A stretch of DNA of 64,000 nucleotides, from contig NZ_JAHKQD010000003.1 in assembly GCF_018860915.1 (NCBI RefSeq), forward strand, positions 1 to 64,000, given 5' to 3'. Under the pieces are notes generated by a model that was not told the origin of the DNA, made no database searches, and saw only the letters and a program-made list of their open reading frames with translations. Shown piece after piece: positions 1 to 64,000 of the stretch; position 1 is the stretch's first letter, and the number at the start of each line of letters is the position of its first letter. This DNA comes from Colwellia sp. C2M11 (GTDB lineage Bacteria > Pseudomonadota > Gammaproteobacteria > Enterobacterales > Alteromonadaceae). The position numbers were made by a program, and so were the translations under genes.

Positions 1-156
1 TCAACAATGATACAAAGCTTGTAAATACTGTGGTTTAAATAACCAAGACTCTTTATAATCTACACTTATCTATAAGCGTATTTATTAATATTGTTTGTAA
101 GTGAGTAGTTAAGTAGCTAAATATTAAGCAAACAAACTACTCTTTCTAAAAAAAGC

Positions 157-184
157 TTATCACTCATAAAATTTCAGTTATAAT
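157..184 (+). promoter_or_regulatory. Promoter of the 6S RNA gene
   Basis: A perfect -10 hexamer TATAAT lies at 179-184, with TTATCA (four of six matches to TTGACA) at 157-162 and a 16-base spacer. The -10 ends seven bases before position 191, where the 5' arm of the 6S closing stem begins. Promoter and RNA end were found independently and agree. A second TATAAT at 54-59 could be a distal promoter, but no good -35 was seen there. Confidence 0.7.
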
Positions 185-190
185 GGACAT

Positions 191-373
191 TCTTCTGGGG
201 TGTTTGTATGTGACTATGTCCCTGAGCCGATAAGTTTTACCTTAGGAAGTTGATTATTAGCTATTGTGCAAGCCCGGCTCGTATCGGGAAGCCTACGGTT
301 GAAATGATACTTCCGCCCTGAACACACGGTGTTCAGGACTACGGTTTACTGCGGCACTCTGGAAGAGCCTTCC
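191..373 (+). ncRNA. ssrS: 6S RNA
   Basis: 6S RNA binds the sigma-70 RNA polymerase holoenzyme, mimics an open promoter and lowers transcription in stationary phase. The sequence carries the conserved gammaproteobacterial blocks CCCTGAGCCGATA (near 220), GCAAGCCCGGC (near 269), a GGGAAGCCT block, and TGCGGCACTCTGGAAGA at the 3' end. The ends pair: TCTTCTGGGGTG at 191-202 pairs with CACTCTGGAAGA at 354-365, allowing three G-U pairs. A local hairpin CTGAACA...TGTTCAG sits at 318-336, where the E. coli RNA has its 3' side hairpin. The length of about 183 nt matches the family. A sigma-70 promoter sits exactly upstream. The gene commonly found next to ssrS, fau (ygfA), is not downstream here. Confidence 0.93.
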
Positions 374-408
374 TAATATATATAATTTCAACAACACTTA
401 AGAATAAA

Positions 409-586
409 CTTCCGCGCCACCTATAGAAAAGCACACGGTATTCAGACTACGGTTTACTGCGGCACCCTGAAAGAACCTCTTTATATTAGTTAAGTAGTAA
501 TAGGTAATCAAAACAAATTTCCGCGCTATCTCTAGAAAAGCACACAATGTAGAATAGTATGGTCAACTTCGCTACCTAGGTAAAAA
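409..586 (+). repeat. Two decayed tandem copies of the 6S RNA 3' half
   Basis: The 3' third of the 6S gene recurs twice downstream. The first copy (about 409-483) shares a 21-base identical block with the gene: 445-465 equals 337-357. It also keeps the following GGCACCCTGAAAGAACC in diverged form. The second copy (about 517-586) is far more decayed. Both copies share an insertion (TAGAAAAGCACAC) that the parent lacks, so the second probably arose from the first. Neither copy has the 5' half, so neither can form the closed 6S rod on its own. They look like fossil partial duplications, though a folded function cannot be excluded. Confidence 0.75.
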
Positions 587-1114
587 TTTTCTCCTTATAC
601 TTATAAGTAGACAATCTAATAACCACTGGCAAAATGAATGGTTATTTGTAATATAAACTCTTACTTTTATTATTCCCTTTAATTATTTATAAATTGATAG
701 TTTACAGTCGTTAAATATTACCTTTAATTAAACGTGTTCAAATAGGCTTGAAGTTATTATTTAAGCTGCTATATTGGGCCTATGAAAACACCTATTTCAG
801 TATTTTATTATATTTTATTTTTAGGGAGCTTCGCCCTAAAATTCCCCGTTTAAACGAGCGTACCTTTACGCTCGTCTGTATTTCCAGATAAAAACTAAAC
901 ACACAGCATTTATTTAATGGTTCTTTTTTAAGTTCGCTTAATAAAGAAGGCTTAATTGTATCCATATTTTCTAGATCTGTTTATTTCATAAAATATTTAG
1001 CTAACTCATTATAACTATCTAAGGAGGGTATTTTATTTGATTTATTTTCTATAATTTTTAGTTTTTTGCAAAAAACATACGTAATTAATCTGTAATTTAT
1101 TATTAGGTGATAAT
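587..1114. other. Intergenic stretch with two hairpins, no gene seen
   Basis: This AT-rich stretch between the 6S repeats and the micro-gene contains no convincing reading frame. Two adjacent perfect hairpins stand out. The first has an 8-base stem TTTTAGGG/CCCTAAAA at 819-841. The second has an 8-base stem ACGAGCGT/ACGCTCGT at 854-875. Neither is followed by a T run, so they are not obvious terminators. They could be remnants of a small palindromic repeat. Confidence 0.4.
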
Positions 1115-1225
1115 ATGTCTAAAAATGAAAAGAAAAAGCCCGTATTAACGTTAAAAGAAAAACGTAAATTGAAAAAAGAATCAAATACTACTCAAGTAGT
1201 AAAACCGAGAAAAAGAAAAGGTTAA
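1115..1225 (+). CDS. 36-residue lysine-rich basic micro-protein
   Basis: The reading frame starts at ATG 1115 behind a clear ribosome-binding site (AGGTGA at 1105-1110) and ends at TAA 1225, eight bases before a strong intrinsic terminator. The predicted product begins MSKNEKKKPVLTLKEKRKLKK and ends VVKPRKRKG. It is about 40% lysine plus arginine, with no cysteine, tryptophan or membrane segment. The ribosome-binding site, codon use and own terminator argue for a genuine short gene. Highly basic micro-proteins of this kind often bind RNA or the ribosome, but that is inference from composition only. I do not recognise a named family. Confidence 0.62.
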   Translation: MSKNEKKKPVLTLKEKRKLKKESNTTQVVKPRKRKG

Positions 1226-1232
1226 ATTTACT

Positions 1233-1268
1233 GGGCGCCAATTGTAGTGGCGCCCTTTTATTTTCTTT
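1233..1268 (+). terminator. Intrinsic terminator of the micro-protein gene
   Basis: A perfect 8-base GC-rich stem GGGCGCCA/TGGCGCCC (1233-1240 and 1248-1255) with a 7-base loop is followed by a T-rich tract (TTTTATTTTCTTTT). This is a textbook rho-independent terminator on the plus strand. Confidence 0.9.
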
Positions 1269-1635
1269 TCCACAAAATAACGTCAACGACCGCTGATTCG
1301 CTAACGACTACTCAATTGAGTACCTTTCTCTATTTTATATACCCTGCCTCAACAAAAAGTAAATTTAATAAAAAGTGCATAAACCCCATAAATTACTACG
1401 TAAACAGTTGTAAAATAAATAAATTTCATATTTTTCATTATAAATTTAATGATTTATACTTTAAAAGATTAAAGCCATTTAGACGTCTAGGCGTAAAAAA
1501 GATAGAAAAGTGATTCCTATAATAGTAAACTGCATCTATATATTGTATTAATGTTAATTTTTATCTTTTTTATCTACTTTTTAAATAACTATTTACTAAG
1601 CGAGATAGGTTAAAGATTTAAACTGTTGAGGTTTT
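1269..1635. other. metK leader region
   Basis: This gene-free stretch runs between the terminator and metK. It is AT-rich and contains the MetJ-type operator at 1473-1496, with a TATACT hexamer at 1455-1460 just upstream that could be the -10. That leaves a leader of roughly 170 bases before metK. A frame open across 1247-1513 begins inside the terminator stem and has no coding character, so I do not call it. Confidence 0.5.
1473..1496 (+). promoter_or_regulatory. Candidate MetJ operator (met boxes)
   Basis: The consensus met box AGACGTCT occurs perfectly at 1481-1488. It is flanked without gaps by two weaker 8-base boxes, AGCCATTT (5 of 8) and AGGCGTAA (5 of 8). MetJ binds tandem 8-base boxes cooperatively with S-adenosylmethionine as corepressor, and metK is a known MetJ target in enterobacteria. 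The location about 140 bases before metK and just after a TATACT -10 hexamer fits repression. The MetJ assignment is inference from the motif. Confidence 0.65.
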
Positions 1636-2823
1636 ATGTCTACACACTTTTTTACTTCTGAGTCCGTTTCTGAAGGACACCCAGATAAAATTGCCGATCA
1701 AATTTCTGATGCGGTTTTAGATGCTATTATTGCGAAAGATAAATTTGCACGTGTTGCGTGCGAAACAATGGTTAAAACTGGCGTTGCTATTATTTCTGGA
1801 GAAGTAAGTACTAATGCATGGGTTGATTTAGAAACCATTACTCGTAATGTTATTAGTAATATTGGTTATACATCTTCCGATGTCGGCTTTGACGGTGAAA
1901 CTTGCGGCATTATGAATTTAATTGGTCAGCAGTCACCAGAAATAGCGCAAGGTGTTGATCGCAGTAAGCCGGAAGATCAAGGCGCTGGAGATCAAGGATT
2001 GATGTTTGGTTATGCTACCAATGAAACTGAAACGTTAATGCCTGCACCATTATATTATTCTCATCGTTTAGTTGAACGTCAAGCTGAAGCCCGTAAATCG
2101 GGTATTCTTCCTTGGTTACGTCCTGATGCTAAATCACAAGTAACCTTTATCTATGAAAACAATAAACCTGTGGCAATTGATACTGTTGTTCTTTCAACTC
2201 AGCATAACCCTGATATTAAACAAGAGGATTTAGTTGATGCAGTTATGGAAAATATTATTAAGCATGTGCTTCCTGCTGAGTTGTTAACTAAAGATACTAA
2301 ATATCACATCAACCCAACAGGCCGCTTTGTTATTGGTGGCCCAGTAGGCGATTGTGGCCTAACAGGTAGAAAAATTATTGTTGATACTTATGGCGGCATG
2401 GCGCGTCATGGTGGTGGTGCTTTCTCAGGTAAAGATCCATCAAAAGTGGATCGTAGTGCAGCATATGCTGGTCGTTATGTTGCTAAAAATATTGTAGCAG
2501 CAGGTTTAGCTGATCGTTGTGAAATTCAAATATCATATGCTATAGGTGTTGCTAAACCTACATCAATTTCTATCGATACCTTTGGTACAGGTAAAGTAGG
2601 CGAAGAACGCTTAGTTGAACTTGTTCGTGAACACTTTGATTTGCGTCCTTACGGCATTACTAAAATGTTAGATTTATTACATCCTATGTATCAACAAACA
2701 GCTGCGTATGGACATTTTGGTCGTGAACCTTTTGAAATGACTGTAGGTGACGATACATTTACTGCATTTAGTTGGGAAAAAACGGATAAAGCTGATGATT
2801 TAAGAAAATCAGCTGGAATTTAG
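1636..2823 (+). CDS. metK: S-adenosylmethionine synthetase
   Basis: MetK makes S-adenosylmethionine from methionine and ATP in the cytoplasm, releasing phosphate and pyrophosphate. The 395-residue product has the family's usual length and the expected motifs: [13 protein letters not shown] near residue 15 (ATP and Mg binding), [12 protein letters not shown] near 118 (the signature loop) and [19 protein letters not shown] near 260. The start follows GAGG. A MetJ-type operator upstream suggests methionine-dependent repression. The gene is monocistronic, with a strong terminator 39 bases after its stop. Confidence 0.98.
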
Positions 2824-2861
2824 TTAAAAGCTTTATTCATTAAAAACTGAAACAAAGTAAT

Positions 2862-2898
2862 AAAACCAGCACTTGTGTATAAGCAGTGCTGGTTTTTT
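2862..2898 (+). terminator. Intrinsic terminator of metK
   Basis: A 12-base perfect stem AAAACCAGCACT/AGTGCTGGTTTT (2862-2873 and 2885-2896) with an 11-base loop ends in a T run. It lies 39 bases after the metK stop codon. Confidence 0.92.
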
Positions 2899-3017
2899 GC
2901 TTTTCTCCATTGAAAAACAAATATAGTACTAAATAGTTCATAGGGAGTATTGTTTTTATCATTTATGCCCTTATCTTTTAACTATATAGTCCCATACATT
3001 AATTAGTATTAACCAGC

Positions 3018-3764
3018 ATGCCTAAAACACGTATTTACCAAGATAGTGAGCTAACTTTAAATGACACAGTGAAATTATCTGATGATGCCTTCGGTCATAT
3101 TGTCAGAGTGTTACGTTTATCAGAAGGCGATACTGTTGCCCTGTTTAATGGTAAGGAGGCTGTACAATACACCGCCCAATTAGTCGATGTAAAAAAGAAA
3201 GAAGCAAGTGCAAAAATCATCGAACAAAAAGTAATAACAAATGAATCTCCAATAGATATTCATTTAGGGCAAGGTATTTCTCGTGGCGATCGTATGGACT
3301 ACACTTTACAAAAGTCAGTAGAACTAGGGGTTAGTAAAATTACGCCATTATTTACTGAGCGTTGCGGAGTAAAGTTATCAGGTGAGCGTTTAGCAAAAAA
3401 ACATGACCAATGGCAAAAAATAGTCATTAGCGCTTGTGAACAAAGTGGTCGTTGCATAGTGCCAGAAGTTACAGAACCTATGTATTTAGAAGATTGGTTA
3501 GCACAAGAAACCAACTCGCTTAAATTAAACTTACACCCTAAGGCTACACATTCTATTATGACATTACCCGTTGATAGCACTGAAAATGCGCTTCAGGTTA
3601 GGTTATTAATAGGTCCTGAAGGTGGATTAAGTGATGAAGAAATAAGCAAGGCGAATACAGCTGATTTTCAAGACATATTACTTGGTCCTAGAATTTTAAG
3701 AACAGAAACTGCGGCACTAACCGCAATAACGGCATTACAATGTCGTTTTGGTGATTTAGCATAA
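3018..3764 (+). CDS. rsmE: 16S rRNA (uracil-1498 N3) methyltransferase
   Basis: RsmE methylates N3 of U1498 in helix 44 of 16S rRNA, using S-adenosylmethionine on the assembled 30S subunit. The 248-residue product has an N-terminal PUA-like beta domain (residues 1-75) and a C-terminal SPOUT (trefoil-knot) domain. The knot motifs LLIGPEGGLSDEE (near 196) and LGPRILRTETAA (near 222) bind the cofactor. The start gives the family's usual opening (MPKTRIYQ). The gene sits between metK and gshB on the same strand. The metK terminator separates it from metK, so it likely forms a unit with gshB 47 bases downstream. Confidence 0.96.
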   Translation: MPKTRIYQDSELTLNDTVKLSDDAFGHIVRVLRLSEGDTVALFNGKEAVQYTAQLVDVKKKEASAKIIEQKVITNESPIDIHLGQGISRGDRMDYTLQKSVELGVSKITPLFTERCGVKLSGERLAKKHDQWQKIVISACEQSGRCIVPEVTEPMYLEDWLAQETNSLKLNLHPKATHSIMTLPVDSTENALQVRLLIGPEGGLSDEEISKANTADFQDILLGPRILRTETAALTAITALQCRFGDLA

Positions 3765-3811
3765 ATCATTACCAAGTTACTTAACTAAATAACATACAGA
3801 TAGGATATAAA

Positions 3812-4783
3812 ATGACAATAGAACAACCTAAAACCATAAAGCTCGGTATCGTAATGGATCCTATCAGTGAAGTTAAAGTAGCTAAAGACTCTTCTATGGC
3901 GATGATGCTAGAAGCACAGAAGCGTGGCTATGAAATTTACTATATGGAAATGAAAGATTTATATCTAGATCGTGGTCAAGCTCGTGCAAATACTCAGAGA
4001 ATAAAAGTATTTGATGACGCTAATCATTGGTTTGAATTAAGCGACCAACAGGATATTCCACTGAGTGATCTTGACGCGATTTTAATGAGAAAAGATCCTC
4101 CTTTTGATACTGAATTTATTTATGCCACTTATATGCTTGAGCGTGCAGAAGTAGAAGGTACATTAATCGTCAATAAACCACAAAGTTTACGTGACTGTAA
4201 TGAAAAGTTATTCACTGCTTGGTTTGCAAACCTAACTCCTCGTACTTTAGTTACCAGAAATGATGTTCAAATTCGCGCTTTCCATCAAGAATTAAAAGAT
4301 ATTATTATTAAGCCACTAGACGGCATGGGTGGCTCTTCTATTTTTCGTATAAAAGAAGATGATGCCAATGTAGGTGTCATCATAGAGACCTTAACTAATC
4401 ATGGGCAACAGTACGCGATGGTACAAGAATATATGCCTGAAATAGTTGAGGGTGATAAACGTATTCTTATTGTTAACGGTGAACCAATGCCTTATTGCTT
4501 GGCCCGTATTCCTGCTCAAGGAGAAACTCGTGGTAATTTAGCTGCAGGTGGCCGTGGGGTCGCACGTCCGTTGAGCCCTAGCGATAAGCTCATTGCCGAC
4601 ACTATTGCGCCAGCGCTTAAAAAACGCGGTTTATTCTTTGTTGGTCTAGACGTTATTGGTGATAAGGTTACTGAAATTAACGTCACTAGCCCAACGTGTA
4701 TACGTGAAATAGAAGCAGCTTACCCCATTAATATTAGTGGTAAATTAATGGATGCTATTGAAGACAACATCCGTAAAAAATAA
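3812..4783 (+). CDS. gshB: Glutathione synthetase
   Basis: GshB joins gamma-glutamylcysteine and glycine with ATP, the second step of glutathione synthesis. The 323-residue product has the N-terminal substrate domain (KLGIVMDPISEVKVAKDSS at residues 10-28) and an ATP-grasp fold. Motifs seen are IIKPLDGMGGSSIFRI near 165 and EINVTSPTCIREIE near 289. A ribosome-binding site (TAGGAT) precedes the start. The order gshB-yqgE-ruvX is conserved in many gammaproteobacteria, which supports all three calls. Confidence 0.97.
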   Translation: MTIEQPKTIKLGIVMDPISEVKVAKDSSMAMMLEAQKRGYEIYYMEMKDLYLDRGQARANTQRIKVFDDANHWFELSDQQDIPLSDLDAILMRKDPPFDTEFIYATYMLERAEVEGTLIVNKPQSLRDCNEKLFTAWFANLTPRTLVTRNDVQIRAFHQELKDIIIKPLDGMGGSSIFRIKEDDANVGVIIETLTNHGQQYAMVQEYMPEIVEGDKRILIVNGEPMPYCLARIPAQGETRGNLAAGGRGVARPLSPSDKLIADTIAPALKKRGLFFVGLDVIGDKVTEINVTSPTCIREIEAAYPINISGKLMDAIEDNIRKK

Positions 4784-4877
4784 ACTTAATATTTTACTCT
4801 TATCAATTTAGATAAAATATTATTTAGCATATGTAGTGTAAACTTTCTGTTTAAAACAATCTATAAAAGGTAAATAG

Positions 4878-5540
4878 ATGAAAAGCTTAGAGAATCAATT
4901 TTTAATTGCTATGCCATCATTAGCCAATGACTATTTTAATAAAACCGTAACTTACATTTGTGAGCATAATGACCAAGGTGCTATGGGCTTAATTATCAAT
5001 ATGCCAGTCAATATCACCTTACATGATTTATTAAAGCAAATTGAAGAGAATGATCGAGAAGAAAGCAATAAAAATATCGCCAACCAGAGCACTGATGATG
5101 CATCTGAACAATCACTTGCACATCCCCCTATGTCTGAAACAGATAACGATAGCGACAACATCTTAGTAGATATCAGCTTAGAGCAACCCGTACTTTCTGG
5201 CGGTCCTATATCTCAGAACCGTGGTTTTGTTTTACATCAAACACAACCGGGTTGGAAAAGCTCTTTAGCGTTAAGTGAAGACATAATGATCACCACCTCG
5301 AAAGATATTTTAATGGCATTAGGTACAGATAAAGCACCTGAGCAATTTATGGTAACCCTAGGCTATGCCGGTTGGGGTCCAGGCCAACTTGAGTCGGAAT
5401 TAAAAAGTAACGCTTGGCTAACAATTGATGCTGACAGTGATATTTTATTTAACACACCAATTGAACTACGTTGGAAAAAAGCGACACAAAAACTCGGAAT
5501 AGATATTGCGCATCTTTCTTCTGAAATTGGCCATGCATAA
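4878..5540 (+). CDS. yqgE: YqgE/AlgH family (UPF0301) protein with an acidic insertion
   Basis: This is a conserved protein of unknown biochemical role; the Pseudomonas homologue was named AlgH for a link to alginate regulation. Family blocks are clear: [10 protein letters not shown] at the start, [18 protein letters not shown] near 24, [16 protein letters not shown] near 103 and [15 protein letters not shown] near 160. The E. coli protein has 187 residues and this one has 220. Most of the excess is a polar, acidic, Ser/Asn/Asp-rich insertion at about residues 57-96, between the first and second conserved blocks. The stop overlaps the ruvX start (TAATG), so the two are translationally coupled. 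Confidence 0.93.
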
Positions 5541-5986
5541 TGACTAAAAAAATAACAAAAGAAATAGGTCAACGTACCATTATTGGTTTTGATTTTGGTA
5601 AAAAGTATATTGGTGTAGCTGTCGGTCAAGAAATCACAGGATCTGCTTCGCCATTAGGATCGGTTAAGGCGACTGATGGAATTCCTCATTGGGATTCCTT
5701 ATCAGTATTTTTAACAGAGTGGCAACCAGATTTAGTTGTTGTTGGTTTGCCTCTTAATATGGATGGTAGTGAACAACAATTAACGAAAGATGCTCGAAAA
5801 TTTGGTAATAGACTTGCTGGACGCTTTGGCTTAAAAGTCGAATTTCAAGATGAAAGACTGACGACAGCTGACGCAAAAGAACAATTATTTGCACGTGGTG
5901 GCTTTAAAAATTTGAAAAAAGATAATATCGATGCAGAATCGGCAAGGCTAATTATTGAAAGCTTCTTCGAGCAAAGCTATCAATAA
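5540..5986 (+). CDS. ruvX: Putative pre-16S rRNA nuclease / Holliday-junction resolvase-like RuvX (YqgF)
   Basis: YqgF has an RNase H-like fold. It is implicated in trimming the 16S rRNA 5' end and was originally proposed as a resolvase. The 148-residue product has the nucleotidase-like motif [16 protein letters not shown] with a catalytic Asp at residues 15-30, [15 protein letters not shown] in the middle, and the DERLTTADA motif near 104. Its start codon overlaps the yqgE stop by one base, as in many relatives. Confidence 0.95.
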
Positions 5987-6148
5987 TAGCTATTCAATAA
6001 CTCACTAGTTTACTTAACAGTTAGCGACTTGAATAAACATCAAGAATAAGATAAATGTTCTTCAGCTATACTGATATCTTTGTATAAAAACTTTGTTGAA
6101 ATACTTAGCTGGCAAACCTTACTAAAAAACTATACTGATGGTAATCAA

Positions 6149-7423
6149 ATGACTACACAAAAACACTTCTCGCACGTTAATGGAAAAATGCTAGTAGAAG
6201 ATATTCCACTTAGCGATATAGCAAAGCAAGTAGGCACACCTTTTTACTGTTATTCAAATACAGCTATTAGCGAAAATTATAAAGATTACCAACAAGCATT
6301 CTCTACGGTATTGCCTGATCAAGACACACTTATTTGTTACGCAGTTAAAGCAAATGGAAATCAAGCCGTTTTATCAACATTAGCGAAATTAGGCTCAGGT
6401 GCAGATGTTGTATCAATAGGTGAAATAAGCCGAGCACGTGCCGCAGGTATTCCAGCGAATAAGATTGTTTATTCCGGTGTAGCAAAAGTTGAGCCGGAAA
6501 TAGAATATGCATTAAACGAAGGTATTTTTCAATTTAACGTTGAATCAGAGCCAGAGCTAGAACTCATCAGCCAAGTTGCTGTTCGTCTAAATAAAGAAGC
6601 CGCTATTGCCTTTCGTATAAACCCAGATGTTTGTGCGAATACGCACGCTAAAATTTCTACCGGTAAAGCTGAGAATAAATTTGGTGTCCCTATTAGTAAA
6701 GCTCGCATTGCATACAATAGAGCGGCTTCGCTTCCTAATATAAAGGTACAAGGGGTTGATGTTCATATTGGCTCCCAACTTACCAAACTTGCTCCTTTTG
6801 AAGAAGCTTACAAGCGTATTGCCCAGTTAATTATTGATTTAAGAAGTGATGGTCATAACATTAGCGTTGTTGATATTGGCGGTGGTTTAGGTATTACCTA
6901 TAATGATGAAGTGATTCCAAGTAAAAAAGAATATGCTTCAATAGCCAAAAAGCAGCTAGGTCATTTGAATTGTAAAATAATAATTGAACCAGGACGCTCT
7001 TTACTCGGCAATGCCGGTATTTTAGTTGCTAGCGTTGTGTATGTTAAAACAGGTGAAGAACGCCAATTTCTTATTTTAGATGCAGGCATGAATGATATGA
7101 TCCGCCCAAGTATGTATGAAGCTCATCATGAAATTTTGGCAGTTGATCAAAGCCAAACTGCACTTAAAGCGTATGATGTGGTTGGCCCTGTTTGTGAAAC
7201 AGGTGACACCTTTGCCAAAGCACGCCAAGTGCATGAGTCAAAATCAGGTGACTTAATTGCTATTATGAGCTGCGGAGCTTATGGAGCAGTAATGGCCTCC
7301 ACTTATAATACACGTATGCTAGCACCCGAAATTATGGTAAAAGGATCTGACTTTGCCGTTGTCAGAGCACGACCTAATTATGATGAAATCATAAACGCAG
7401 ACTCTGTGCCTAGTTGGGTATAA
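6149..7423 (+). CDS. lysA: Diaminopimelate decarboxylase, copy 1
   Basis: LysA decarboxylates meso-diaminopimelate to L-lysine with pyridoxal phosphate. The 424-residue product has an alanine-racemase-like barrel with ICYAVKANGNQA (PLP lysine), GVDVHIGSQ (DapDC specificity loop), VVDIGGGLG (phosphate binding), EPGRS and the C-terminal GPVCETGDTFAK motif (active-site Cys from the partner subunit). I chose ATG 6149 rather than the in-frame ATG 6080 because it aligns with the start of the paralogue at 54743. The two proteins look about two-thirds identical by eye. It follows ruvX by about 160 bases and is probably transcribed separately. No dapF lies beside it, unlike the usual gammaproteobacterial lysA-dapF pair. 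Confidence 0.9.
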   Translation: MTTQKHFSHVNGKMLVEDIPLSDIAKQVGTPFYCYSNTAISENYKDYQQAFSTVLPDQDTLICYAVKANGNQAVLSTLAKLGSGADVVSIGEISRARAAGIPANKIVYSGVAKVEPEIEYALNEGIFQFNVESEPELELISQVAVRLNKEAAIAFRINPDVCANTHAKISTGKAENKFGVPISKARIAYNRAASLPNIKVQGVDVHIGSQLTKLAPFEEAYKRIAQLIIDLRSDGHNISVVDIGGGLGITYNDEVIPSKKEYASIAKKQLGHLNCKIIIEPGRSLLGNAGILVASVVYVKTGEERQFLILDAGMNDMIRPSMYEAHHEILAVDQSQTALKAYDVVGPVCETGDTFAKARQVHESKSGDLIAIMSCGAYGAVMASTYNTRMLAPEIMVKGSDFAVVRARPNYDEIINADSVPSWV

Positions 7424-7572
7424 CGATAAGTTACCATGTAAATACAGCTAGAAAAATAAAGTTCAATAAAGAGATAAGTTACGTAACATTAAATATTAGT
7501 AGACTGTTTCGTAACTCATCCATTGCAACTATCCTTTTGTAGCTAAAAGTCTCATCTAGGCTATTACAATGA

Positions 7573-7917
7573 TTAAAATACGCAACAAACATCATCAAGC
7601 ATACAAGTAACAACCCAAACATTTTTGTAACCAACACGATTCAGTTGTTCTGCAGCAAATGTAGCTCTAGCTCCTGTAGCACAATGAATAAAAATAGCTA
7701 AATTCTCATCTGGATACATTTGCAACATTTTCATTTCTAACAATCCGCGAGGGATATTAATAGTACTATCTCCTGACCTTTCAGCGAACTCTGCAGGCTC
7801 TCTCACATCAATAATAATACCATTCTCAAGCTTGCATTTTACTACAGCATCGGCTGCAGTTATGGTATTAAGTGATTGTCTTGCCTGAGCAATAACTTCA
7901 GGAATTGTTTTTAACAT
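7573..7917 (-). CDS. Rhodanese-like sulfurtransferase, exportless single-domain
   Basis: A single rhodanese domain of 114 residues carries IIDVREPAEFAERSGD near residue 35 and the active-site loop HCATGARA near 76, whose cysteine would carry a persulfide. No signal peptide is seen, so it should act in the cytoplasm. The C-terminus is odd: where relatives end in a short helix, this one ends MLDDVCCVF with two adjacent cysteines. A ribosome-binding site (GAGGA) precedes the start. It lies directly downstream of a DUF2892 gene and divergent from a BigR-like repressor, a grouping typical of sulfide or persulfide detoxification. Sulfur transfer is known for the family; the persulfide role here is inference. 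Confidence 0.9.
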   Translation of the reverse strand: MLKTIPEVIAQARQSLNTITAADAVVKCKLENGIIIDVREPAEFAERSGDSTINIPRGLLEMKMLQMYPDENLAIFIHCATGARATFAAEQLNRVGYKNVWVVTCMLDDVCCVF

Positions 7918-7955
7918 ATTTATATCCTCAATTAAATTTTTTACTCTATTAATGG

Positions 7956-8162
7956 TTATCTACATTCAGTATTACTGTCTTTCAAACCTAGCTTTTTTAA
8001 AACAATCATCATTAAACACCACTTGCTGAATGCGGATTGTAATAAATTAAAACCAATAAACGCAGTAAACCATACCCAATTTGGGGAGTGATATTGTGTA
8101 AGCAGTAATGAAACTAGAATCATTACGCCTACGATCAAACGAAATACATCATTCACTGTCAT
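7956..8162 (-). CDS. DUF2892 (YgaP-type) inner-membrane protein
   Basis: The 68-residue product has two hydrophobic segments, VFRLIVGVMILVSLLL and WVWFTAFIGFNLLQSAF, typical of DUF2892. It also has the conserved NLLQSAFSKWC...M block. DUF2892 domains occur fused to rhodanese in YgaP or encoded beside rhodaneses. I chose the ATG at 8162, which has a good AAGGAT site six bases upstream; an in-frame start at 8231 would add a charged extension and overlap the operator. It is the first gene of the unit with the rhodanese, 38 bases apart. Confidence 0.85.
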   Translation of the reverse strand: MTVNDVFRLIVGVMILVSLLLTQYHSPNWVWFTAFIGFNLLQSAFSKWCLMMIVLKKLGLKDSNTECR

Positions 8163-8234
8163 GATCTTATCCTTGTAATCTCTATAGCGGTTATCACTTT
8201 TTATCAAATATATTTTCTTAATATAAAACAACCT

Positions 8235-8258
8235 TTAAATTAGATTATACTAAATTAA
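8235..8258. promoter_or_regulatory. Operator-like inverted repeat 1 in the rhodanese/ArsR divergent promoter
   Basis: The arms TTAAATTAG and CTAAATTAA are separated by ATTATA, with eight of nine positions complementary. Read on the minus strand the spacer is TATAAT, a perfect -10 for the DUF2892-rhodanese unit, so binding here would block that promoter. The right arm recurs exactly in the second site 40 bases away. The likely ligand is the ArsR protein encoded at 8331. Confidence 0.6.
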
Positions 8259-8274
8259 CTTTATCTTATATAAT

Positions 8275-8298
8275 GTATATTAGCCTTTACTAAATTAA
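8275..8298. promoter_or_regulatory. Operator-like inverted repeat 2 upstream of the ArsR gene
   Basis: GTATATTAG, a six-base spacer and CTAAATTAA form a second, less perfect inverted repeat. It has the same TTAG-N6-CTAAATTAA core as site 1, centred 40 bases downstream. A plus-strand TATAAT at 8269-8274 sits just before it, so the site could repress the arsR-RND unit. Two equal cores on one face of the divergent promoter suggest coordinated control of both units. Confidence 0.55.
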
Positions 8299-8330
8299 AG
8301 TACAATAGTAGACTAAAATAAAATTAACGG

Positions 8331-8654
8331 ATGAAATTTGTACAAAATATGAAAGCAGATCAAAAAAAGTTACTGGAAAGTGCGCAGCATGTTTCAACAA
8401 TACTTAAGCAACTTTCTAACCCTTATCGATTAATGGTGTTGTGTTGTTTAGCTGATGGCGAGCTAACCGTTGGAGACTTGAATGAACAAATAGATTTATC
8501 ACAATCGGCACTATCACAACACTTAGCAAAATTAAGAGAAAGCGAAATAGTAGCAACTAGACGCGAATCTCAAACAATTTATTACCGAATTGCCAATCAA
8601 AAAATATCGTATTTATTAGAAGTTTTACAAAAACAATTTTGTGAAGATATCTAA
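8331..8654 (+). CDS. ArsR-family repressor, BigR/SqrR-like sulfur sensor
   Basis: The product is a 107-residue winged-helix repressor with the ArsR core LKQLSNPYRLMVLCCLADGE, the recognition helix SQSALSQHLAKLRE (near 61) and the wing ATRRESQTIYYRI. It lacks the metal-binding CxC of ArsR/SmtB. Instead it has cysteines at 38-39 and at 104 (QKQFCEDI), matching the two-cysteine arrangement of BigR and SqrR, which sense sulfide-derived persulfides. It is divergent from a rhodanese-DUF2892 pair and heads a unit with an RND pump (41 and 8 base gaps). The next in-frame ATG (8349) is an alternative start. Persulfide sensing is inferred from cysteine placement and neighbours. Confidence 0.9.
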   Translation: MKFVQNMKADQKKLLESAQHVSTILKQLSNPYRLMVLCCLADGELTVGDLNEQIDLSQSALSQHLAKLRESEIVATRRESQTIYYRIANQKISYLLEVLQKQFCEDI

Positions 8655-8694
8655 GTTATCGTCATTGCTTCTATCGAAGGAAAGTTAACTAAAC

Positions 8695-11600
8695 ATGCAA
8701 ACACCAAGCAACTTTACATCGACATTGCTAAGAAAAACATTAAACAGCAAAGTACCTTTTATCTTGCTAATGCTATCTATAATCGCCGGCATAATGGCAT
8801 TGAACTATACGCCACGCGAAGAAGAGCCACAAATTGTGGTACCCATGATAGATATTATAGTTAGTGCCCCAGGGGTCAATGTTCAGCAAGTAGAACGACT
8901 CGTCACAACACCGCTAGAAAAATTATTATCACAAGTAACTGGGGTTGAGCATGTTTATTCAGTTACCAACAATAGCCAAACTATAGTCACTTTACGATTT
9001 CACGTTGGCGAAAACCGTGAAAAAGCATTACTTAATACCTACAACAAACTTCACTCCAATACAGATAATATTCCCTCTATTGTCAGTAATTGGCGTGTGA
9101 AACCCATAGAAGTAGATGATGTACCTATTGTTATGCTCGGTTTATGGAGTAGCGATAGTGAAACAGTAGACGACTACAGTTTACGTCGGTTAGCTGAAGA
9201 AGTTAGCACCTTCTTACAAGCGATAGAAAGCACAAGTGAAGTGAATATTGTTGGCGGGCGCTCAAGAGAGATTCAAGTCAATTTAAACCCTGAGCAAATG
9301 ACTGCCAGAAAAATAGCAATGAACGAGGTATTGAATGCGATTCACTCTTCAAATGCTTTACAGCATCATGGCAATATTACTTTAGAGAACCAATCTTTTC
9401 GTCTTGAAAGTGGTGATGTTTTCAGAGACATAGAAACGTTAAAACAAACGCCTATTAATGTTATTGATGGCAGTGTGGTGCTACTTAAAGATATCGCGAC
9501 TATTATCGATGGACCTAGCGAGCAAAATAATTACACTTGGATTGACTTCGCTAACGAATATCAACAAGAGCACTATTCTCCTAAGAACCGTTCATCAGAA
9601 GCAATAAAATTTCCTAATAATGGTGATCACCCTCTTGTGACTATCAGTGTTGCCAAACAACGTGGTAGTAATGCTGTAAAAGTAGCACAAGCAGTGCATG
9701 ATAAAATTAATGAGCTACAAAAAACGATATTTCCAGCAAATGTTCATGTACAAACTTTACGTGATTATGGTGAAACTGCTAACGAAAAAGTAAACAACCT
9801 CACTACAAGTTTAGCGTTTGCCGTATTTACCGTTGTCGTTTTTATTGCTGTTTTTTTAGGTTGGCGCTCGGCTGTTGTCGTAGGTTTAGCAGTACCTATT
9901 TGTTATGGCATAACCTTATCGCTAGATTTACTCTTTGGTTACACTATTAATCGCGTGACGCTGTTCGCTTTAATTCTTTCATTAGGTTTACTCGTTGATG
10001 ACCCTATCACGGGTGTTGATAATATTGAACGTTACTTAAAAGAAAAACGTGGCTCTTTGCAAGACAAAATTGTCGGTGCAATAAACGAAATTCGCGTGCC
10101 TTTATTAATGTCGACATTAACCATAGTGCTAGCCTTTGTGCCACTCGCTTTTATCACTGGTATGATGGGCCCTTACATGGCACCGATGGCCTTTAATGTA
10201 CCACTAAGTGTTATTAGCTCTACTTTAGTCGCTTTTTTAGTAACACCTTGGTTAGCCTCAAAATTTATCAAACCGAAAACAGCGACCAATTTAGCGATCG
10301 CCGATAAAGGTAATCAAGGCTTTGAACAATTTTATCGTCGTATACTAACGCCTTTATTAGATAACAGGAAAAAAGGTAAATTTGTTTTATGGCTAGTATT
10401 AGGACTGTTTATTATTGCTGCCATGCTACCTGTATTAAGGTTAGTACCACTTAAACTGCTCCCCTTCGATAATAAAAATGAAGTACAAATTATTATTGAT
10501 ATGCCAGAAAGCGCTACCTTAGAGCAAACCGCTACCATAGCAAAAACAGTATCAAATAAAGTGCAGCAATTATCTGAAGTAAAGGCGATCGCCGCTTATG
10601 TTGGTACATCTTCGCCTATCGACTTTAATGGTATGGTTCGACAATATTATCAACGACAAACTCCTTACATGGCTGATTTGCGAATAATATTACTTGATAA
10701 AACAGAGCGAGAACATCAGTCTCACGCGATTGTTTTAAGATTAAGAGAACATTTAAAATCCATTAACACCTCGCTTTTTAAAGAAAATGATATTCAAATA
10801 AAAGTAGTCGAAGTTCCCCCAGGACCACCAGTATTAAGTACATTAGTTGCTGAGTTATATGGTGATGAATTAACGCAATACAGTGAATTACAACAAGCAG
10901 CAAGCATAGTTAAAAAACGCTTAAAGCAAGAACCTCATGTGGTCGAGGTAGACTCTACTGTGGGTGATGACCAACCAAGATTACGCTTTATTACCGACAA
11001 AACCAAAGCAGCCTTATCAGGTATTTCAACACAAAATATTAACCAAGCTATCGCTGTTGCTAATAATGGCACTGTCGCGGGGTACTTACATGTTAACGAA
11101 GAAGCAACACCACTGGCCATTAATATTAAGCTTCCCATTGAGCAAAGAGAAACACTTGCCGATATTTATCGATTAACCATTAAAGGGCAAGCAGGCATAG
11201 TACAACAAACCACACCTCAAGGAATTGATATTGCACCTCAATCATTGGTATCGCTCGGAGAATTAGGTCAATTTGAGCAAGGTATCAGTGACAAAGTAAT
11301 ATTACATAAAGATTTAAGACCTGTGGTTTATGTCACAGCTGATATTTCCGGTAGAACCCCTGCTGCAGTGATTGCCGACATTAGTAGCGATCTACATTAT
11401 CGTAATATCGAGGACAATATAGAGGAGAACTCCCCTGCTCCAGCTCAATCAAACGACTGGCAGAATCGTACTTTCTTAACAAGTGGTAGTGGTAACGCTT
11501 GGTATTTGCCTGACAATATCCACTTATCTTGGAGCGGTGAAGGTGAATGGCGTATAACCATTAGAGTATTTCGCGATATGGGTATTGCCTTTGCTTTTGC

Positions 11601-12141
11601 ATTAACTGCTATATTTATTGTGTTAAGAATACAGACAGGCTCAGCAGCATTATCTGGCATTATCATGTCAGCTATTCCATTAACGGTTATTGGCATAATG
11701 CCAGGCTTTTTCATGCTAAACCAATTTGGTGAACGTACCATTGCCAATGCACCTGACTCAGTATTGTTTACCGCAACAGCCATGATAGGCATGATAGCGT
11801 TAGCCGGTATTGTTGTACGTAACTCTTTAATTCTCATTGAATTTATTACTCAAGCACGAGATAGAGGCGAGTCAATAAAAGAAGCATTAATTCAGGCGGG
11901 TTCAGTACGTATGCGCCCAGTATTATTAACAGCAGGTACAACGTTATTAGGCAATTTAATTATAACATTAGACCCTGTATTTAGTGGCTTAGCCATTGCT
12001 ATTATTTTTGGCATCATCTCATCCACAATATTTACTTTATTGGTTGTCCCTATTGTTTACTTGTTAGTTTTTGACAATGAAAATCAACAACAATCATCAA
12101 ACCATTCATCATTAGAACAACCAAATAAAGCGGTTATCTAG
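8695..12141 (+). CDS. RND efflux transporter permease
   Basis: This 1148-residue inner-membrane pump belongs to the proton-driven RND superfamily. The N-terminal transmembrane segment (near 20-38) is followed by the porter loop beginning PREEEPQIVVPMIDI. The second membrane bundle begins near residue 370 and carries GLLVDDPITGVDNIERYL, in which the paired Asp of the proton relay are kept but the usual AIVVVEN is changed. The second half repeats the layout, and the tenth segment region carries GIVVRNSLILIEF, with Arg where AcrB has its relay Lys. The gene is 41 bases after the BigR-like regulator and 8 bases before the adaptor. Substrate unknown; control by a sulfur sensor suggests a sulfur- or redox-related compound. 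Confidence 0.95.
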   Translation: MQTPSNFTSTLLRKTLNSKVPFILLMLSIIAGIMALNYTPREEEPQIVVPMIDIIVSAPGVNVQQVERLVTTPLEKLLSQVTGVEHVYSVTNNSQTIVTLRFHVGENREKALLNTYNKLHSNTDNIPSIVSNWRVKPIEVDDVPIVMLGLWSSDSETVDDYSLRRLAEEVSTFLQAIESTSEVNIVGGRSREIQVNLNPEQMTARKIAMNEVLNAIHSSNALQHHGNITLENQSFRLESGDVFRDIETLKQTPINVIDGSVVLLKDIATIIDGPSEQNNYTWIDFANEYQQEHYSPKNRSSEAIKFPNNGDHPLVTISVAKQRGSNAVKVAQAVHDKINELQKTIFPANVHVQTLRDYGETANEKVNNLTTSLAFAVFTVVVFIAVFLGWRSAVVVGLAVPICYGITLSLDLLFGYTINRVTLFALILSLGLLVDDPITGVDNIERYLKEKRGSLQDKIVGAINEIRVPLLMSTLTIVLAFVPLAFITGMMGPYMAPMAFNVPLSVISSTLVAFLVTPWLASKFIKPKTATNLAIADKGNQGFEQFYRRILTPLLDNRKKGKFVLWLVLGLFIIAAMLPVLRLVPLKLLPFDNKNEVQIIIDMPESATLEQTATIAKTVSNKVQQLSEVKAIAAYVGTSSPIDFNGMVRQYYQRQTPYMADLRIILLDKTEREHQSHAIVLRLREHLKSINTSLFKENDIQIKVVEVPPGPPVLSTLVAELYGDELTQYSELQQAASIVKKRLKQEPHVVEVDSTVGDDQPRLRFITDKTKAALSGISTQNINQAIAVANNGTVAGYLHVNEEATPLAINIKLPIEQRETLADIYRLTIKGQAGIVQQTTPQGIDIAPQSLVSLGELGQFEQGISDKVILHKDLRPVVYVTADISGRTPAAVIADISSDLHYRNIEDNIEENSPAPAQSNDWQNRTFLTSGSGNAWYLPDNIHLSWSGEGEWRITIRVFRDMGIAFAFALTAIFIVLRIQTGSAALSGIIMSAIPLTVIGIMPGFFMLNQFGERTIANAPDSVLFTATAMIGMIALAGIVVRNSLILIEFITQARDRGESIKEALIQAGSVRMRPVLLTAGTTLLGNLIITLDPVFSGLAIAIIFGIISSTIFTLLVVPIVYLLVFDNENQQQSSNHSSLEQPNKAVI

Positions 12142-12149
12142 GAAAAAAT

Positions 12150-13274
12150 ATGACTAAAATTACCTCTCCAACAAATAATCAAAAAAATGTTAATAAAAGC
12201 ACAGTAAAAAAACTACTACTGCCTGTTATCGCTCTGTTCGTGCTACTATTAATGGTCGCTTGGCTCGCTGGTTCATTTGATAAAAAAGTAGCTCCTTCGC
12301 TGAACAAAGATATCAATCAAGCGTCCAATCTCGCTAATTTTGATAAAACCAACACTTATACAGTCATTGAGAAATCTGAAGCGATATTCGAACCAGTTGC
12401 AGCCAGCGTAGAAGCAAAACAAACCACTATTATTTCATCACGTATGCTAGCTCGAATAAATACCATTGCTGTGAGAGCGGGTGATAAAGTAAAAAAAGGT
12501 GATTTATTAGTTGAGCTTGAACAAAGCGATTTACAATCACAAGTACTACAAACAAAGCAAAACATTATTGCCTTACAAGCACGCTATAAAGAAGCTAAAC
12601 AGAACTTTGAACGCTCAGAAGAATTACTGGCAAAACAACTTATTTCGACATTTAATTTTGACAAGGCTAATGCGGATTACCAAAGTATTGTCGCTGAGCT
12701 AACCGCAGCCGAACAAAGGTTATCCCAAGCAGAAACTACGCTAAGTTATGCAACATTAACTGCGCCAATAAATGGTCTCATTGTTGATCGCTTTGCACAA
12801 CCTGGCGACACTGCACAAGCCGGTGCTAAATTATTATCATTATATAACCCGTTACTATTACGTGTAGAAGCACAAGTACGAGAGCAATTAGCGCTAACCT
12901 TAACTCTTGAACAGAAAATTGATATTGAATTACCCAGTATTAACAAAACGATTACAGGTGAAATAGAAGAAATAGTACCTGCCGCGAATACAGGTTCACG
13001 TAGCTTTTTAATCAAAACACGCATTAAACATAATGAACACTTATTACCTGGCATGTATGCTCGTATGTTGATACCTGCTGGAGAGCAAGTAAGCCTAACG
13101 GTTCCATTAAATAAAATATCTCATGTTGGACAACTCGATTTTGTTTGGCTGAATGTGAATGGTACTGTGCAACGTCGTTTTGTGCGATTAGGTAAAATAC
13201 AAGCCAATAATATGGTTACGGTCATTTCAGGGTTACAAAGTGGTGATGTAGTATTTACCCCGCTCTCTAAATAA
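12150..13274 (+). CDS. RND periplasmic adaptor (membrane fusion protein)
   Basis: The 374-residue product has one N-terminal membrane anchor (LLLPVIALFVLLLMVAWLAG, near residues 23-42). It then has a lipoyl half-motif (VRAGDKVKKGDLLVELEQSDL), a coiled-coil hairpin (near 135-200), the second lipoyl half (TAPINGLIVDRFAQPGD) and a beta-barrel domain. This is the HlyD/AcrA adaptor layout that links the permease to an outer-membrane channel. No TolC-type channel gene is in the unit, so a channel encoded elsewhere must be used. A perfect 8-base hairpin follows the stop. Confidence 0.94.
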   Translation: MTKITSPTNNQKNVNKSTVKKLLLPVIALFVLLLMVAWLAGSFDKKVAPSLNKDINQASNLANFDKTNTYTVIEKSEAIFEPVAASVEAKQTTIISSRMLARINTIAVRAGDKVKKGDLLVELEQSDLQSQVLQTKQNIIALQARYKEAKQNFERSEELLAKQLISTFNFDKANADYQSIVAELTAAEQRLSQAETTLSYATLTAPINGLIVDRFAQPGDTAQAGAKLLSLYNPLLLRVEAQVREQLALTLTLEQKIDIELPSINKTITGEIEEIVPAANTGSRSFLIKTRIKHNEHLLPGMYARMLIPAGEQVSLTVPLNKISHVGQLDFVWLNVNGTVQRRFVRLGKIQANNMVTVISGLQSGDVVFTPLSK

Positions 13275-13297
13275 TATTGGCTTAATGTTAGCCAATA
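13275..13297 (+). terminator. Hairpin after the RND operon, weak terminator
   Basis: The stem TATTGGCT/AGCCAATA (13275-13282 and 13290-13297) with a 7-base loop starts right after the adaptor stop. It is not followed by a clean T run. A third copy of the TATTGGCT arm appears at about 13317-13324. Termination is possible but weak. Confidence 0.4.
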
Positions 13298-13428
13298 CTC
13301 TCATCATTTTGAGTAGTATTGGCTACTTAAATACAGCGGGAGCAAAAGCAAAGTAGTCTAGCCCTTGATAACATCTAGGTAGTTACTTAAAATAGCCTAC
13401 AACTTAATCTTTACCTCTTGGGATTCCC

Positions 13429-15102
13429 ATGGCATTACCAGATAAATTTATATTCTCAATGAACCGCGTAAGTAAAGTGGTTCCGCCCAAACGTACCATT
13501 TTAAAAGATATTTCTCTCTCATTCTTCCCCGGTGCTAAAATTGGTGTTTTAGGCCTAAATGGCTCAGGTAAATCAAGTCTATTACGCATTATGGCAGGAA
13601 TAGATAAAGAGTTTGAAGGTGAAGCAAGCGCATTAGCCGGAACAAAAATTGGTTATTTGCCGCAAGAGCCACAGCTAGATGAAGAAAAAACCGTTCGTGA
13701 AGTGGTTGAAGATGCAGTAGCTACTGTTAAAAATGCATTAAAACGTTTAGATGAAGTGTATAACGAATATGCAGAAGAAGGCGCTGATTTTGACGCACTA
13801 GCCAAAGAGCAAGGTCAACTTGAAGATATTATCAATACACAAGATGGGCATAATATTGACAATGTGCTAGAACGAGCGGCTGACGCTTTACGTTTACCAC
13901 CTTGGGAACAAAAAATATCAGTACTTAGTGGTGGTGAACGTCGTCGTGTTGCTTTATGTCATTTATTATTACAAAAACCAGACATGTTGTTACTTGATGA
14001 GCCAACCAACCATTTAGATGCTGAATCAGTTGCTTGGTTAGAGCGTTTCTTACATGATTACCCTGGAACCGTTGTTGCGATCACCCATGATAGATATTTC
14101 CTTGATAATGTCGCCGGTTGGATCTTAGAGCTAGATAGAGGTGAAGGCATTCCTTGGGAAGGTAATTACTCTTCATGGCTTGAACAAAAAGATGCACGTT
14201 TAGCCCAAGAAAGTAAAAGTGAAAATGCCTTACAAAAAACCATTAAACAAGAACTAGAATGGGTACGTTCTAATCCCAAAGCACGTCAAGCTAAAAGTAA
14301 AGCTCGTATGGCACGCTTTGAAGAACTAAATAGTCAAGAAAATCAAAAACGTAATGAAACAAATGAGCTTTATATACCACCAGGTCCACGTTTAGGTGAT
14401 AAAGTTTTAGATGTGCATAACCTTAAAAAATCGTTCGACGGTCGAGTATTAATTGACGACTTAAGTTTTAGTATTCCAAAAGGCGCGATAGTTGGTATTA
14501 TCGGCGCTAACGGCGCAGGTAAGTCAACTCTATTCAAAATGATGTCAGGTACAGAACAACAAGATTCGGGTACAATTGAAATTGGTGAAACAGTAAAGCT
14601 TGCCAGTGTTGATCAATTCCGTGATGACATGGATGATAACAACACCGTTTATCAAGAAATTTCTGAAGGACATGATATTTTAGAAATTGGCACATACCAA
14701 ATACCAAGTCGTGCTTATTGCTCGCGCTTTAACTTCAAAGGTAATGATCAGCAAAAATTTATAAAAGACTTATCTGGTGGTGAGCGTAACCGTGTTCATT
14801 TAGCTAAATTAGTTAAAACTGGTGGTAATTTATTATTATTAGATGAGCCAACCAATGATTTAGATGTTGAGACATTGCGTGCTCTTGAAGAAGCTATTTT
14901 AGAATTCCCTGGTTGTGCTATGGTGATCTCTCATGACCGTTGGTTCTTAGATAGAATTGCTACGCATATTTTAGACTACCGCGACGAAGGTGAAATTAAC
15001 TTCTTCGAAGGTAATTTTAGTGACTACGAAGCTTGGTTGAAGAAAACATTAGGTGCTGCAGCAATTGAGCCTCACCGTATCAAATACAAAAAAATCGGTT
15101 AA
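13429..15102 (+). CDS. ettA: Energy-dependent translational throttle protein EttA (ABC-F)
   Basis: EttA binds the ribosomal E site and gates the first peptide bond according to the ATP/ADP ratio. The 557-residue product has two ABC domains and no membrane segments. Domain 1 has Walker A GLNGSGKS near 43, signature LSGGERRRVALC near 162 and LLLDEPTNHLD near 185. Domain 2 has GANGAGKST near 360, LSGGERNRVHL and LLLDEPTNDLD. The opening KVVPPKRTILKDISLSFFPG is characteristic of EttA rather than other ABC-F proteins. It is monocistronic, with a strong terminator after it. Confidence 0.97.
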   Translation: MALPDKFIFSMNRVSKVVPPKRTILKDISLSFFPGAKIGVLGLNGSGKSSLLRIMAGIDKEFEGEASALAGTKIGYLPQEPQLDEEKTVREVVEDAVATVKNALKRLDEVYNEYAEEGADFDALAKEQGQLEDIINTQDGHNIDNVLERAADALRLPPWEQKISVLSGGERRRVALCHLLLQKPDMLLLDEPTNHLDAESVAWLERFLHDYPGTVVAITHDRYFLDNVAGWILELDRGEGIPWEGNYSSWLEQKDARLAQESKSENALQKTIKQELEWVRSNPKARQAKSKARMARFEELNSQENQKRNETNELYIPPGPRLGDKVLDVHNLKKSFDGRVLIDDLSFSIPKGAIVGIIGANGAGKSTLFKMMSGTEQQDSGTIEIGETVKLASVDQFRDDMDDNNTVYQEISEGHDILEIGTYQIPSRAYCSRFNFKGNDQQKFIKDLSGGERNRVHLAKLVKTGGNLLLLDEPTNDLDVETLRALEEAILEFPGCAMVISHDRWFLDRIATHILDYRDEGEINFFEGNFSDYEAWLKKTLGAAAIEPHRIKYKKIG

Positions 15103-15112
15103 ATATTTGCCA

Positions 15113-15160
15113 CACTTAAAGATACATGCGTTAAACATGTATCTTTAAGTGCCTTTTGTT
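15113..15160 (+). terminator. Intrinsic terminator of ettA
   Basis: A 16-base perfect stem (15113-15128 and 15136-15151) with a 7-base loop is followed by CCTTTTGTTT. It starts 11 bases after the ettA stop. Confidence 0.88.
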
Positions 15161-15209
15161 TAAAAGACAGCTATGCTGAAACTATAATTCATAACGATAA
15201 TAAGTTTAC

Positions 15210-15572
15210 ATGGACAATAGACGACAATTCACCCGAGTATTATTTTCAATTAAAGCAGAGCTAAACATTGAAAATAATAGCTATCCGGTCTCTATACACG
15301 ATATATCTCTTAAAGGTGCATTAGTGACTTTAGTAGAGCCTAAACAATCACTCAAAGAAAAGTTAGGCACGCTAACGTTTTTCTTATCTGACGGTGAATC
15401 TAAAGTTACTATGGATATTATCGTAGTTCACGAGCAAGAAAGCGAAATAGGGTTACACTGTGATGCTATCGATATAGACAGTATTACCCTGTTACGTCGC
15501 TTGATTGAGTTAAATCTAGGTGACAGTCAACAACTTGATAAAGAATTAAATCAACTTTCCCGAGTAGTATAG
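15210..15572 (+). CDS. PilZ-domain protein (cyclic di-GMP binding)
   Basis: The 120-residue product is a stand-alone PilZ domain. The N-terminal RRQFTR supplies the RxxxR c-di-GMP motif and IHDISLKGALV near residue 28 supplies the D/NxSxxG motif. Both motifs are intact, so ligand binding is expected. Such single-domain proteins act as c-di-GMP receptors in motility, adhesion or secretion; the partner is not evident here. It lies 41 bases upstream of a double-ACT protein on the same strand and may share its transcript. Confidence 0.9.
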   Translation: MDNRRQFTRVLFSIKAELNIENNSYPVSIHDISLKGALVTLVEPKQSLKEKLGTLTFFLSDGESKVTMDIIVVHEQESEIGLHCDAIDIDSITLLRRLIELNLGDSQQLDKELNQLSRVV

Positions 15573-15613
15573 TACATTATCATTATTCACAAACTCCGTA
15601 TTTAAGGATTCCT

Positions 15614-16114
15614 ATGAACCATATTGTAATTTCATGTATTGGTGCAGACCAAACGGGTATTGTAGACACCTTGTCTAATGTTATTAAAGAGCATCAAGGT
15701 AACTGGCAAGTAAGTAGCTTACATCATTTATCTGGTTTTTTTGCCGGTGTAATAGAAGTTGCAGTGAGTGTAGATAAAACTCAAGCCTTAGTGACAGCAC
15801 TTAACAATATTGAAAGTTTACATTGTAAAATTGAAATAGCTCACTCTGTTTCAGAAAAAATAAACGCTAACCTAACACTCGAGTTAACCGCAAATGACAG
15901 AGCAGGTATTGTACAAGAAATATCGTCTGTAATTCACCTTCAAGGCGGTAACTTAGTTAAACTAGTAAGCTCGCAAGCAAGTGCTGCTCATACGGGGCAA
16001 CTAATGTTTAATGCTAAAGCTCACATTGCAATAAAAGCAGATGATGTAGATACACTAGTGGATGCTTTAGAAAATATTGATGATGACTTAATGGTTGATA
16101 TTGCCAGAGCTTAA
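15614..16114 (+). CDS. Double-ACT-domain regulator, GcvR-like
   Basis: The 166-residue product has two ACT domains (residues 1-80 and 87-160), each with the G-x-D-x-x-G-I turn: CIGADQTGIVDTLSN at the start and LTANDRAGIVQEISS near 95. This matches the GcvR family, where GcvR binds glycine and antagonises GcvA control of the glycine cleavage operon. No gcv genes lie nearby, so the ligand cannot be assigned. A ribosome-binding site (AAGGA) precedes the start. The stop codon lies inside the left arm of a long perfect hairpin. Confidence 0.85.
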   Translation: MNHIVISCIGADQTGIVDTLSNVIKEHQGNWQVSSLHHLSGFFAGVIEVAVSVDKTQALVTALNNIESLHCKIEIAHSVSEKINANLTLELTANDRAGIVQEISSVIHLQGGNLVKLVSSQASAAHTGQLMFNAKAHIAIKADDVDTLVDALENIDDDLMVDIARA

Positions 16115-16148
16115 CTGCGTTAATTTAAAGCTAAATTAACGCAGTTAA
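16111..16148 (+). terminator. Long perfect hairpin at the end of the ACT gene
   Basis: A 17-base perfect stem (16111-16127 and 16132-16148) with a 4-base loop AAGC includes the stop codon of the upstream gene. What follows is A-rich rather than T-rich, so it is not a canonical intrinsic terminator. It may act as an mRNA 3'-end stabiliser. Confidence 0.5.
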
Positions 16149-16200
16149 TAAAAAAACATTAAATAAAAATGGTTAAGATAGCGTGATAAATTCACAGGAA

Positions 16201-16231
16201 AGGGCTTAATAATAGAATACTATTAAGCCCT
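16201..16231. terminator. Second hairpin between convergent genes
   Basis: A perfect 11-base stem AGGGCTTAATA/TATTAAGCCCT with a 9-base loop sits between the plus-strand ACT gene and the minus-strand DUF2805 gene. The convergent position suggests a role in 3'-end formation for either. No T run of useful length follows on either strand. Confidence 0.45.
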
Positions 16232-16272
16232 CTAATAAATAGCAACTTAATACCTGTTTAATACGTACTCTT

Positions 16273-16524
16273 TTAGCAATGCTTGTACTGAGTAGGACAA
16301 TACCCCCGAGAGACATCGGCACTGCGAAGTTTTATATGCTTTGTTGCACGCCCAGAAACACGAGAACGCCAAAGTTTAAAACTACCCAACTTTAAATGAC
16401 TACGCATAAAGCGAATAACGTCAGACTCATTCAAACCAAATTGTAGCTCTATCGCCTCAAACGGCGTTCTATCTTCCCACGCCATTTCAATAATTCTTGA
16501 TTCACTTTCTTGAGATAATTTCAT
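16273..16524 (-). CDS. TIGR03643/DUF2805 family protein
   Basis: The 83-residue product begins MKLSQESESRIIEMAWEDRTP and continues FEAIELQFGLNESDVIRFMR, a helix-turn-helix-like segment, then the basic block LWRSRVSGRATKH. This pattern is typical of the small conserved proteins named TIGR03643 (DUF2805), common in marine bacteria and of unknown function. I chose ATG 16524; an in-frame ATG 11 codons upstream lacks the family start. DNA binding is a reasonable guess from the shape but is not shown. Confidence 0.85.
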   Translation of the reverse strand: MKLSQESESRIIEMAWEDRTPFEAIELQFGLNESDVIRFMRSHLKLGSFKLWRSRVSGRATKHIKLRSADVSRGYCPTQYKHC

Positions 16525-17008
16525 TGAGTACCCTTTATTTGTCAACAGAGTAAACATACGTACATTCTACACTTTTAGATCAAAAGGGAGTCATCTTAAA
16601 CCGAGTTCAAGTTAAGTTACCAGTCGAGGGGAAATACAGTGGTAATATAAGCTATCAATTTAATGAATAAATTTTTTTAGCCGTAATGATGAGAAAAATC
16701 CTTTTATTTTAATTACAACTTTTGCCTCACTAATTAGTAGTGCTACAAGCTTAAAATAAGATGATACTTGTGGAAGAGCTTAGCCAGAATGTGTCTTCTC
16801 ACTAGTTGAGCGTAGTTTTATATTTGTATAAAGACAAACATAGGGGTGCTGAAAATAACAGACTCCTGATAAAAATTGAGTAATTAAACTTAGCTAAAAC
16901 TCATCATTAAAGGAGTCTAATTATCTTATTACCTATTTGAGCATTGTCATATTGTTATATCAAGCTATTACAATAGGTATATTGAGTATATTTAGAGTAG
17001 CTGTTCAG
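16525..17008. other. Intergenic stretch with an imperfect inverted repeat
   Basis: No reading frame is convincing here. An inverted repeat with perfect 8-base ends (AGACTCCT at 16860-16867, AGGAGTCT at 16911-16918) and partly paired interior could form a roughly 59-base imperfect stem-loop. It may be a small RNA or a 3' structure of the bactofilin mRNA, which ends 90 bases away on the minus strand. Confidence 0.35.
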
Positions 17009-17458
17009 CTAATTTACGTTTAATTTAGAAACTTCAGCAACACTTTTCTTTGTTGAGTTGAAGCTACCTTCAATTACTGCACCCTCTTCAATACTGATAA
17101 TTTCATGTTGGATGTCGCCATGCACCTTAGCACTTTTTTCAAGGACAACCTTTCTTGCCTTGATCGTACCAACGACTTTACCTTTAATAATCGCTTCATC
17201 TGCCACAATAGAGCCTTCAACCCAACCATCATTGCCGACGGTCAAATGATTGATATTGATATCGCCTTCTATTTTCCCTTCTAATTGCATTACGCCTTGG
17301 CTTGAAACATTGCCAACGATAGTTACATCTGAGCCTATGATTGAAGGAATAGCATTATTTGAAGTTTTTTTCATATTTGTTTCCACTTTAGTATCTTTGG
17401 TTACTTTCGTATCTTTAGTATCTTTGGTTACTTTAGGCGATATAATTTTAGAGAACAT
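17009..17458 (-). CDS. Bactofilin (polymer-forming cytoskeletal protein)
   Basis: Bactofilins polymerise without nucleotides into right-handed beta-helix filaments and localise cell-wall enzymes. Residues 36-140 of this 149-residue product show the core: IPSIIGSDVTIVGNVSSQG, LEGKIEGDI and repeated short hydrophobic strands spaced by Gly and Asp. The N-terminal tail contains a short repeat (KVTKDTK, with variants) encoded by direct DNA repeats near 17394-17433, so its length may vary between strains. The start codon lies inside the end of the upstream M23 peptidase gene (11-base overlap). This coupling matches the known bactofilin-M23 partnership in cell-shape control. Confidence 0.92.
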   Translation of the reverse strand: MFSKIISPKVTKDTKDTKVTKDTKVETNMKKTSNNAIPSIIGSDVTIVGNVSSQGVMQLEGKIEGDININHLTVGNDGWVEGSIVADEAIIKGKVVGTIKARKVVLEKSAKVHGDIQHEIISIEEGAVIEGSFNSTKKSVAEVSKLNVN

Positions 17459-18605
17459 CTGTCAGAGCCCTTATCAATTTTACTGGATTAATCTGCTTTT
17501 TATCGAAGATAACTTCATAATGTAAATGAGTACCTGTGCTACGTCCGGTGCTCCCCATTAACCCGATAATATCATCTTTATCAACTTGCTGTCCTTTTTT
17601 TACTTTGATGCTGTGTAAATGACCATAGCGTGTCGTAAAGCCATTTTTATGGTCAATTTCAATAAAAATACCATAACTACCATTACGACCTGCTCGACGA
17701 ACAATACCGTTAGCAGGAGAGTATATTTTAGTTTTTGGCCAGCCAGCCATATCAATGCCTTTATGCATTGCAGGACGAGTCATCATTGGATCACTTCGAA
17801 TACCAAAATGGCTCGATATATAATATTTTTTTGCTGGAAATGCTCTAGGAACGTTACTAAGTGCCTCTTCAATATTAAGCAGAGAGACAAGTTTATTTAG
17901 TAAACTTTGATTATCGGCAGACATAGAGTCGAGAGCTAGATCACCTAAAGGTCCACCCTGCGCTTGTCTCGTCATATTTTGCAGTAACATATCAGGAGAG
18001 ATCCCTGTTGACAAAACAGCGTTTGTCAACACTTGTTGTCGTTGACTAATTTGCTGAGCAAGCTGAGCCCGACTACTTACCTGATAATTTATAATATTTT
18101 CCAGCCTAACTTTTACGTTCTCTATACTATCCAGTACAACATCCGTTTGTTGGTTCGCTTTAGCTGTAGGTTTTTCACTTCCATCCTTCAATTCTGTATT
18201 TAAGATCTCAGACGATTTAATATCAGGACTTGTTTGGCTGGTTTGTTTTTCTGGTAGTACTAATGACATTGAATCAAGAATATTTTGTAAAAACTTTTGC
18301 TGCTTTTCTACTTGTTCTAGTTTTAATACCAGAGCGTTTTGCTTTTCTTGATAAGTTAATGATAACTGATTCAGAGAGTTTCGAGATTCACCTAGCTCAT
18401 TTTTAGTTAATGATATTTTGTCATTAAGCGTAAAATATTCCAAACTAGAAAAGGCTAACCAAACAATACAAACGCATAAAACAACTACAAAGCTAAACTG
18501 CAGACGGGCAGAAGCGCTAATATATTTAATTTCACCGTCTTGACGAATTAATAATTGTCGACGCGGAAAAAGGTTCTTATAAATTTGTTGTATTTTTTTG
18601 AGCAT
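17448..18605 (-). CDS. M23 (LytM) family cell-wall endopeptidase, membrane-anchored
   Basis: The 385-residue product has a short basic N-terminus and one membrane segment near residues 34-54 (LQFSFVVVLCVCIVWLAFSS). A coiled-coil periplasmic region (about 60-200) follows, then a C-terminal LytM domain with HKGIDMAG (zinc His and Asp) and HLHYEV (zinc and catalytic His). All catalytic residues are present, so it should cleave peptidoglycan cross-links rather than act as a degenerate activator. It is translationally coupled to a bactofilin that probably positions it, as in other bacteria with curved or stalked shapes. Confidence 0.93.
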   Translation of the reverse strand: MLKKIQQIYKNLFPRRQLLIRQDGEIKYISASARLQFSFVVVLCVCIVWLAFSSLEYFTLNDKISLTKNELGESRNSLNQLSLTYQEKQNALVLKLEQVEKQQKFLQNILDSMSLVLPEKQTSQTSPDIKSSEILNTELKDGSEKPTAKANQQTDVVLDSIENVKVRLENIINYQVSSRAQLAQQISQRQQVLTNAVLSTGISPDMLLQNMTRQAQGGPLGDLALDSMSADNQSLLNKLVSLLNIEEALSNVPRAFPAKKYYISSHFGIRSDPMMTRPAMHKGIDMAGWPKTKIYSPANGIVRRAGRNGSYGIFIEIDHKNGFTTRYGHLHSIKVKKGQQVDKDDIIGLMGSTGRSTGTHLHYEVIFDKKQINPVKLIRALTDVL

Positions 18606-19412
18606 GAGTTCGATTTAATATAAAAGCTAAAACATGAGTTCCTTGATAATATAACATCAAATCCCTGTAAAAAAAGAAATAATATCCTATTTTTATTTCA
18701 TATATATATATACGGTTAAAAATCAAAATATAACAGTGTCATTAATAGCATAAAATCAGTTAGTATTGTTAGTTATTGAATTAACTTATTAATAGTTTCA
18801 AATAAATAGCTTTTCAATAACATCAATAAAGTATTAAAACGACTGTCTAAGTAGTCGAATCGCCTTTCGCTGAAATATGAAGCATGAACAAGGTCAGTTT
18901 TATTTGTATTGCTTGGTCAACTTTTATAGACACTTTTCTTTTGGCGTGAAGTCACTTTCAATAGTTTCTCCTTTAGCAAATATAAAAGCTATCGATAGAT
19001 CTAATAATAAAATACTTTTATCTGAATGCGACATACACCATGCTTATCTCTACCACATTTTATTTCTATGCTATTTCAGCCCTTGAATAAACTCACAAGC
19101 ATAGTTTTTTTAAGGTGCGCTAGCACAAGAAGAAACAAGCGCTAAATTGCACCTGATTACAATGTCAGTTATATGATCTACAACCAATTTTATATCCTTA
19201 TTCAGTTTTTTGTTATGTTACCTACTAACTAAAAACCTTGTCTTATATTAATCGCAGTAAAGTTTGACGGATTAGCCTTTAGTAATTTTCCATAAAATCT
19301 ACAGCCATTACAAAAGGCTTTTTATTACCTAATTTTTCTTTCCTAGTATTTCTTATACTGTTATTTTAAATAAACTATTTAGTAACTAGCTATTTACTAA
19401 CTAACCAGATAG
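18606..19412. other. 800-base intergenic region, no convincing gene
   Basis: The stretch is AT-rich. It includes an alternating AT run at about 18700-18712. A plus-strand frame at 18877-19086 (69 codons) has no ribosome-binding site and no protein-like composition, so I do not call it. An inverted repeat AGCCTTTAGTAAT/ATTACAAAAGGCT (19274-19286 and 19307-19319, one mismatch) followed by TTTTTATT on the plus strand resembles a terminator. That would imply a plus-strand transcript from this region, possibly a small RNA. Confidence 0.35.
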
Positions 19413-21902
19413 CTATTTCCCTGTTAAAACAGCTTCATAAACTAATGAAATAATACTACCGTATTTTCCAGTTTCAAATGCTTTACCTTTAAAGGTGTAA
19501 TGCGTTTCATCACCTTCTACTAAACTGTGTCTAGCGTTAGTAAGCAATACAATAGCCAAATCATGTTCAGGGTCAATAACTGTCACTGTGCCTGTCCAAC
19601 CAGTATGTCCGTAAGCTGATGGACTAGCATAAGGTCCAAAGTGCCATTTTAATGCGCCATTGTTATTTCGACGCCAACCTAAACCGTAACTACCATCGGT
19701 GTCTGCGGGTTTGATAAATTGGTCTAATACGCTCTGATCAAAAACCTGCGTACTTCCATAGCCGCCTCTATTTAAAAGTGTTTGCATTAATACCGCTATA
19801 TCTGACGTTGTTGAAAAAACGCCTGCGTGCCCTGCTACACCAGAAAAAGAATGAAAAGCTTTTTCATCATGCACTTCACCTTGTAAAACATAACGACGAA
19901 CATTGTCAAAATCTACGCGACCACCGCGTGTTGTACCATGAATTTCAGTTGCCGCTATTTGTTTTTTACTTTTACCTTTAGTTAAAGGATTAAATAACGT
20001 GTTATGTAAATCAAGTGGCTGATAAATATCAAATTCACAATATTGGTCTAAACTTTTCCCTGTGATACGTTCAATTAACATTCCCAGTAACATGAAGTCA
20101 GTATCACTATAAATATGCTTAGTATTCCTACCCATTGAAAATGGTACTTTAGTTAAAATAAGCTGTTTAGTTTTATCACTATTTTGAGAATAAAAAGCTC
20201 TGCCAAGTTTATTGTTTTTATCAAAAAAACGTACTTGAGGGCCATAGCCTGCACTATGAGTGAGTAAATCTTTAACGCGTCGCGTTTCCCTACCTGAGCC
20301 ACTATAATCGGGTAAATAATATGACAGTGGTTTATTGGTATCTAAACGACCTTCACTCACTAACTTCATTAAAGCAAAGTTAGTTGCAAACATTTTAGTA
20401 TTTGAGGCAATGTCAAAAATGGTATTGGTTGTCATAGGTACAGGTGAAGCTAATAACTCGCCGCCATCACCATACTTTTGTGCATAGCCATAAGCCGTGC
20501 TTTTGATCACTTTACCATCTTTAATAACCATTAATGCTGCACCTGGAAAGCCTTGTTCGATATCCGCATTAATTTGTTTATCTACATTGATAAAGCGTTT
20601 GTCTTGTTTTTTACTATTAAATTCAAGCTCTGGAAATGGAATGATAATATTTAACGACGCACCTTCTGGGAAAATATTATCAACTTTTAACGTGTTAACA
20701 CCATTGATAGTACGGCGCTTCAAGCTATATTGATATCGTTCGCCTATCTCCATGCGTTCTCTAATATTGATTTTTTGACCATTAATATAGATATCTGCAG
20801 ATAACGCATCGTTATTATCAATGATAATTTCACCTGAGCCACGATAGCTTTTAAATGTAGTACGGTCATTAACCAGTTCTCGGGTACTTCGATCAATTTC
20901 AGGAAAACGTTGATCAACTTGGCCACGTTTTTGTGTAAGTAATACTTCAGGGGCAGCAGTTAACTCGCTCTTATATCGTTTTAATAAAGCAGTGGCTTTT
21001 TCAGGAAAATATTTTTCTAATAAGGCGAATATAGTAGCCACTGTTTTTGAGTCGGGTTGACCTGTTACTTTCCAAGGCACAAAGTGCATTTGAAATGCTG
21101 ATAAAGTATCTAGTGTTTGAGCATCTAATTCGCCCGTTTCTACCACACCATAACCGTAACTTTTTAGTGCCGCTTGAATAAGGCCAGTATTCGCTTTTTC
21201 TTGTTCGAATATTTGCCAGTATTTATCTACTGTATCGGTTTCATACCAAGCACCAATCCCCGCCTGATAAAGTTGTTGCCATGGAAATCTTGGACCGGGA
21301 TCATTTTTTCGTGTTGGGGTAATATCTGAATGACCAACAATCTGTGTAGGTGATATATCTGGGTTACGTTTAAGTATATCTTGTGAGAGTTTTATAATTA
21401 ATTCGACTTGTTTCGGGTCGAAATCGGGGAATATACAGAGTTTACTCTCGCTATTTTCTCGTATATAGGTTGTCGTTTCATCGGCAACTTGTGCTAACTT
21501 TCGGCATTGCGGTACATTAACAATTTCAATTCCAATCGATTGATCGTTTAATTCAGTACGGCCTTGCCAATAACTTTTACCAGCATGCCAGGCACGTTGT
21601 GATTCAGGCACTAATTGGTAAATATTTAATTCATTTTCAGTATAGGTTTCATCATTTGTTTGTGGAATAAGGTAATGTGAGCTTACGTGACCTTTTTCTA
21701 CTAACGCCTGCACTGATTTTTCATAATCAATGGCAGTGTAGTGCATAACTAAAAACTTTATTCGTTCACTGTAATTATGTGATGGCAGTGATTTTATTGG
21801 TAATGATGAGCAGCTAGTCAATAACAAGACACACGCAAGTAGTTGTCCTACTAAAACGCACTTGGTGTTTTTACTATTAAAAGAAAAGAGTTTTTTTTTC
21901 AT
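19413..21902 (-). CDS. Lipoprotein fusing a zinc MurNAc-L-Ala amidase, a PG-binding domain and an AmiE/YfeW-like serine hydrolase
   Basis: The 829-residue product has a lipoprotein signal with the lipobox LLTSC (Cys 31). Residues about 45-215 are an Amidase_2 (AmpD/AmiD-type) domain: FLVMHYTAIDY, SSHYLIPQ, QRAWHAGKSYW, SIGIEIVN and the zinc motif GHSDITPTRKNDPGP. About 240-300 is a peptidoglycan-binding helical domain. From about 450 to the end is a serine beta-lactamase fold with SNTK as the SxxK nucleophile, YSDTDFMLLGMLIE, GEVHDEKAFHSFSGVAGHAG and HTGWTGTV. The last blocks resemble YfeW (E. coli murQP operon) and AmiE (Bacillus ybb operon). Both catalytic domains target MurNAc-peptide linkages in relatives. 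It lies 150 bases after the TonB receptor. Confidence 0.92.
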   Translation of the reverse strand: MKKKLFSFNSKNTKCVLVGQLLACVLLLTSCSSLPIKSLPSHNYSERIKFLVMHYTAIDYEKSVQALVEKGHVSSHYLIPQTNDETYTENELNIYQLVPESQRAWHAGKSYWQGRTELNDQSIGIEIVNVPQCRKLAQVADETTTYIRENSESKLCIFPDFDPKQVELIIKLSQDILKRNPDISPTQIVGHSDITPTRKNDPGPRFPWQQLYQAGIGAWYETDTVDKYWQIFEQEKANTGLIQAALKSYGYGVVETGELDAQTLDTLSAFQMHFVPWKVTGQPDSKTVATIFALLEKYFPEKATALLKRYKSELTAAPEVLLTQKRGQVDQRFPEIDRSTRELVNDRTTFKSYRGSGEIIIDNNDALSADIYINGQKINIRERMEIGERYQYSLKRRTINGVNTLKVDNIFPEGASLNIIIPFPELEFNSKKQDKRFINVDKQINADIEQGFPGAALMVIKDGKVIKSTAYGYAQKYGDGGELLASPVPMTTNTIFDIASNTKMFATNFALMKLVSEGRLDTNKPLSYYLPDYSGSGRETRRVKDLLTHSAGYGPQVRFFDKNNKLGRAFYSQNSDKTKQLILTKVPFSMGRNTKHIYSDTDFMLLGMLIERITGKSLDQYCEFDIYQPLDLHNTLFNPLTKGKSKKQIAATEIHGTTRGGRVDFDNVRRYVLQGEVHDEKAFHSFSGVAGHAGVFSTTSDIAVLMQTLLNRGGYGSTQVFDQSVLDQFIKPADTDGSYGLGWRRNNNGALKWHFGPYASPSAYGHTGWTGTVTVIDPEHDLAIVLLTNARHSLVEGDETHYTFKGKAFETGKYGSIISLVYEAVLTGK

Positions 21903-21975
21903 AATACTTGCCTATTCACTGCTGAGATTTCTGTTTTTGTAAAATCATAAAATAATAATCAAAAAGTAATAAGAA

Positions 21976-22001
21976 AAATCCCCATCTAATGACGGGGATT
22001 T
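21976..22001 (-). terminator. Intrinsic terminator of the TonB receptor gene
   Basis: On the minus strand an 8-base perfect stem AAATCCCC/GGGGATTT with a 10-base loop runs into TTTTTCTTATT. It lies between the TonB-dependent receptor and the amidase lipoprotein. It may cause partial termination so that less amidase than receptor is made. Confidence 0.85.
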
Positions 22002-22051
22002 CAATAATAACGTTAGCTAAAAACGTTAAAGATTCACTATTCGATTTTCAA

Positions 22052-24982
22052 TTAAAAGCTAATTTTAGCTGATAATTGTAGACGACGTGGATTTATTAGA
22101 CTACGTGCTTCACCAAACGTGGTATTTGATGCATACGGGTCGTAATCATAACCTGTTTGATTATCAAACACGTTAAATAGGTCTGCTTTAAATTCAAGCA
22201 AGAAATCATCATAAATAGTAAAGTTTTGGCTATAGTTTAAATCCATTTGCCAATGACTACTTTCACGACGGCTACCCGCAGTTTCAGCATAGCGTATTGT
22301 TGAGCTGCTAAAGCCGTATGCAGCGCCATCCCATTTCTCCCATACATCACCTGATTGGTAGACAAAGTATGCACCGATATTAGCTTCCCAATCCGTTGTG
22401 TAATAACCATAAGCTTTAAACACATGTGGTTTATCACCATTTAATGTACCGTATTTACCATCCCAAACTTGACGACCTGCGCCATCAGCAAGGTTTGATG
22501 AACCAATAAATAAGTTAGCATCGCTATCGGCACCAGTAACATCTTGATCATAATTACCATAATAATGACTCCACACATAAGAGGCATTAAAGTATGTTCT
22601 ATCACCGATATATTCAGCTTCTAAACTCACTTCCCAATACTTAGTGAAGGCATCATCCAGTTCAGCAATAACGTATGATGAACCACCTACTTCGGCGCGC
22701 ATTGCGTCTAAGTTTTCGATATAAAGTCCTTTTTCAGCAATATGTGCTGGCACACCACCAAATGGACTTTGGTAATCACCTAACAGACGATCTGTGTTTG
22801 CTGTATCTTCCCAGAAATGATCACCTTTACGATGACGTACATGGCCACGTAAATATAGGTTATTAGACATTGATTTAGTTGCACCAATGGTAAATTCATC
22901 AATACTACGAGGTGTCATATCATCTTGGAAAAACTTACCAGAAGAGCCTGCACGTGCTTCAGATTCAATGTAATCACCATTTTCATCAAAATCAACATCT
23001 AATGCAGCACGCGTATTTCGTGCCCACGAAGCGGCACGCGCTAAAGAAGTTGCTTCAGGATTATATTTTGCGTAATTAATAAATATAGACGCATCCTCTT
23101 CATAATTCCAAGTAGCTCCTAAACGCGGCTGAATCATATCTTTAAAGTCAACGGTATACATTTCATATTTTTCACCAGGTGCGAGTTCATACCCTGACAC
23201 ATTTGATGAATTTTTTCTAAGACCTTGACCATATAATACGTCTTTGCTGATTAATACACCAACTTCGAAAATAAAATCACGGTACTCTATTGAATCATTA
23301 ATTTCAAAGTTAAAGCTTTCACTAGATGATTCAATTACTGGTACGCTAGCACCCGAAGCATCTTGTAAGCTCATTTGTTCGGTAATAGTACGATAATAAA
23401 TTGGCGTACCATCAGTTGCTGTTTCTTGACCACCAATATATTGCAGAGAGCCCCAACCATTTGAAAAACGGCTAATTTCTTCAGTACCTTCAGCCCATTT
23501 AAAGCCGAAATGAAGTGTGTGGTATGCAGGACCCCATTCAAATTCATGCTCTAAAGATAGCTCTAAACTATCACGGTAGAAATTTTGTTCATTAATTGTA
23601 GAAGCAGCGCCAATAGAGCCGCCACCCGTTAGAACACCTGCCTCATCAGTATAACCATATTGGTTAATTAATGCCTGAGCGCCGGCACTATCAAAATCGG
23701 CATTATCAGCTTGCAAGTTTGGTACTGAAAATAAACCAAGGTTATCTAAATTATTTAAATCTAAAGAGTCACCTAAAGACGGGGTAACGCCTGATAATAA
23801 TCTATCTGGGCTACCAGCAGTTTCAAGGGTAAATTCACTGTACTGGAAATTAAAGGTTGTCATATCATTAATAATATATGAACCTTCAAACGTTAAAATA
23901 TCTTGATCCGCTTGTGAGCCTTCAGAAGTACTATCAGCACTAAATGCTTCTATTGACTCACCCGTCAGGGTTTTATCAGAGGTACGGTAACTAAAGTTTA
24001 ATAATAAATCATCTACTGGTGCATAAGTTAATTTACCAAAATATTCTTTACGTTCACTGCTGTAATCTTTTGTTTCACCGTAAGCGGTTTCTTTGTTTAC
24101 GCGATCTTCTTCTGGTTGATAAAATGAACCATAGAAAAATAGTTGATCTTTAATGATAGGACCACTTACGCTACCCGTTAACCAACTTTTATTTGTATCG
24201 AATGAAGTACCATCAGCATCATCTTTGTCAGCAACAAAGTTTTTATCTTGAATTTTGTACTCTAAACTACCATGAAATTCATTAGTACCTGATTTTGAAA
24301 TAGTATCAATTGAAAAACCACCAGAGCGGTTAAAGCCTATTGCTTTTGCTCCACCACGGTCAACAGTAACACTTTGTACATCATGCGTAGACGGCTCAGA
24401 AGCTAAAGTACCAAACATAGGTAACGATACATCAACACCATCAAAACCATACTTATTATCACGACCAGAGCCACCTGCAGATGGGCCCAATACTTCATTC
24501 TCAGAATATTGAACACCTGGAATTAGTTTCATTAAATCACGATAGTTAGTACCTGTTGGAATGCCTTCAACAACATCAGCACCAATAGAGTTAGTTAATG
24601 AAGAGTTACCTTCACGCACTATTGAAGAACCTGTAACCGTAATAACTTCAATTTTATTATCAACCGGTTCAAGTGCTAAATTTACTCTTGTTGATTGATC
24701 TAAGAATACTTCAACATTCATTCTACGTGTTGTGCCATCAGCAGAAACAAAGGTAAGTTCATAATTCCCAGGAATTAACGCTGGTAAATTGTAACTACCA
24801 TCAGCGTTTGTTACCACACTACGTGGTTTTGGCATATTCTCACTTGAAGCGGTTACCTTAATACCACCAATAGCAAGGCCTGAGCCTTCAGCAGTTACAT
24901 TCCCTTTAATGCTAGCAGACTGTGCGAATGTAGATACACCCAGTCCCATTGCAATGATAAGAGCTATTTTTTTTAATTTCAT
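22052..24982 (-). CDS. TonB-dependent receptor with carboxypeptidase-regulatory-like N-domain (Oar type)
   Basis: The 976-residue product has a signal peptide (about 1-23, IALIIAMGLGVSTFAQSA). Residues about 25-105 are a CarboxypepD_reg-like beta-sandwich (GNVTAEGSGLAIGGIKVTAS, NADGSYNLPALIPGNYEL). A plug near 110-240 (EVITVTGSSIVREG, DLMKLIPGVQYSENE) is followed by a beta-barrel ending in Phe (LQLSAKISF). This design is common for receptors that import oligosaccharides or peptides. I chose ATG 24982, which has GGAGAAG eight bases upstream, over an in-frame TTG at 24997. It is divergent from a MurR/RpiR regulator and leads the amidase gene, so imported murein fragments are the likely substrate. 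Confidence 0.93.
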   Translation of the reverse strand: MKLKKIALIIAMGLGVSTFAQSASIKGNVTAEGSGLAIGGIKVTASSENMPKPRSVVTNADGSYNLPALIPGNYELTFVSADGTTRRMNVEVFLDQSTRVNLALEPVDNKIEVITVTGSSIVREGNSSLTNSIGADVVEGIPTGTNYRDLMKLIPGVQYSENEVLGPSAGGSGRDNKYGFDGVDVSLPMFGTLASEPSTHDVQSVTVDRGGAKAIGFNRSGGFSIDTISKSGTNEFHGSLEYKIQDKNFVADKDDADGTSFDTNKSWLTGSVSGPIIKDQLFFYGSFYQPEEDRVNKETAYGETKDYSSERKEYFGKLTYAPVDDLLLNFSYRTSDKTLTGESIEAFSADSTSEGSQADQDILTFEGSYIINDMTTFNFQYSEFTLETAGSPDRLLSGVTPSLGDSLDLNNLDNLGLFSVPNLQADNADFDSAGAQALINQYGYTDEAGVLTGGGSIGAASTINEQNFYRDSLELSLEHEFEWGPAYHTLHFGFKWAEGTEEISRFSNGWGSLQYIGGQETATDGTPIYYRTITEQMSLQDASGASVPVIESSSESFNFEINDSIEYRDFIFEVGVLISKDVLYGQGLRKNSSNVSGYELAPGEKYEMYTVDFKDMIQPRLGATWNYEEDASIFINYAKYNPEATSLARAASWARNTRAALDVDFDENGDYIESEARAGSSGKFFQDDMTPRSIDEFTIGATKSMSNNLYLRGHVRHRKGDHFWEDTANTDRLLGDYQSPFGGVPAHIAEKGLYIENLDAMRAEVGGSSYVIAELDDAFTKYWEVSLEAEYIGDRTYFNASYVWSHYYGNYDQDVTGADSDANLFIGSSNLADGAGRQVWDGKYGTLNGDKPHVFKAYGYYTTDWEANIGAYFVYQSGDVWEKWDGAAYGFSSSTIRYAETAGSRRESSHWQMDLNYSQNFTIYDDFLLEFKADLFNVFDNQTGYDYDPYASNTTFGEARSLINPRRLQLSAKISF

Positions 24983-25310
24983 GTTTAACTTCTCCAACTT
25001 AATTATTATAAGAATTAAATACGCGCTGTGCTTACATTTTAATACAGGTATTTCGTTTTAAAATCCGTAACCTTTTTAAATGTAGAATTTTTATTCAGTG
25101 TTATTAACTTATCACAATAGTAATAAAAGTAAATATTTTATTACTATATATTAAAAATAAACAAATATATTATTATTAATATGTCTAAATATAATTTTTC
25201 AATTTTATTTTCAGGTGTTTTTCTGTCTTATATAATTTTTTACTAGTAATTCTTACTTATTAATTAAATAATAATATAAGTTTAAAAATAATTTATTACT
25301 GTAGGTAACA
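24983..25310. other. Divergent control region between the TonB receptor and murR
   Basis: This very AT-rich region holds the promoters of both divergent genes. The most regular structure is the perfect 12-base inverted repeat at 25117-25147. A shorter palindrome TTACTAGTAA at 25240-25249 shares the TAGTAA half-element. The ribosome-binding site of murR is GTAGGT just before 25311. No small gene was seen. Confidence 0.5.
25117..25147. promoter_or_regulatory. Candidate MurR/RpiR operator, perfect 12-base inverted repeat
   Basis: ATAGTAATAAAA (25117-25128) and TTTTATTACTAT (25136-25147) are exact reverse complements around a 7-base spacer. They lie in the divergent region between the TonB receptor and the RpiR-family regulator. 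RpiR-family repressors bind inverted repeats in front of their target genes. The ligand and the protein-site pairing are inference from location and symmetry. Confidence 0.55.
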
Positions 25311-26165
25311 ATGTCAGCACTTCTTAAAATTAAAGCTATTCAAAAGTCTCTTTCAGTAAGTGAATTAAAACTTGCCAACTTTGTATTAAAATCATCCAAT
25401 GCAATCAGAGATTTATCATCTCAAGAGCTAGCCAATGTGATTGGAATAAGTCAATCTAGTGTGGTTAAATTTACCCAAAAACTCGGTTATAAAGGCTATC
25501 CAGCTTTTAAAATGGCTGTTATTGATGCTCTAAATAGTGAAGCAAGTAGTGCCCCAACCTTACATGGGGAAATCACCTTAGATTCTACATTAACTCAAAT
25601 TGCGGATATATTACTTAACAGTAAAATGGCTGTGCTTTCTGAAACCAAAGCACTTAATGAACAAAGTGCTTTTGAAGAAGCAGTAAAGTTAATCACTTCT
25701 GCTAAGCGTATTTTAATCTGTGGCTTGGGCGGCTCAGCTTTGGTCGGTAAAGATTTCTCATACAAATTACAAAAGCTAGGTTTACCGGCCTGCGCAGAGC
25801 TGGACGGTCATGCACAATTAGCTTATGTATCAACGTTTAAAAAAAATGACTTAGTCTTTGCCATTAGTGAATCAGGCCAAACAAGAGAAATTAAAGCAGT
25901 TACCGCTCAGGCAAAAGCGAATAAAAGCTCAGTAATATCTTTAACCAAGTATGGCTCTACACCTGTTTCAGATAATGCTGATGTGAAACTCTATTCTATT
26001 GCCGAACAAGAGTCTGTGCGCTTATCGTCGATTATCGCCAGAACATCACAAGAATTTATTATTGATATCTTGTTTATTGCGTTAACGCAAGCCTCTAGCC
26101 AAGGCAGAAAACTATTGGAAAAAAGTAACCGTGTGGTTAAAGACTTCCAACAAGCTTATGATTAA
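25311..26165 (+). CDS. murR: MurR/RpiR-family transcriptional regulator
   Basis: The 284-residue product has an N-terminal RpiR helix-turn-helix (residues 1-77, with SSQELANVIGISQSSVVKFT). A C-terminal SIS sugar-phosphate-binding domain (about 125-255) carries ILICGLGGSALVGKDFSYKL and LVFAISESGQTREIKAV. In E. coli, MurR represses murQP and responds to MurNAc-6-P. Here the gene divides the TonB receptor-amidase unit from the murQ-containing operon, which supports MurNAc-6-P as the signal. The other common ligand in this family is a different hexose phosphate, so the symbol is by context. Confidence 0.85.
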   Translation: MSALLKIKAIQKSLSVSELKLANFVLKSSNAIRDLSSQELANVIGISQSSVVKFTQKLGYKGYPAFKMAVIDALNSEASSAPTLHGEITLDSTLTQIADILLNSKMAVLSETKALNEQSAFEEAVKLITSAKRILICGLGGSALVGKDFSYKLQKLGLPACAELDGHAQLAYVSTFKKNDLVFAISESGQTREIKAVTAQAKANKSSVISLTKYGSTPVSDNADVKLYSIAEQESVRLSSIIARTSQEFIIDILFIALTQASSQGRKLLEKSNRVVKDFQQAYD

Positions 26166-26221
26166 TTGATACAGAGCTAATGGAAGTAAAGCCAACTAAT
26201 AGTAGCCTAGCCAAAACCAAG

Positions 26222-27403
26222 CTAATTAGGATAAAGCAAATATTTAGCGCGTAACTGTTTAAAATCTGATAATCCCTGTTGCCAACCTGCTTCTATTTGC
26301 TTGAGGCTAACCCCAGCTTGAATACTCTTTCTTAACTCATCAGTGCCTGCTAACTTATCCATAAAATCAGGGTACTTGAAAAACACTTTCTCGTTTGTTG
26401 CGAACACCTGATACCACTGAATAAATGGTTGAAGATCTAGCCCATTCATCGTTGAAACTCTTAAATCTTGCCCAGTGAGTAACTTATCCATCAATTTAGG
26501 ACTAAGCGCACTGCCTGGCATTGAAATAGGAGTAAAATGAAAATCACCAATAGAATATTCATTATGACCAATCACTTGAAAAGGAAACTCTGTTCCTCGC
26601 CCAATACTTACCACGGTTGATTCAAAAAAAGTAAGCGATGGATAAAGCTGAATAGATTGATCATTAGGTAAATTAGGACTCGGTTTTATTGGTAAAGAAT
26701 AAGTGCTATGTCGCGTGTAGTTTTTGACTGAAATCACATGTAAATCGAGTTCATTTTTACTTGTTAACCACCCTTGCCCACTGATCATTTTTGCTAATTC
26801 ACCTAATGTCATACCGTGTAAAACAGGTATTGGGTGCATACCAACAAATGACGAAAACTCTGCTTCCAATATTGGTCCGTTCACAAACTTTATATTAGGG
26901 TTAGGTCGATCGAAAACAATAAAGCTTTTCCCTGCTTCAGCCGCGGCTTCCATCATATAATGCATAGAGCTTAGAAAAGTGTAGAAACGGACACCAACAT
27001 CTTGAATATCAAAAATAATAACATCAAGTTGTCTGATAATATCTGGTGAAGGCTTTTTGTTTTTTCCATAAATAGAAATAACAGGGAGCTGAGTAAGTGG
27101 GTCTATATTATCTTTAACCTCAGCACCTGCATCATGATTACCTCTAAAGCCATGCTCTGGGGAAAAGATATATTTAATATCAACATCGTGACTAATTAAA
27201 AAATCAACAAGATGTTTACCTTCCACGCTAGACGTTTGATTAACCACCAAACCCACTTTTTTACCCTGTAAAAAAGGTAAATACTTAGCAGGCTGTTCAG
27301 CCCCCACAATGATAGATTTAGCATGCCCAGTGAAACTAACAATACTTATAACAACAAGACACAGGCAATATAAAAACAAGTTAAGTGTTTTCATTTTATA
27401 CAT
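26222..27403 (-). CDS. namZ: Exo-beta-N-acetylmuramidase NamZ (DUF1343, GH171)
   Basis: NamZ removes MurNAc from the non-reducing end of murein glycan chains. The 393-residue product has a signal peptide ([21 protein letters not shown]), so it acts in the periplasm. It also has DUF1343 blocks: [12 protein letters not shown] near 45, [11 protein letters not shown] near 78, [16 protein letters not shown] near 128 and FDRPNPN near 165. Later [10 protein letters not shown] and [14 protein letters not shown] are conserved. The 27403 start overlaps the murQ stop by 8 bases; a second ATG at 27394 also fits. It is the last gene of the minus-strand murein operon. In Bacillus the homologue YbbC works with NagZ and AmiE, and counterparts of both are present here. 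Confidence 0.92.
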
Positions 27404-28358
27404 TTATTTTAATAGGTTGTTCGATAGAGTCATTAACCGCTGCTCTTAAGAAACCATGTTTACTTTCTAGTAATACAGCAGCTTCTTCTATTGGTAAATC
27501 AGTTAACACTAATAAAATGGCAAGCTTTACATTGTTATTTGCCTTAGCTAAAGCAGCTGTTGCTATATGAATATCACAAGCCGTTGCTTGCATAACAATA
27601 CGGACTGCTCTAGCCTTCAGTTTCTCGTTACTTGCATGCACGTCAACCATCAAATTTTCATAACTCTTACCGGTTTTAACCATACTTGCCGTGGTGAGCA
27701 TATTCAAAATCAATTTTTGTGCTGTGCCTGATTTTAGGCGCGTAGAGCCGGTTAATGCTTCAGGACCAACCTCGGCACAAATAGCAATATCAGCCTCGGT
27801 TAGTAACTCAGATCCTGAATTACAAGAAACACCAACAGCAACAGCACCAATTTCTTTAGCATATTTCAACGCTGAAATTGTATAAGGCGTACGTCCACTA
27901 GCCGCTATGCCAACCACGACATCCTCTTTGCATAAATGACAAGACTTTAACTCTGTTATTGCAAGAATAGGATCATCTTCAGCACCTTCTACAGCTTTAT
28001 ACATAGCACTTTCGCCACCCGCTATTAATGCGATGATTTGATGTTCAGAAACACTAAACGTTGGCGGACATTCAACAGCATCAAGTACACCTAAGCGACC
28101 GCTTGTACCTGCACCAACATAAATAAGTCTTCCACCTCGGCGAAACGCAGAAACAATTTTTTCTACTGCTAAGGTTATTTCAGGAATAGCTCGATGAACA
28201 ACGTGAGCAACTTTCTGATCTTCTTTGTTTAAGGCAACTAACAAGCTTTTTGTATCGAGTAAGTCTAAATCCATGGTATCTGGATTACGACCTTCGGACG
28301 CCATTAGTTGTAGATCATCAATCAATTGAGATTGTTGACGGTTTACTTTAATTTCCAT
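27396..28358 (-). CDS. murQ: N-acetylmuramic acid 6-phosphate etherase
   Basis: MurQ splits MurNAc-6-P into GlcNAc-6-P and D-lactate in the cytoplasm. The 320-residue product has the SIS fold with the family blocks [20 protein letters not shown] near residue 80, [20 protein letters not shown] near 108, [13 protein letters not shown] near 145 and [18 protein letters not shown] near 199. The catalytic Glu of VEGAED and the conserved Glu of DAVECP are both present. Its start overlaps the upstream kinase by 11 bases and its stop overlaps the namZ start, so the three are tightly coupled. Confidence 0.97.
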
Positions 28359-29262
28359 GTATTACACACCCTGTAATTTGAATCTGTGTTAATTTTTTAG
28401 CCAATAAACAAGCGCCGTCTAAAGCATTACCTTTAGCTTCAACTAACATACTTTTTATTCTTGAGTTTAAAAAAGGCAATGTTGGTATTGATAAACCACC
28501 AAGTAATATAACTGGCAATTGATAATTTGATCGTGTTTTATCAATGAGATTTTCTACATGACCAACATGTTCCATTAAAATATTTCTAGCGACACAACAT
28601 TTGTCATGATGTTCGAAAACTAAAGGCGTCAGACTTGCAAAATCAGACGGTTTCGCTGAAGTAGACCAAGCTAAAACATTATTTTGGTCGCCCCCCAACT
28701 TACTTACAATTGCTTGCGCCAATATACTTTCTACATGGCCTAGATCTTCTAGCTCTGATAATACTGCTCTAATAGCGAGTACTCCCATTTTGGCGCCACT
28801 CCCTTCATCGCCGACATTAAAACCCCAACCGCCAATTTGAATCTCTTTTCCATCAGCGGTTAACACCGCACCTACTGAGCCAGTACCTAGCGAAACAACC
28901 ACAACAGGATTGCCTTCATTAGCTCCATATAGAGAGGTTTTTGCATCCGTATAAATGTTGACATTTTTATAGTCAGCGACAACAGAGCATTTAAATTCAG
29001 TTGCTTTTTCTTTATTACCTGCACCAGCTAAGCCAAATACAGCAGTAACATCAGTACTGCTACAGTTGGCTTGCGCACATAATTCAGCGACTAACGCCTT
29101 ACAATGTTGTAAGGCTAAATCAAAATCATTAGTTAGTGATGCTGAACCGCCAGTTGCTAGCCACTGCTGTCCAGTGTGTAAATTTTCGAGTCTCGCAATG
29201 GTTTTCGTACCACCACCATCGACGCCTAAAATAAATTCACTTTTATTTATCATATCATTCAT
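28348..29262 (-). CDS. BadF/BadG-family sugar kinase, probable MurNAc (GlcNAc) kinase
   Basis: The 304-residue product has an ASKHA ATPase fold: [17 protein letters not shown] (phosphate 1), [27 protein letters not shown] (phosphate 2), [17 protein letters not shown] and PVILLGGLS. Members of this family phosphorylate GlcNAc; the clostridial enzyme MurK phosphorylates MurNAc and GlcNAc. It is coupled to murQ by an 11-base overlap, and MurQ needs MurNAc-6-P. No PTS component is nearby, so a cytoplasmic MurNAc 6-kinase is required and this is the obvious candidate. The exact sugar is inferred. Confidence 0.88.
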
Positions 29263-29264
29263 CG

Positions 29265-30857
29265 TTAGGAATCCAGACTAGCCGTTAAGTTATTATCAAC
29301 TACCTTTTTATTACGTCCTAGCATACAAACTAATAATGAAATAAACGAACCTATACATAATTGCCACGTAAAACCTAAATCAAATAACCATGCTTGAGGA
29401 AGGAAAATAGACATAACGTAAGGTTGGAAAAATAGCGTCACAATAAAGCCAATCATCAAGGCCCAAAACACAGAACTTGCATTCCCTCTTTGGGTAAACA
29501 ATGCGGTAAAATAAACACCCAATAAGCCACTATAAGAGAAAACCATAACGCTTAATGCAAATTTCAGTAATGGCATATCTGTATATCGTTGCCAATAGAA
29601 GCAAAGAATTGCCATTAAACAAAGCGCGCCTGCAACAACAATCATGCCTACTTGGCCTGCTTTTACATAGTGTGACTCAGGCAAAGCTATTGTTTGTTTT
29701 TCTTTAAATGGTCGATATAAATCATTCACAATAACTGATGACATTGAGTTGAGCCCTGAGTTCAATGTCGATAAAGCCGCAGCAATAATACCAATAGTCA
29801 CTAGTCCACGCACTCCTGAAGGAATTTCATTGAGCACGTAATACATAAATATTGTAATTTTTTCTCCTTGGAAACTTTGAATAAGATCACCCGTAGCCGA
29901 CATTTGCATAATGTCAGGACGCTGATACAAAATAAAAAGTAATAATCCTATAACAATAAATAGCAACATCACAGGAATAACTAATAAAACAGAAAGTAGC
30001 ATAGCTTTATTGGCTTCTTTCGCATTCTTACACGTTAGAATACGTTGAGTCATATCTTGATCTAAACCAAAAGCAGCAAAATTTAGTAGCATGAAACCAG
30101 TAATTGCTGACCAAAAATTAAATACACCTGCTGATGAGAAATCCCAATCAAATTTGAAAAGTGCTAATTTAGAAGGAGCATTAGGTGCTGGATGTTGCAA
30201 AGCCTCAACTATTTGAGAAAAACTAGCGGGTATTGCAGTATAAATAAAATAGATAACAAAGACTGCCGCACTAACATAAACAGCACATTGAATAACATCA
30301 CTATAGATTACCGTTCTAATGCCACTAAATACGGTATAAAGTAGGCCAACTAAGGTTAAAATAATCGTTGCTATAATCACGTTTTCAGCGTCGATATTAC
30401 CAAATAGAATCATAGCGACAGCTAAAGCGGCCATATAAAGCCTTGCACCACTAGCAAAAATTCGCCCGAATAAATACATAATCCCTGCCTGCTTTTTAGC
30501 AGAGCTACCCATACGCTTTTCTAATAATTCATATACAGTAAATACTTTATTTTGATAAAATTTGGGGACTAAAATAACCGTCACTAAAACAGCAGCAATA
30601 ATAGCACCAATATTTGTCGCTAAATAAGATAGATCACCTTGATACCCTTGATCAGGCCCACCTAAAAATGTCGCTGCTGACTGCGAGGTCGCTAAAATAG
30701 AAATAGCGACCATCCACGTTGGAATAGTATTCCCCCCAAGAAAAAAATCTTGGGTGTTATTTGATTTTTTACGGTTAAAATAAAGGCCAGAGCCTAATAA
30801 CATAGCCCCATATAACCCAAAAACTAACCAATCCAAGCCTGAATATAATGTGCTCAT
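29265..30857 (-). CDS. SSS-family sodium:solute symporter, probable amino-sugar transporter
   Basis: The 530-residue product has about 13-14 hydrophobic segments in the LeuT-type SSS layout. These include VFGLYGAMLLGSGLYF, DFFLGGNTIPTWMVAIS, the conserved SAATFLGGPDQGY near 70 and NFAAFGLDQDMTQRILTC near 265. I chose ATG 30857, behind GAGAAG, over an upstream in-frame ATG. It ends two bases before the sugar kinase gene. Symporters of this class carry sugars, sialic acids and other solutes with sodium. The position directly before kinase and murQ suggests uptake of free MurNAc (or GlcNAc) in place of the PTS transporter MurP. Substrate inferred. Confidence 0.9.
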   Translation of the reverse strand: MSTLYSGLDWLVFGLYGAMLLGSGLYFNRKKSNNTQDFFLGGNTIPTWMVAISILATSQSAATFLGGPDQGYQGDLSYLATNIGAIIAAVLVTVILVPKFYQNKVFTVYELLEKRMGSSAKKQAGIMYLFGRIFASGARLYMAALAVAMILFGNIDAENVIIATIILTLVGLLYTVFSGIRTVIYSDVIQCAVYVSAAVFVIYFIYTAIPASFSQIVEALQHPAPNAPSKLALFKFDWDFSSAGVFNFWSAITGFMLLNFAAFGLDQDMTQRILTCKNAKEANKAMLLSVLLVIPVMLLFIVIGLLLFILYQRPDIMQMSATGDLIQSFQGEKITIFMYYVLNEIPSGVRGLVTIGIIAAALSTLNSGLNSMSSVIVNDLYRPFKEKQTIALPESHYVKAGQVGMIVVAGALCLMAILCFYWQRYTDMPLLKFALSVMVFSYSGLLGVYFTALFTQRGNASSVFWALMIGFIVTLFFQPYVMSIFLPQAWLFDLGFTWQLCIGSFISLLVCMLGRNKKVVDNNLTASLDS

Positions 30858-30990
30858 ATACTTCTCACAACGCCACTTCGTTAACATTTAGGAATAAATT
30901 ATTCAAAGATTAACACAAATATATAATTAAATATAACAAAAATCTATAATTTACTATAACAAAAAGCTGATTCGAACATTAATTTGAAAC

Positions 30991-32082
30991 TTAAAGCTCA
31001 ATTAAACCATTGACAACATCTATTCCTAAACCAGGTAGTTCATTTAACTGAATTATCGACTTGTTGAAGGAAACACCGCCAGAGACAGGATCAAACTTAC
31101 CTAATGCCGGACCATCCAAATCAATTTTAGTGATAGTGTTAGATTTTGCGACGGCTAAATGTGCTGCTGCAGAAACCCCAATACTGCCTTCAAGCATGCA
31201 GCCGATCATACATTCAACTTGATAAATTTTTGCAATATCAGCAATTTTAATGGCGTTAGAAATACCACCTGTTTTCATTAATTTAATATTGATAATATCG
31301 ACTGAATGGCTGGTAATTAGATCTATTACTTGTTTAGGCGAGAATGCACTTTCATCAGCCATTATCGGGGTATGAACGCGATCTGAAATATATTTCAAAC
31401 CCGCTATATCATCAGCCCGAACAGGTTGCTCAATTAGCTCTAATTGAATCCCTATACGCTCGAAGTAGTTAGCTGCATAAACCGTTTGTTTAGCGCTCCA
31501 TCCTTGATTAACATCTAATCTTATCTGTACGTCATTACCTATAGCACTATGAATGGCTTTAACTCGCTCAATATCTTCTTTGATATCAGTACCAATTTTA
31601 ATTTTTAGTATGTCAAAGTCATCCTCTATCGCTTTAAGTGAATCACTTACCATTTTATCGATTGTATCGACACTAATAGTTATATCAGTTTTTAATCTAT
31701 TATTCCCTCCTCCTAATAATTTATAGAGAGGTGCGTTATGAAATTTACCCCAAAGATCATAGATAGCAAGTTCTACTGCAGCTTTAGCACTACTGTTATT
31801 TACTAGTGCAGATTGAATAACATCAATAATATTGTTTAAATTCTCAATCTCCATTCCTCGTAATTTAGGTGACAATACACTACTGATTGCCGCCATAATA
31901 CCGCCATGGGTGTCACCAGTAATTACAGGCGTTGCAGGAGCAGATCCATAACCTACCTGACCAACATCTGTTTCCACAATAACAACCAAGTCTTCAATAT
32001 TTTCTACCGTTCTCATAGACGTTTTAAAAGGCGTGATCAATGGCACAATTAACTTGGCGAAACGGATATTTGTAATTTTCAT
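30991..32082 (-). CDS. L-Ala-D/L-Glu epimerase (enolase superfamily)
   Basis: The 363-residue product belongs to the muconate-lactonizing subgroup of the enolase superfamily. It has the acid-base pair of dipeptide epimerases: the KxK motif in DILKIKIGTD near residue 158 and the second Lys in NIKLMKTGG near 265. The metal ligands lie in IRLDVNQGW (Asp), ELIEQPV (Glu) and MADESAFS (Asp). The enzyme turns murein-derived L-Ala-D-Glu into L-Ala-L-Glu so that ordinary dipeptidases can use it. Its upstream neighbour encodes the NlpC/P60 endopeptidase expected to release this dipeptide, as in Bacillus ykfB-ykfC. Confidence 0.92.
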   Translation of the reverse strand: MKITNIRFAKLIVPLITPFKTSMRTVENIEDLVVIVETDVGQVGYGSAPATPVITGDTHGGIMAAISSVLSPKLRGMEIENLNNIIDVIQSALVNNSSAKAAVELAIYDLWGKFHNAPLYKLLGGGNNRLKTDITISVDTIDKMVSDSLKAIEDDFDILKIKIGTDIKEDIERVKAIHSAIGNDVQIRLDVNQGWSAKQTVYAANYFERIGIQLELIEQPVRADDIAGLKYISDRVHTPIMADESAFSPKQVIDLITSHSVDIINIKLMKTGGISNAIKIADIAKIYQVECMIGCMLEGSIGVSAAAHLAVAKSNTITKIDLDGPALGKFDPVSGGVSFNKSIIQLNELPGLGIDVVNGLIEL

Positions 32083-32148
32083 TTTGCTACCTTATAACTT
32101 GAGGTAAATCATGTACCTCTATTACTTTGCGTTTGTTTAATCTGGGTT

Positions 32149-33555
32149 TTAGTTAAGTCTGATCTTTTTGATGTTATAAATTGTATCAATATAACTTTTC
32201 GTTTCTGACAAATGTAACGGCAACAATGGTGTAACTGAAACGCCATTAAGTGTGCCTTTATAATATTGTTTGTCTTTAGTGTAATATGACAGTCCTTTAA
32301 CATCATGAATGATGTAAGGCTCGCCATTGTCATCACCTAAGTACATAACCACATGACCTGGAATATAAATTAAATCACCAATCTCTAACTGGCTAATAGC
32401 AGCCAATTTCTCTTGTTTACTAGATTCCGTAGTAAAATCAATATTTTTTCCATAACTAGCTTTGCCTTGTTGGCCTGAATTTCTCGGCATTAACAAACCA
32501 AATGTTTTATAAATTTCGCCAACAAACCCGGTGCAATCACGGCCATTATAGTCATGCCCCCAACCATAGCGTTCACCTAAAAACTTAAAACCTTGCTTGA
32601 TAATATTTTGTTTTGTGAACGGTAAGTAACCAATATGGGTGTCTTTACTTTTGGCTATCATTGCGGGTAAAAAATCTAATCTGCCTTCGCTCGTTCTCAC
32701 CGGTAATTGCACAATATAAGAAGCAAATGGATTTTGACCATATAAATGAGCAGTGTAGTCTTGCTTACTTATTAAAGGTAATTTAACTCCCATATCCAAT
32801 TGAATCTCAGATACTTGTGCTTTATTAGGCACAAAAGTAGTAAAAACTTTATCTCCGGTGATCATTAAGAAATTAGTGTTATGTACAAAGTCATGAACGA
32901 TTTTTTTGTCGCCTAGCGCAATATCTTCTTTTAATACCCAAGCAAGGTAGTTGTATGACTGTACGAGGTACCATTTTTTATCTTTACTTTCATGCAACAC
33001 GGCAATAGCTTCACCGGGAAATACTGCCGTTTCTTGAAACCTATCAAGGTCGGTATCCATACCATTATTAAATACTCTGTCGGTTGTCGGAAAAGTACGC
33101 AGAGAGGTACGTTTAACAACGAGTCCCCATCTAACATTATTTTGCTCAAGTACCGCCGGTATATTTACATTATCTCTGTAGTCGTTAAATTCTTTATCAG
33201 TTAACTTATGACCATCATAATAAAACCTATCACTACTTGGCACAGAGCTAATAGTATTAATATGGTGAGTTAATTGTGCTTTCGTTAACACCTTTGGTAT
33301 TGCTAATGGATCAACAACGTGTGAATTACTCTGCATCACTTGCTGGTTAAATAGATTAACGCCCTTTTTATCTATTAACACTATGTTATCACTCGCTTTA
33401 TTTTTTTCGTATAAATCAACCCAATAAGCACTATCTAACTGTGCTTCGTTTACATTAATAACATCTGATTTCCCTTCTACATAAGGAGATGCAGTAAGAG
33501 AGTAAACATTCATTTGTATAAATAATACGAATGAAACAAAAATTTTAACTTTCAT
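32149..33555 (-). CDS. Exported NlpC/P60 gamma-D-glutamyl-L-diamino acid endopeptidase, YkfC-like
   Basis: The 468-residue product has a signal peptide (IFVSFVLFIQMNVYSLTA). SH3b-like domains follow, at about 140-210 (VVKRTSLRTFPTTDRVF and WYLVQSYNYLAWV) and 225-300. The C-terminal NlpC/P60 domain has catalytic Cys in YNGRDCTGFVGE near 340, His in GHVVMYLGDD near 411 and the third polar position in IIHDVKGL. YkfC cuts the D-Glu/diaminopimelate bond of murein peptides with a free N-terminal L-Ala. It is encoded just before the matching epimerase. Its export indicates that peptides are trimmed before import. Confidence 0.91.
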   Translation of the reverse strand: MKVKIFVSFVLFIQMNVYSLTASPYVEGKSDVINVNEAQLDSAYWVDLYEKNKASDNIVLIDKKGVNLFNQQVMQSNSHVVDPLAIPKVLTKAQLTHHINTISSVPSSDRFYYDGHKLTDKEFNDYRDNVNIPAVLEQNNVRWGLVVKRTSLRTFPTTDRVFNNGMDTDLDRFQETAVFPGEAIAVLHESKDKKWYLVQSYNYLAWVLKEDIALGDKKIVHDFVHNTNFLMITGDKVFTTFVPNKAQVSEIQLDMGVKLPLISKQDYTAHLYGQNPFASYIVQLPVRTSEGRLDFLPAMIAKSKDTHIGYLPFTKQNIIKQGFKFLGERYGWGHDYNGRDCTGFVGEIYKTFGLLMPRNSGQQGKASYGKNIDFTTESSKQEKLAAISQLEIGDLIYIPGHVVMYLGDDNGEPYIIHDVKGLSYYTKDKQYYKGTLNGVSVTPLLPLHLSETKSYIDTIYNIKKIRLN

Positions 33556-33612
33556 GTAAAGTCCTTAAAACAGTAAATAATGTGACGCTAGATTTAGCTG
33601 AGTAATAAAAAG

Positions 33613-35511
33613 TTATATCGTTATAGGTAAATGCCCAGTCGCGCTTATTTGCCCACTGATTATTTGAGTTAAACCATTAAAAACAGCACCTGTGTATTCA
33701 TCTGATCCACTAACTTGATACGCATTACCATCAAAGCAAGCTAATACCCAATCAGCGGTATTAGTAAACTGCTCTAATTGATAAGGCGCTTTAAGTGAAA
33801 TATAAATAGTCGCTAATTGCTTCTGTTTTGCGTAAGCTAAAACATCTAATGCTTTATCCGCGTTACTTTTGTCACTTGATTTTTTAAGTGTTGTCGCCAG
33901 AGCTAAATCGCCAGCTTGCCCTAATTCAACAGCCGTCTTTTGACTATCATTTGCCACAATAACAAGCTCACTATTATCTAGCTGCTCAAGCATTGCAGTA
34001 GAATTACTCTCATCTAAACTTGAGCTAGTAATTGACCATGACGCTCCACCAATATTTAACGCGTATTGATTAAGTGCTAACGCCATTGCCTCTGATTGTG
34101 ATTTTTTAGGGAACACAAGATGAATATTGTTAATCGTTGACATGCGTTTAACTAATGCTGGATTAGGTTTTATTTCAACAATTGAATGCTGCACGAGTGC
34201 TTGTTCTAACGCTCTATGCTTTTCTATACCAAGCGTTTCTTTAGCTTGCGTCGTTAATTCACTAACATCTGTACTAACAGTGGCAGTTACCGCAGGTGCT
34301 AATTTTTGCTTTAAGGCAGTAATTCTTTCAACAGAGCTGTCAATATCATCAAGTGATAATTCTTCTGATAATACTTTATCAACTAATAGTTCAATAAATG
34401 CTTTAAAACGGGGTATATCTGAAGGTTGTCTAATACTCATTGGCATCATGGCAATATCAGCGCCAGCATTAAAAGTGTGAAGTACCGCCTCTTCTTCAGA
34501 AAAGAACTCTGCAATACCCGCCATATCTAACGCATCAGTAATAATTATGCCATCAAAGCCCATTTCATCTCGTAATAACGACGTTAATATTTTTTTCGAT
34601 AACGTGGCGGGCTTTATCATTGATTCGCCAAATTTATTTACCACCAAACTATCATCAAGCGCTGGATATTGAATATGCGCGGTCATGATCATTTCAACAT
34701 TGCTACGATCAATAGCTTGTTGAAATGGGAGTAAGTCAACCGATCTAACAACGTCATAAGGGTGCTCGACTCGCGGTAAACCAGTATGACTATCGGTATT
34801 GGTATCACCATGACCAGGAAAGTGTTTTAACGTGCCAATAACACCTTTAGACTGCAATCCTTCAAGCATCGCAATACCTAGCTCAGCAACAATCTCTGGT
34901 GTTTCACCAAAAGATCGTACATTGATAACGGGGTTATTTGGATTAATATTTACATCAACATCTGGAGCATGGTTAACATTAACGCCCAAAGTAGCTAATT
35001 CAGCACCAATAACTTCGCCAACTTTTCTTGCGTAATAATCACCATGGTTCTCATAGGTGGCACCAATTGCCATATTGCCGGTAAATGAAGTAGCCATAGT
35101 GCGAGGTAAACGAACAACTCGTCCACCTTCTTGATCAATTGAAATAAGTAATGGCTCTTCGCTTGCTGATGCTAACGCTGCTTGTTGCAAATCTTGAGTT
35201 AAATGAATAGTTTGCTCAATACCGGTAAAGTTTTCAGCAAATAAAATGACCGAACCTAATGATGTATCGGTAATTAACTCAGCTAAGTCCTTAGATAATG
35301 TTGTTACCGGCGTCACACATTGATTATCACCGGTAAAAACAACATGTTCTGTTAGCTCTGGACAATAATAGCGAATATCTAGCATTAATTTTTGCGCTAT
35401 TTTTTGTGCTATTTCTGTACGACCGTCTTGATGTTTCCCCAATAAAGAGAGCGCTATAACTATCATTACAGCAAAGCTCAATATAATTTTTATACTAATA
35501 CGACTCAACAT
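33613..35511 (-). CDS. nagZ: Exported GH3 beta-N-acetylglucosaminidase, NagZ-like
   Basis: NagZ removes GlcNAc from GlcNAc-MurNAc units. The 632-residue product has an N-terminal signal or anchor (IIILSFAVMIVIAL region, residues 8-24) and a GH3 TIM barrel. The barrel has SIDQEGGRVVRLPRTMA near 125 and LKHFPGHGDTNTDSHTGLP near 229; the His/Asp of this loop form the NagZ acid-base pair. FDGIIITDALDM near 318 holds the nucleophile Asp. Like Bacillus NagZ, and unlike the 340-residue cytoplasmic E. coli enzyme, it is exported and has a second C-terminal domain (about 400-632). It lies 57 bases upstream of the YkfC-like gene. Confidence 0.92.
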   Translation of the reverse strand: MLSRISIKIILSFAVMIVIALSLLGKHQDGRTEIAQKIAQKLMLDIRYYCPELTEHVVFTGDNQCVTPVTTLSKDLAELITDTSLGSVILFAENFTGIEQTIHLTQDLQQAALASASEEPLLISIDQEGGRVVRLPRTMATSFTGNMAIGATYENHGDYYARKVGEVIGAELATLGVNVNHAPDVDVNINPNNPVINVRSFGETPEIVAELGIAMLEGLQSKGVIGTLKHFPGHGDTNTDSHTGLPRVEHPYDVVRSVDLLPFQQAIDRSNVEMIMTAHIQYPALDDSLVVNKFGESMIKPATLSKKILTSLLRDEMGFDGIIITDALDMAGIAEFFSEEEAVLHTFNAGADIAMMPMSIRQPSDIPRFKAFIELLVDKVLSEELSLDDIDSSVERITALKQKLAPAVTATVSTDVSELTTQAKETLGIEKHRALEQALVQHSIVEIKPNPALVKRMSTINNIHLVFPKKSQSEAMALALNQYALNIGGASWSITSSSLDESNSTAMLEQLDNSELVIVANDSQKTAVELGQAGDLALATTLKKSSDKSNADKALDVLAYAKQKQLATIYISLKAPYQLEQFTNTADWVLACFDGNAYQVSGSDEYTGAVFNGLTQIISGQISATGHLPITI

Positions 35512-35571
35512 ACTTCCTCTTATTCTAATTAATGTTGTTCTATGGTTAAAATATTTGTAATGCTTGATGGC

Positions 35572-37149
35572 TTATTTTGAAATACGTGTGAAATTTAGAT
35601 CAATGTAATCAAAACTTGCATCAACATCATCCGAGTATCTATCCATTTTTAGCCCTACTACATTATTGTTTCCATCAATAATAAATTGTGCAAATGCATC
35701 TGCTTCTAGGCTTCTATCGTCATACCAAACAATAAATTCGTTATTTTCATTCTCTATTAATTGCCCGTGCATACGAATGGATTTCAATGATTCAAAATAC
35801 AGTTGTTTATTTTTCATGGAAATTTTTACCTGACCAAACCAAGGGTCTTGATAAATACCTAAATAAGACGTCAAAGGTAAATTAACGCTTTTTCTATCAG
35901 GCATCACTTTGAGGTTTACTGTTGAATTTTTGGCTTGAATTCGGTTTTGTCGCTTTTGCTGCCTTTCCAATTGAATTGCTAGCCAATCTCTTTGTTCTAC
36001 ATCCATAAATGATTGCACAATACTGCTCATGATCGCACTTCTGGCATATGATGAGTTTTGGTTTATCAAGACAATAACACCTAAATCAAGCTCAGGTATC
36101 ATCATAATATAAGATAAGTTTCCTGATAGGCTACCAGTATGAGATACACGCTTATAGCCATGCATATCGGCTAAGCGCCAGCCTAAAGCATAAGACTTAA
36201 AGTTGGTGTTATCGTATTTTTTGTCATTATCAGAAACAGATAAAATAGTATGTGGCTGCCACATTGCTTTACTTTGTTGTTCACTAAATATTTTAACGCC
36301 TGCTGGTGATGTACCTTGGTTTAATTGTGTTTCAACCCAAGTAAGTAAATCATTAACGCTACACTTAATCCCTCCTGCCGCAGCCATAACACTATCTTTA
36401 TGGTAGGTTTGATTCCGTTTAATAATGGTAGGTTTATTATTGATTAAGCCATGTGGTTGAGCAATGTTCGTCATTTGTTTAGCTGGTACTGCACCCGCAA
36501 AACAGCGGCTCATCTGTAGAGGCATAAAAATATTTTTTTCGACAAAATTCTCCCAAGACATACCTGTAACATTAGCGACAACTTCTCCAGCAACAATATA
36601 AAGCAAATTATCATAAGCATATTCACTACGAAAACCTGATGCTGGTTTGAGGAATTTTAAGTTATTAATAATCTCATCACGGCTAAAACCAGCCGGCTCA
36701 GGCCACAACATTAAATCGCCAGCAAAACGAGCTAAACCGCTGCGATGTGTTAACAAATCAGCTATGGTAAACTCTTTTGTTACCCAATCATCATATAAGG
36801 CAAAGTTAGGAATAATATCAACAACTTTACTTTCCCAAGTTATTTTTTCCTGATCAACTAATATAGCTAACGCAGCAGCAGTAAACGCTTTCGTGGTTGA
36901 TGCTATTTTAAAGAGCGTTTTTGAATCAATTGCTAGCGCTTTATTAACATCTTGGCGTCCATAACCTTTATTTAATAATACTTTGCCATCCTTTATGACT
37001 CCTACTGCCGCACCTGGTACATTAAAAGTCGTTAATACGTCATTGACCAAGGTATCAACGTCTTCAGAATTAAAGGCCTTTTTTTGGGCATATACTGGTT
37101 GGCTAACCAATACACAAATAGAAATGAATATAATTAAATAATTTTTCAT
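35572..37149 (-). CDS. Exported serine beta-lactamase-fold hydrolase (class C/PBP4* type)
   Basis: The 525-residue product has a signal peptide (LIIFISICVLVSQPVYAQ). A serine hydrolase domain (about 25-385) carries FKIASTTKAFT (SxxK), YAYDNLLYIVAGEV (Tyr/Asn motif) and RVSHTGSLSG (the K/H-T-G position). A C-terminal lipocalin-like domain (about 410-525; YLGIYQDPWFG, LKMDRYSDD) resembles the tail of D-amino-acid peptidases and esterases in this family. The role could be a D,D-peptidase, a muramyl amidase or a D-aminopeptidase. Membership of the murein operon argues against drug resistance as its main job. Confidence 0.9.
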   Translation of the reverse strand: MKNYLIIFISICVLVSQPVYAQKKAFNSEDVDTLVNDVLTTFNVPGAAVGVIKDGKVLLNKGYGRQDVNKALAIDSKTLFKIASTTKAFTAAALAILVDQEKITWESKVVDIIPNFALYDDWVTKEFTIADLLTHRSGLARFAGDLMLWPEPAGFSRDEIINNLKFLKPASGFRSEYAYDNLLYIVAGEVVANVTGMSWENFVEKNIFMPLQMSRCFAGAVPAKQMTNIAQPHGLINNKPTIIKRNQTYHKDSVMAAAGGIKCSVNDLLTWVETQLNQGTSPAGVKIFSEQQSKAMWQPHTILSVSDNDKKYDNTNFKSYALGWRLADMHGYKRVSHTGSLSGNLSYIMMIPELDLGVIVLINQNSSYARSAIMSSIVQSFMDVEQRDWLAIQLERQQKRQNRIQAKNSTVNLKVMPDRKSVNLPLTSYLGIYQDPWFGQVKISMKNKQLYFESLKSIRMHGQLIENENNEFIVWYDDRSLEADAFAQFIIDGNNNVVGLKMDRYSDDVDASFDYIDLNFTRISK

Positions 37150-37251
37150 CGTTAAAAACGTCTCGAGTTAAATAATAAAACAGAATGTTGTCTAAAAAAG
37201 CAATACTTCAAATGAAGCATTACTGATAGTAAACATCATAAAATAATGTTT

Positions 37252-38652
37252 TTACAAAAAGGCGATACCATAAAGTGCATAAAGAATAATAGTTAATGCT
37301 CCACCAAATAACGCATAAGGTAATTGCGTTTTAACGTGCTCTAATAATTCACAACCGGATGCAATAGCAGAAACCGCGGTAGTATCGGAAATAGGTGAAC
37401 AATGATCTCCAAAAACACCCCCCCCTAAAATAGCCGCAATAATGAAAGAAGGTGGTAAGCCCATAGTTTGAATAAGCGGAACGCCAATTGGGATCAAGAT
37501 GGCAAAAGTTCCCCAAGATGTTCCTGTAGAGAAGGCAATGACAGCACCTGCGATAAACAACATAGGGGCAATCATAAATAATGGTAAAGTGTCACCAATA
37601 ATTTGTGCCACATAAACACCGGTACCTAATACTTTTAAGCTAGCGCCTAATGTTAATGATAATAAAACAATGGTCACCAATGGCAATAACTCACTCATAC
37701 CATCAAAACCAATTTTCACTAATTGGTGATGAGTAAATTTCTTAGTAGACAACATCATAATATAAGCTACTAGGCAGGCACTAACGGTTGCATACAAAAC
37801 TGATTTTGAACCGCTGCCATTAGCTAAGGTGCCATCACCGGTCAAAAACATAAACATGATCATACCTAACACCATGGTTAATAAAGGTACAAACATAAAT
37901 CTTGCTTTTGTTGGTTTAAACTCAGGTGTTGGTGCCGCATGGTTGTTTGATTCGTTGTCAATTTGACCTTCCCCTATCGATTTTGAACGAGCTAGAGGAC
38001 CGTGTAAATTTCCAGTGTAAGCCGTATACCAAACCATCATAAGTGCAATAATAGGGTAGAAGTTAAGCGCAATAGTTCCCCACATAATTTCTGCCGCACT
38101 TTGTTCAAATTCATAGTTACTTAACAGGCCCAAAACAAAGGCTCCCCAGCCATTAAGAAGGACTAAAATACAAATAGGTGCTGCACTACTGTCAATAATA
38201 TAAGCAAGTGTTGCACGACTCATTTTATAGCGGTCAAACAAACCTCTAGAAACAATGCCCGCCGTTAATACCGAAAGATTACTTTCAATAAAAATTGCCA
38301 TACCGGTGAAATTTGCCATAAACGCAGCTTGTCGCCTATTTTTCCCTAAACCTTTAGAGATAACATATTCAACCATTGCTGTTACGCCGCCAGAGTGACG
38401 CATAAATGCAAGCACAGCACCAATAATTAAACTAAAAAGAAGAATTCGCGTATTTCCTGCGGAGCCAAATACTGAGACAATACGCTCAAAAGCACCAACA
38501 ACACCATCAAACAACATTGTCGAGCCTGTTTTAGCGAGTAATACTTCAGAAGTAATAATCGCTAATAGCAAAGCAAGTATTACTTCTTTCTTCCATAAGA
38601 CCACTAAAACAGCAACTAACGGCGGTAACAATGAGTACCATTCCATATTCAA
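37252..38652 (-). CDS. NhaC-family sodium/proton (or organic ion) antiporter
   Basis: The 466-residue product has about 11-12 membrane segments and the blocks typical of NhaC: FTGMAIFIESNLSVLTAG near 115, LAYIIDSSAAPICILVLLNGWG near 150, FSTGTSWGTFAILIPIGVPL near 380 and GGGVFGDHCSPISDTTAVSA near 415. NhaC proteins exchange sodium for protons, and some relatives exchange organic ions such as malate/lactate. Its position in the murein operon, upstream of a sodium-coupled symporter, suggests either sodium recycling or export of a catabolic end product such as D-lactate from MurQ. Both are speculation. Confidence 0.9.
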   Translation of the reverse strand: MNMEWYSLLPPLVAVLVVLWKKEVILALLLAIITSEVLLAKTGSTMLFDGVVGAFERIVSVFGSAGNTRILLFSLIIGAVLAFMRHSGGVTAMVEYVISKGLGKNRRQAAFMANFTGMAIFIESNLSVLTAGIVSRGLFDRYKMSRATLAYIIDSSAAPICILVLLNGWGAFVLGLLSNYEFEQSAAEIMWGTIALNFYPIIALMMVWYTAYTGNLHGPLARSKSIGEGQIDNESNNHAAPTPEFKPTKARFMFVPLLTMVLGMIMFMFLTGDGTLANGSGSKSVLYATVSACLVAYIMMLSTKKFTHHQLVKIGFDGMSELLPLVTIVLLSLTLGASLKVLGTGVYVAQIIGDTLPLFMIAPMLFIAGAVIAFSTGTSWGTFAILIPIGVPLIQTMGLPPSFIIAAILGGGVFGDHCSPISDTTAVSAIASGCELLEHVKTQLPYALFGGALTIILYALYGIAFL

Positions 38653-38752
38653 CCCTTTATATAAATATAACTAATAAGACATACTGACAAATAAGAATAG
38701 ATTATTCAAGCTTTAACAGTAAATGGTAATTTTTTATTAATAATAACAACGA

Positions 38753-39754
38753 TTATTTGTTATCAAAAATTTCTTGGTAAGCATACACACCTTGGCTTCC
38801 TCCAGTATGTAAAAAAAGAATATTTTCTTTAGCACTAAAAACACCTTTTCGGCATAAATCAATCATGCCAGACATCGCTTTGCCCGTATAAACAGGATCT
38901 AGTATTAAACCTTCATGTTGTGCACAAAGTCTAACAGCCTCAATCATTTCATCTGTTGGAATACCATAACCTTGGCCATAATAATCTCCATTAGCAAACA
39001 CTCGACCTTTGGCGAGGCTAGGGTCTAAACCAATTAAGGTTAAAGTTTTTTCTAATAATTCCGTCACTATCTGAATTTGTTCATCCGCTGGGCGACTAAC
39101 ACATATACCGAGTACCGGAATATCAACATCAGCTAAGATTAACCCTGCTAAAAGCCCTGCTTGTGTACCAGCACTGCCTGTAGCAAGTACAATATGATCA
39201 AGCGCGATGTCTTGATCTTTAATTTGGTCAATAACTTCTTGAGCACACTGAATGTAACCTAAGCTACCTATTTCGTTTGAGCCCCCCATCGGAATCAAAT
39301 AAGGCTGTTTACCACTATTTTGTAAGCTTACCATCAGCTCATTTGCATAATCAGCGCAATTCTCTTCTGCTGATATACGATGAATAGTCGCACCCAATAA
39401 ATTATTGAGTAAAACATTGCCATTTTGGTAATAGTCAGATTTTGGCGTACCTGATACATCTTCTAATACTAATTCACACTTTAAGCCAAACTTTGCAGCG
39501 ACAGCAGCTGTTTGGCGCGCATGGTTCGATTGAATTCCGCCAACAGTGACTAAGGTATCAGCATTACCGGCTAAAGCTGCAGCAAGCAAATACTCTAACT
39601 TGCGCGTTTTATTACCCCCGCCAGCCAAGCCCGTACAATCATCACGTTTTATCAAGAGATTGTGGTTTAATATTTTCGATAAATGTGGCATCACCTCCAG
39701 CGGTGTAGGGCTATGAGAAATAAGAACACGAGGGATTGCATTGAATTGTGGCAT
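38753..39754 (-). CDS. PLP-dependent D-cysteine desulfhydrase / ACC-deaminase family enzyme
   Basis: The 333-residue product is a fold-type II PLP enzyme with LIKRDDCTGLAGGGNKTRKLEYLL near residue 34 (PLP lysine in GGNKTRK), TVGGIQSNHARQTAAVAAKFGL near 70, the phosphate loop LATGSAGTQAGLL near 192 and a C-terminal FLHTGGSQGVYAY. Relatives are DcyD (D-cysteine to pyruvate, ammonia and sulfide), ACC deaminase and CuyA (L-cysteate sulfo-lyase). It is the first gene of the minus-strand murein operon, about 100 bases before the antiporter. A D-amino-acid substrate would fit that context, but the specificity cannot be read from sequence alone. Confidence 0.88.
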   Translation of the reverse strand: MPQFNAIPRVLISHSPTPLEVMPHLSKILNHNLLIKRDDCTGLAGGGNKTRKLEYLLAAALAGNADTLVTVGGIQSNHARQTAAVAAKFGLKCELVLEDVSGTPKSDYYQNGNVLLNNLLGATIHRISAEENCADYANELMVSLQNSGKQPYLIPMGGSNEIGSLGYIQCAQEVIDQIKDQDIALDHIVLATGSAGTQAGLLAGLILADVDIPVLGICVSRPADEQIQIVTELLEKTLTLIGLDPSLAKGRVFANGDYYGQGYGIPTDEMIEAVRLCAQHEGLILDPVYTGKAMSGMIDLCRKGVFSAKENILFLHTGGSQGVYAYQEIFDNK

Positions 39755-39885
39755 TGTTCGAAAACCTTAAACTTAAAAAATAAATGATAATATTGGATTA
39801 TTGTCGGTCAGACACATTAAAAATACTATTAAATTGTGATCAACTATATATTTTAGAATAGATAATGTAATCACTGAAATAAAAA

Positions 39886-39903
39886 TCCCCGCAAAAGCAG
39901 GGA
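39886..39903 (-). terminator. Intrinsic terminator of the OmpA-barrel gene
   Basis: On the minus strand a 7-base stem TCCCTGC/GCGGGGA (one G-U pair) with loop TTTT is followed by TTTTTATTT. It lies 45 bases after the stop of the OmpA-barrel gene. It separates that unit from the murein operon, which begins at 39754. Confidence 0.8.
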
Positions 39904-39947
39904 GTTTAAATATACAAAAGTAATGTGATTTAAGTTGGTTTTATTGT

Positions 39948-42900
39948 TTAGAACTTACCGACTAAGTTAATAAACCAACCTTTTGAATCGTAATTTAAAT
40001 CAGTTAAATCATCACTAAAATCGGTAAAGTTATAACCAACACCTACTTTAAAGTGTTGACCGATATGACGATGCAAAGCAACCAACATACCGCTACGCTT
40101 ATCGTCAGCTTCACTGACTTCAAGCATACGTCCTTCAATTAAGAAATCCCAATGTCTAATAACATGCCAATCAATTCTGGCAACATATAGGCTAGATGAA
40201 CTATCGAACCATTCTCCAGCTTCTCTACCTGCTCGAATTTCACCTTTACGATGAGCTATTTTACCACCGATAGTCCAACGGGCGGTTAAATCGTAGTTCA
40301 TATCAATGGCCGCAACATGACTGCGTTGTTGATAATCATTCTGCTGATAACTGGCAGTAAATTGTTCTGCAGGTGCTAAATCATATAAGTAGTTATAAGT
40401 TAGCAAAGCATTAAATCTATCGTTGGTAACAGGTCGATAAGCAAAACCTAAAAGCGCTTCGCTATAATCACTATTTAAACTTTCATCGATACTCGAATTA
40501 CTAATAGCAAAATCAATACGTAATTGCGCTCGCCAATCAGGATTCACTTTATAAGAAAGGTTATTTCTAACTAAATAAGAGTCACGCTCTTCCAACGCTT
40601 GTTTGTCATTTCGATACTCTAACGCACCACCATATTTAAAATCTGTTGTCGCGTAATTGGCATTTACTACCACAGCATTACGCTCCAACGATGGGCGTCC
40701 AGGCTCTTCTTGCGTACCGTTCTCTAAGCTGAGTCCTAGCAACCAACGTTCACTTGGCAAATACTCAATACCGTAAGCATGTGTTAAACCAACACGATTA
40801 TCTCCATGTTGATAGCGCTCTTCACCATAAACATTCACGGTATCACTATAGCGATGACGAATACCACTAACGAGCTGCCCATTTCGGCCACCTAAACCGT
40901 TATCAGTTCGGTCAGGATCCAGTGCATAATTTAAATAAATATTACTGGCATCATCATACTGATAATCAGTACCTATTAAGGCACCTAATCCTTGATTACC
41001 ACCCGAGACTTCACCATTTAACTTAATGTTTTTAGATATTTGATAATTACCACCAAGACCCACACGGTTATTCGCTAATTTACTTTCGTCGTGCGTTAAC
41101 GTTCCTTGTACAAAAGCGAGTAGCCCCCAATTAGCATCATGTTGATAGTCAACCTGTACCGCTAAATCGGTTCGTTTACCTATATTTTGTTGCTGAGCTT
41201 CTGTCGTAGCCTCACTATTTTCTGCGCGTAAACCGGCACTAATAGCCCATTGTTGATCAAGATCGTGACGTAAGTTTAGCTCGGCACTAAATTTATCTAT
41301 ACCGCCCTGCTCGTCTCTCGAGTCAACTTTCAAACTCGCTGCAGTGTCTTCCCCCACAGGTAGATTGATTTGAATACCCGCTTGCTCAGTATCATATTGA
41401 CTAAATTGACCAACGCCTGAAAAATCTGCATCACGGTTTTGCCAATAGATATTTCCTCGTCCATTATTGTCCAAACCTAAATCTTTAAAAAGAAATGCAG
41501 ATTCGACGCGCAACGCCTGAGCTTTATCATCAGTTGCGACTGGCGCAGTTAAGTCGCCAAAGTGATAGCCACCATTATTGGAGCTAATACTTGTAACACC
41601 TTGCCCTTCGGTTTGAGCGCCTTCTAATTTAATATAAGTTTGAGCAGAGTGACGATAGGTTAAATCAAGACCTTGTAACTTGTGGTCTTCAATCCCCATA
41701 TCTTGCTTACTGCCACTAAAGCCTATTTTCCAGCTATCATTAACCCAATGGCTTATTCGTCCGCCAAGCGCTAAGTCATCTAACTCATCAAAACCCGGTG
41801 TATATTCATAATTAACCACTAAATAGGCCGAATGACCAGATAAACCACCTGTTCTAACCGTTTGATCATCTTGGCTAATAGAAGATAATGGTGTTGTTAA
41901 TAAAACTCGTCCTTGAATCGCATTAATATCGTAATCAACACCCGCAACTAAAGGCTGTGAACTTAACACTAAACCAGAATCTTTATCACGTATTTCAATG
42001 GATAAACGTTCTGAGCCCTGGCTAATATCTTGATTGCCCAAATAGTACAATGAACCGCCTGTTCCACGGAATTCTTCGTAAGCGGCATTAGTACCTGCTT
42101 CAGCAGCAAATAAATCAACTTGCGTAGTACGCTCGCCAAATTCCGTTAATTTTTCACCATTCCAATCTAGACTAGCACCGTAGAGTCCGCGCTCAATACG
42201 AGAAAATTCTGTCTCATTTATATCAGAGATAAAATTACCCCACATTAAATGAGATTTATAATCGTTTATCTTGGCATAGAAACGACCTTGCGTAGGCGCG
42301 TCATCAACAAGTGTTGAATCATCGCCATAAACTGCATAATGGTTTTCTTCTTCTAACCGTCGTAATAAACTACTTGGGTCTTTCTTGTCAAAATTAGAAA
42401 ATAAATCTTCTAACGGCTCTTCCGTTGAATCAATGCTGGTAGTGATGGTGTATTTATCACGCCACTTACCTTTTGCGTAAAAGGCAAGACGTCCATCAAT
42501 GAATAGGTCATCATCAAAGGCATCGTCCTGAGTCAAAAGTTTAGCCGCACCATTGGTAGAGTTTTTACCTAGGGTTATATCAGCTAAGCCAACATAGAAC
42601 CAATCCTCTTTTTTCAATTCAAGATGACGTTGAAATAGTTCCCCATTACCATCTTTATTAAGTACTGCCACTTCCGCATTGAATTGCCCAGAAGGTATTA
42701 TTTGTTGATTTACAAATTCACCTTGTTCGTTAACAGGTACTTGCTGACCTAAAAAGTAAACGTGATGTTCAGCTGGCACTTTTTCGCCATTAACCGTTAA
42801 CGTTCCACCACTTAACGGGATATTTTGCAATACAAGTCGACTCTCGCCATAGCCACTTAATGTTGCTTGATTTACAGGTAAATCAGGACGTAGAGGTGTA

Positions 42901-44042
42901 CTTGTAGGCATAGCCGAGAGTTGTGTTTCATCAAAATTGCCTTCACTATCATAGACTCTTAATAAGTAATGATATTCAGCCAATGGCGTATCAGGCAGTG
43001 CCCACTGAGCTTGAAGTGCTTTATTAAGTGAAATGATCGCAACAGGATCAGCCTGAGATGATTGCCTATTACTAAATACACGTACCTCTGCTTTATCAAT
43101 AAAATTAAGATAATTGCTATAACCTTGCCAATATATTTGCCAATGTTCATCAATCTCTTGCAGCACAGGTGTCATATTTAATGCTGGTTTTATTGATAAA
43201 TTATCATACTGTAACTTAATATCAGCTTGATCCAAGGCAACATCAGTACAGCGTTGATGATCTGCATTACTACTTTGCTCTATGTCGTTCAATACTTGCC
43301 CATCAATACTAATCACTAAAGGACGAGCCTCTGTACTAGTAAACTGACAAACATCATTGCGCATCATCGACATCATAGGTTCAGGTATAACAACCTCATC
43401 ATCAAACCAAGCATTTAATTCTACTCGACGATTTTGAGCTCTATCTTTTTCGGTTAAATTAGACGTGAGTGGTTCATTACTCCCTTTACCTTCAATAGTT
43501 ATCGCGGTATCAGCCAATAACAATTTTTGTTGAAAATACTCAGCGACTACCTTGGCTCTAGCTATTGATAACGCTACATTGCTTTCATAAATTTTATGAC
43601 TTCTGGTACTTAATGCTTGGCTATCAGCATGACCAACAAAATGTAATCGTACATTTTTCTTTCCTTTCAAGCTTTCAATAGCCTGATCAAACACTGATGT
43701 TAATTCATTGGACAGTGCATGTTTTCCTGAAGAAAAACTAACTTGAGGTAAGTTTTCCATCTCTAACGTTTTTGGTTCAAGCGCAAGAGTTGCCTGACTA
43801 TTATTGGGTACATCAGGCAAGCCAAGGAAAACCCAAGATGCACTCGCTAAATTTTTCTCTGTATTCTCTTGTTTTTTAACAAGTACTTGACTGTTGTCTT
43901 CACTAACACGACCGGCGGAATCACGTGAAGTACAAACACTGGATTCTTCACAAAACTGCTCAGCAACAACAGGTATTGTGGTAGATATAGCAAGCGCGAT
44001 TGAACTAGCTAGTAAACTGCGACGCACCATTAAATTACTCAT
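39948..44042 (-). CDS. OmpA-domain outer-membrane beta-barrel protein, partner of the giant repeat protein
   Basis: The 1364-residue product starts with a signal peptide (SLLASSIALAISTTIPVVA). Residues about 95-215 are an OmpA-like peptidoglycan-binding domain with VRLHFVGHADSQ, SIARAKVVAEYFQQ and KDRAQNRRVELNAW. About 380-480 appears to be a beta-sandwich linker. From about 480 to the end, alternating amphipathic strands with many aromatic and charged positions end in Phe (NLVGKF), as expected of a large outer-membrane barrel. Its start overlaps the giant upstream gene (ATGAGTAA), so production is coupled. I infer a barrel that displays or exports the giant protein and is tied to the wall by the OmpA domain. 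I do not recognise a named family for the barrel. Confidence 0.85.
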   Translation of the reverse strand: MSNLMVRRSLLASSIALAISTTIPVVAEQFCEESSVCTSRDSAGRVSEDNSQVLVKKQENTEKNLASASWVFLGLPDVPNNSQATLALEPKTLEMENLPQVSFSSGKHALSNELTSVFDQAIESLKGKKNVRLHFVGHADSQALSTRSHKIYESNVALSIARAKVVAEYFQQKLLLADTAITIEGKGSNEPLTSNLTEKDRAQNRRVELNAWFDDEVVIPEPMMSMMRNDVCQFTSTEARPLVISIDGQVLNDIEQSSNADHQRCTDVALDQADIKLQYDNLSIKPALNMTPVLQEIDEHWQIYWQGYSNYLNFIDKAEVRVFSNRQSSQADPVAIISLNKALQAQWALPDTPLAEYHYLLRVYDSEGNFDETQLSAMPTSTPLRPDLPVNQATLSGYGESRLVLQNIPLSGGTLTVNGEKVPAEHHVYFLGQQVPVNEQGEFVNQQIIPSGQFNAEVAVLNKDGNGELFQRHLELKKEDWFYVGLADITLGKNSTNGAAKLLTQDDAFDDDLFIDGRLAFYAKGKWRDKYTITTSIDSTEEPLEDLFSNFDKKDPSSLLRRLEEENHYAVYGDDSTLVDDAPTQGRFYAKINDYKSHLMWGNFISDINETEFSRIERGLYGASLDWNGEKLTEFGERTTQVDLFAAEAGTNAAYEEFRGTGGSLYYLGNQDISQGSERLSIEIRDKDSGLVLSSQPLVAGVDYDINAIQGRVLLTTPLSSISQDDQTVRTGGLSGHSAYLVVNYEYTPGFDELDDLALGGRISHWVNDSWKIGFSGSKQDMGIEDHKLQGLDLTYRHSAQTYIKLEGAQTEGQGVTSISSNNGGYHFGDLTAPVATDDKAQALRVESAFLFKDLGLDNNGRGNIYWQNRDADFSGVGQFSQYDTEQAGIQINLPVGEDTAASLKVDSRDEQGGIDKFSAELNLRHDLDQQWAISAGLRAENSEATTEAQQQNIGKRTDLAVQVDYQHDANWGLLAFVQGTLTHDESKLANNRVGLGGNYQISKNIKLNGEVSGGNQGLGALIGTDYQYDDASNIYLNYALDPDRTDNGLGGRNGQLVSGIRHRYSDTVNVYGEERYQHGDNRVGLTHAYGIEYLPSERWLLGLSLENGTQEEPGRPSLERNAVVVNANYATTDFKYGGALEYRNDKQALEERDSYLVRNNLSYKVNPDWRAQLRIDFAISNSSIDESLNSDYSEALLGFAYRPVTNDRFNALLTYNYLYDLAPAEQFTASYQQNDYQQRSHVAAIDMNYDLTARWTIGGKIAHRKGEIRAGREAGEWFDSSSSLYVARIDWHVIRHWDFLIEGRMLEVSEADDKRSGMLVALHRHIGQHFKVGVGYNFTDFSDDLTDLNYDSKGWFINLVGKF

Positions 44043-47000
44043 TGCCAGCTCTCCTTACATTAACAACATCGTTAATATTTCCCTCATCCTGATATATTTC
44101 TTGTTCAATAATCAGTTCATATTGACAGTCACACTCTTGCCATAACTCTTCACTACTTTCGCGTAATAAAGTTAGGCGGCGTTCTATCAAGTCATCACTT
44201 TCATCATGCTTGGCATAAGCTAAACGTAAAATCGATGGTTTAAAGTGCAGCGCTTTAATCGCTGATTGCAATTGTTGTTGAGACTCATCATTCAACTTAT
44301 CTCCTTCAAAAGCACCAGCACTTAGCTGAATACGCACAACACGGTGAATGGTCGCACCAAAGTTAGCTTTTACCATTTTACCGCGCGTTAAACGAACAAC
44401 TCTTGGGTTTTCAGTCGTGATTCTAAAACCTGACGGTAAAGTACGTTCATCAATTTTAAGAATAAAATTAGATCCGCGCATTTCATTCGGTACACCAGCG
44501 CAAGCGATGTGATAACGACCCTGTTCATCGGTAGTAACTACTAACCCCTTTGCCGTAGCTAAACGTACTGCGGGTATGCCAGCTTCATCCTTGTCTTGGT
44601 AACCATTAGCATTTAAGTCATCAAATACCTTTCCGATAATATCTGAACAATCAAATAACGGATCTGGCACAATACGTACGGTCGCGTCAGCAATATTAGT
44701 AACAACTAATTGACTTTGTAAATATCCACCCCATGCCTGATTGACATACTCTCCTTCGCCAACACCAGCTCCAATAATAGTAATAAGATCAATTTGATAC
44801 TGTTGATTTGGGGTGAAATCTAAATCAGACCAAATAAGTTGGCGTTCAGTAACAAGTGGCTCAACTTTCTCGCCGTCAATAGTCGCAGAGCCTTCAACAT
44901 ATTTGAATCCTGGCGGCAATTGATCAATGACACTAAGCTGACTCAAACTAAAGTTTTGATTATTCGTGACAACAATAGAGTAAGGAACAAAATCACCACG
45001 AGAAGCATTTTTCACGTTAGTCGTTTTAATGACACCCAGCATTTCATTATCAATAGGATCAACAGGAATATGATTATTAATAATATTGCCTGATGGTAAT
45101 AACGGGTCAATATTGAAAGTTAAGTAATACTGTGTTCCTTCGTCTCCGTCGGAAAAATCTGCCGATGTAGCACCACAAGTTTCAGGATCTTGAACACTAG
45201 CACTCAATGCAGGAGGACTATCTTGACGTTGTACCAACGCTGGATTTGGCGATGCAAGCACGTCGACAGTATTAGTACACGCTAACAATACTCTAGATAC
45301 TCCGGGTAAATAACCCGTTGGTTCGGTTACGACAAGGGTGTAAACCCCTTTAGGTGCAGAATTAAAAATTAGAAATTGATAAACACCATCTGCCCCGGTG
45401 ATTTGTTCTACATTATCTAAACCACCAACTAAATCACGTTCTGGATCAAAGCCTGCAGGCCCTTCAAAACGAACAGTAGCACCCGCAACAGGCTCTCGAG
45501 TTTTACTGTCATAAACAATGCCTGACGGATCAATCGGTAGGTTTTGATTTTCAATATCCTCACCAACCTCTAAGGTGATGTTACGAATAGTACCAAAAGA
45601 TAAATCAACACCTGCTTCATCGGAAACACCATAACCATAAATGGCACCATTTTGTTCGTGCATAAAACGCACTTCATAAACACCCGGTGATAAACCTTCA
45701 AATAAATAACGACCATTACTGTCTGTTTTTACGACCGCAATAGGTGTGATATCTTGATTATTTTTAGGATTATCTCGTGTATCAATAAGCTGAACGGTCC
45801 AACCTTCAAGACCATTACCTTCATCTTCATCACGGTTGTGGTTACTATCTAACCATACCAAGCCGCTGATACTAGCGGGGTCTCTAAGTAACTCGCCAAA
45901 ATCATAGTCAGTAAGATGACTAATATGTTCAGTAAAAATAATCTCGCTGAATGAATCATTGTGTAACTCACCACCATGACTACCAATACTGTCTAGTCCA
46001 TCATCTACATCACTTGGCTGTGTTTCCGTTACCAGATAACCTTGGCTATTAGGTAATGGTAAATGTTCAAAGGTATAACGACCATCAACCCCAGTTAATA
46101 CACTGCGAACCACCGGATGACCATCAAGATCGATACCTTCAAGCTGTATAACAACATTTGGAATACCCGGCTCAGTTTCTGAACGGTTACCGTCTCGGTT
46201 TTGATCATTAAATACTCTGCCGCTTAATAGGCTACCTCGTTCGCCAAAGTTATAATCTACGCCGTTATTACCAGCAACAATGATAATATTACTAAATTGA
46301 TCATTGCTAACTTCGCCCTCTAGACTACCGAGGTGCTCCTTACCATCGTGCCATGCTGCAGGCTGTGTTTGGCTAAGAACATAAGTGCCTGCACGTAATC
46401 CGACAAAGTTATACTTACCTTCACTATCGGTTACTTGAGTATATTCAACATTTTCATCTTCTTGCCAAGATTCAAGGCCTGTTAATGTGATAGTGACATC
46501 CGCAATCGTTAGTAATTCGTTTTCATCACGTTCACCATTATCATTTTCATCAACCCAAACCTCACCACTGAGTGACGCACCTTCTAACTCGGCAAAGTTA
46601 TAGTTTTCAAGCTGTGTGTTTGATGCAAGTTGTATGTCAATAATGCTATCAGTTTGATAACTATCAGCAATAATTTGCTGGCCAATACTTTCTGCGCCAT
46701 CTAAGTATTCAGTAGGCTGTGCTTCACTAATTTGATAACCGTTGACATCACTCGGGTCTAATGAGTCAAATAAATATCTCCCCTCGTCATCCGTTTTTAC
46801 AGTACGAGAAACACTACTACCTAAGTGATCTTTGCCTGTTAAGGTAAGGTTGACATTGGCAATACCTGTTTCACTGGCTGTATAAAGGCCATCGGCATTA
46901 GCATCAATAAAAACAACACCGGCAATAGAAGCAATTGGCCATTCAGCAAAATTATACGCTTCTAACTTACTGGTTAATGTGATTTTAATGTTCGTGATTA

Positions 47001-50000
47001 TATCGCTACCTTGACTATTAGGAACAATCACACCAGCAATACTTTCTTGGCCATCAAGATATTCAGTTGGATGCGTTTCTATCAAGCTATAGCCAGCAGC
47101 ATCACTTGGTGGTAATTGCGTAAAGTGATATTGACCATCGGCATCAGTCTGTTGAACTAAATTGATCACTTGTCCGTTTTTACTGGTACCCGTTAATGTT
47201 AATTCAACATTAGCTAAGCCACTTTCAGTGGTATCTTTAAGACCATTTTTATTGTTATCAACAAAAACAACACCACTTAAACTACCTTGATATAACTCAC
47301 CAAAATTATTGTTTGATAACGTCACCTTTGCTTTTAGCACTAAGCCAGTCAAATTATCTGAAGCAAGACTGTTTGCAACAATTACCCCTGCAATACTGTC
47401 TAAGCCATCGATATAATCTTTTGGCTGTACTTCACTAATTTGATAGCCGTTCTCATCACTAGGTTGTAATAAATCAAATAGGTATAAGCCATTTGCATCT
47501 GTCGTTGTATGACGCTCGACAACTGCACCAACATTATCTTTACCAGTTAAAGTAAGACTAACGTTTGCTATACCTACTTCATCTTTTGAATTAGCTAAAT
47601 AAATACCATCAGCATCAGCATCAACAAAAACAGTACCCGTAATAGCCGCAATAGCCCACTCAGCAAAATTATAATTATCTAGCTTACTGTTTAAGTTAAT
47701 TTGAATAGCGTCTAAGGTATCACTCGCTTCACTATTAGCAACGACGATACCGGCAATACTCTCTTTATTATCAAGATAGTCAGCAGGATGCGTTTCTATT
47801 AAGCGATAACCAGATGCGTTACTTGGTGGTAATTGGGTAAAGAGATAATAACCATTAGCATTTGTTTTCTGAACTAGGTTTATCGTCTCTCCATATAAAC
47901 TCGTACCAACCAATGTCATTTCAACATTAGCGATCCCTGTTTCATTATTATTTTTAAGGCTATCTTGGTTAGCATCAATAAAAACAAAACCACTTAATTG
48001 ACCTTTATAGACTTCACCAAAGTTATTGTTGGTAAGCTCTTGGTTCGCAATTAATTTAAGGCCCGTTAATATATCGCTACCACGGCTACTGGTTATAACA
48101 ACGCCAGATATACTATCTAAACCATCGTTATAATCAGCGGGCTGTGTTTCAGTAATTTGATAACCATTACTATCGCTCGCATCTAATAGACCAAAATAAT
48201 AAAAACCATTGGCATCGGTTGTGGTGGTTCGTGTTACTGCAATATCAGAAATATTTTTACCTGATAACGTTAATTCAACCCCAGCTAAAGCCCGTTTATT
48301 GATAGAGTATTGACCATTATTATTGTCATCAACAAAAACATAACCCGAAATTGAAGCCGTTGACCATTCTCCAAAATTATAATTTTCAAGTTGACTCGTT
48401 AGGGTTATTTGAATAGCAGTTAAACTATCACTACTCTCACTATTTGCCTGTACAACACCATTGATACTTTCTTGACCATCAAGATAATTAGTAGGATGTG
48501 TTTCTGTGACTATATAACCCGTAGCATTACTTGGTGGTAAGTTGGTAAAAAGATACTTACCATCAGCATCGGTTTGTTGTACTAGATTAAGTGTTTCTCC
48601 ATTACTAGAAGTACCCGTTAAAGTTAACGTAACACCTGCAATCCCGTTATCACCAATATCTTTAAGGCCATTTTGATCCATATCTCCAAAAACAAAACCA
48701 CTTAAGCTACCTTTATATAATTCACCAAAGTTATAGTTTTCTAAATTGGTATCGGCAATTAAATCAATACCGTTGATGTTGTCTGTGCTACGACTATTAG
48801 TAACCAAACTTCCTGAAGCATTATCTAAACCGTCATCAAAACTACTAGGCTGAACTTCACTAATATTATAACCAGCAGCATTGCTAGGAATAAGGTTATC
48901 AAATAAATAATTACCATCGACATCCGTGGTTTCGCTTAAATTAACAATGTTCCCATAAAGATCGGTACCACTTAAGTTAAGTGTAACCCCGGCAATACCT
49001 TCTTCATTACCATCTACTATCCCATCATCATTAAAGTCTGCATAAACCTGACCAGCAATAGACGATTTTGTAACCAGCACTATGTCACTATCAGTATTAT
49101 TAGTGCTATCAGAATCGAAACCGGCGGTGGTAATAGTCGCTGTATTGGTACTCGTTCCACCTGGAGGATAAGTAATAAAGCGGACTGGCACGTCAATTAT
49201 TACATTGCCACCATTATTGATGGTCTCCAAATCACAAACAAAACTTGTATCATTAGCCGCTCCAGTACAACTACCCTGAGCAGGAACCGGTGGTCCAGTT
49301 AATTCCATGCCTGCAGGTAAATTATTAGTTAGTTCTGAATCTGCACTATCCCCAGGACCATCATTAGCCACTATCATGGTCCAATTAAAAGGTTCATATA
49401 CAGTGACCGAGGTTTTAGACGGCGTAATATCAACCGTTAAATCGAGTTGAATCCGTAACGAGGTACTTTCATCTTCTGTATTATTACCTAAATTAGTATC
49501 GGTTTCATTAGAGCCGACTGTTGGAGTAATAGTGACGGTATCGCCTGTTGGCTTAGGTTGAGTATCAGCCTTAAAGAATAAATAACGCGTGTATGTATCA
49601 TTAGCCTCTAACTGAGTAGTTGCGGGTAATTCACAATGCATTGTCATGGTAGTAGCACCCGTTACCGAGCTTCCTACATTATCACAAATTGCAGTAGCGC
49701 CAATACAGCTACTATTACTTGCATCATCACATAAAAAAGTAAATTGTTTACCAGCTTCAGGTGCCAATATGGCGTCAAAATAGACACTAGTAGCGACAGA
49801 AGGACCACGATTGGTAATTTCCATTTTATAACGAATAACGTTATCAGTCGTTGCTGGGAATGCGGCAGGAGTTGGAGTCCAGCTTATAGGGTCTTCGACA
49901 TCCGTGGTATTGATGAGTAAATCTAACTCTGCTGATTTAATGATTAAATTATTACTTTTATCATTATTAGTCAGATCGCTCTCTACTGTTGTCGTCTTAA

Positions 50001-52386
50001 TTTCAGAAGCATTACCTAATGTCCAATCTGAGTTAGTATTTTCCCAACTTGGTCGTACATTGAGTGTAATAGTATGAGTTTCATTACGATTTAAAGTACC
50101 GATAGTACACGTGAGCACATTACCACTAAGCGGATCACAGCTACCCTGTGTAGAAACCGCTGAAATTAGATCGTAAGTAAAACCAGCATCAGGATCAAAA
50201 GTATGGGTTACCACAACGCCTTCGGCTTGTGATGGGCCATTATTTCTAAAAGTAAGTACCTTGGTAACATCTGTACCCGCTTTTGCTGGGTTGGGGTTAA
50301 TAGTTAATGCTGTCATCTCAACATCAGCAATAGGATCTACCGTTAAATTGATACTGGCACTATTGTTATTTGGGTTATTATCACCTAATACAGCGGAATC
50401 CACTTCTGCAGTATTCGTCAAAAGGCCATCAGCTAAAGGTCGATCAACCGTAATGGTAAAAATTGAAACATCACTCATGGCCATAGTAGAACCATTTTTC
50501 AATTCACAACGCACTGTGCCATTAATGACGGTACAATCGAATTTACTTGAATTATCAGTCACTACTATTGGTGTTTCATTAGGCGAAGCACTAATAATAT
50601 TTGATAAATAACCAGGAATATCATCCGTCACTACTACGGCATCATTATCCGTTCCACTCAGTGTATTCGGACCATAGTTAGTTACTGTTAATGTATAAGT
50701 TGCTTGGCTTTCCGTTGTTTCTAGTACATCATTTGTACCGCTGGTTGTGCTAACACTTTTAGTAATACCTAAGTCAGCAATTAAAGTCGTACTTTCTACT
50801 CCTGCACCAGTACAGTGATTATGATCAACAGGGTCATCTTGGCCTAATGTTGTACCATTATCTTCATCTGTAGCACAAGCATTGTTAGTTAACGTACCTG
50901 CAGCATTTGCGGTTGTTACTATAGATAAATAAGTTGAAAAATTTCCATTTGATAATTGATTACTATATTCACAGGTAACTACTTCAGGGCCAGATCCTGT
51001 AACAGCACAAGTCCAGTTTGTTCCAGAAGAAGAAACATAGCTTTCATTCACATCTAGGATGTCAACGATTGTCACGATACCTGTAGTGGTTCTAGGTCCA
51101 TTGTTTTTGACTCGCAGAGTACTGGTCATATTAGAGCCTTGTGCGACAGGATTTGGTCCTTTAGTTTTAAAAATTTCTAAATCAGCGCCATCAGCAACAA
51201 CATCAAACGTGACTGAGTCAGTATTATTACTTGCAATAGGATCATCATTATCAGCATCAATCACGACGCTATTAACAACATTTACTCCTGTGGGAGGGAC
51301 ATTAGTTGTAATAATAATATTATCAGTTGTACCGACAGCATAAGAAGTTCGAGTACATGTTACCGGGTTAGCAGTACCAGCGGTGCCAGAACAACTCCAA
51401 CCGGTGCCGATAGCACTTATAAACGTAAAATCACTCGGTAAGGTATCAACAACCGTTATATTACTGGCATCAAATGGACCATTATTGCGAGGAGATAAAG
51501 TAAATGTAACGGTTTCACCGCCAATAATTGGCGATGCGACTGTTTTAGTAATACTGAGATCAGTACCGGGATTAATGACAGTGTTTTCTGTTGTCGTATT
51601 GTTATTATCAATAGGGTCTTTAGTCGTTAATGATTCAGTTGAGACAGTAGCGCTGTTAGTAATAGTACCTGTAATAGCTCCTTCAACCTTGGTATTAATA
51701 ATAATCGCAGGAGCATTGGTACCATTAATCAAAGAGTTTCGGGTACATGTGACTAACTGACTTGCACTACCACAGCTCCATCCCGAGCCGCTGTATGAAA
51801 CATAACTAACGCCGTTAGGTAAAGTATTAATCACTTTAATATCTTCAGCATCATTAGGTCCGGCATTATTAACAATTAATGTGTAATAAAATTCACCGCC
51901 AGCAATAACAGGGTCAGCGCTATCACTCATTGTTAAACTGAGATCTGCACCATTATCAATAGTGGTATTTTGAGTTGAGCTATTATTTCCAGAATTAATA
52001 TCACTAGACGAAGTTCCCGCTGTTGCGGTAACCGCTATATCTGCTCCTGTACTAGCACTCGTCTTAATAACGATATTTACATCGATATCAGCCAAGCCTG
52101 CCAAAGTACCAAAAGCACAATTTACTGTACCGGGTGTAGCTAAATCATGAACACAGCTACCATTATCAACTGATACAAAAGTGGTCGTTGCTGGTAAAGG
52201 AAAAACCAAGGTTACATCATTTGCTGTATCACTGGCATTGTTACTCACCTTAACAGCATAATTGATTTCCCCACCACGAGGCGCGGGATCTGGAGTATCT
52301 TCTAGTGTTGATACAAGCACATCAGCAGCAAAAATATTGGCGCTAAAAAGTGCAATAAAAAAAACTAAATAATATGAATTTTTCAT
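44035..52386 (-). CDS. Giant surface protein of DUF11 and SdrD-B-like repeats
   Basis: The 2783-residue product has a signal peptide (NSYYLVFFIALFSANIFA). About 8 DUF11 Ig-like domains come first (e.g. ADLSITKTVASPIIGGETV, with the turn NNGP). About 10 SdrD-B/Cna-B-like domains follow (about 49070-45550), each opening like SGFVFGDMDQNGLKD with a Dx[DN]x[DN]G calcium-type loop and a later YLFTNLPPS block. The C-terminal part has a carboxypeptidase-regulatory-like domain, a further DUF11 domain, another SdrD-like domain and a weak OmpA-like tail ending RRAGNE. I chose ATG 52386, behind AAGGAAG, over ATG 52416. It is probably a long calcium-stabilised adhesive or matrix filament, produced with the OmpA-barrel protein. 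Confidence 0.9.
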   Translation of the reverse strand: MKNSYYLVFFIALFSANIFAADVLVSTLEDTPDPAPRGGEINYAVKVSNNASDTANDVTLVFPLPATTTFVSVDNGSCVHDLATPGTVNCAFGTLAGLADIDVNIVIKTSASTGADIAVTATAGTSSSDINSGNNSSTQNTTIDNGADLSLTMSDSADPVIAGGEFYYTLIVNNAGPNDAEDIKVINTLPNGVSYVSYSGSGWSCGSASQLVTCTRNSLINGTNAPAIIINTKVEGAITGTITNSATVSTESLTTKDPIDNNNTTTENTVINPGTDLSITKTVASPIIGGETVTFTLSPRNNGPFDASNITVVDTLPSDFTFISAIGTGWSCSGTAGTANPVTCTRTSYAVGTTDNIIITTNVPPTGVNVVNSVVIDADNDDPIASNNTDSVTFDVVADGADLEIFKTKGPNPVAQGSNMTSTLRVKNNGPRTTTGIVTIVDILDVNESYVSSSGTNWTCAVTGSGPEVVTCEYSNQLSNGNFSTYLSIVTTANAAGTLTNNACATDEDNGTTLGQDDPVDHNHCTGAGVESTTLIADLGITKSVSTTSGTNDVLETTESQATYTLTVTNYGPNTLSGTDNDAVVVTDDIPGYLSNIISASPNETPIVVTDNSSKFDCTVINGTVRCELKNGSTMAMSDVSIFTITVDRPLADGLLTNTAEVDSAVLGDNNPNNNSASINLTVDPIADVEMTALTINPNPAKAGTDVTKVLTFRNNGPSQAEGVVVTHTFDPDAGFTYDLISAVSTQGSCDPLSGNVLTCTIGTLNRNETHTITLNVRPSWENTNSDWTLGNASEIKTTTVESDLTNNDKSNNLIIKSAELDLLINTTDVEDPISWTPTPAAFPATTDNVIRYKMEITNRGPSVATSVYFDAILAPEAGKQFTFLCDDASNSSCIGATAICDNVGSSVTGATTMTMHCELPATTQLEANDTYTRYLFFKADTQPKPTGDTVTITPTVGSNETDTNLGNNTEDESTSLRIQLDLTVDITPSKTSVTVYEPFNWTMIVANDGPGDSADSELTNNLPAGMELTGPPVPAQGSCTGAANDTSFVCDLETINNGGNVIIDVPVRFITYPPGGTSTNTATITTAGFDSDSTNNTDSDIVLVTKSSIAGQVYADFNDDGIVDGNEEGIAGVTLNLSGTDLYGNIVNLSETTDVDGNYLFDNLIPSNAAGYNISEVQPSSFDDGLDNASGSLVTNSRSTDNINGIDLIADTNLENYNFGELYKGSLSGFVFGDMDQNGLKDIGDNGIAGVTLTLTGTSSNGETLNLVQQTDADGKYLFTNLPPSNATGYIVTETHPTNYLDGQESINGVVQANSESSDSLTAIQITLTSQLENYNFGEWSTASISGYVFVDDNNNGQYSINKRALAGVELTLSGKNISDIAVTRTTTTDANGFYYFGLLDASDSNGYQITETQPADYNDGLDSISGVVITSSRGSDILTGLKLIANQELTNNNFGEVYKGQLSGFVFIDANQDSLKNNNETGIANVEMTLVGTSLYGETINLVQKTNANGYYLFTQLPPSNASGYRLIETHPADYLDNKESIAGIVVANSEASDTLDAIQINLNSKLDNYNFAEWAIAAITGTVFVDADADGIYLANSKDEVGIANVSLTLTGKDNVGAVVERHTTTDANGLYLFDLLQPSDENGYQISEVQPKDYIDGLDSIAGVIVANSLASDNLTGLVLKAKVTLSNNNFGELYQGSLSGVVFVDNNKNGLKDTTESGLANVELTLTGTSKNGQVINLVQQTDADGQYHFTQLPPSDAAGYSLIETHPTEYLDGQESIAGVIVPNSQGSDIITNIKITLTSKLEAYNFAEWPIASIAGVVFIDANADGLYTASETGIANVNLTLTGKDHLGSSVSRTVKTDDEGRYLFDSLDPSDVNGYQISEAQPTEYLDGAESIGQQIIADSYQTDSIIDIQLASNTQLENYNFAELEGASLSGEVWVDENDNGERDENELLTIADVTITLTGLESWQEDENVEYTQVTDSEGKYNFVGLRAGTYVLSQTQPAAWHDGKEHLGSLEGEVSNDQFSNIIIVAGNNGVDYNFGERGSLLSGRVFNDQNRDGNRSETEPGIPNVVIQLEGIDLDGHPVVRSVLTGVDGRYTFEHLPLPNSQGYLVTETQPSDVDDGLDSIGSHGGELHNDSFSEIIFTEHISHLTDYDFGELLRDPASISGLVWLDSNHNRDEDEGNGLEGWTVQLIDTRDNPKNNQDITPIAVVKTDSNGRYLFEGLSPGVYEVRFMHEQNGAIYGYGVSDEAGVDLSFGTIRNITLEVGEDIENQNLPIDPSGIVYDSKTREPVAGATVRFEGPAGFDPERDLVGGLDNVEQITGADGVYQFLIFNSAPKGVYTLVVTEPTGYLPGVSRVLLACTNTVDVLASPNPALVQRQDSPPALSASVQDPETCGATSADFSDGDEGTQYYLTFNIDPLLPSGNIINNHIPVDPIDNEMLGVIKTTNVKNASRGDFVPYSIVVTNNQNFSLSQLSVIDQLPPGFKYVEGSATIDGEKVEPLVTERQLIWSDLDFTPNQQYQIDLITIIGAGVGEGEYVNQAWGGYLQSQLVVTNIADATVRIVPDPLFDCSDIIGKVFDDLNANGYQDKDEAGIPAVRLATAKGLVVTTDEQGRYHIACAGVPNEMRGSNFILKIDERTLPSGFRITTENPRVVRLTRGKMVKANFGATIHRVVRIQLSAGAFEGDKLNDESQQQLQSAIKALHFKPSILRLAYAKHDESDDLIERRLTLLRESSEELWQECDCQYELIIEQEIYQDEGNINDVVNVRRAGNE
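46585..48715 (-). repeat. Higher-order tandem array: three two-domain units inside the giant gene
   Basis: Within the SdrD-B region, domains alternate between two types. Type A has LVQQTDADGKYLFTNLPPS then ETHPTNYLDGQESI; type B has TTTDANGFYYFGLLDASD then ETQPADYNDGLDSI. They repeat A-B-A-B-A-B with a domain period of about 355 bases and a pair period of about 710 bases (A domains begin near 48715, 48010 and 47290). The pattern indicates expansion by duplication of a two-domain unit. Confidence 0.75.
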
Positions 52387-52777
52387 AACTTCCTTTTTTA
52401 TTATATTAATCATCAATGAATAACGTTTAATAACGACTCATAAACCACTTGAAATTTTTTAATAAAATCAAGTCTATGTAGGACAAAAATCTCAGAGTAA
52501 TAATTTATCCTCTGATAAACCCACAACGGTTAAAACAATAAAAAAGTCACATATAAGTTTATTTTTTTATAAAATTAAATTATTAATACTATAAAAACAC
52601 ATAATTAAAACCTATAAAAACAGAAAGTTAAATAAAATACTGTAGTAGTTAAAATAAATAGAATCACTTCTTTTTAAATTTCCAGCAATATAAAATTCAA
52701 AAAAAATAAAAACCCTGTAATAATTTATTTTCTATGTGATACTATTTTATTATTAAGTTAAAAAAGTAGGAATAATC
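52387..52777. other. Divergent AT-rich control region between the giant gene and ldcA
   Basis: This stretch is about 80% A+T, has no plausible frame and must contain the promoters of two divergent genes. The ldcA side ends with AGGA seven bases before its ATG. No strong inverted repeat or known operator stood out. Confidence 0.4.
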
Positions 52778-53842
52778 ATGACTCAAAGACGAAACTTTAT
52801 AAGAGCAATAATAGGCTCTGCTATTGCTACCAGTTTGCTACCTAATATTAGCAACGCTAAGACAACATCAAACACTAGCGCTAATGCTCACTCTCAAATA
52901 AAACCTAAGCGTTTAAAAGCAGGAGATACCATAGGTTTAATTACTCCTAGCAGTAACACATGGGAAGATGAGGAAATTCATTTCGCCATTGATGTACTTA
53001 AATCTTTTGGTTTCAAAGTAAAACAGGGCAAATATATTTTTGAGCGTAAAGGATATCTTGCAGGTAGTGATAAAAATCGTGCTTGGGATGTTAATAACAT
53101 GTTCAAAGACAAAAATGTTGATGGTATTTTTTGTCTACGAGGTGGCTACGGATCTCCTCAAATCTTGCCCTATTTAGATTATGATCTTATCGCAAAAAAT
53201 CCCAAAGCACTTATCGGATACAGTGATATAACAGCACTATTAAATGCAATTCATGCTCGTACCGGTTTAGTGACTTTTCATGGACCTATTGCCAAACAAA
53301 ATTTCACTGAATACACCTTAAAAAGTTTTAAAGATGTATTATTTACTCCCAAAGCGAATATAGACCTTGGAACACCACCTCTTTTTGAAGCAAAAGAAGG
53401 CCAAGCGGAAAAAGACAATAGGCTAACATTAATCAATAAAGGGGTCGCACATGGGCAACTTATTGGCGGAAATCTTTCTTTGATGGTGAAATTAATAGGC
53501 ACCCCTTTTGAACCAGATTACACCGATAAAATTTTATTTTTAGAAGATGTCGAGGAAGCGCCCTATCGCGTTGATGGTATGTTAACGCACTTAAAAATCT
53601 CTGGTCGATTAGATAAGCTCGCTGGTATTGTTTTTGGTAAATGTACCGATTGCACCGCAACAGGAAACTCATTAAGTATCGAAGAAGTAATTAAAGAGCG
53701 TTTAGGCGATTTAAATATTCCAGTATTAAAAGGCCTAATGATCGGGCATATTGATGATATATCGACAATACCTGTTGGCGCTATGGCAAAACTTGATGCA
53801 ACCAACAAGCGATTAATATTAACTGAAACAGCAGTTAGCTAG
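52778..53842 (+). CDS. ldcA: LD-carboxypeptidase (S66 family), exported, Tat-type signal
   Basis: LdcA removes the terminal D-Ala from murein tetrapeptides. The 354-residue product starts TQRRNFIRAIIGSAIATSLL, a twin-arginine signal, so it appears to be exported folded, unlike the cytoplasmic E. coli enzyme. The S66 blocks are present: GDTIGLITPSS near 50, DGIFCLRGGYGSPQILPYLDY near 115, ALIGYSDITALL with the nucleophile Ser, a Glu in FLEDVEEAPYRVDGMLTHL, and a His in MIGHIDD near 327. It is 8 bases upstream of an M14-like gene and close to a second lysA, forming a murein-peptide unit. Confidence 0.93.
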   Translation: MTQRRNFIRAIIGSAIATSLLPNISNAKTTSNTSANAHSQIKPKRLKAGDTIGLITPSSNTWEDEEIHFAIDVLKSFGFKVKQGKYIFERKGYLAGSDKNRAWDVNNMFKDKNVDGIFCLRGGYGSPQILPYLDYDLIAKNPKALIGYSDITALLNAIHARTGLVTFHGPIAKQNFTEYTLKSFKDVLFTPKANIDLGTPPLFEAKEGQAEKDNRLTLINKGVAHGQLIGGNLSLMVKLIGTPFEPDYTDKILFLEDVEEAPYRVDGMLTHLKISGRLDKLAGIVFGKCTDCTATGNSLSIEEVIKERLGDLNIPVLKGLMIGHIDDISTIPVGAMAKLDATNKRLILTETAVS

Positions 53843-53850
53843 AGTACTTT

Positions 53851-54672
53851 ATGCATAATTTACTATTCGTATTATCTCAAGCGCTAGTTTTCCCCCAACA
53901 ATCTGATATTTATTTAGAAGTTGTTGGTGATCCCCATTCAACTAAAGACTGGGTCTTTTTTGCTCCACACGAAACAGAGTTTGTTGCCAATCAATATGTT
54001 GCTAAGCAAGTCGTTGATAAAGGTGGGGTGTTTATTATTTTAAGGCAAGATGGTAAACGCCTTATTACTTTAAATATTGACGGCACAAAAGTAAAAATAG
54101 ATCCCAACCGTATCTTTACGTCACATGGACGCATAGAAAGTATAAAAAAATTAAATCCAACTATTGCTGAACAAAAAAACTTGGTTAATAAAACCGAGCA
54201 ATTAGCGGAAAATCTCAGCAAATTTGTACTCAAAGCGCTAAACGGAAACCAAAAGCCAACGGCATTAGTTGCTATGCATAACAACACTAATGGTTATGAA
54301 AATGACGGTAAAAATGGTGTTGGTGATGTCTCTATTATTCGTTATCAAAAAAAATTTTCTAGCGGGGCTAACTATTTAATTGATGTATCTCATGGCTCCT
54401 ATGATGAAGATGACTTATATTTCATGACCGATAGAAAAGACTTTGAAGCAGCAAAAGAACATGGATGGAATGCCGTATTGCAAAACCCACAAGTCGCTTA
54501 CGATCCATCAGAAGACGATGGTTCGTTATCTGTGTATGCTGAAATGAAAGGCTATCGTTATATCAATGTGGAAGCAGAAAGAGTCAATAATGGTTTTGGT
54601 GAAGATCACCTATCAGTACAAACTGAAATGGTTGATTTTGTCTTTTCATTACTAGAAGAAAATAATGAATAA
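53851..54672 (+). CDS. Putative M14-like zinc carboxypeptidase
   Basis: I do not recognise a named family, but the 273-residue product shows the order of M14 carboxypeptidase motifs. PHETE near residue 30 gives HxxE (two zinc ligands), DPNRIFTS near 84 gives the substrate-binding NR pair, ALVAMHNNTNGY near 138 gives the third zinc His, and YINVEAERVNN near 241 gives a candidate catalytic Glu. The N-terminus has a short hydrophobic stretch (NLLFVLSQALVF) but no clear signal peptide. It lies 8 bases after ldcA and 70 bases before a diaminopimelate decarboxylase. A D,L- or diaminopimelate-releasing carboxypeptidase would link those two enzymes. That role is inference from motifs and order. Confidence 0.7.
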   Translation: MHNLLFVLSQALVFPQQSDIYLEVVGDPHSTKDWVFFAPHETEFVANQYVAKQVVDKGGVFIILRQDGKRLITLNIDGTKVKIDPNRIFTSHGRIESIKKLNPTIAEQKNLVNKTEQLAENLSKFVLKALNGNQKPTALVAMHNNTNGYENDGKNGVGDVSIIRYQKKFSSGANYLIDVSHGSYDEDDLYFMTDRKDFEAAKEHGWNAVLQNPQVAYDPSEDDGSLSVYAEMKGYRYINVEAERVNNGFGEDHLSVQTEMVDFVFSLLEENNE

Positions 54673-54742
54673 TAGTATCCCTTGCTTACCAACCTAAAAA
54701 GAAATATATTATTCTCATATTAAAATCAATAATGAATTATTT

Positions 54743-56014
54743 ATGAAAATAAAACCTCACATTTCGTACATCGACAATCAAATGCATATAGAAAATGTGT
54801 CGGTAGAGTCCATAGCTAAGGACATTCCTACACCTTTTTATTGTTATTCTTATTCTGCCATTAAGGCTGCTTACTTAGAATACGAAGCCGCCTTCAGCGA
54901 TTTAGATACAATGATATGTTATGCGGTAAAAGCAAATTCTAATCAAGCAATATTAAAAACACTGTCCGACTTAGGTGCTGGGGCTGATGTGGTTTCCGAA
55001 GGTGAAATAAGAAGAGCATTAAGTGCCGGTATACCTGCTAATAAAATTGTCTTTTCAGGTGTAGCTAAAACTGAAGCTGAAATATCCTTGGCCCTGGATA
55101 ATGATATTTTTCAGTTTAACGTTGAGTCTGAGCCTGAGTTATTATTAATTAGTCAAATAGCCGCTAGAAAAAATAAGTCTCCTGCGATTTCACTTAGAGT
55201 AAACCCTAATGTTTGTGCTAAAACACATGAAAAAATAACCACCGGAAAATCAGAAAACAAGTTTGGTATTCCAATAGCTAAAGCGAGAGAGGTTTATCGC
55301 TATGCTGCTTCATTACCAAATATCATCGTTCAGGGTGTCGATGTGCATATTGGCTCTCAATTAATAGATCTAGTACCTTTCGAAGAAGCGTTCAATAAGG
55401 TTGCAGAATTTGTTACTGTGTTAAAAGCTGATGGACATAAAATCTCTATTATTGATATTGGTGGCGGTTTAGGCATAGATTACAGTGAAGATGAGATTGA
55501 ACCTGACAAAAATGCTTATGCAACCATAGTTAAACATTGCCTTAGCCATTTAGATTGTAAAATAATTATTGAACCAGGCAGGTCAATTGTTGGGAATGCA
55601 GGTGTACTTGTATCAAGTGTTGTTTATGTTAAAAAAGGGGAAGAGCGACAGTTTTTAATTTTAGATGCTGGTATGAATGACCTTGTTAGACCAAGTATGT
55701 ATGATGCTTATCATCAAATAAAACCAATTAGTAATGCTATAACAGAAACCTCCCATTACGATATTGTTGGTCCGGTTTGTGAGACTGGCGACACCTTCTC
55801 GAAAAATAGAGAGTTACCGACTGCAAAAGCAGGTGATCTCATTGGTATTTTAAGCTGTGGCGCCTATGGTACTGTTATGTCTTCAACCTATAACACTCGC
55901 CTCAACGCACCTGAAATCATGGTTAATGATAAACAATTCGCAGTGATTAAATCGCGTTTAAGTTATGAAGAAGTTATTGCTCAAGATATAATTCCTAATT
56001 GGTTATTAAAATAA
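54743..56014 (+). CDS. lysA: Diaminopimelate decarboxylase, copy 2
   Basis: This 423-residue paralogue of the protein at 6149-7423 keeps every catalytic motif: MICYAVKANSNQA (PLP lysine), GVDVHIGSQ, IIDIGGGLG, EPGRS and GPVCETGDTFSK. The two align end to end at roughly two-thirds identity by eye, so the duplication is old and both are under selection. Copy 2 follows ldcA and the M14-like gene on the same strand, while copy 1 follows ruvX. The context suggests that copy 2 converts diaminopimelate released from scavenged murein into lysine, leaving copy 1 for biosynthesis. Confidence 0.92.
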   Translation: MKIKPHISYIDNQMHIENVSVESIAKDIPTPFYCYSYSAIKAAYLEYEAAFSDLDTMICYAVKANSNQAILKTLSDLGAGADVVSEGEIRRALSAGIPANKIVFSGVAKTEAEISLALDNDIFQFNVESEPELLLISQIAARKNKSPAISLRVNPNVCAKTHEKITTGKSENKFGIPIAKAREVYRYAASLPNIIVQGVDVHIGSQLIDLVPFEEAFNKVAEFVTVLKADGHKISIIDIGGGLGIDYSEDEIEPDKNAYATIVKHCLSHLDCKIIIEPGRSIVGNAGVLVSSVVYVKKGEERQFLILDAGMNDLVRPSMYDAYHQIKPISNAITETSHYDIVGPVCETGDTFSKNRELPTAKAGDLIGILSCGAYGTVMSSTYNTRLNAPEIMVNDKQFAVIKSRLSYEEVIAQDIIPNWLLK

Positions 56015-56039
56015 TGTCCGGGCATTTGTAGAGGCGTTT

Positions 56040-56530
56040 GTAGGGGCGACTTCAGTCGCCTGTTCACAATACACATCAATAACGCTGTATTATGTTATTC
56101 TCATTATTAGCCGAATAAATTCGCCTCTACGATAATTATATTCAACTCCTTCGTAGGGTTTATTCTTTATCGGGCGAATAAATTAGCCCCTACGGTGATG
56201 ATAATCAACTCCTTCGTAGGACGTTTTTGTAGGGGCGACTTCAGTCGCCTGAGCACAATAAACGCCGATAACGCTGTATTATGTTATATCCCATTATTAG
56301 ACGAATAAATTCGCCTCTGCGGTGATAATAATCAATTCCTTCGTAGGTCGTTTTCTGTATTAGGCGAATAAATTCGCCTCTACGATAATTATATTCAACT
56401 CCTTCGTAGGGTTTATTCTTTATCGGGCGAATAAATTCGCCCCTACGGTGATGATAATTAATTCTTTCGTTGGACGTTTTCTATATGGGCGTTTTTGTAG
56501 GGGCGTTTGTAGGGGCGACTTCAGTCGCCT
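56040..56530. repeat. Cluster of REP/BIME-like palindromic repeats
   Basis: Two short palindromic elements alternate. Element A, GGGGCGACTTCAGTCGCC, occurs three times (near 56043, 56232 and 56512). Element B, a GGCGAATAAATTCGCC-type palindrome followed by CCTAC, occurs five to six times (near 56110, 56172, 56290, 56362 and 56424), some degenerate. Linkers are also duplicated: AACGCTGTATTATGTTAT occurs at about 56091 and 56270, and CAACTCCTTCGTAGG at about 56143, 56206 and 56398. The array follows the second lysA and faces the 3' end of phoR, so it may serve as a bidirectional 3' end. Such elements are normally mobilised by REP-associated tyrosine transposases; none is encoded here. Confidence 0.85.
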
Positions 56531-56589
56531 GAGCAGGATATACAAGGTGTATTTTAAAAAGCAGTTGTTACTCTTTAAATTTAAACTAA

Positions 56590-57630
56590 CTAATGGGTTG
56601 AACTTTCATCAAAATAAATAGAGAACTCGCTGCCTTCTCCCCATTTGCTGGTAATCACTAATTCAGCTTTATGGTGAAGTAATACATGTTTAACTATTGC
56701 TAACCCTAGTCCTGAGCCTCCGGTATCGCGAGAGCGAGACTTATCAATACGATAAAAACGTTCTGTTAATCGATTTAATTGTTCAGATTTAATACCATCG
56801 CCATTATCTTTGACGCTAAATATCATTTTATCGCCATTTTTTTGCCAACTAATTTCAATAGTGCCGTGAGGTTGAGTATAAGCAATGGCATTAGAAATTA
56901 AATTGGTACACGCACTTTTCAATTCAGTTTCAATACCATAAATACCGATACCATGGGTAATATTAGTACGAATTTCATGCTGTTTTATTTGATTTAGCCA
57001 CTTTGCATCTTCAACAAGATTTTCGATAAGGCTTGGCATATCAACAGGCTTCATCGCATCATCATCACGATTATTTTCTACTTTAGACAAACTCAGTAAT
57101 TGTTCAACCAAGCGCTCCATTCGAGATACCTGCCCCTCAATGGTACAAAATACTTTTTGCCAATGGGAGTCTAACGCATATTCAGTTTCCTGAATCATTT
57201 CAACGTAACCACGAACAACCGTGAGTGGCGTTTTAAGTTCATGAGACACATTAGCTACAAACTCGCGTCGCATTTTTTTCATACGGTGATATTTAGCAAT
57301 AGCACGAGACATTAAAAAAACACGTTCCCCACCAAAAGACATTACTGATATTTCAAGTTGTAGCTCATCATTAATAGGTGAAGTAATTAAACAAGGTGAT
57401 TCAAAATTATCTTGGGATAAATATTCTGACAATACAGGATCAATAAGTAACTGCTCAATATGCTTACCAATGTCATCAGGAAAATTAACACCCAGTAAAC
57501 GCTGTGCCTTTTTATTACCCGAAACAATTAATAAATCGTTAGATAAGATAAGCGCTGCATCAGGTAAAGCCTCTATTCCTGAGTGAAAACGAAAGTCTGA
57601 CTTATCTTCAATATTTAAATGAGTTTGCAT
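56590..57630 (-). CDS. phoR: Phosphate-regulon sensor kinase PhoR, without N-terminal membrane segments
   Basis: PhoR phosphorylates PhoB under phosphate limitation and takes its signal from the Pst transporter through PhoU. The 346-residue product has a PAS domain (about 18-80, ALPDAALILSNDLLIVSGN) and a HisKA domain with the phosphorylated His in EFVANVSHELKTPLTVVRGY near 122. The ATPase domain has N-box ELKSACTNLISNAIAYT near 240, then VKDNGDGIK and GSGLGLAIVKH. The E. coli protein has 431 residues, with two membrane segments before the PAS domain. Here these are missing, and an in-frame stop two codons upstream plus the phoB stop 50 bases away leave no room for them. It would be soluble. 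Confidence 0.93.
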   Translation of the reverse strand: MQTHLNIEDKSDFRFHSGIEALPDAALILSNDLLIVSGNKKAQRLLGVNFPDDIGKHIEQLLIDPVLSEYLSQDNFESPCLITSPINDELQLEISVMSFGGERVFLMSRAIAKYHRMKKMRREFVANVSHELKTPLTVVRGYVEMIQETEYALDSHWQKVFCTIEGQVSRMERLVEQLLSLSKVENNRDDDAMKPVDMPSLIENLVEDAKWLNQIKQHEIRTNITHGIGIYGIETELKSACTNLISNAIAYTQPHGTIEISWQKNGDKMIFSVKDNGDGIKSEQLNRLTERFYRIDKSRSRDTGGSGLGLAIVKHVLLHHKAELVITSKWGEGSEFSIYFDESSTH

Positions 57631-57680
57631 TATTTATACTTGCTATGTTGGTTATTAATCATATTGTTTGACAACAATAT

Positions 57681-58388
57681 TTAGTTTTTAGACTTTTGGA
57701 CTGTTTTACCCGAAAAGCGGTAACCTGCACCACGGACAGTTTGAATAAAATCTTCATGGCCCGCGCCTGAAATAGCTTTTCTTAAACGTCGGATATGAAC
57801 ATCAACGGTTCTATCTTCAACATAAACATTGGTTCCCCAGACATTATCCAGCAGTTGTTCGCGTGAATAAACACGTTCTGTATGAGTCATAAAGAAATGC
57901 AATAATCGAAACTCTGTTGGTCCCAAATCTAAGGCATCTTCATTGATAGTGACATGATGAGATACAGGATCTAACTTTAAACCATGAAACTCTACTTTTT
58001 CAGCTAGTAATGTCGGAGACACACGTCTAATTACGGCTTTAATACGGGCAATCAATTCTTTAGGTGAAAAAGGTTTAGTAACATAGTCATCAACACCTGC
58101 ATCAAGGCCTTTCACTTTATCATCTTCATCAGCACGAGCGGTCAGCATGATAATAGGAATATTACGACTATATTCTCCTTGTTTTAATTCTTTAGCTAAC
58201 TTGACACCACTTCCGCCAGGTAACATCCAATCAAGTAAAATTAGATCAGGGTATGGCTCAACAATTTTTTCTTTCGCTTCTTTTATATCAACAGCTTCGA
58301 CCGAGTTAAAACCATTTTGTTCTAAAACAAAGGTGATCATTTCCCTGATTGGAGTTTCATCTTCAACAACTAAAATGTAACCACTCAT
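57681..58388 (-). CDS. phoB: Phosphate-regulon response regulator PhoB
   Basis: PhoB binds Pho boxes when phosphorylated and activates phosphate-starvation genes. The 235-residue product has a receiver domain (phosphoacceptor Asp in [11 protein letters not shown] near 54, Thr in MLTARAD, Lys in [11 protein letters not shown]) and a winged-helix domain with [15 protein letters not shown] and [17 protein letters not shown]. It is the first gene of phoBR, with a Pho box upstream indicating positive autoregulation. Confidence 0.97.
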
Positions 58389-58435
58389 ACATATACCTTA
58401 AAATATATTTACGTCACGTAATTTTCAATGTTGCT

Positions 58436-58469
58436 ATTATGCACAACAAAAATGACACTTTTGTGACAA
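58436..58469 (-). promoter_or_regulatory. Pho box and promoter of phoB
   Basis: On the minus strand TTGTCAC-AAAA-GTGTCAT (58452-58469) matches the Pho box consensus of two CTGTCAT half-sites with a 4-base spacer at 11 of 14 positions. A -10 element CATAAT lies 10 bases downstream (58436-58441), the spacing of PhoB-activated promoters in which the box replaces the -35. The start codon is 47 bases further on. Confidence 0.75.
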
Positions 58470-58551
58470 TAAACTAAGTGAAATACTTAATTACTTACCT
58501 TAAGTAACCACTTAGTACGTTTTATCTACTTAAATACTCACTTAAAAAACA

Positions 58552-58576
58552 AAAAAAGCCGCAATGCGACTTTTTT
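58552..58576 (-). terminator. Intrinsic terminator of the porin gene
   Basis: On the minus strand, AAAAAAG and CGC pair with GCG and CTTTTTT across one mismatch, with a 3-base loop. The following TTTTTTTGTTTTTT supplies the T run. It is placed between the porin stop and the phoB promoter. Confidence 0.7.
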
Positions 58577-58728
58577 ATGAAAAACTACTGTAAATATCCA
58601 TCCGTTAATGACTGTTCATGCATAATGTTAATATCTTATCAAACGGTCATGACTCCCTAAAAGAATATCCCCCTGATAACTTACACACGCCCTCTAAAAT
58701 ACAACGCTAATCTTATATAAAGTTGACA

Positions 58729-59652
58729 TTAAAAGTCATATTGAATACCCACACCTAAATAATCAGCATCCTGATTTTCAGTTTTCAGCTCAAACCTTGT
58801 ATAAAAAGCATAAAGTTTCGTATTACTTGCTAGCTTATAATCAATGCCAGCAGTTAGGCCAGAATTCTTCTCACTCCCTTTATAATCAGCCATCTGATAT
58901 TGACCTTTAAGCGTTGAAGCACCAATAGTATATTTAGCTGAAATCATCACGCCATCCATTTCAGCACCGGTATCAATATCCTCTTGATTTTGAATTACCA
59001 ACCCTACAATAACATCTGAAATTTTAGTTTGTACCGTCGCTCTGAACGTATCAAAACCTTTAACCTCAGCATCATAAGCGATTGCTGCATATAGCTGAGA
59101 TTTTTTCAGGTTTTTATCACCATAAAAAGCCCCGATAGATAGTGCGTCTTCACTATCTACTGAATCCTCCAACATATAGGTTACACCTAATTGGAAACCA
59201 TTAAATTTAGGGGACTTATAAGTAACAGTATCACTCAAACGATTTTCACCCGCCCAAAGTGTTTTAATATCACCATTTAAGTCACTAAATAAATCAGTTT
59301 TACCTTGAGATTGTTTCAATATAGAATCGTTTTTACCAAGTAACACTTCACCAAAAGAGCCTTTTAAACCGATAAACTGATTACGTGCAGTAAAAGTATC
59401 ATCGGCATCACCATCAATATCTATCTGAAACTCAGCTTGATAGACAACTTCTAGGTCGTCATTCAAATCATGACTACCTTTAAAACCTATACGAGAAGCA
59501 TTACTTTTAAGTTCGCTATAGCGGCCTTCACCATCATCAGAAGATTGTACTGAGACATTTGCTCGACCATAAATATCAACATTAGCGGCATAAGCCGAGC
59601 TGATACCAACTGAACACAACATTAAGCCAAGGGTACTTCTTATTAATTTCAT
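58729..59652 (-). CDS. Gram-negative general porin (Porin_4 type)
   Basis: The 307-residue product has a signal peptide (LGLMLCSVGISSAYA) and begins VDIYGRANVSVQSS, the usual first strand of trimeric 16-strand porins. It has SRIGFKGSHDLNDDLEVVYQAEFQ near 52, ARNQFIGLKGSFGEVLLGKND near 88 and a terminal Phe (GVGIQYDF). Trimeric porins of this class pass small solutes, and PhoE-like members are phosphate-starvation induced. A candidate Pho box lies upstream, and phoBR are its immediate downstream neighbours, so phosphate or anion uptake is likely but not shown. The leader also carries a stable hairpin just before the ribosome-binding site. Confidence 0.92.
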   Translation of the reverse strand: MKLIRSTLGLMLCSVGISSAYAANVDIYGRANVSVQSSDDGEGRYSELKSNASRIGFKGSHDLNDDLEVVYQAEFQIDIDGDADDTFTARNQFIGLKGSFGEVLLGKNDSILKQSQGKTDLFSDLNGDIKTLWAGENRLSDTVTYKSPKFNGFQLGVTYMLEDSVDSEDALSIGAFYGDKNLKKSQLYAAIAYDAEVKGFDTFRATVQTKISDVIVGLVIQNQEDIDTGAEMDGVMISAKYTIGASTLKGQYQMADYKGSEKNSGLTAGIDYKLASNTKLYAFYTRFELKTENQDADYLGVGIQYDF

Positions 59653-59666
59653 CTATATGCCTTTTC

Positions 59667-59697
59667 AGCCTAAAAAAGATTCCTGTCTTTTTAGGCT
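59667..59697 (-). promoter_or_regulatory. Leader hairpin in the porin mRNA
   Basis: In the mRNA sense AGCCTAAAAAGA and TCTTTTTTAGGCT form a 12-base stem with one bulged base around the loop CAGGAA. The stem ends 14 bases before the start codon, directly before the AAAAGG ribosome-binding site, and the loop itself contains an AGGA sequence. It is not a terminator, since no T run follows. It may control translation or mRNA decay. Confidence 0.5.
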
Positions 59698-59753
59698 ATA
59701 TATCTATCATTTTTATTACATAATATGACATTATAAGGCCACAATCACTTTAT

Positions 59754-59771
59754 ATTACAAAAATATGACAA
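59754..59771 (-). promoter_or_regulatory. Candidate Pho box of the porin gene
   Basis: On the minus strand TTGTCAT-ATTT-TTGTAAT (59754-59771) has the 7-4-7 Pho box layout, with 11 of 14 consensus matches. TATAAT lies on the same strand at 59730-59735, 18 bases away, further than the usual 10-11 bases for PhoB promoters. The box is therefore less secure than that of phoB. Confidence 0.5.
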
Positions 59772-59907
59772 GATAATTCACTAACCTAATTTAGATAACC
59801 TCGGTAACTTCAACCAAATTCATAATATTTATGTAAAAAACTTTATCCTTTCAATAAAAGTCGTTAAAGTCATTAATATGACAATCTAACAAATGAAATA
59901 AAATTAT

Positions 59908-61653
59908 ATGAAAGTTAAGAGCCTATCTCGAAAATTGCTAACCAGAGTGCTCTCCTTTTACTTTATATTAACAGTGGGTGTTACAGGCATTCAAATTATT
60001 GCCGAGTATTTTAACACTAAAAATCATATCAATAGTGAGCTGCTTACCTTAGAGAAAACCATTAGTGGTAGCTTGACCCGAGCCGTTTGGGAATTAAACA
60101 ATCAACAAGTTATTGATATTTCAGAAGGGCTTGTTGCCATTCCTATGATTAAAGGGATTACAGTTACTGATGAATCAAACAATATAATTACCCAATTAGG
60201 CGAAGTTATTTCTCCTGAAAAATCCAGTATTCGTAATATGGCATTAGATGATGCCTCTGAAGGCATAAGTTCGGTTACCGAAGGCTTATTTGGTCACTCA
60301 TTTCCTCTTGTGTTCGAATTTTCTGGCCGAACAACCTCTGTAGGCCGTGTTACCTTATTATCTAGCAACGCTGTAATATTTAGCCGAATTGAAGTTGGCC
60401 TCTATTTTCTTATTGGTAATGCTATTGTTAAAACGGCATTTCTAGTATTTCTATTCACCTTGGCCTTTAATAAGCTATTAACCACGCCGCTGAAAGAGTT
60501 AACACGACAAATTAGCCAGATAGACTTAGATGATCCTGAAGCCTCTAAACTTCATTCAATGAATTATGAAAAAAATGAATTAAATGTGCTTGAGGATGCC
60601 TACAACAATTTAATCAATGAACTAGTAGAATTCAAAGAGAAGTTAGCACAATCCCAATTAGAAACAGATAAAGCTAAAGAACAAATTGACGAAAACAATC
60701 TTTTACTTGAACAAGAAGTTGCCAGAAAAACATCTTCATTAAGCAGCACTATGCTAAAAATGGAAGTGCAGCAAAAAGAGTTACGAGAGCAAAAGAAAAC
60801 CTTACAAGAAGAAAACCTACGTCACAGCAAAACAGAAAAAACACTAACAACCACGAATAAAGATTTAATTCATTCAATTAAAGAATTAAATAAAGCTAAA
60901 GAAAGATTATTAGAAGCGGAGAAAATGGCATCACTTGGTGAGCTTTCCGCCGAAATATCTCATGAAGTAATCACGCCTATTGGTATTAGTATTACCTCTT
61001 CAAGTTACTTATCTGAGCAAATATCTCATTTACAACAGAGCCTAGATGAAAACAAAATATCAAGAAAAAGTATCGAAAGCTTTATCCAAAATGCTTTAAA
61101 TAGTACCAAACTATTAAATAACAACCTTCATAGAGCCTCTGAATTAGTCACAAGCTTTAAACATATAGCTACCGATCAAACGAGAGACAAAATTCGTTTA
61201 ATAAATGTTTCTAATTATATTGATGAAATTATCCAATCTATACACCCTAAATTGAAGAAAACGAGTCATTCCATTAAAGTAGATTGTGATGAGAATATTG
61301 ACATATGTAGTCATCCTGGCGCTATTGCCCAAATACTAATCAACTTAATAATTAACTCTATCATTCATGGTTTTGAGCAAATCAACCGTGGACAAATAAC
61401 TATTGATGTGAAGTATTATCATCATAAATTACTAATTGACTATAAAGATAATGGGCATGGCCTTAGCGAAGAAACCAAGGAAAAATTATTTGATGCATTT
61501 TATACAACAAAATCGAATAAAGGCGGAACAGGATTAGGAACTCATATTATTAAAAACTTAGTAACAGATACCTTAAATGGCACAATTACCGCGCATAGTG
61601 AAATAAATAAAGGCCTGAGTTACCATATAGAAATACCAGATATGCGTACATAA
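59908..61653 (+). CDS. Membrane sensor histidine kinase, orphan
   Basis: The 581-residue product has a first membrane segment (VLSFYFILTVGVTGIQIIA, about 14-32), a periplasmic sensor region (33-165) and a second segment (YFLIGNAIVKTAFLVFLFTLAF). A HAMP-like region and a long coiled coil (about 245-335) follow. The kinase core has the His in ASLGELSAEISHEVITPIG near 350 and the ATPase motifs LINLIINSIIHGF, DYKDNGHGLSEE, FYTTKSNKGGTGLGTHI. No response regulator lies beside it. The His-box sequence (SHEVITPIG) departs from the common HELRTPL. The signal is unknown. Confidence 0.92.
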   Translation: MKVKSLSRKLLTRVLSFYFILTVGVTGIQIIAEYFNTKNHINSELLTLEKTISGSLTRAVWELNNQQVIDISEGLVAIPMIKGITVTDESNNIITQLGEVISPEKSSIRNMALDDASEGISSVTEGLFGHSFPLVFEFSGRTTSVGRVTLLSSNAVIFSRIEVGLYFLIGNAIVKTAFLVFLFTLAFNKLLTTPLKELTRQISQIDLDDPEASKLHSMNYEKNELNVLEDAYNNLINELVEFKEKLAQSQLETDKAKEQIDENNLLLEQEVARKTSSLSSTMLKMEVQQKELREQKKTLQEENLRHSKTEKTLTTTNKDLIHSIKELNKAKERLLEAEKMASLGELSAEISHEVITPIGISITSSSYLSEQISHLQQSLDENKISRKSIESFIQNALNSTKLLNNNLHRASELVTSFKHIATDQTRDKIRLINVSNYIDEIIQSIHPKLKKTSHSIKVDCDENIDICSHPGAIAQILINLIINSIIHGFEQINRGQITIDVKYYHHKLLIDYKDNGHGLSEETKEKLFDAFYTTKSNKGGTGLGTHIIKNLVTDTLNGTITAHSEINKGLSYHIEIPDMRT

Positions 61654-61823
61654 CCGACACTTACCTCACTTAGCTGCCAGTGAAAATATAATTTTTAAAC
61701 TTGCTTAGACATAAGTTTTATTGAATGCTAATGATCCACTGCTTTTTTTCAGGTAATATGGCTTTTTTAAAAATCAGCCTCACTCCGTATACATTAGGTG
61801 AGCACCCAAGCTAGGATCCTTTT

Positions 61824-62747
61824 ATGTGGTTTAAGAACCTATATTTTTTCGCCTTTACTCGTCCATTTGAACATTCAGAGGAAGATTTAGAAAAACACCT
61901 GAGTGAACACCTTTTCACTCCTTGTGGCTCAACAGAAGTATCACACTTTGGCTGGGTGAATGCCTTAGGAAAACATGGTGATACCAGTGTACATAGTGCG
62001 AATGGAAATTTTTTAATATGTGCACGAAAAGAAGAAAAGATATTACCTGCCCCTGTGATCAAAGATATGATAGAAGAAAAAGTCGCTTTGCTTGAGCAGG
62101 AGCAAGGTCGCGGGGCAACAAAAAAAGAAAAAGAACAATTTAAAGAAGATATTGTTTTCGAATTATTACCTCGCGCTTTTTCTCGTATTTCAGATACTCA
62201 CGCCTACATTAGTCCTAAAGATAACATTATCGTTATTAATGCAAGTGCTCGCGGTAAAGCAGAAGATTTACTTGCCTTACTCCGTAAAGTATTAGGCACA
62301 CTACCTGTCACTACATTAGAGCCGGACGTCCAAGCTGACGAAACAATGACAGATTGGTTGGTAAAAAAAGATTTAGGCCCTAAGTTTCAATTAGGTATGG
62401 AAGCTGAATTTAATGCACTAGGTGACGATGGTGCTGTCATCAGAGTAAAAAATCAAGATTTAGACAGCGACGAAATAAAGTCTCACTTAGATGCTGATAA
62501 ATATATGGTAAAAGTGGCTCTTGAATGGGATGAATCATTATCATTTATACTTTGTGATGATTTATCTATTAAACGTATAAAGTTTTTTGACGTGATTCAA
62601 GAACAAAATGACGATATCGACAGCGATGATATTGTTGCTAAGCTTGACGCAGACTTTTCACTAATGGCAGGAGAATTAAATCGATTCATTCACGATTTAC
62701 TTGCAGAATTTTCATTGAAAACAACAGACTTATTAGAGAACGACTAA
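61824..62747 (+). CDS. rdgC: Recombination-associated protein RdgC
   Basis: RdgC is a ring-shaped DNA-binding protein that restrains RecA and promotes its loading where needed. The 307-residue product has the family opening MWFKNLYFFAFTRP and the blocks GWVNALGKHGD near 48, ICARKEEKILPAPVIKDMI near 70, KKEKEQFKEDIVFELLPRAFS near 100 and VINASARGKAEDLLALLRK near 135. Its length matches the family (303 in E. coli). pgk follows after 41 bases and may be cotranscribed. Confidence 0.97.
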   Translation: MWFKNLYFFAFTRPFEHSEEDLEKHLSEHLFTPCGSTEVSHFGWVNALGKHGDTSVHSANGNFLICARKEEKILPAPVIKDMIEEKVALLEQEQGRGATKKEKEQFKEDIVFELLPRAFSRISDTHAYISPKDNIIVINASARGKAEDLLALLRKVLGTLPVTTLEPDVQADETMTDWLVKKDLGPKFQLGMEAEFNALGDDGAVIRVKNQDLDSDEIKSHLDADKYMVKVALEWDESLSFILCDDLSIKRIKFFDVIQEQNDDIDSDDIVAKLDADFSLMAGELNRFIHDLLAEFSLKTTDLLEND

Positions 62748-62788
62748 CTTGTGTTAGTTAACAAGATTATTATTTATTTGGAGTAGAA

Positions 62789-63967
62789 ATGACAATTATC
62801 AAAATGGCAGATGTGGAACTTACAGATAAACGCGTTTTAATACGTGAAGATTTGAACGTGCCGGTTCAAGATGGAGTAATTACCTCTGATGCTCGTTTAC
62901 AAGCCGCATTACCAACAATAATTCAGGCCTTAGAGGCAGGCGCTAAAGTGATGGTTATGTCACACCTTGGCCGACCTACTGAAGGAGAGTTTGAAGATAA
63001 ATACTCACTTAAACCTGTTGCTGACTATTTAGCTGGTGCTATTAACTACCCTGTGCGCTTGGTAAAAGATTATTTATCAGGCGTTGATGTAGCATCAGGA
63101 GAACTTGTTATTTTTGAAAATGTTCGTTTTAATAAAGGCGAAAAAGAAAATGATGACGTTCTCGCTAAACAATTAGCAAACCTTTGTGATGTATTTGTAA
63201 TGGATGCTTTTGGTACAGCACATCGTGCGCAAGCAAGTACTCATGGTGTTGCTAAATATGCTCCTATTGCTTGTGGAGGTCCATTATTAGTTAATGAATT
63301 AGCTGCCTTAGCTAAAGCTATTGACAACCCTGCTCGCCCATTGGTTGCGATTGTAGGTGGTTCAAAAGTATCAACTAAATTAACTGTCTTAGATGCGTTA
63401 TCAAAAATCGCCGACACAATAGTTGTTGGTGGCGGTATTTCAAATACATTTGTTGCTGCTGCGGGCAAAGAAGTAGGTAAATCACTATATGAACCTGACT
63501 TAATTCCTGAGGCTCAACGCCTTTGTAAGCAAACAGAAATTGTATTTGCTGATGATGTAACCGTTACTCGTGATGGTTTTAGCGATTGGAAACATGATTC
63601 AGTAACAGAAATAAAATCATCATCAGACGTTGATGCACAAGATGATATTATCGATTACGGCCCAGCAACTTCAGCTAAAGTTGCTGAAATAATAAAAACA
63701 GCCGGTACTATTTTATGGAATGGTCCTGTTGGCGTATTTGAAATTGATGCATTTGCTAAAGGTACAGAAGTTATTTCTAACGCGATAGCTGATAGCTTTG
63801 CTTTTTCAATTGCAGGTGGCGGTGACACATTAGCCGCTGTAGATAAATATAATATTAAAGATAGAGTTTCTTATATTTCTACTGGTGGTGGTGCCTTTTT
63901 AGAGTTTTTAGAAGGCAAAAAATTACCAGCTGTAGAAATTCTAGAACAAAGAGCTAAAGAGCAATAG
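62789..63967 (+). CDS. pgk: Phosphoglycerate kinase
   Basis: PGK transfers the phosphate of 1,3-bisphosphoglycerate to ADP in glycolysis. The 392-residue product is full length, with [13 protein letters not shown] near 13, [10 protein letters not shown] near 56, [14 protein letters not shown] near 110, [18 protein letters not shown] near 185, [10 protein letters not shown] near 310 and [12 protein letters not shown] near 342. A GGAG ribosome-binding site precedes the start. The next gene is outside the window. Confidence 0.99.
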
Positions 63968-64000
63968 ACATTTTCAAGTAGCGAACTTCCACACAGTTTA

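Follow-up and report, generated by a model that had tools for sequence, protein, structure and literature searches.

The analysed window comprises 64,000 nucleotides of contig NZ_JAHKQD010000003.1 from Colwellia sp. C2M11, a bacterium of a marine-type group. Thirteen genes had been claimed for positions 19413-39754, and all of them were present as open reading frames that Pfam and NCBIfam placed in the families named. Ten form a minus-strand run from a PLP-enzyme gene (39754) to namZ (26222), with no gap above 103 nt and three junctions of -8, -11 and 2 nt. This clustering is beyond chance, since it recurs in relatives and comes with a common operator, and we consider the region to be a regulated locus that catabolizes murein fragments (probability roughly 0.8). 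The locus seems built for the intake of cell-wall fragments, with sugars and amino acids alike used as food. Conservation was followed across the order in 35 loci with NamZ, with neighbours found by tblastn or ORF labels.

On the sugar side, the exo-N-acetylmuramidase NamZ (26222..27403, minus strand; PF07075, 259.9 bits), exported according to its N-terminus, was the single match in the genome. The MurNAc-6P etherase MurQ (27396..28358, minus; TIGR00274, 384.5 bits with a cut-off of 302) was the only one above cut-off in a search of its own genome, and an AnmK gene sits outside the locus. A BadF-type sugar kinase (MurK; 28348..29262, minus; PF01869, with PDB relatives 1zc6 and 8zo3) and an SSS sodium symporter with a putative MurT-like role (29265..30887, minus; PF00474, TIGR00813) share the strand of MurQ with gaps of 2 and -11 nt, making a predicted operon of the MurTKQ type; judging from the position of the operator site, the true start of the symporter is probably 30857. 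PTS_EIIC found no match in the genome at E 0.001, and the PTS transporter MurP of the Bacillus ybb pathway thus had no counterpart. The other ybb-type pair, NamZ with an exported GH3 NagZ, was found, export being read from the N-termini: the GH3 beta-N-acetylglucosaminidase of YbbD/NagZ type (33613..35511, minus) has a hydrophobic N-terminus, and its best PDB match is B. subtilis YbbD/NagZ (E 1.1e-93).

In three genera (G052, G072 and G147), the kinase and MurQ are one fused ORF of 615-626 amino acids, which ties the kinase to MurNAc-6P. The window kinase scored 120 bits with the NCBIfam NagK model (cut-off 370), and three further, weaker BadF-type matches were located elsewhere in the genome. 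When the MurNAc-binding residues of Tannerella forsythia MurK (T94, D95, S133-P134-L135 and F137) were positioned manually, using the catalytic D and the GDEGSG motif as anchors, T-D and F were kept and G-G-W replaced S-P-L; GGWGF was present in 12 of 12 locus kinases. Because the kinase lacks the S-P-L of the strict T. forsythia enzyme and, among PDB entries, comes closest to a probable GlcNAc kinase, it may be dual or act mainly on GlcNAc.

The envelope and peptide enzymes begin with a lipoprotein (19413..21902, minus) in which Pfam recognized an N-acetylmuramoyl-L-alanine amidase (Amidase_2), a PG-binding domain and a PBP4B/YfeW-type serine hydrolase (NCBIfam PBP4B, 499.1 bits, cut-off 385); it was labelled in 14 of the 35 loci and was full length in 9 of these. 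An Oar-like TonB-type outer-membrane receptor (22052..24997, minus; PF25183 and CarboxypepD_reg) gave no plug-domain match at E 0.001 and accompanied NamZ in 9 of 35 loci. An L-Ala-D/L-Glu epimerase of YkfB type in the MR/MLE group (30991..32082, minus; best PDB match 1jpm, E 1.4e-97) precedes, by coordinate, an SH3 and NlpC/P60 gamma-D-Glu-diamino acid endopeptidase (32149..33555, minus; best PDB match 3m1u, E 2.2e-25) and, beyond GH3, a second beta-lactamase-fold serine hydrolase with DUF3471 (35572..37149, minus; Pfam; 7/35 loci). The latter two are predicted to be exported, as for all exported proteins here, from their N-termini judged by eye. An NhaC-family carrier (37252..38652, minus; PF03553) was found in 17 of 35 loci. 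The original prediction that all thirteen genes are one system thus stood for the conserved core, but the PLP enzyme (PALP, D-cysteate lyase/D-cysteine desulfhydrase-like; 38753..39754, minus; 445.1 bits, cut-off 450) is a doubtful member, being found in 2/35 loci and having no operator site of at least 9 bits upstream in the window.

Three extra genes on the plus strand at 52778-56014, outside the region originally described, seem to belong with the locus. They encode an S66 LD-carboxypeptidase of MccF/YkfA kind with a twin-arginine-like N-terminus (52778..53842; PF02016/PF17676 and PDB relatives), an orphan family that we call g273 (53851..54672) and, after these two, a second diaminopimelate decarboxylase, LysA2 (54743..56014; TIGR01048, 474.1 bits, cut-off 297.9), which had gone unmentioned. 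The genome has two diaminopimelate decarboxylase genes above cut-off, both in the window. In the window, 13 kb separate the S66 gene from PALP; in the relative G321 the whole block is kept, S66 sitting beside PALP, g273 also adjoining the locus and LysA2 lying 2.3 kb further on, with three unrelated ORFs between g273 and LysA2. With S66, the epimerase and NlpC/P60, the ykf-type peptide enzymes are all present. The g273 protein matched nothing in Pfam or NCBIfam and nothing significantly in the PDB, is fused to an S66 protein in G440, and is a candidate murein-peptide hydrolase. Its assignment as an M14 zinc carboxypeptidase was rejected: hhalign gave a probability of 0.7%, 11 members showed no M14 match at E 1, the PDB profile search was empty, and the likeness comes down to an HxxE...NR...H...E motif seen by eye.

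A MurR-like RpiR-family regulator (25311..26165, plus; HTH_6 and SIS; 22/35 loci) scored under the NCBIfam MurR cut-offs (PRK15482, 161.5 of 408; PRK11557, 235.2 of 355) and is therefore not assigned as a MurR equivalog. Locus promoters carry a predicted palindromic operator, GAATA-N3-TATTC, which occurs in the window as GAATAAATTATTC 5' of the symporter (30892..30904) and as GAATAGATTATTC 5' of NhaC (38695..38707). The exact motif occurred 18 times in 1.219 Mb, 16 times upstream of locus genes, compared to 0-5 for other spacers and 0-7 for other arm orders. With a matrix at 12 bits or more, 38 of 59 hits fell in locus promoters (permuted controls averaged 1.48 and reached 11 at most), counts that are partly circular as locus sites served to train the matrix; six genomes outside the operator discovery set also carry the operator 5' of MurR. 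LysA2 has an operator-like site with one mismatch (54702..54714), scoring 15.3 bits with G000, G321 and G331 excluded from training; 3 of 1000 permuted motifs were equally good, the same three genomes have the site at LysA2, and the matrix scan found none at LysA1. Operator-like sites precede NhaC in the window, G321, G292 and G147, and the receptor in G147 and G292 (15.8-16.8 bits), the window having a weak one of 9.9 bits, 289 nt away.

The exact site was present in 14 of 35 loci only, including 4 of 6 PTS-type loci, and with one mismatch allowed the window had 7 motif matches against 4.4 expected. A genome-wide regulon defined by the exact motif was rejected, as its 10 sites did not outnumber the 11 of the control; of these 10, 8 lie away from the locus, in or beside ORFs with no murein link seen by eye. 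In named genomes, the matrix gave 27 hits in 80 loci, 5 of them upstream of locus genes (L098, L099, L100, L116 and L173, of which L098 duplicates G339 and L100 is from Rheinheimera pacifica); for 66 of these 80 loci, none of MurQ, MurK, SSS and MurP was within tblastn reach.

Gene order across relatives, the check proposed with the original prediction, bore it out for the core. By tblastn, MurQ was near NamZ in 29 of 35 loci, the SSS symporter in 18, and the kinase (at least 34% identity) in 12, always together with SSS (12/12), leaving 6 of 18 SSS loci without such a kinase nearby; by ORF labels, GH3 was near in 27. A PTS MurP-like gene was found in 6 of 35 loci, and no locus had both SSS (18) and a MurP-like gene (3 of the 6 MurP-like scanned). 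Accessory clusters of alanine racemase (10/35), FAD/FeS D-lactate-dehydrogenase-type (9/35) and M14 (6/35) proteins, with 1-2 members of each scanned, would use expected products of the locus. Distribution is patchy even within a genus: the same-genus genome G357 is without NamZ, and G194 keeps little besides it. Recent transfer between G000 and G321 was rejected, because PGK identity is 77% compared to 79% for two same-genus genomes, and ordinary descent is therefore enough for G321. G072 and G194 are as close as G321 by PGK, yet their loci are more diverged.

In the pathway we propose, the Oar-like receptor would bring murein fragments into the periplasm, where the amidase/PBP4B lipoprotein and the second serine hydrolase, given their families, would strip the peptides and NamZ and GH3 would release MurNAc and GlcNAc. 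NlpC/P60 and S66, perhaps with g273, could cut the peptides to L-Ala-D-Glu, D-Ala and meso-diaminopimelate. MurNAc would be imported by the sodium symporter. The BadF kinase would convert it to MurNAc-6P, and MurQ would turn this into GlcNAc-6P and D-lactate; the fusion and the operon support these last two conversions. The symporter and kinase would take the place that a PTS MurP-like gene has in related loci. The epimerase would yield L-Ala-L-Glu, and LysA2 would turn diaminopimelate into lysine. From comparison, the MurR-like regulator is predicted to bind GAATA-N3-TATTC upstream of three genes, those for the symporter, NhaC and LysA2. A fuller version, which we offer tentatively and hold at rather less than even odds, is that a single regulon of one RpiR regulator and this operator dismantles murein fully in a Gram-negative bacterium. 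In that version a sodium-symporter route would have supplanted the PTS while the operator stayed the same, and the stem peptide would be degraded as far as lysine by a dedicated diaminopimelate decarboxylase and the new peptidase family g273 working with S66.

Since the sole MurQ above cut-off is in the locus and AnmK is encoded elsewhere, MurQ should serve recycling too, and the locus could mainly recycle what the cell's own murein turnover releases, instead of feeding on foreign murein, one MurQ serving both AnmK and the locus. We regard this as unlikely: recycling through AmpG and AnmK needs no exported NamZ, GH3 or amidase, no receptor and no second diaminopimelate decarboxylase, and NamZ, present in 22 of 35 family genomes among those listed, is patchy, unlike a housekeeping path. 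Somewhat less probable still is that only SSS, MurK, MurQ, NamZ and the regulator form one system, with the peptide enzymes, receptor, NhaC, PALP and S66-g273-LysA2 as chance neighbours. The low counts fit it (epimerase, NlpC/P60 and receptor 9/35 each, S66 4/35, LysA2-like 3/35, PALP and g273 2/35), but synteny with G321 speaks against it, as do operator-like sites before NhaC, GH3, receptor, lipoprotein, M14, alanine racemase and LysA2-like genes in at least one genome.

An amino-sugar locus, with GlcNAc as the substrate of both kinase and symporter, would agree with the best PDB match of the kinase and with a membrane protein, taken to be NagX-like, that is nearby in 4 of 35 NamZ loci. It is nevertheless very improbable, given the low NagK score, the fusion to MurQ and the other BadF-type matches in the genome, and because NamZ, the epimerase and NlpC/P60 would be hard to explain in a system for chitin or GlcNAc.

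Murein is a large share of dead bacterial biomass, and in our judgement its consumption by Gram-negative bacteria is poorly mapped. The locus supplies a concrete gene set and a searchable operator, and it shows uptake by a PTS exchanged with uptake by a sodium symporter in loci that are alike in other respects. It also hints at a dedicated role for a spare diaminopimelate decarboxylase and puts forward an unannotated protein family as a candidate hydrolase of murein peptides. We found no prior description of such a locus in the open-access literature library searched. Most of its parts are known in other bacteria; what is new is the combination, the apparent common DNA switch and the extra enzyme for a cell-wall amino acid.

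The Bacillus subtilis ybb locus consists of murQ, murR, murP, amiE, nagZ and namZ. NamZ, GH3 NagZ (by best PDB match), MurQ, an RpiR regulator and a serine hydrolase are common to both; here, however, SSS and kinase replace the PTS MurP, the cell is Gram-negative and there is an outer-membrane receptor. S66, the L-Ala-D/L-Glu epimerase (best match 1jpm) and NlpC/P60 are shared with Bacillus ykfABC, whereas in the window these genes are split over two blocks and joined to sugar catabolism and LysA2. The predicted union of ybb and ykf logic with a receptor and without a PTS EIIC is supported. The likeness to a polysaccharide-utilisation locus applies loosely, since the genes scanned included no SusD, and so no SusC/SusD pair, and the receptor, which is of the Oar-like kind, lay close to NamZ in only 9 of 35 loci. 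E. coli murR and murQ-murP-yfeW, where yfeW is part of the murQ-murP operon, share the RpiR regulator, MurQ and a PBP4B protein, but use a PTS transporter, include neither NamZ nor peptide enzymes within the region viewed and do not share the operator; the E. coli murR-murQ gap gave a two-mismatch, chance-level match only.

In Tannerella forsythia, ybbC corresponds to namZ. Its operon Tanf_08345-08385 is described as holding ampG, ybbC, murT, murK and murQ (PMC5790795, PMC5388701, PMC7670621), with ybbC-murT-murK-murQ on one transcript in this Gram-negative bacterium (PMC5790795, PMC5388701). The PTS-free pairing of symporter and kinase, originally highlighted for this locus, thus has a precedent there (PMC5790795, PMC5388701): both systems are PTS-free and Gram-negative and bring together an SSS symporter, a BadF-type kinase, MurQ and YbbC/NamZ. 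The window kinase differs from the strict T. forsythia MurK in its residues, and no AmpG was among the window genes scanned. Relative to the T. forsythia operon, the window adds GH3, NlpC/P60, the epimerase, S66, LysA2 and the amidase/PBP4B lipoprotein, together with a TonB-type receptor and an RpiR regulator with its operator.

All thirteen genes that the original prediction had assigned to one murein-catabolic locus (19413..39754) were found in their places and in the families proposed. The genes from the PLP enzyme (PALP) to NamZ lie on the same strand with no intergenic gap above 103 nt, and those for NamZ, MurQ, the BadF-type kinase and the sodium symporter (SSS) overlap or almost touch. 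The best solved relatives of the GH3 enzyme (B. subtilis YbbD/NagZ, E 1.1e-93) and of the epimerase (L-Ala-D/L-Glu epimerase 1jpm, E 1.4e-97) would fit a role on murein, and the lipoprotein combines Amidase_2, PG-binding and PBP4B domains, the last above the NCBIfam cut-off. Read by eye rather than with a predictor, the N-termini of NamZ, NlpC/P60 and the second serine hydrolase look like signal peptides, that of GH3 like a signal or an anchor, and the lipoprotein carries a lipobox. An M23 endopeptidase and bactofilin pair lies just downstream (17009-18605); by label, the M23 gene was seen in one of the 35 loci, that of the window.

Of the 394 genomes of the order, 36 have NamZ, the window's own among them; for the family the figure is 22 among the 35 genomes listed. 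The sequence around NamZ, as far as 20 kb in either direction (less on several shorter contigs), was fetched for 34 relatives and compared with the window, 35 loci altogether. According to tblastn, NamZ has MurQ close by in 29 loci (ORF labels undercount MurQ at 26), SSS in 18, and the kinase, at no less than 34% identity, in 12, all of which also have SSS. ORF labels gave GH3 in 27 loci, MurR in 22, NhaC in 17, the lipoprotein in 14 (9 full length, 5 shorter), alanine racemase in 10, the epimerase, NlpC/P60, the Oar-like TonB-type receptor and a D-lactate-dehydrogenase-type protein in 9 each, the second serine hydrolase in 7, the LD-carboxypeptidase S66 in 4, LysA2-like genes in 3, and the orphan family g273 and PALP in 2 each. 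By known chemistry, the racemase would use D-Ala and the dehydrogenase D-lactate from MurQ; Pfam was checked for two members of each cluster. In the loci of G244 (fetched stretch L033), G302 (L051-L052) and G366 (L046-L047), NhaC is close to NamZ in a neighbourhood where neither MurQ nor SSS was found; its cargo may therefore be a product derived from NamZ or from peptides. Another recurrent protein (L036:10349-11647, its protein cluster found in 5 loci), with no match in Pfam and an SxxK-like motif by eye, is possibly a further serine hydrolase.

SSS and a PTS EIIBC-type gene were never found together in the 35 loci. In six of them (G169, G198, G217, G221, G258 and G378) the PTS-type gene, assigned by domain scan in three and by clustering in the rest, adjoins MurQ in place of SSS. 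The window's genome has no PTS_EIIC match, one MurQ over the cut-off and one AnmK, so the locus MurQ is expected to take part in ordinary recycling as well. The strongest evidence that the kinase would supply MurQ comes from three genera, in which both are fused in one open frame of 615-626 aa (G052, G072 and G147; L076:17935-19815, L042:726-2573 and L069:776-2629), with both domains seen in Pfam for G072. Compared with the Tf MurK reference residues given in excerpts of PMC10465942 (a T-D pair, S-P-L and a phenylalanine), the locus kinase retains the pair and the phenylalanine and has G-G-W for S-P-L. G-G-W would leave space for the lactyl group, and it also occurs in aligned GlcNAc-type and MurNAc/GlcNAc kinases; a dual MurNAc/GlcNAc kinase is expected. 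The kinase is absent from 6 of the 18 SSS loci; in two of these, G263 and G383, a different kinase from its cluster lies close by.

The palindrome GAATA-N3-TATTC came out of a search, across 11 genomes, for inverted repeats lying upstream of locus genes. Exact copies number 18 in the 1.219 Mb of the 35 loci; 17 are intergenic, and 16, spread over 14 genomes, precede locus genes. Other spacers gave 0-5 and other arm orders 0-7. Outside the discovery set, the operator precedes MurR in G217, G331, G384, G198, G221 and G169, and in the PTS-type loci of G217, G198, G221 and G169 it is flanked by MurR and MurQ; the remaining two PTS-type loci (G258 and G378) had no exact site. A 19-nt matrix built from 16 sites gave 59 hits of at least 12 bits, 38 in locus promoters, a partly circular count because training and test sites overlap; 200 column-permuted matrices gave a mean of 1.48 and a maximum of 11. 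Genome-wide, exact sites number 10 against 11 for a control pattern: two in the locus (30892-30904 and 38695-38707) and eight elsewhere with no evident link. From the operator's position we infer that the MurR-like protein binds it.

The block may be followed beyond its first limits. In G321 the whole block is directly followed by S66 (83%) and g273 (67%), with LysA2 (75%) 2.3 kb farther, past three ORFs that were not found in the cassette of the window. In the window S66 (52778..53842), g273 (53851..54672) and LysA2 (54743-56014) are contiguous and separated from the locus by two very large OmpA/DUF11-SdrD genes (39948-52416; an OmpA-domain protein of 1364 aa and one of 2793 aa with 11 SdrD_B and 9 DUF11 stretches), which are not at that place in G321. 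Two LysA genes, for diaminopimelate decarboxylases, exceed the cut-off in the window's genome; both lie inside the window, and they are 62.6% identical. With a matrix trained without G000 (the window's genome), G321 and G331, the site before the LysA2-like gene scored 15.3, 11.1 and 16.6 bits, respectively, equalled by 3, 20 and 1 per 1000 permuted motifs, while LysA1 (6080-7423) had no operator-like site (0.1 bits). For the G331 gene, identity to LysA1 and to each of the two LysA2 genes is 54.7-55.9%, too even to settle orthology. S66 has a twin-arginine-like signal by eye, and its nearest entries are of Lmo1638/MccF type.

g273 had no Pfam or NCBIfam match and no significant PDB relative. 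Copies were found in 5 of the order's 394 genomes, one being a fragment, and in 9 of 369 at the level of the class; the nine include the window's genome and one weak match with a stop. Its neighbour is S66 in the window, G321 and G331; in G331 it also has an Amidase_2 gene beside it, as it does in G263. In G496 (L179) it lies alongside a YkuD_2 L,D-transpeptidase-type gene, and in G440 it forms a fusion with S66. None of these neighbours was noticed in G434, G680 and G574 (L181-L183). Its invariant residues (H40, E43, R70, D84-P-N-R87, H143-N-N, D223-G-S, N239 and E241) are reminiscent of a metallocarboxypeptidase, a candidate for which the profile test was negative.

In E. coli no shared operator site was found; the gene for PBP4B there, yfeW, is the last of the murQ-murP operon. 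Searches of an open-access library turned up no prior description of the PTS-free core joined to peptide catabolism, LysA2, this operator and a TonB-type receptor. The PTS-free core itself is known from T. forsythia, since ampG, ybbC, murT, murK and murQ share a common transcript there, according to excerpts of PMC5388701 and PMC5790795.
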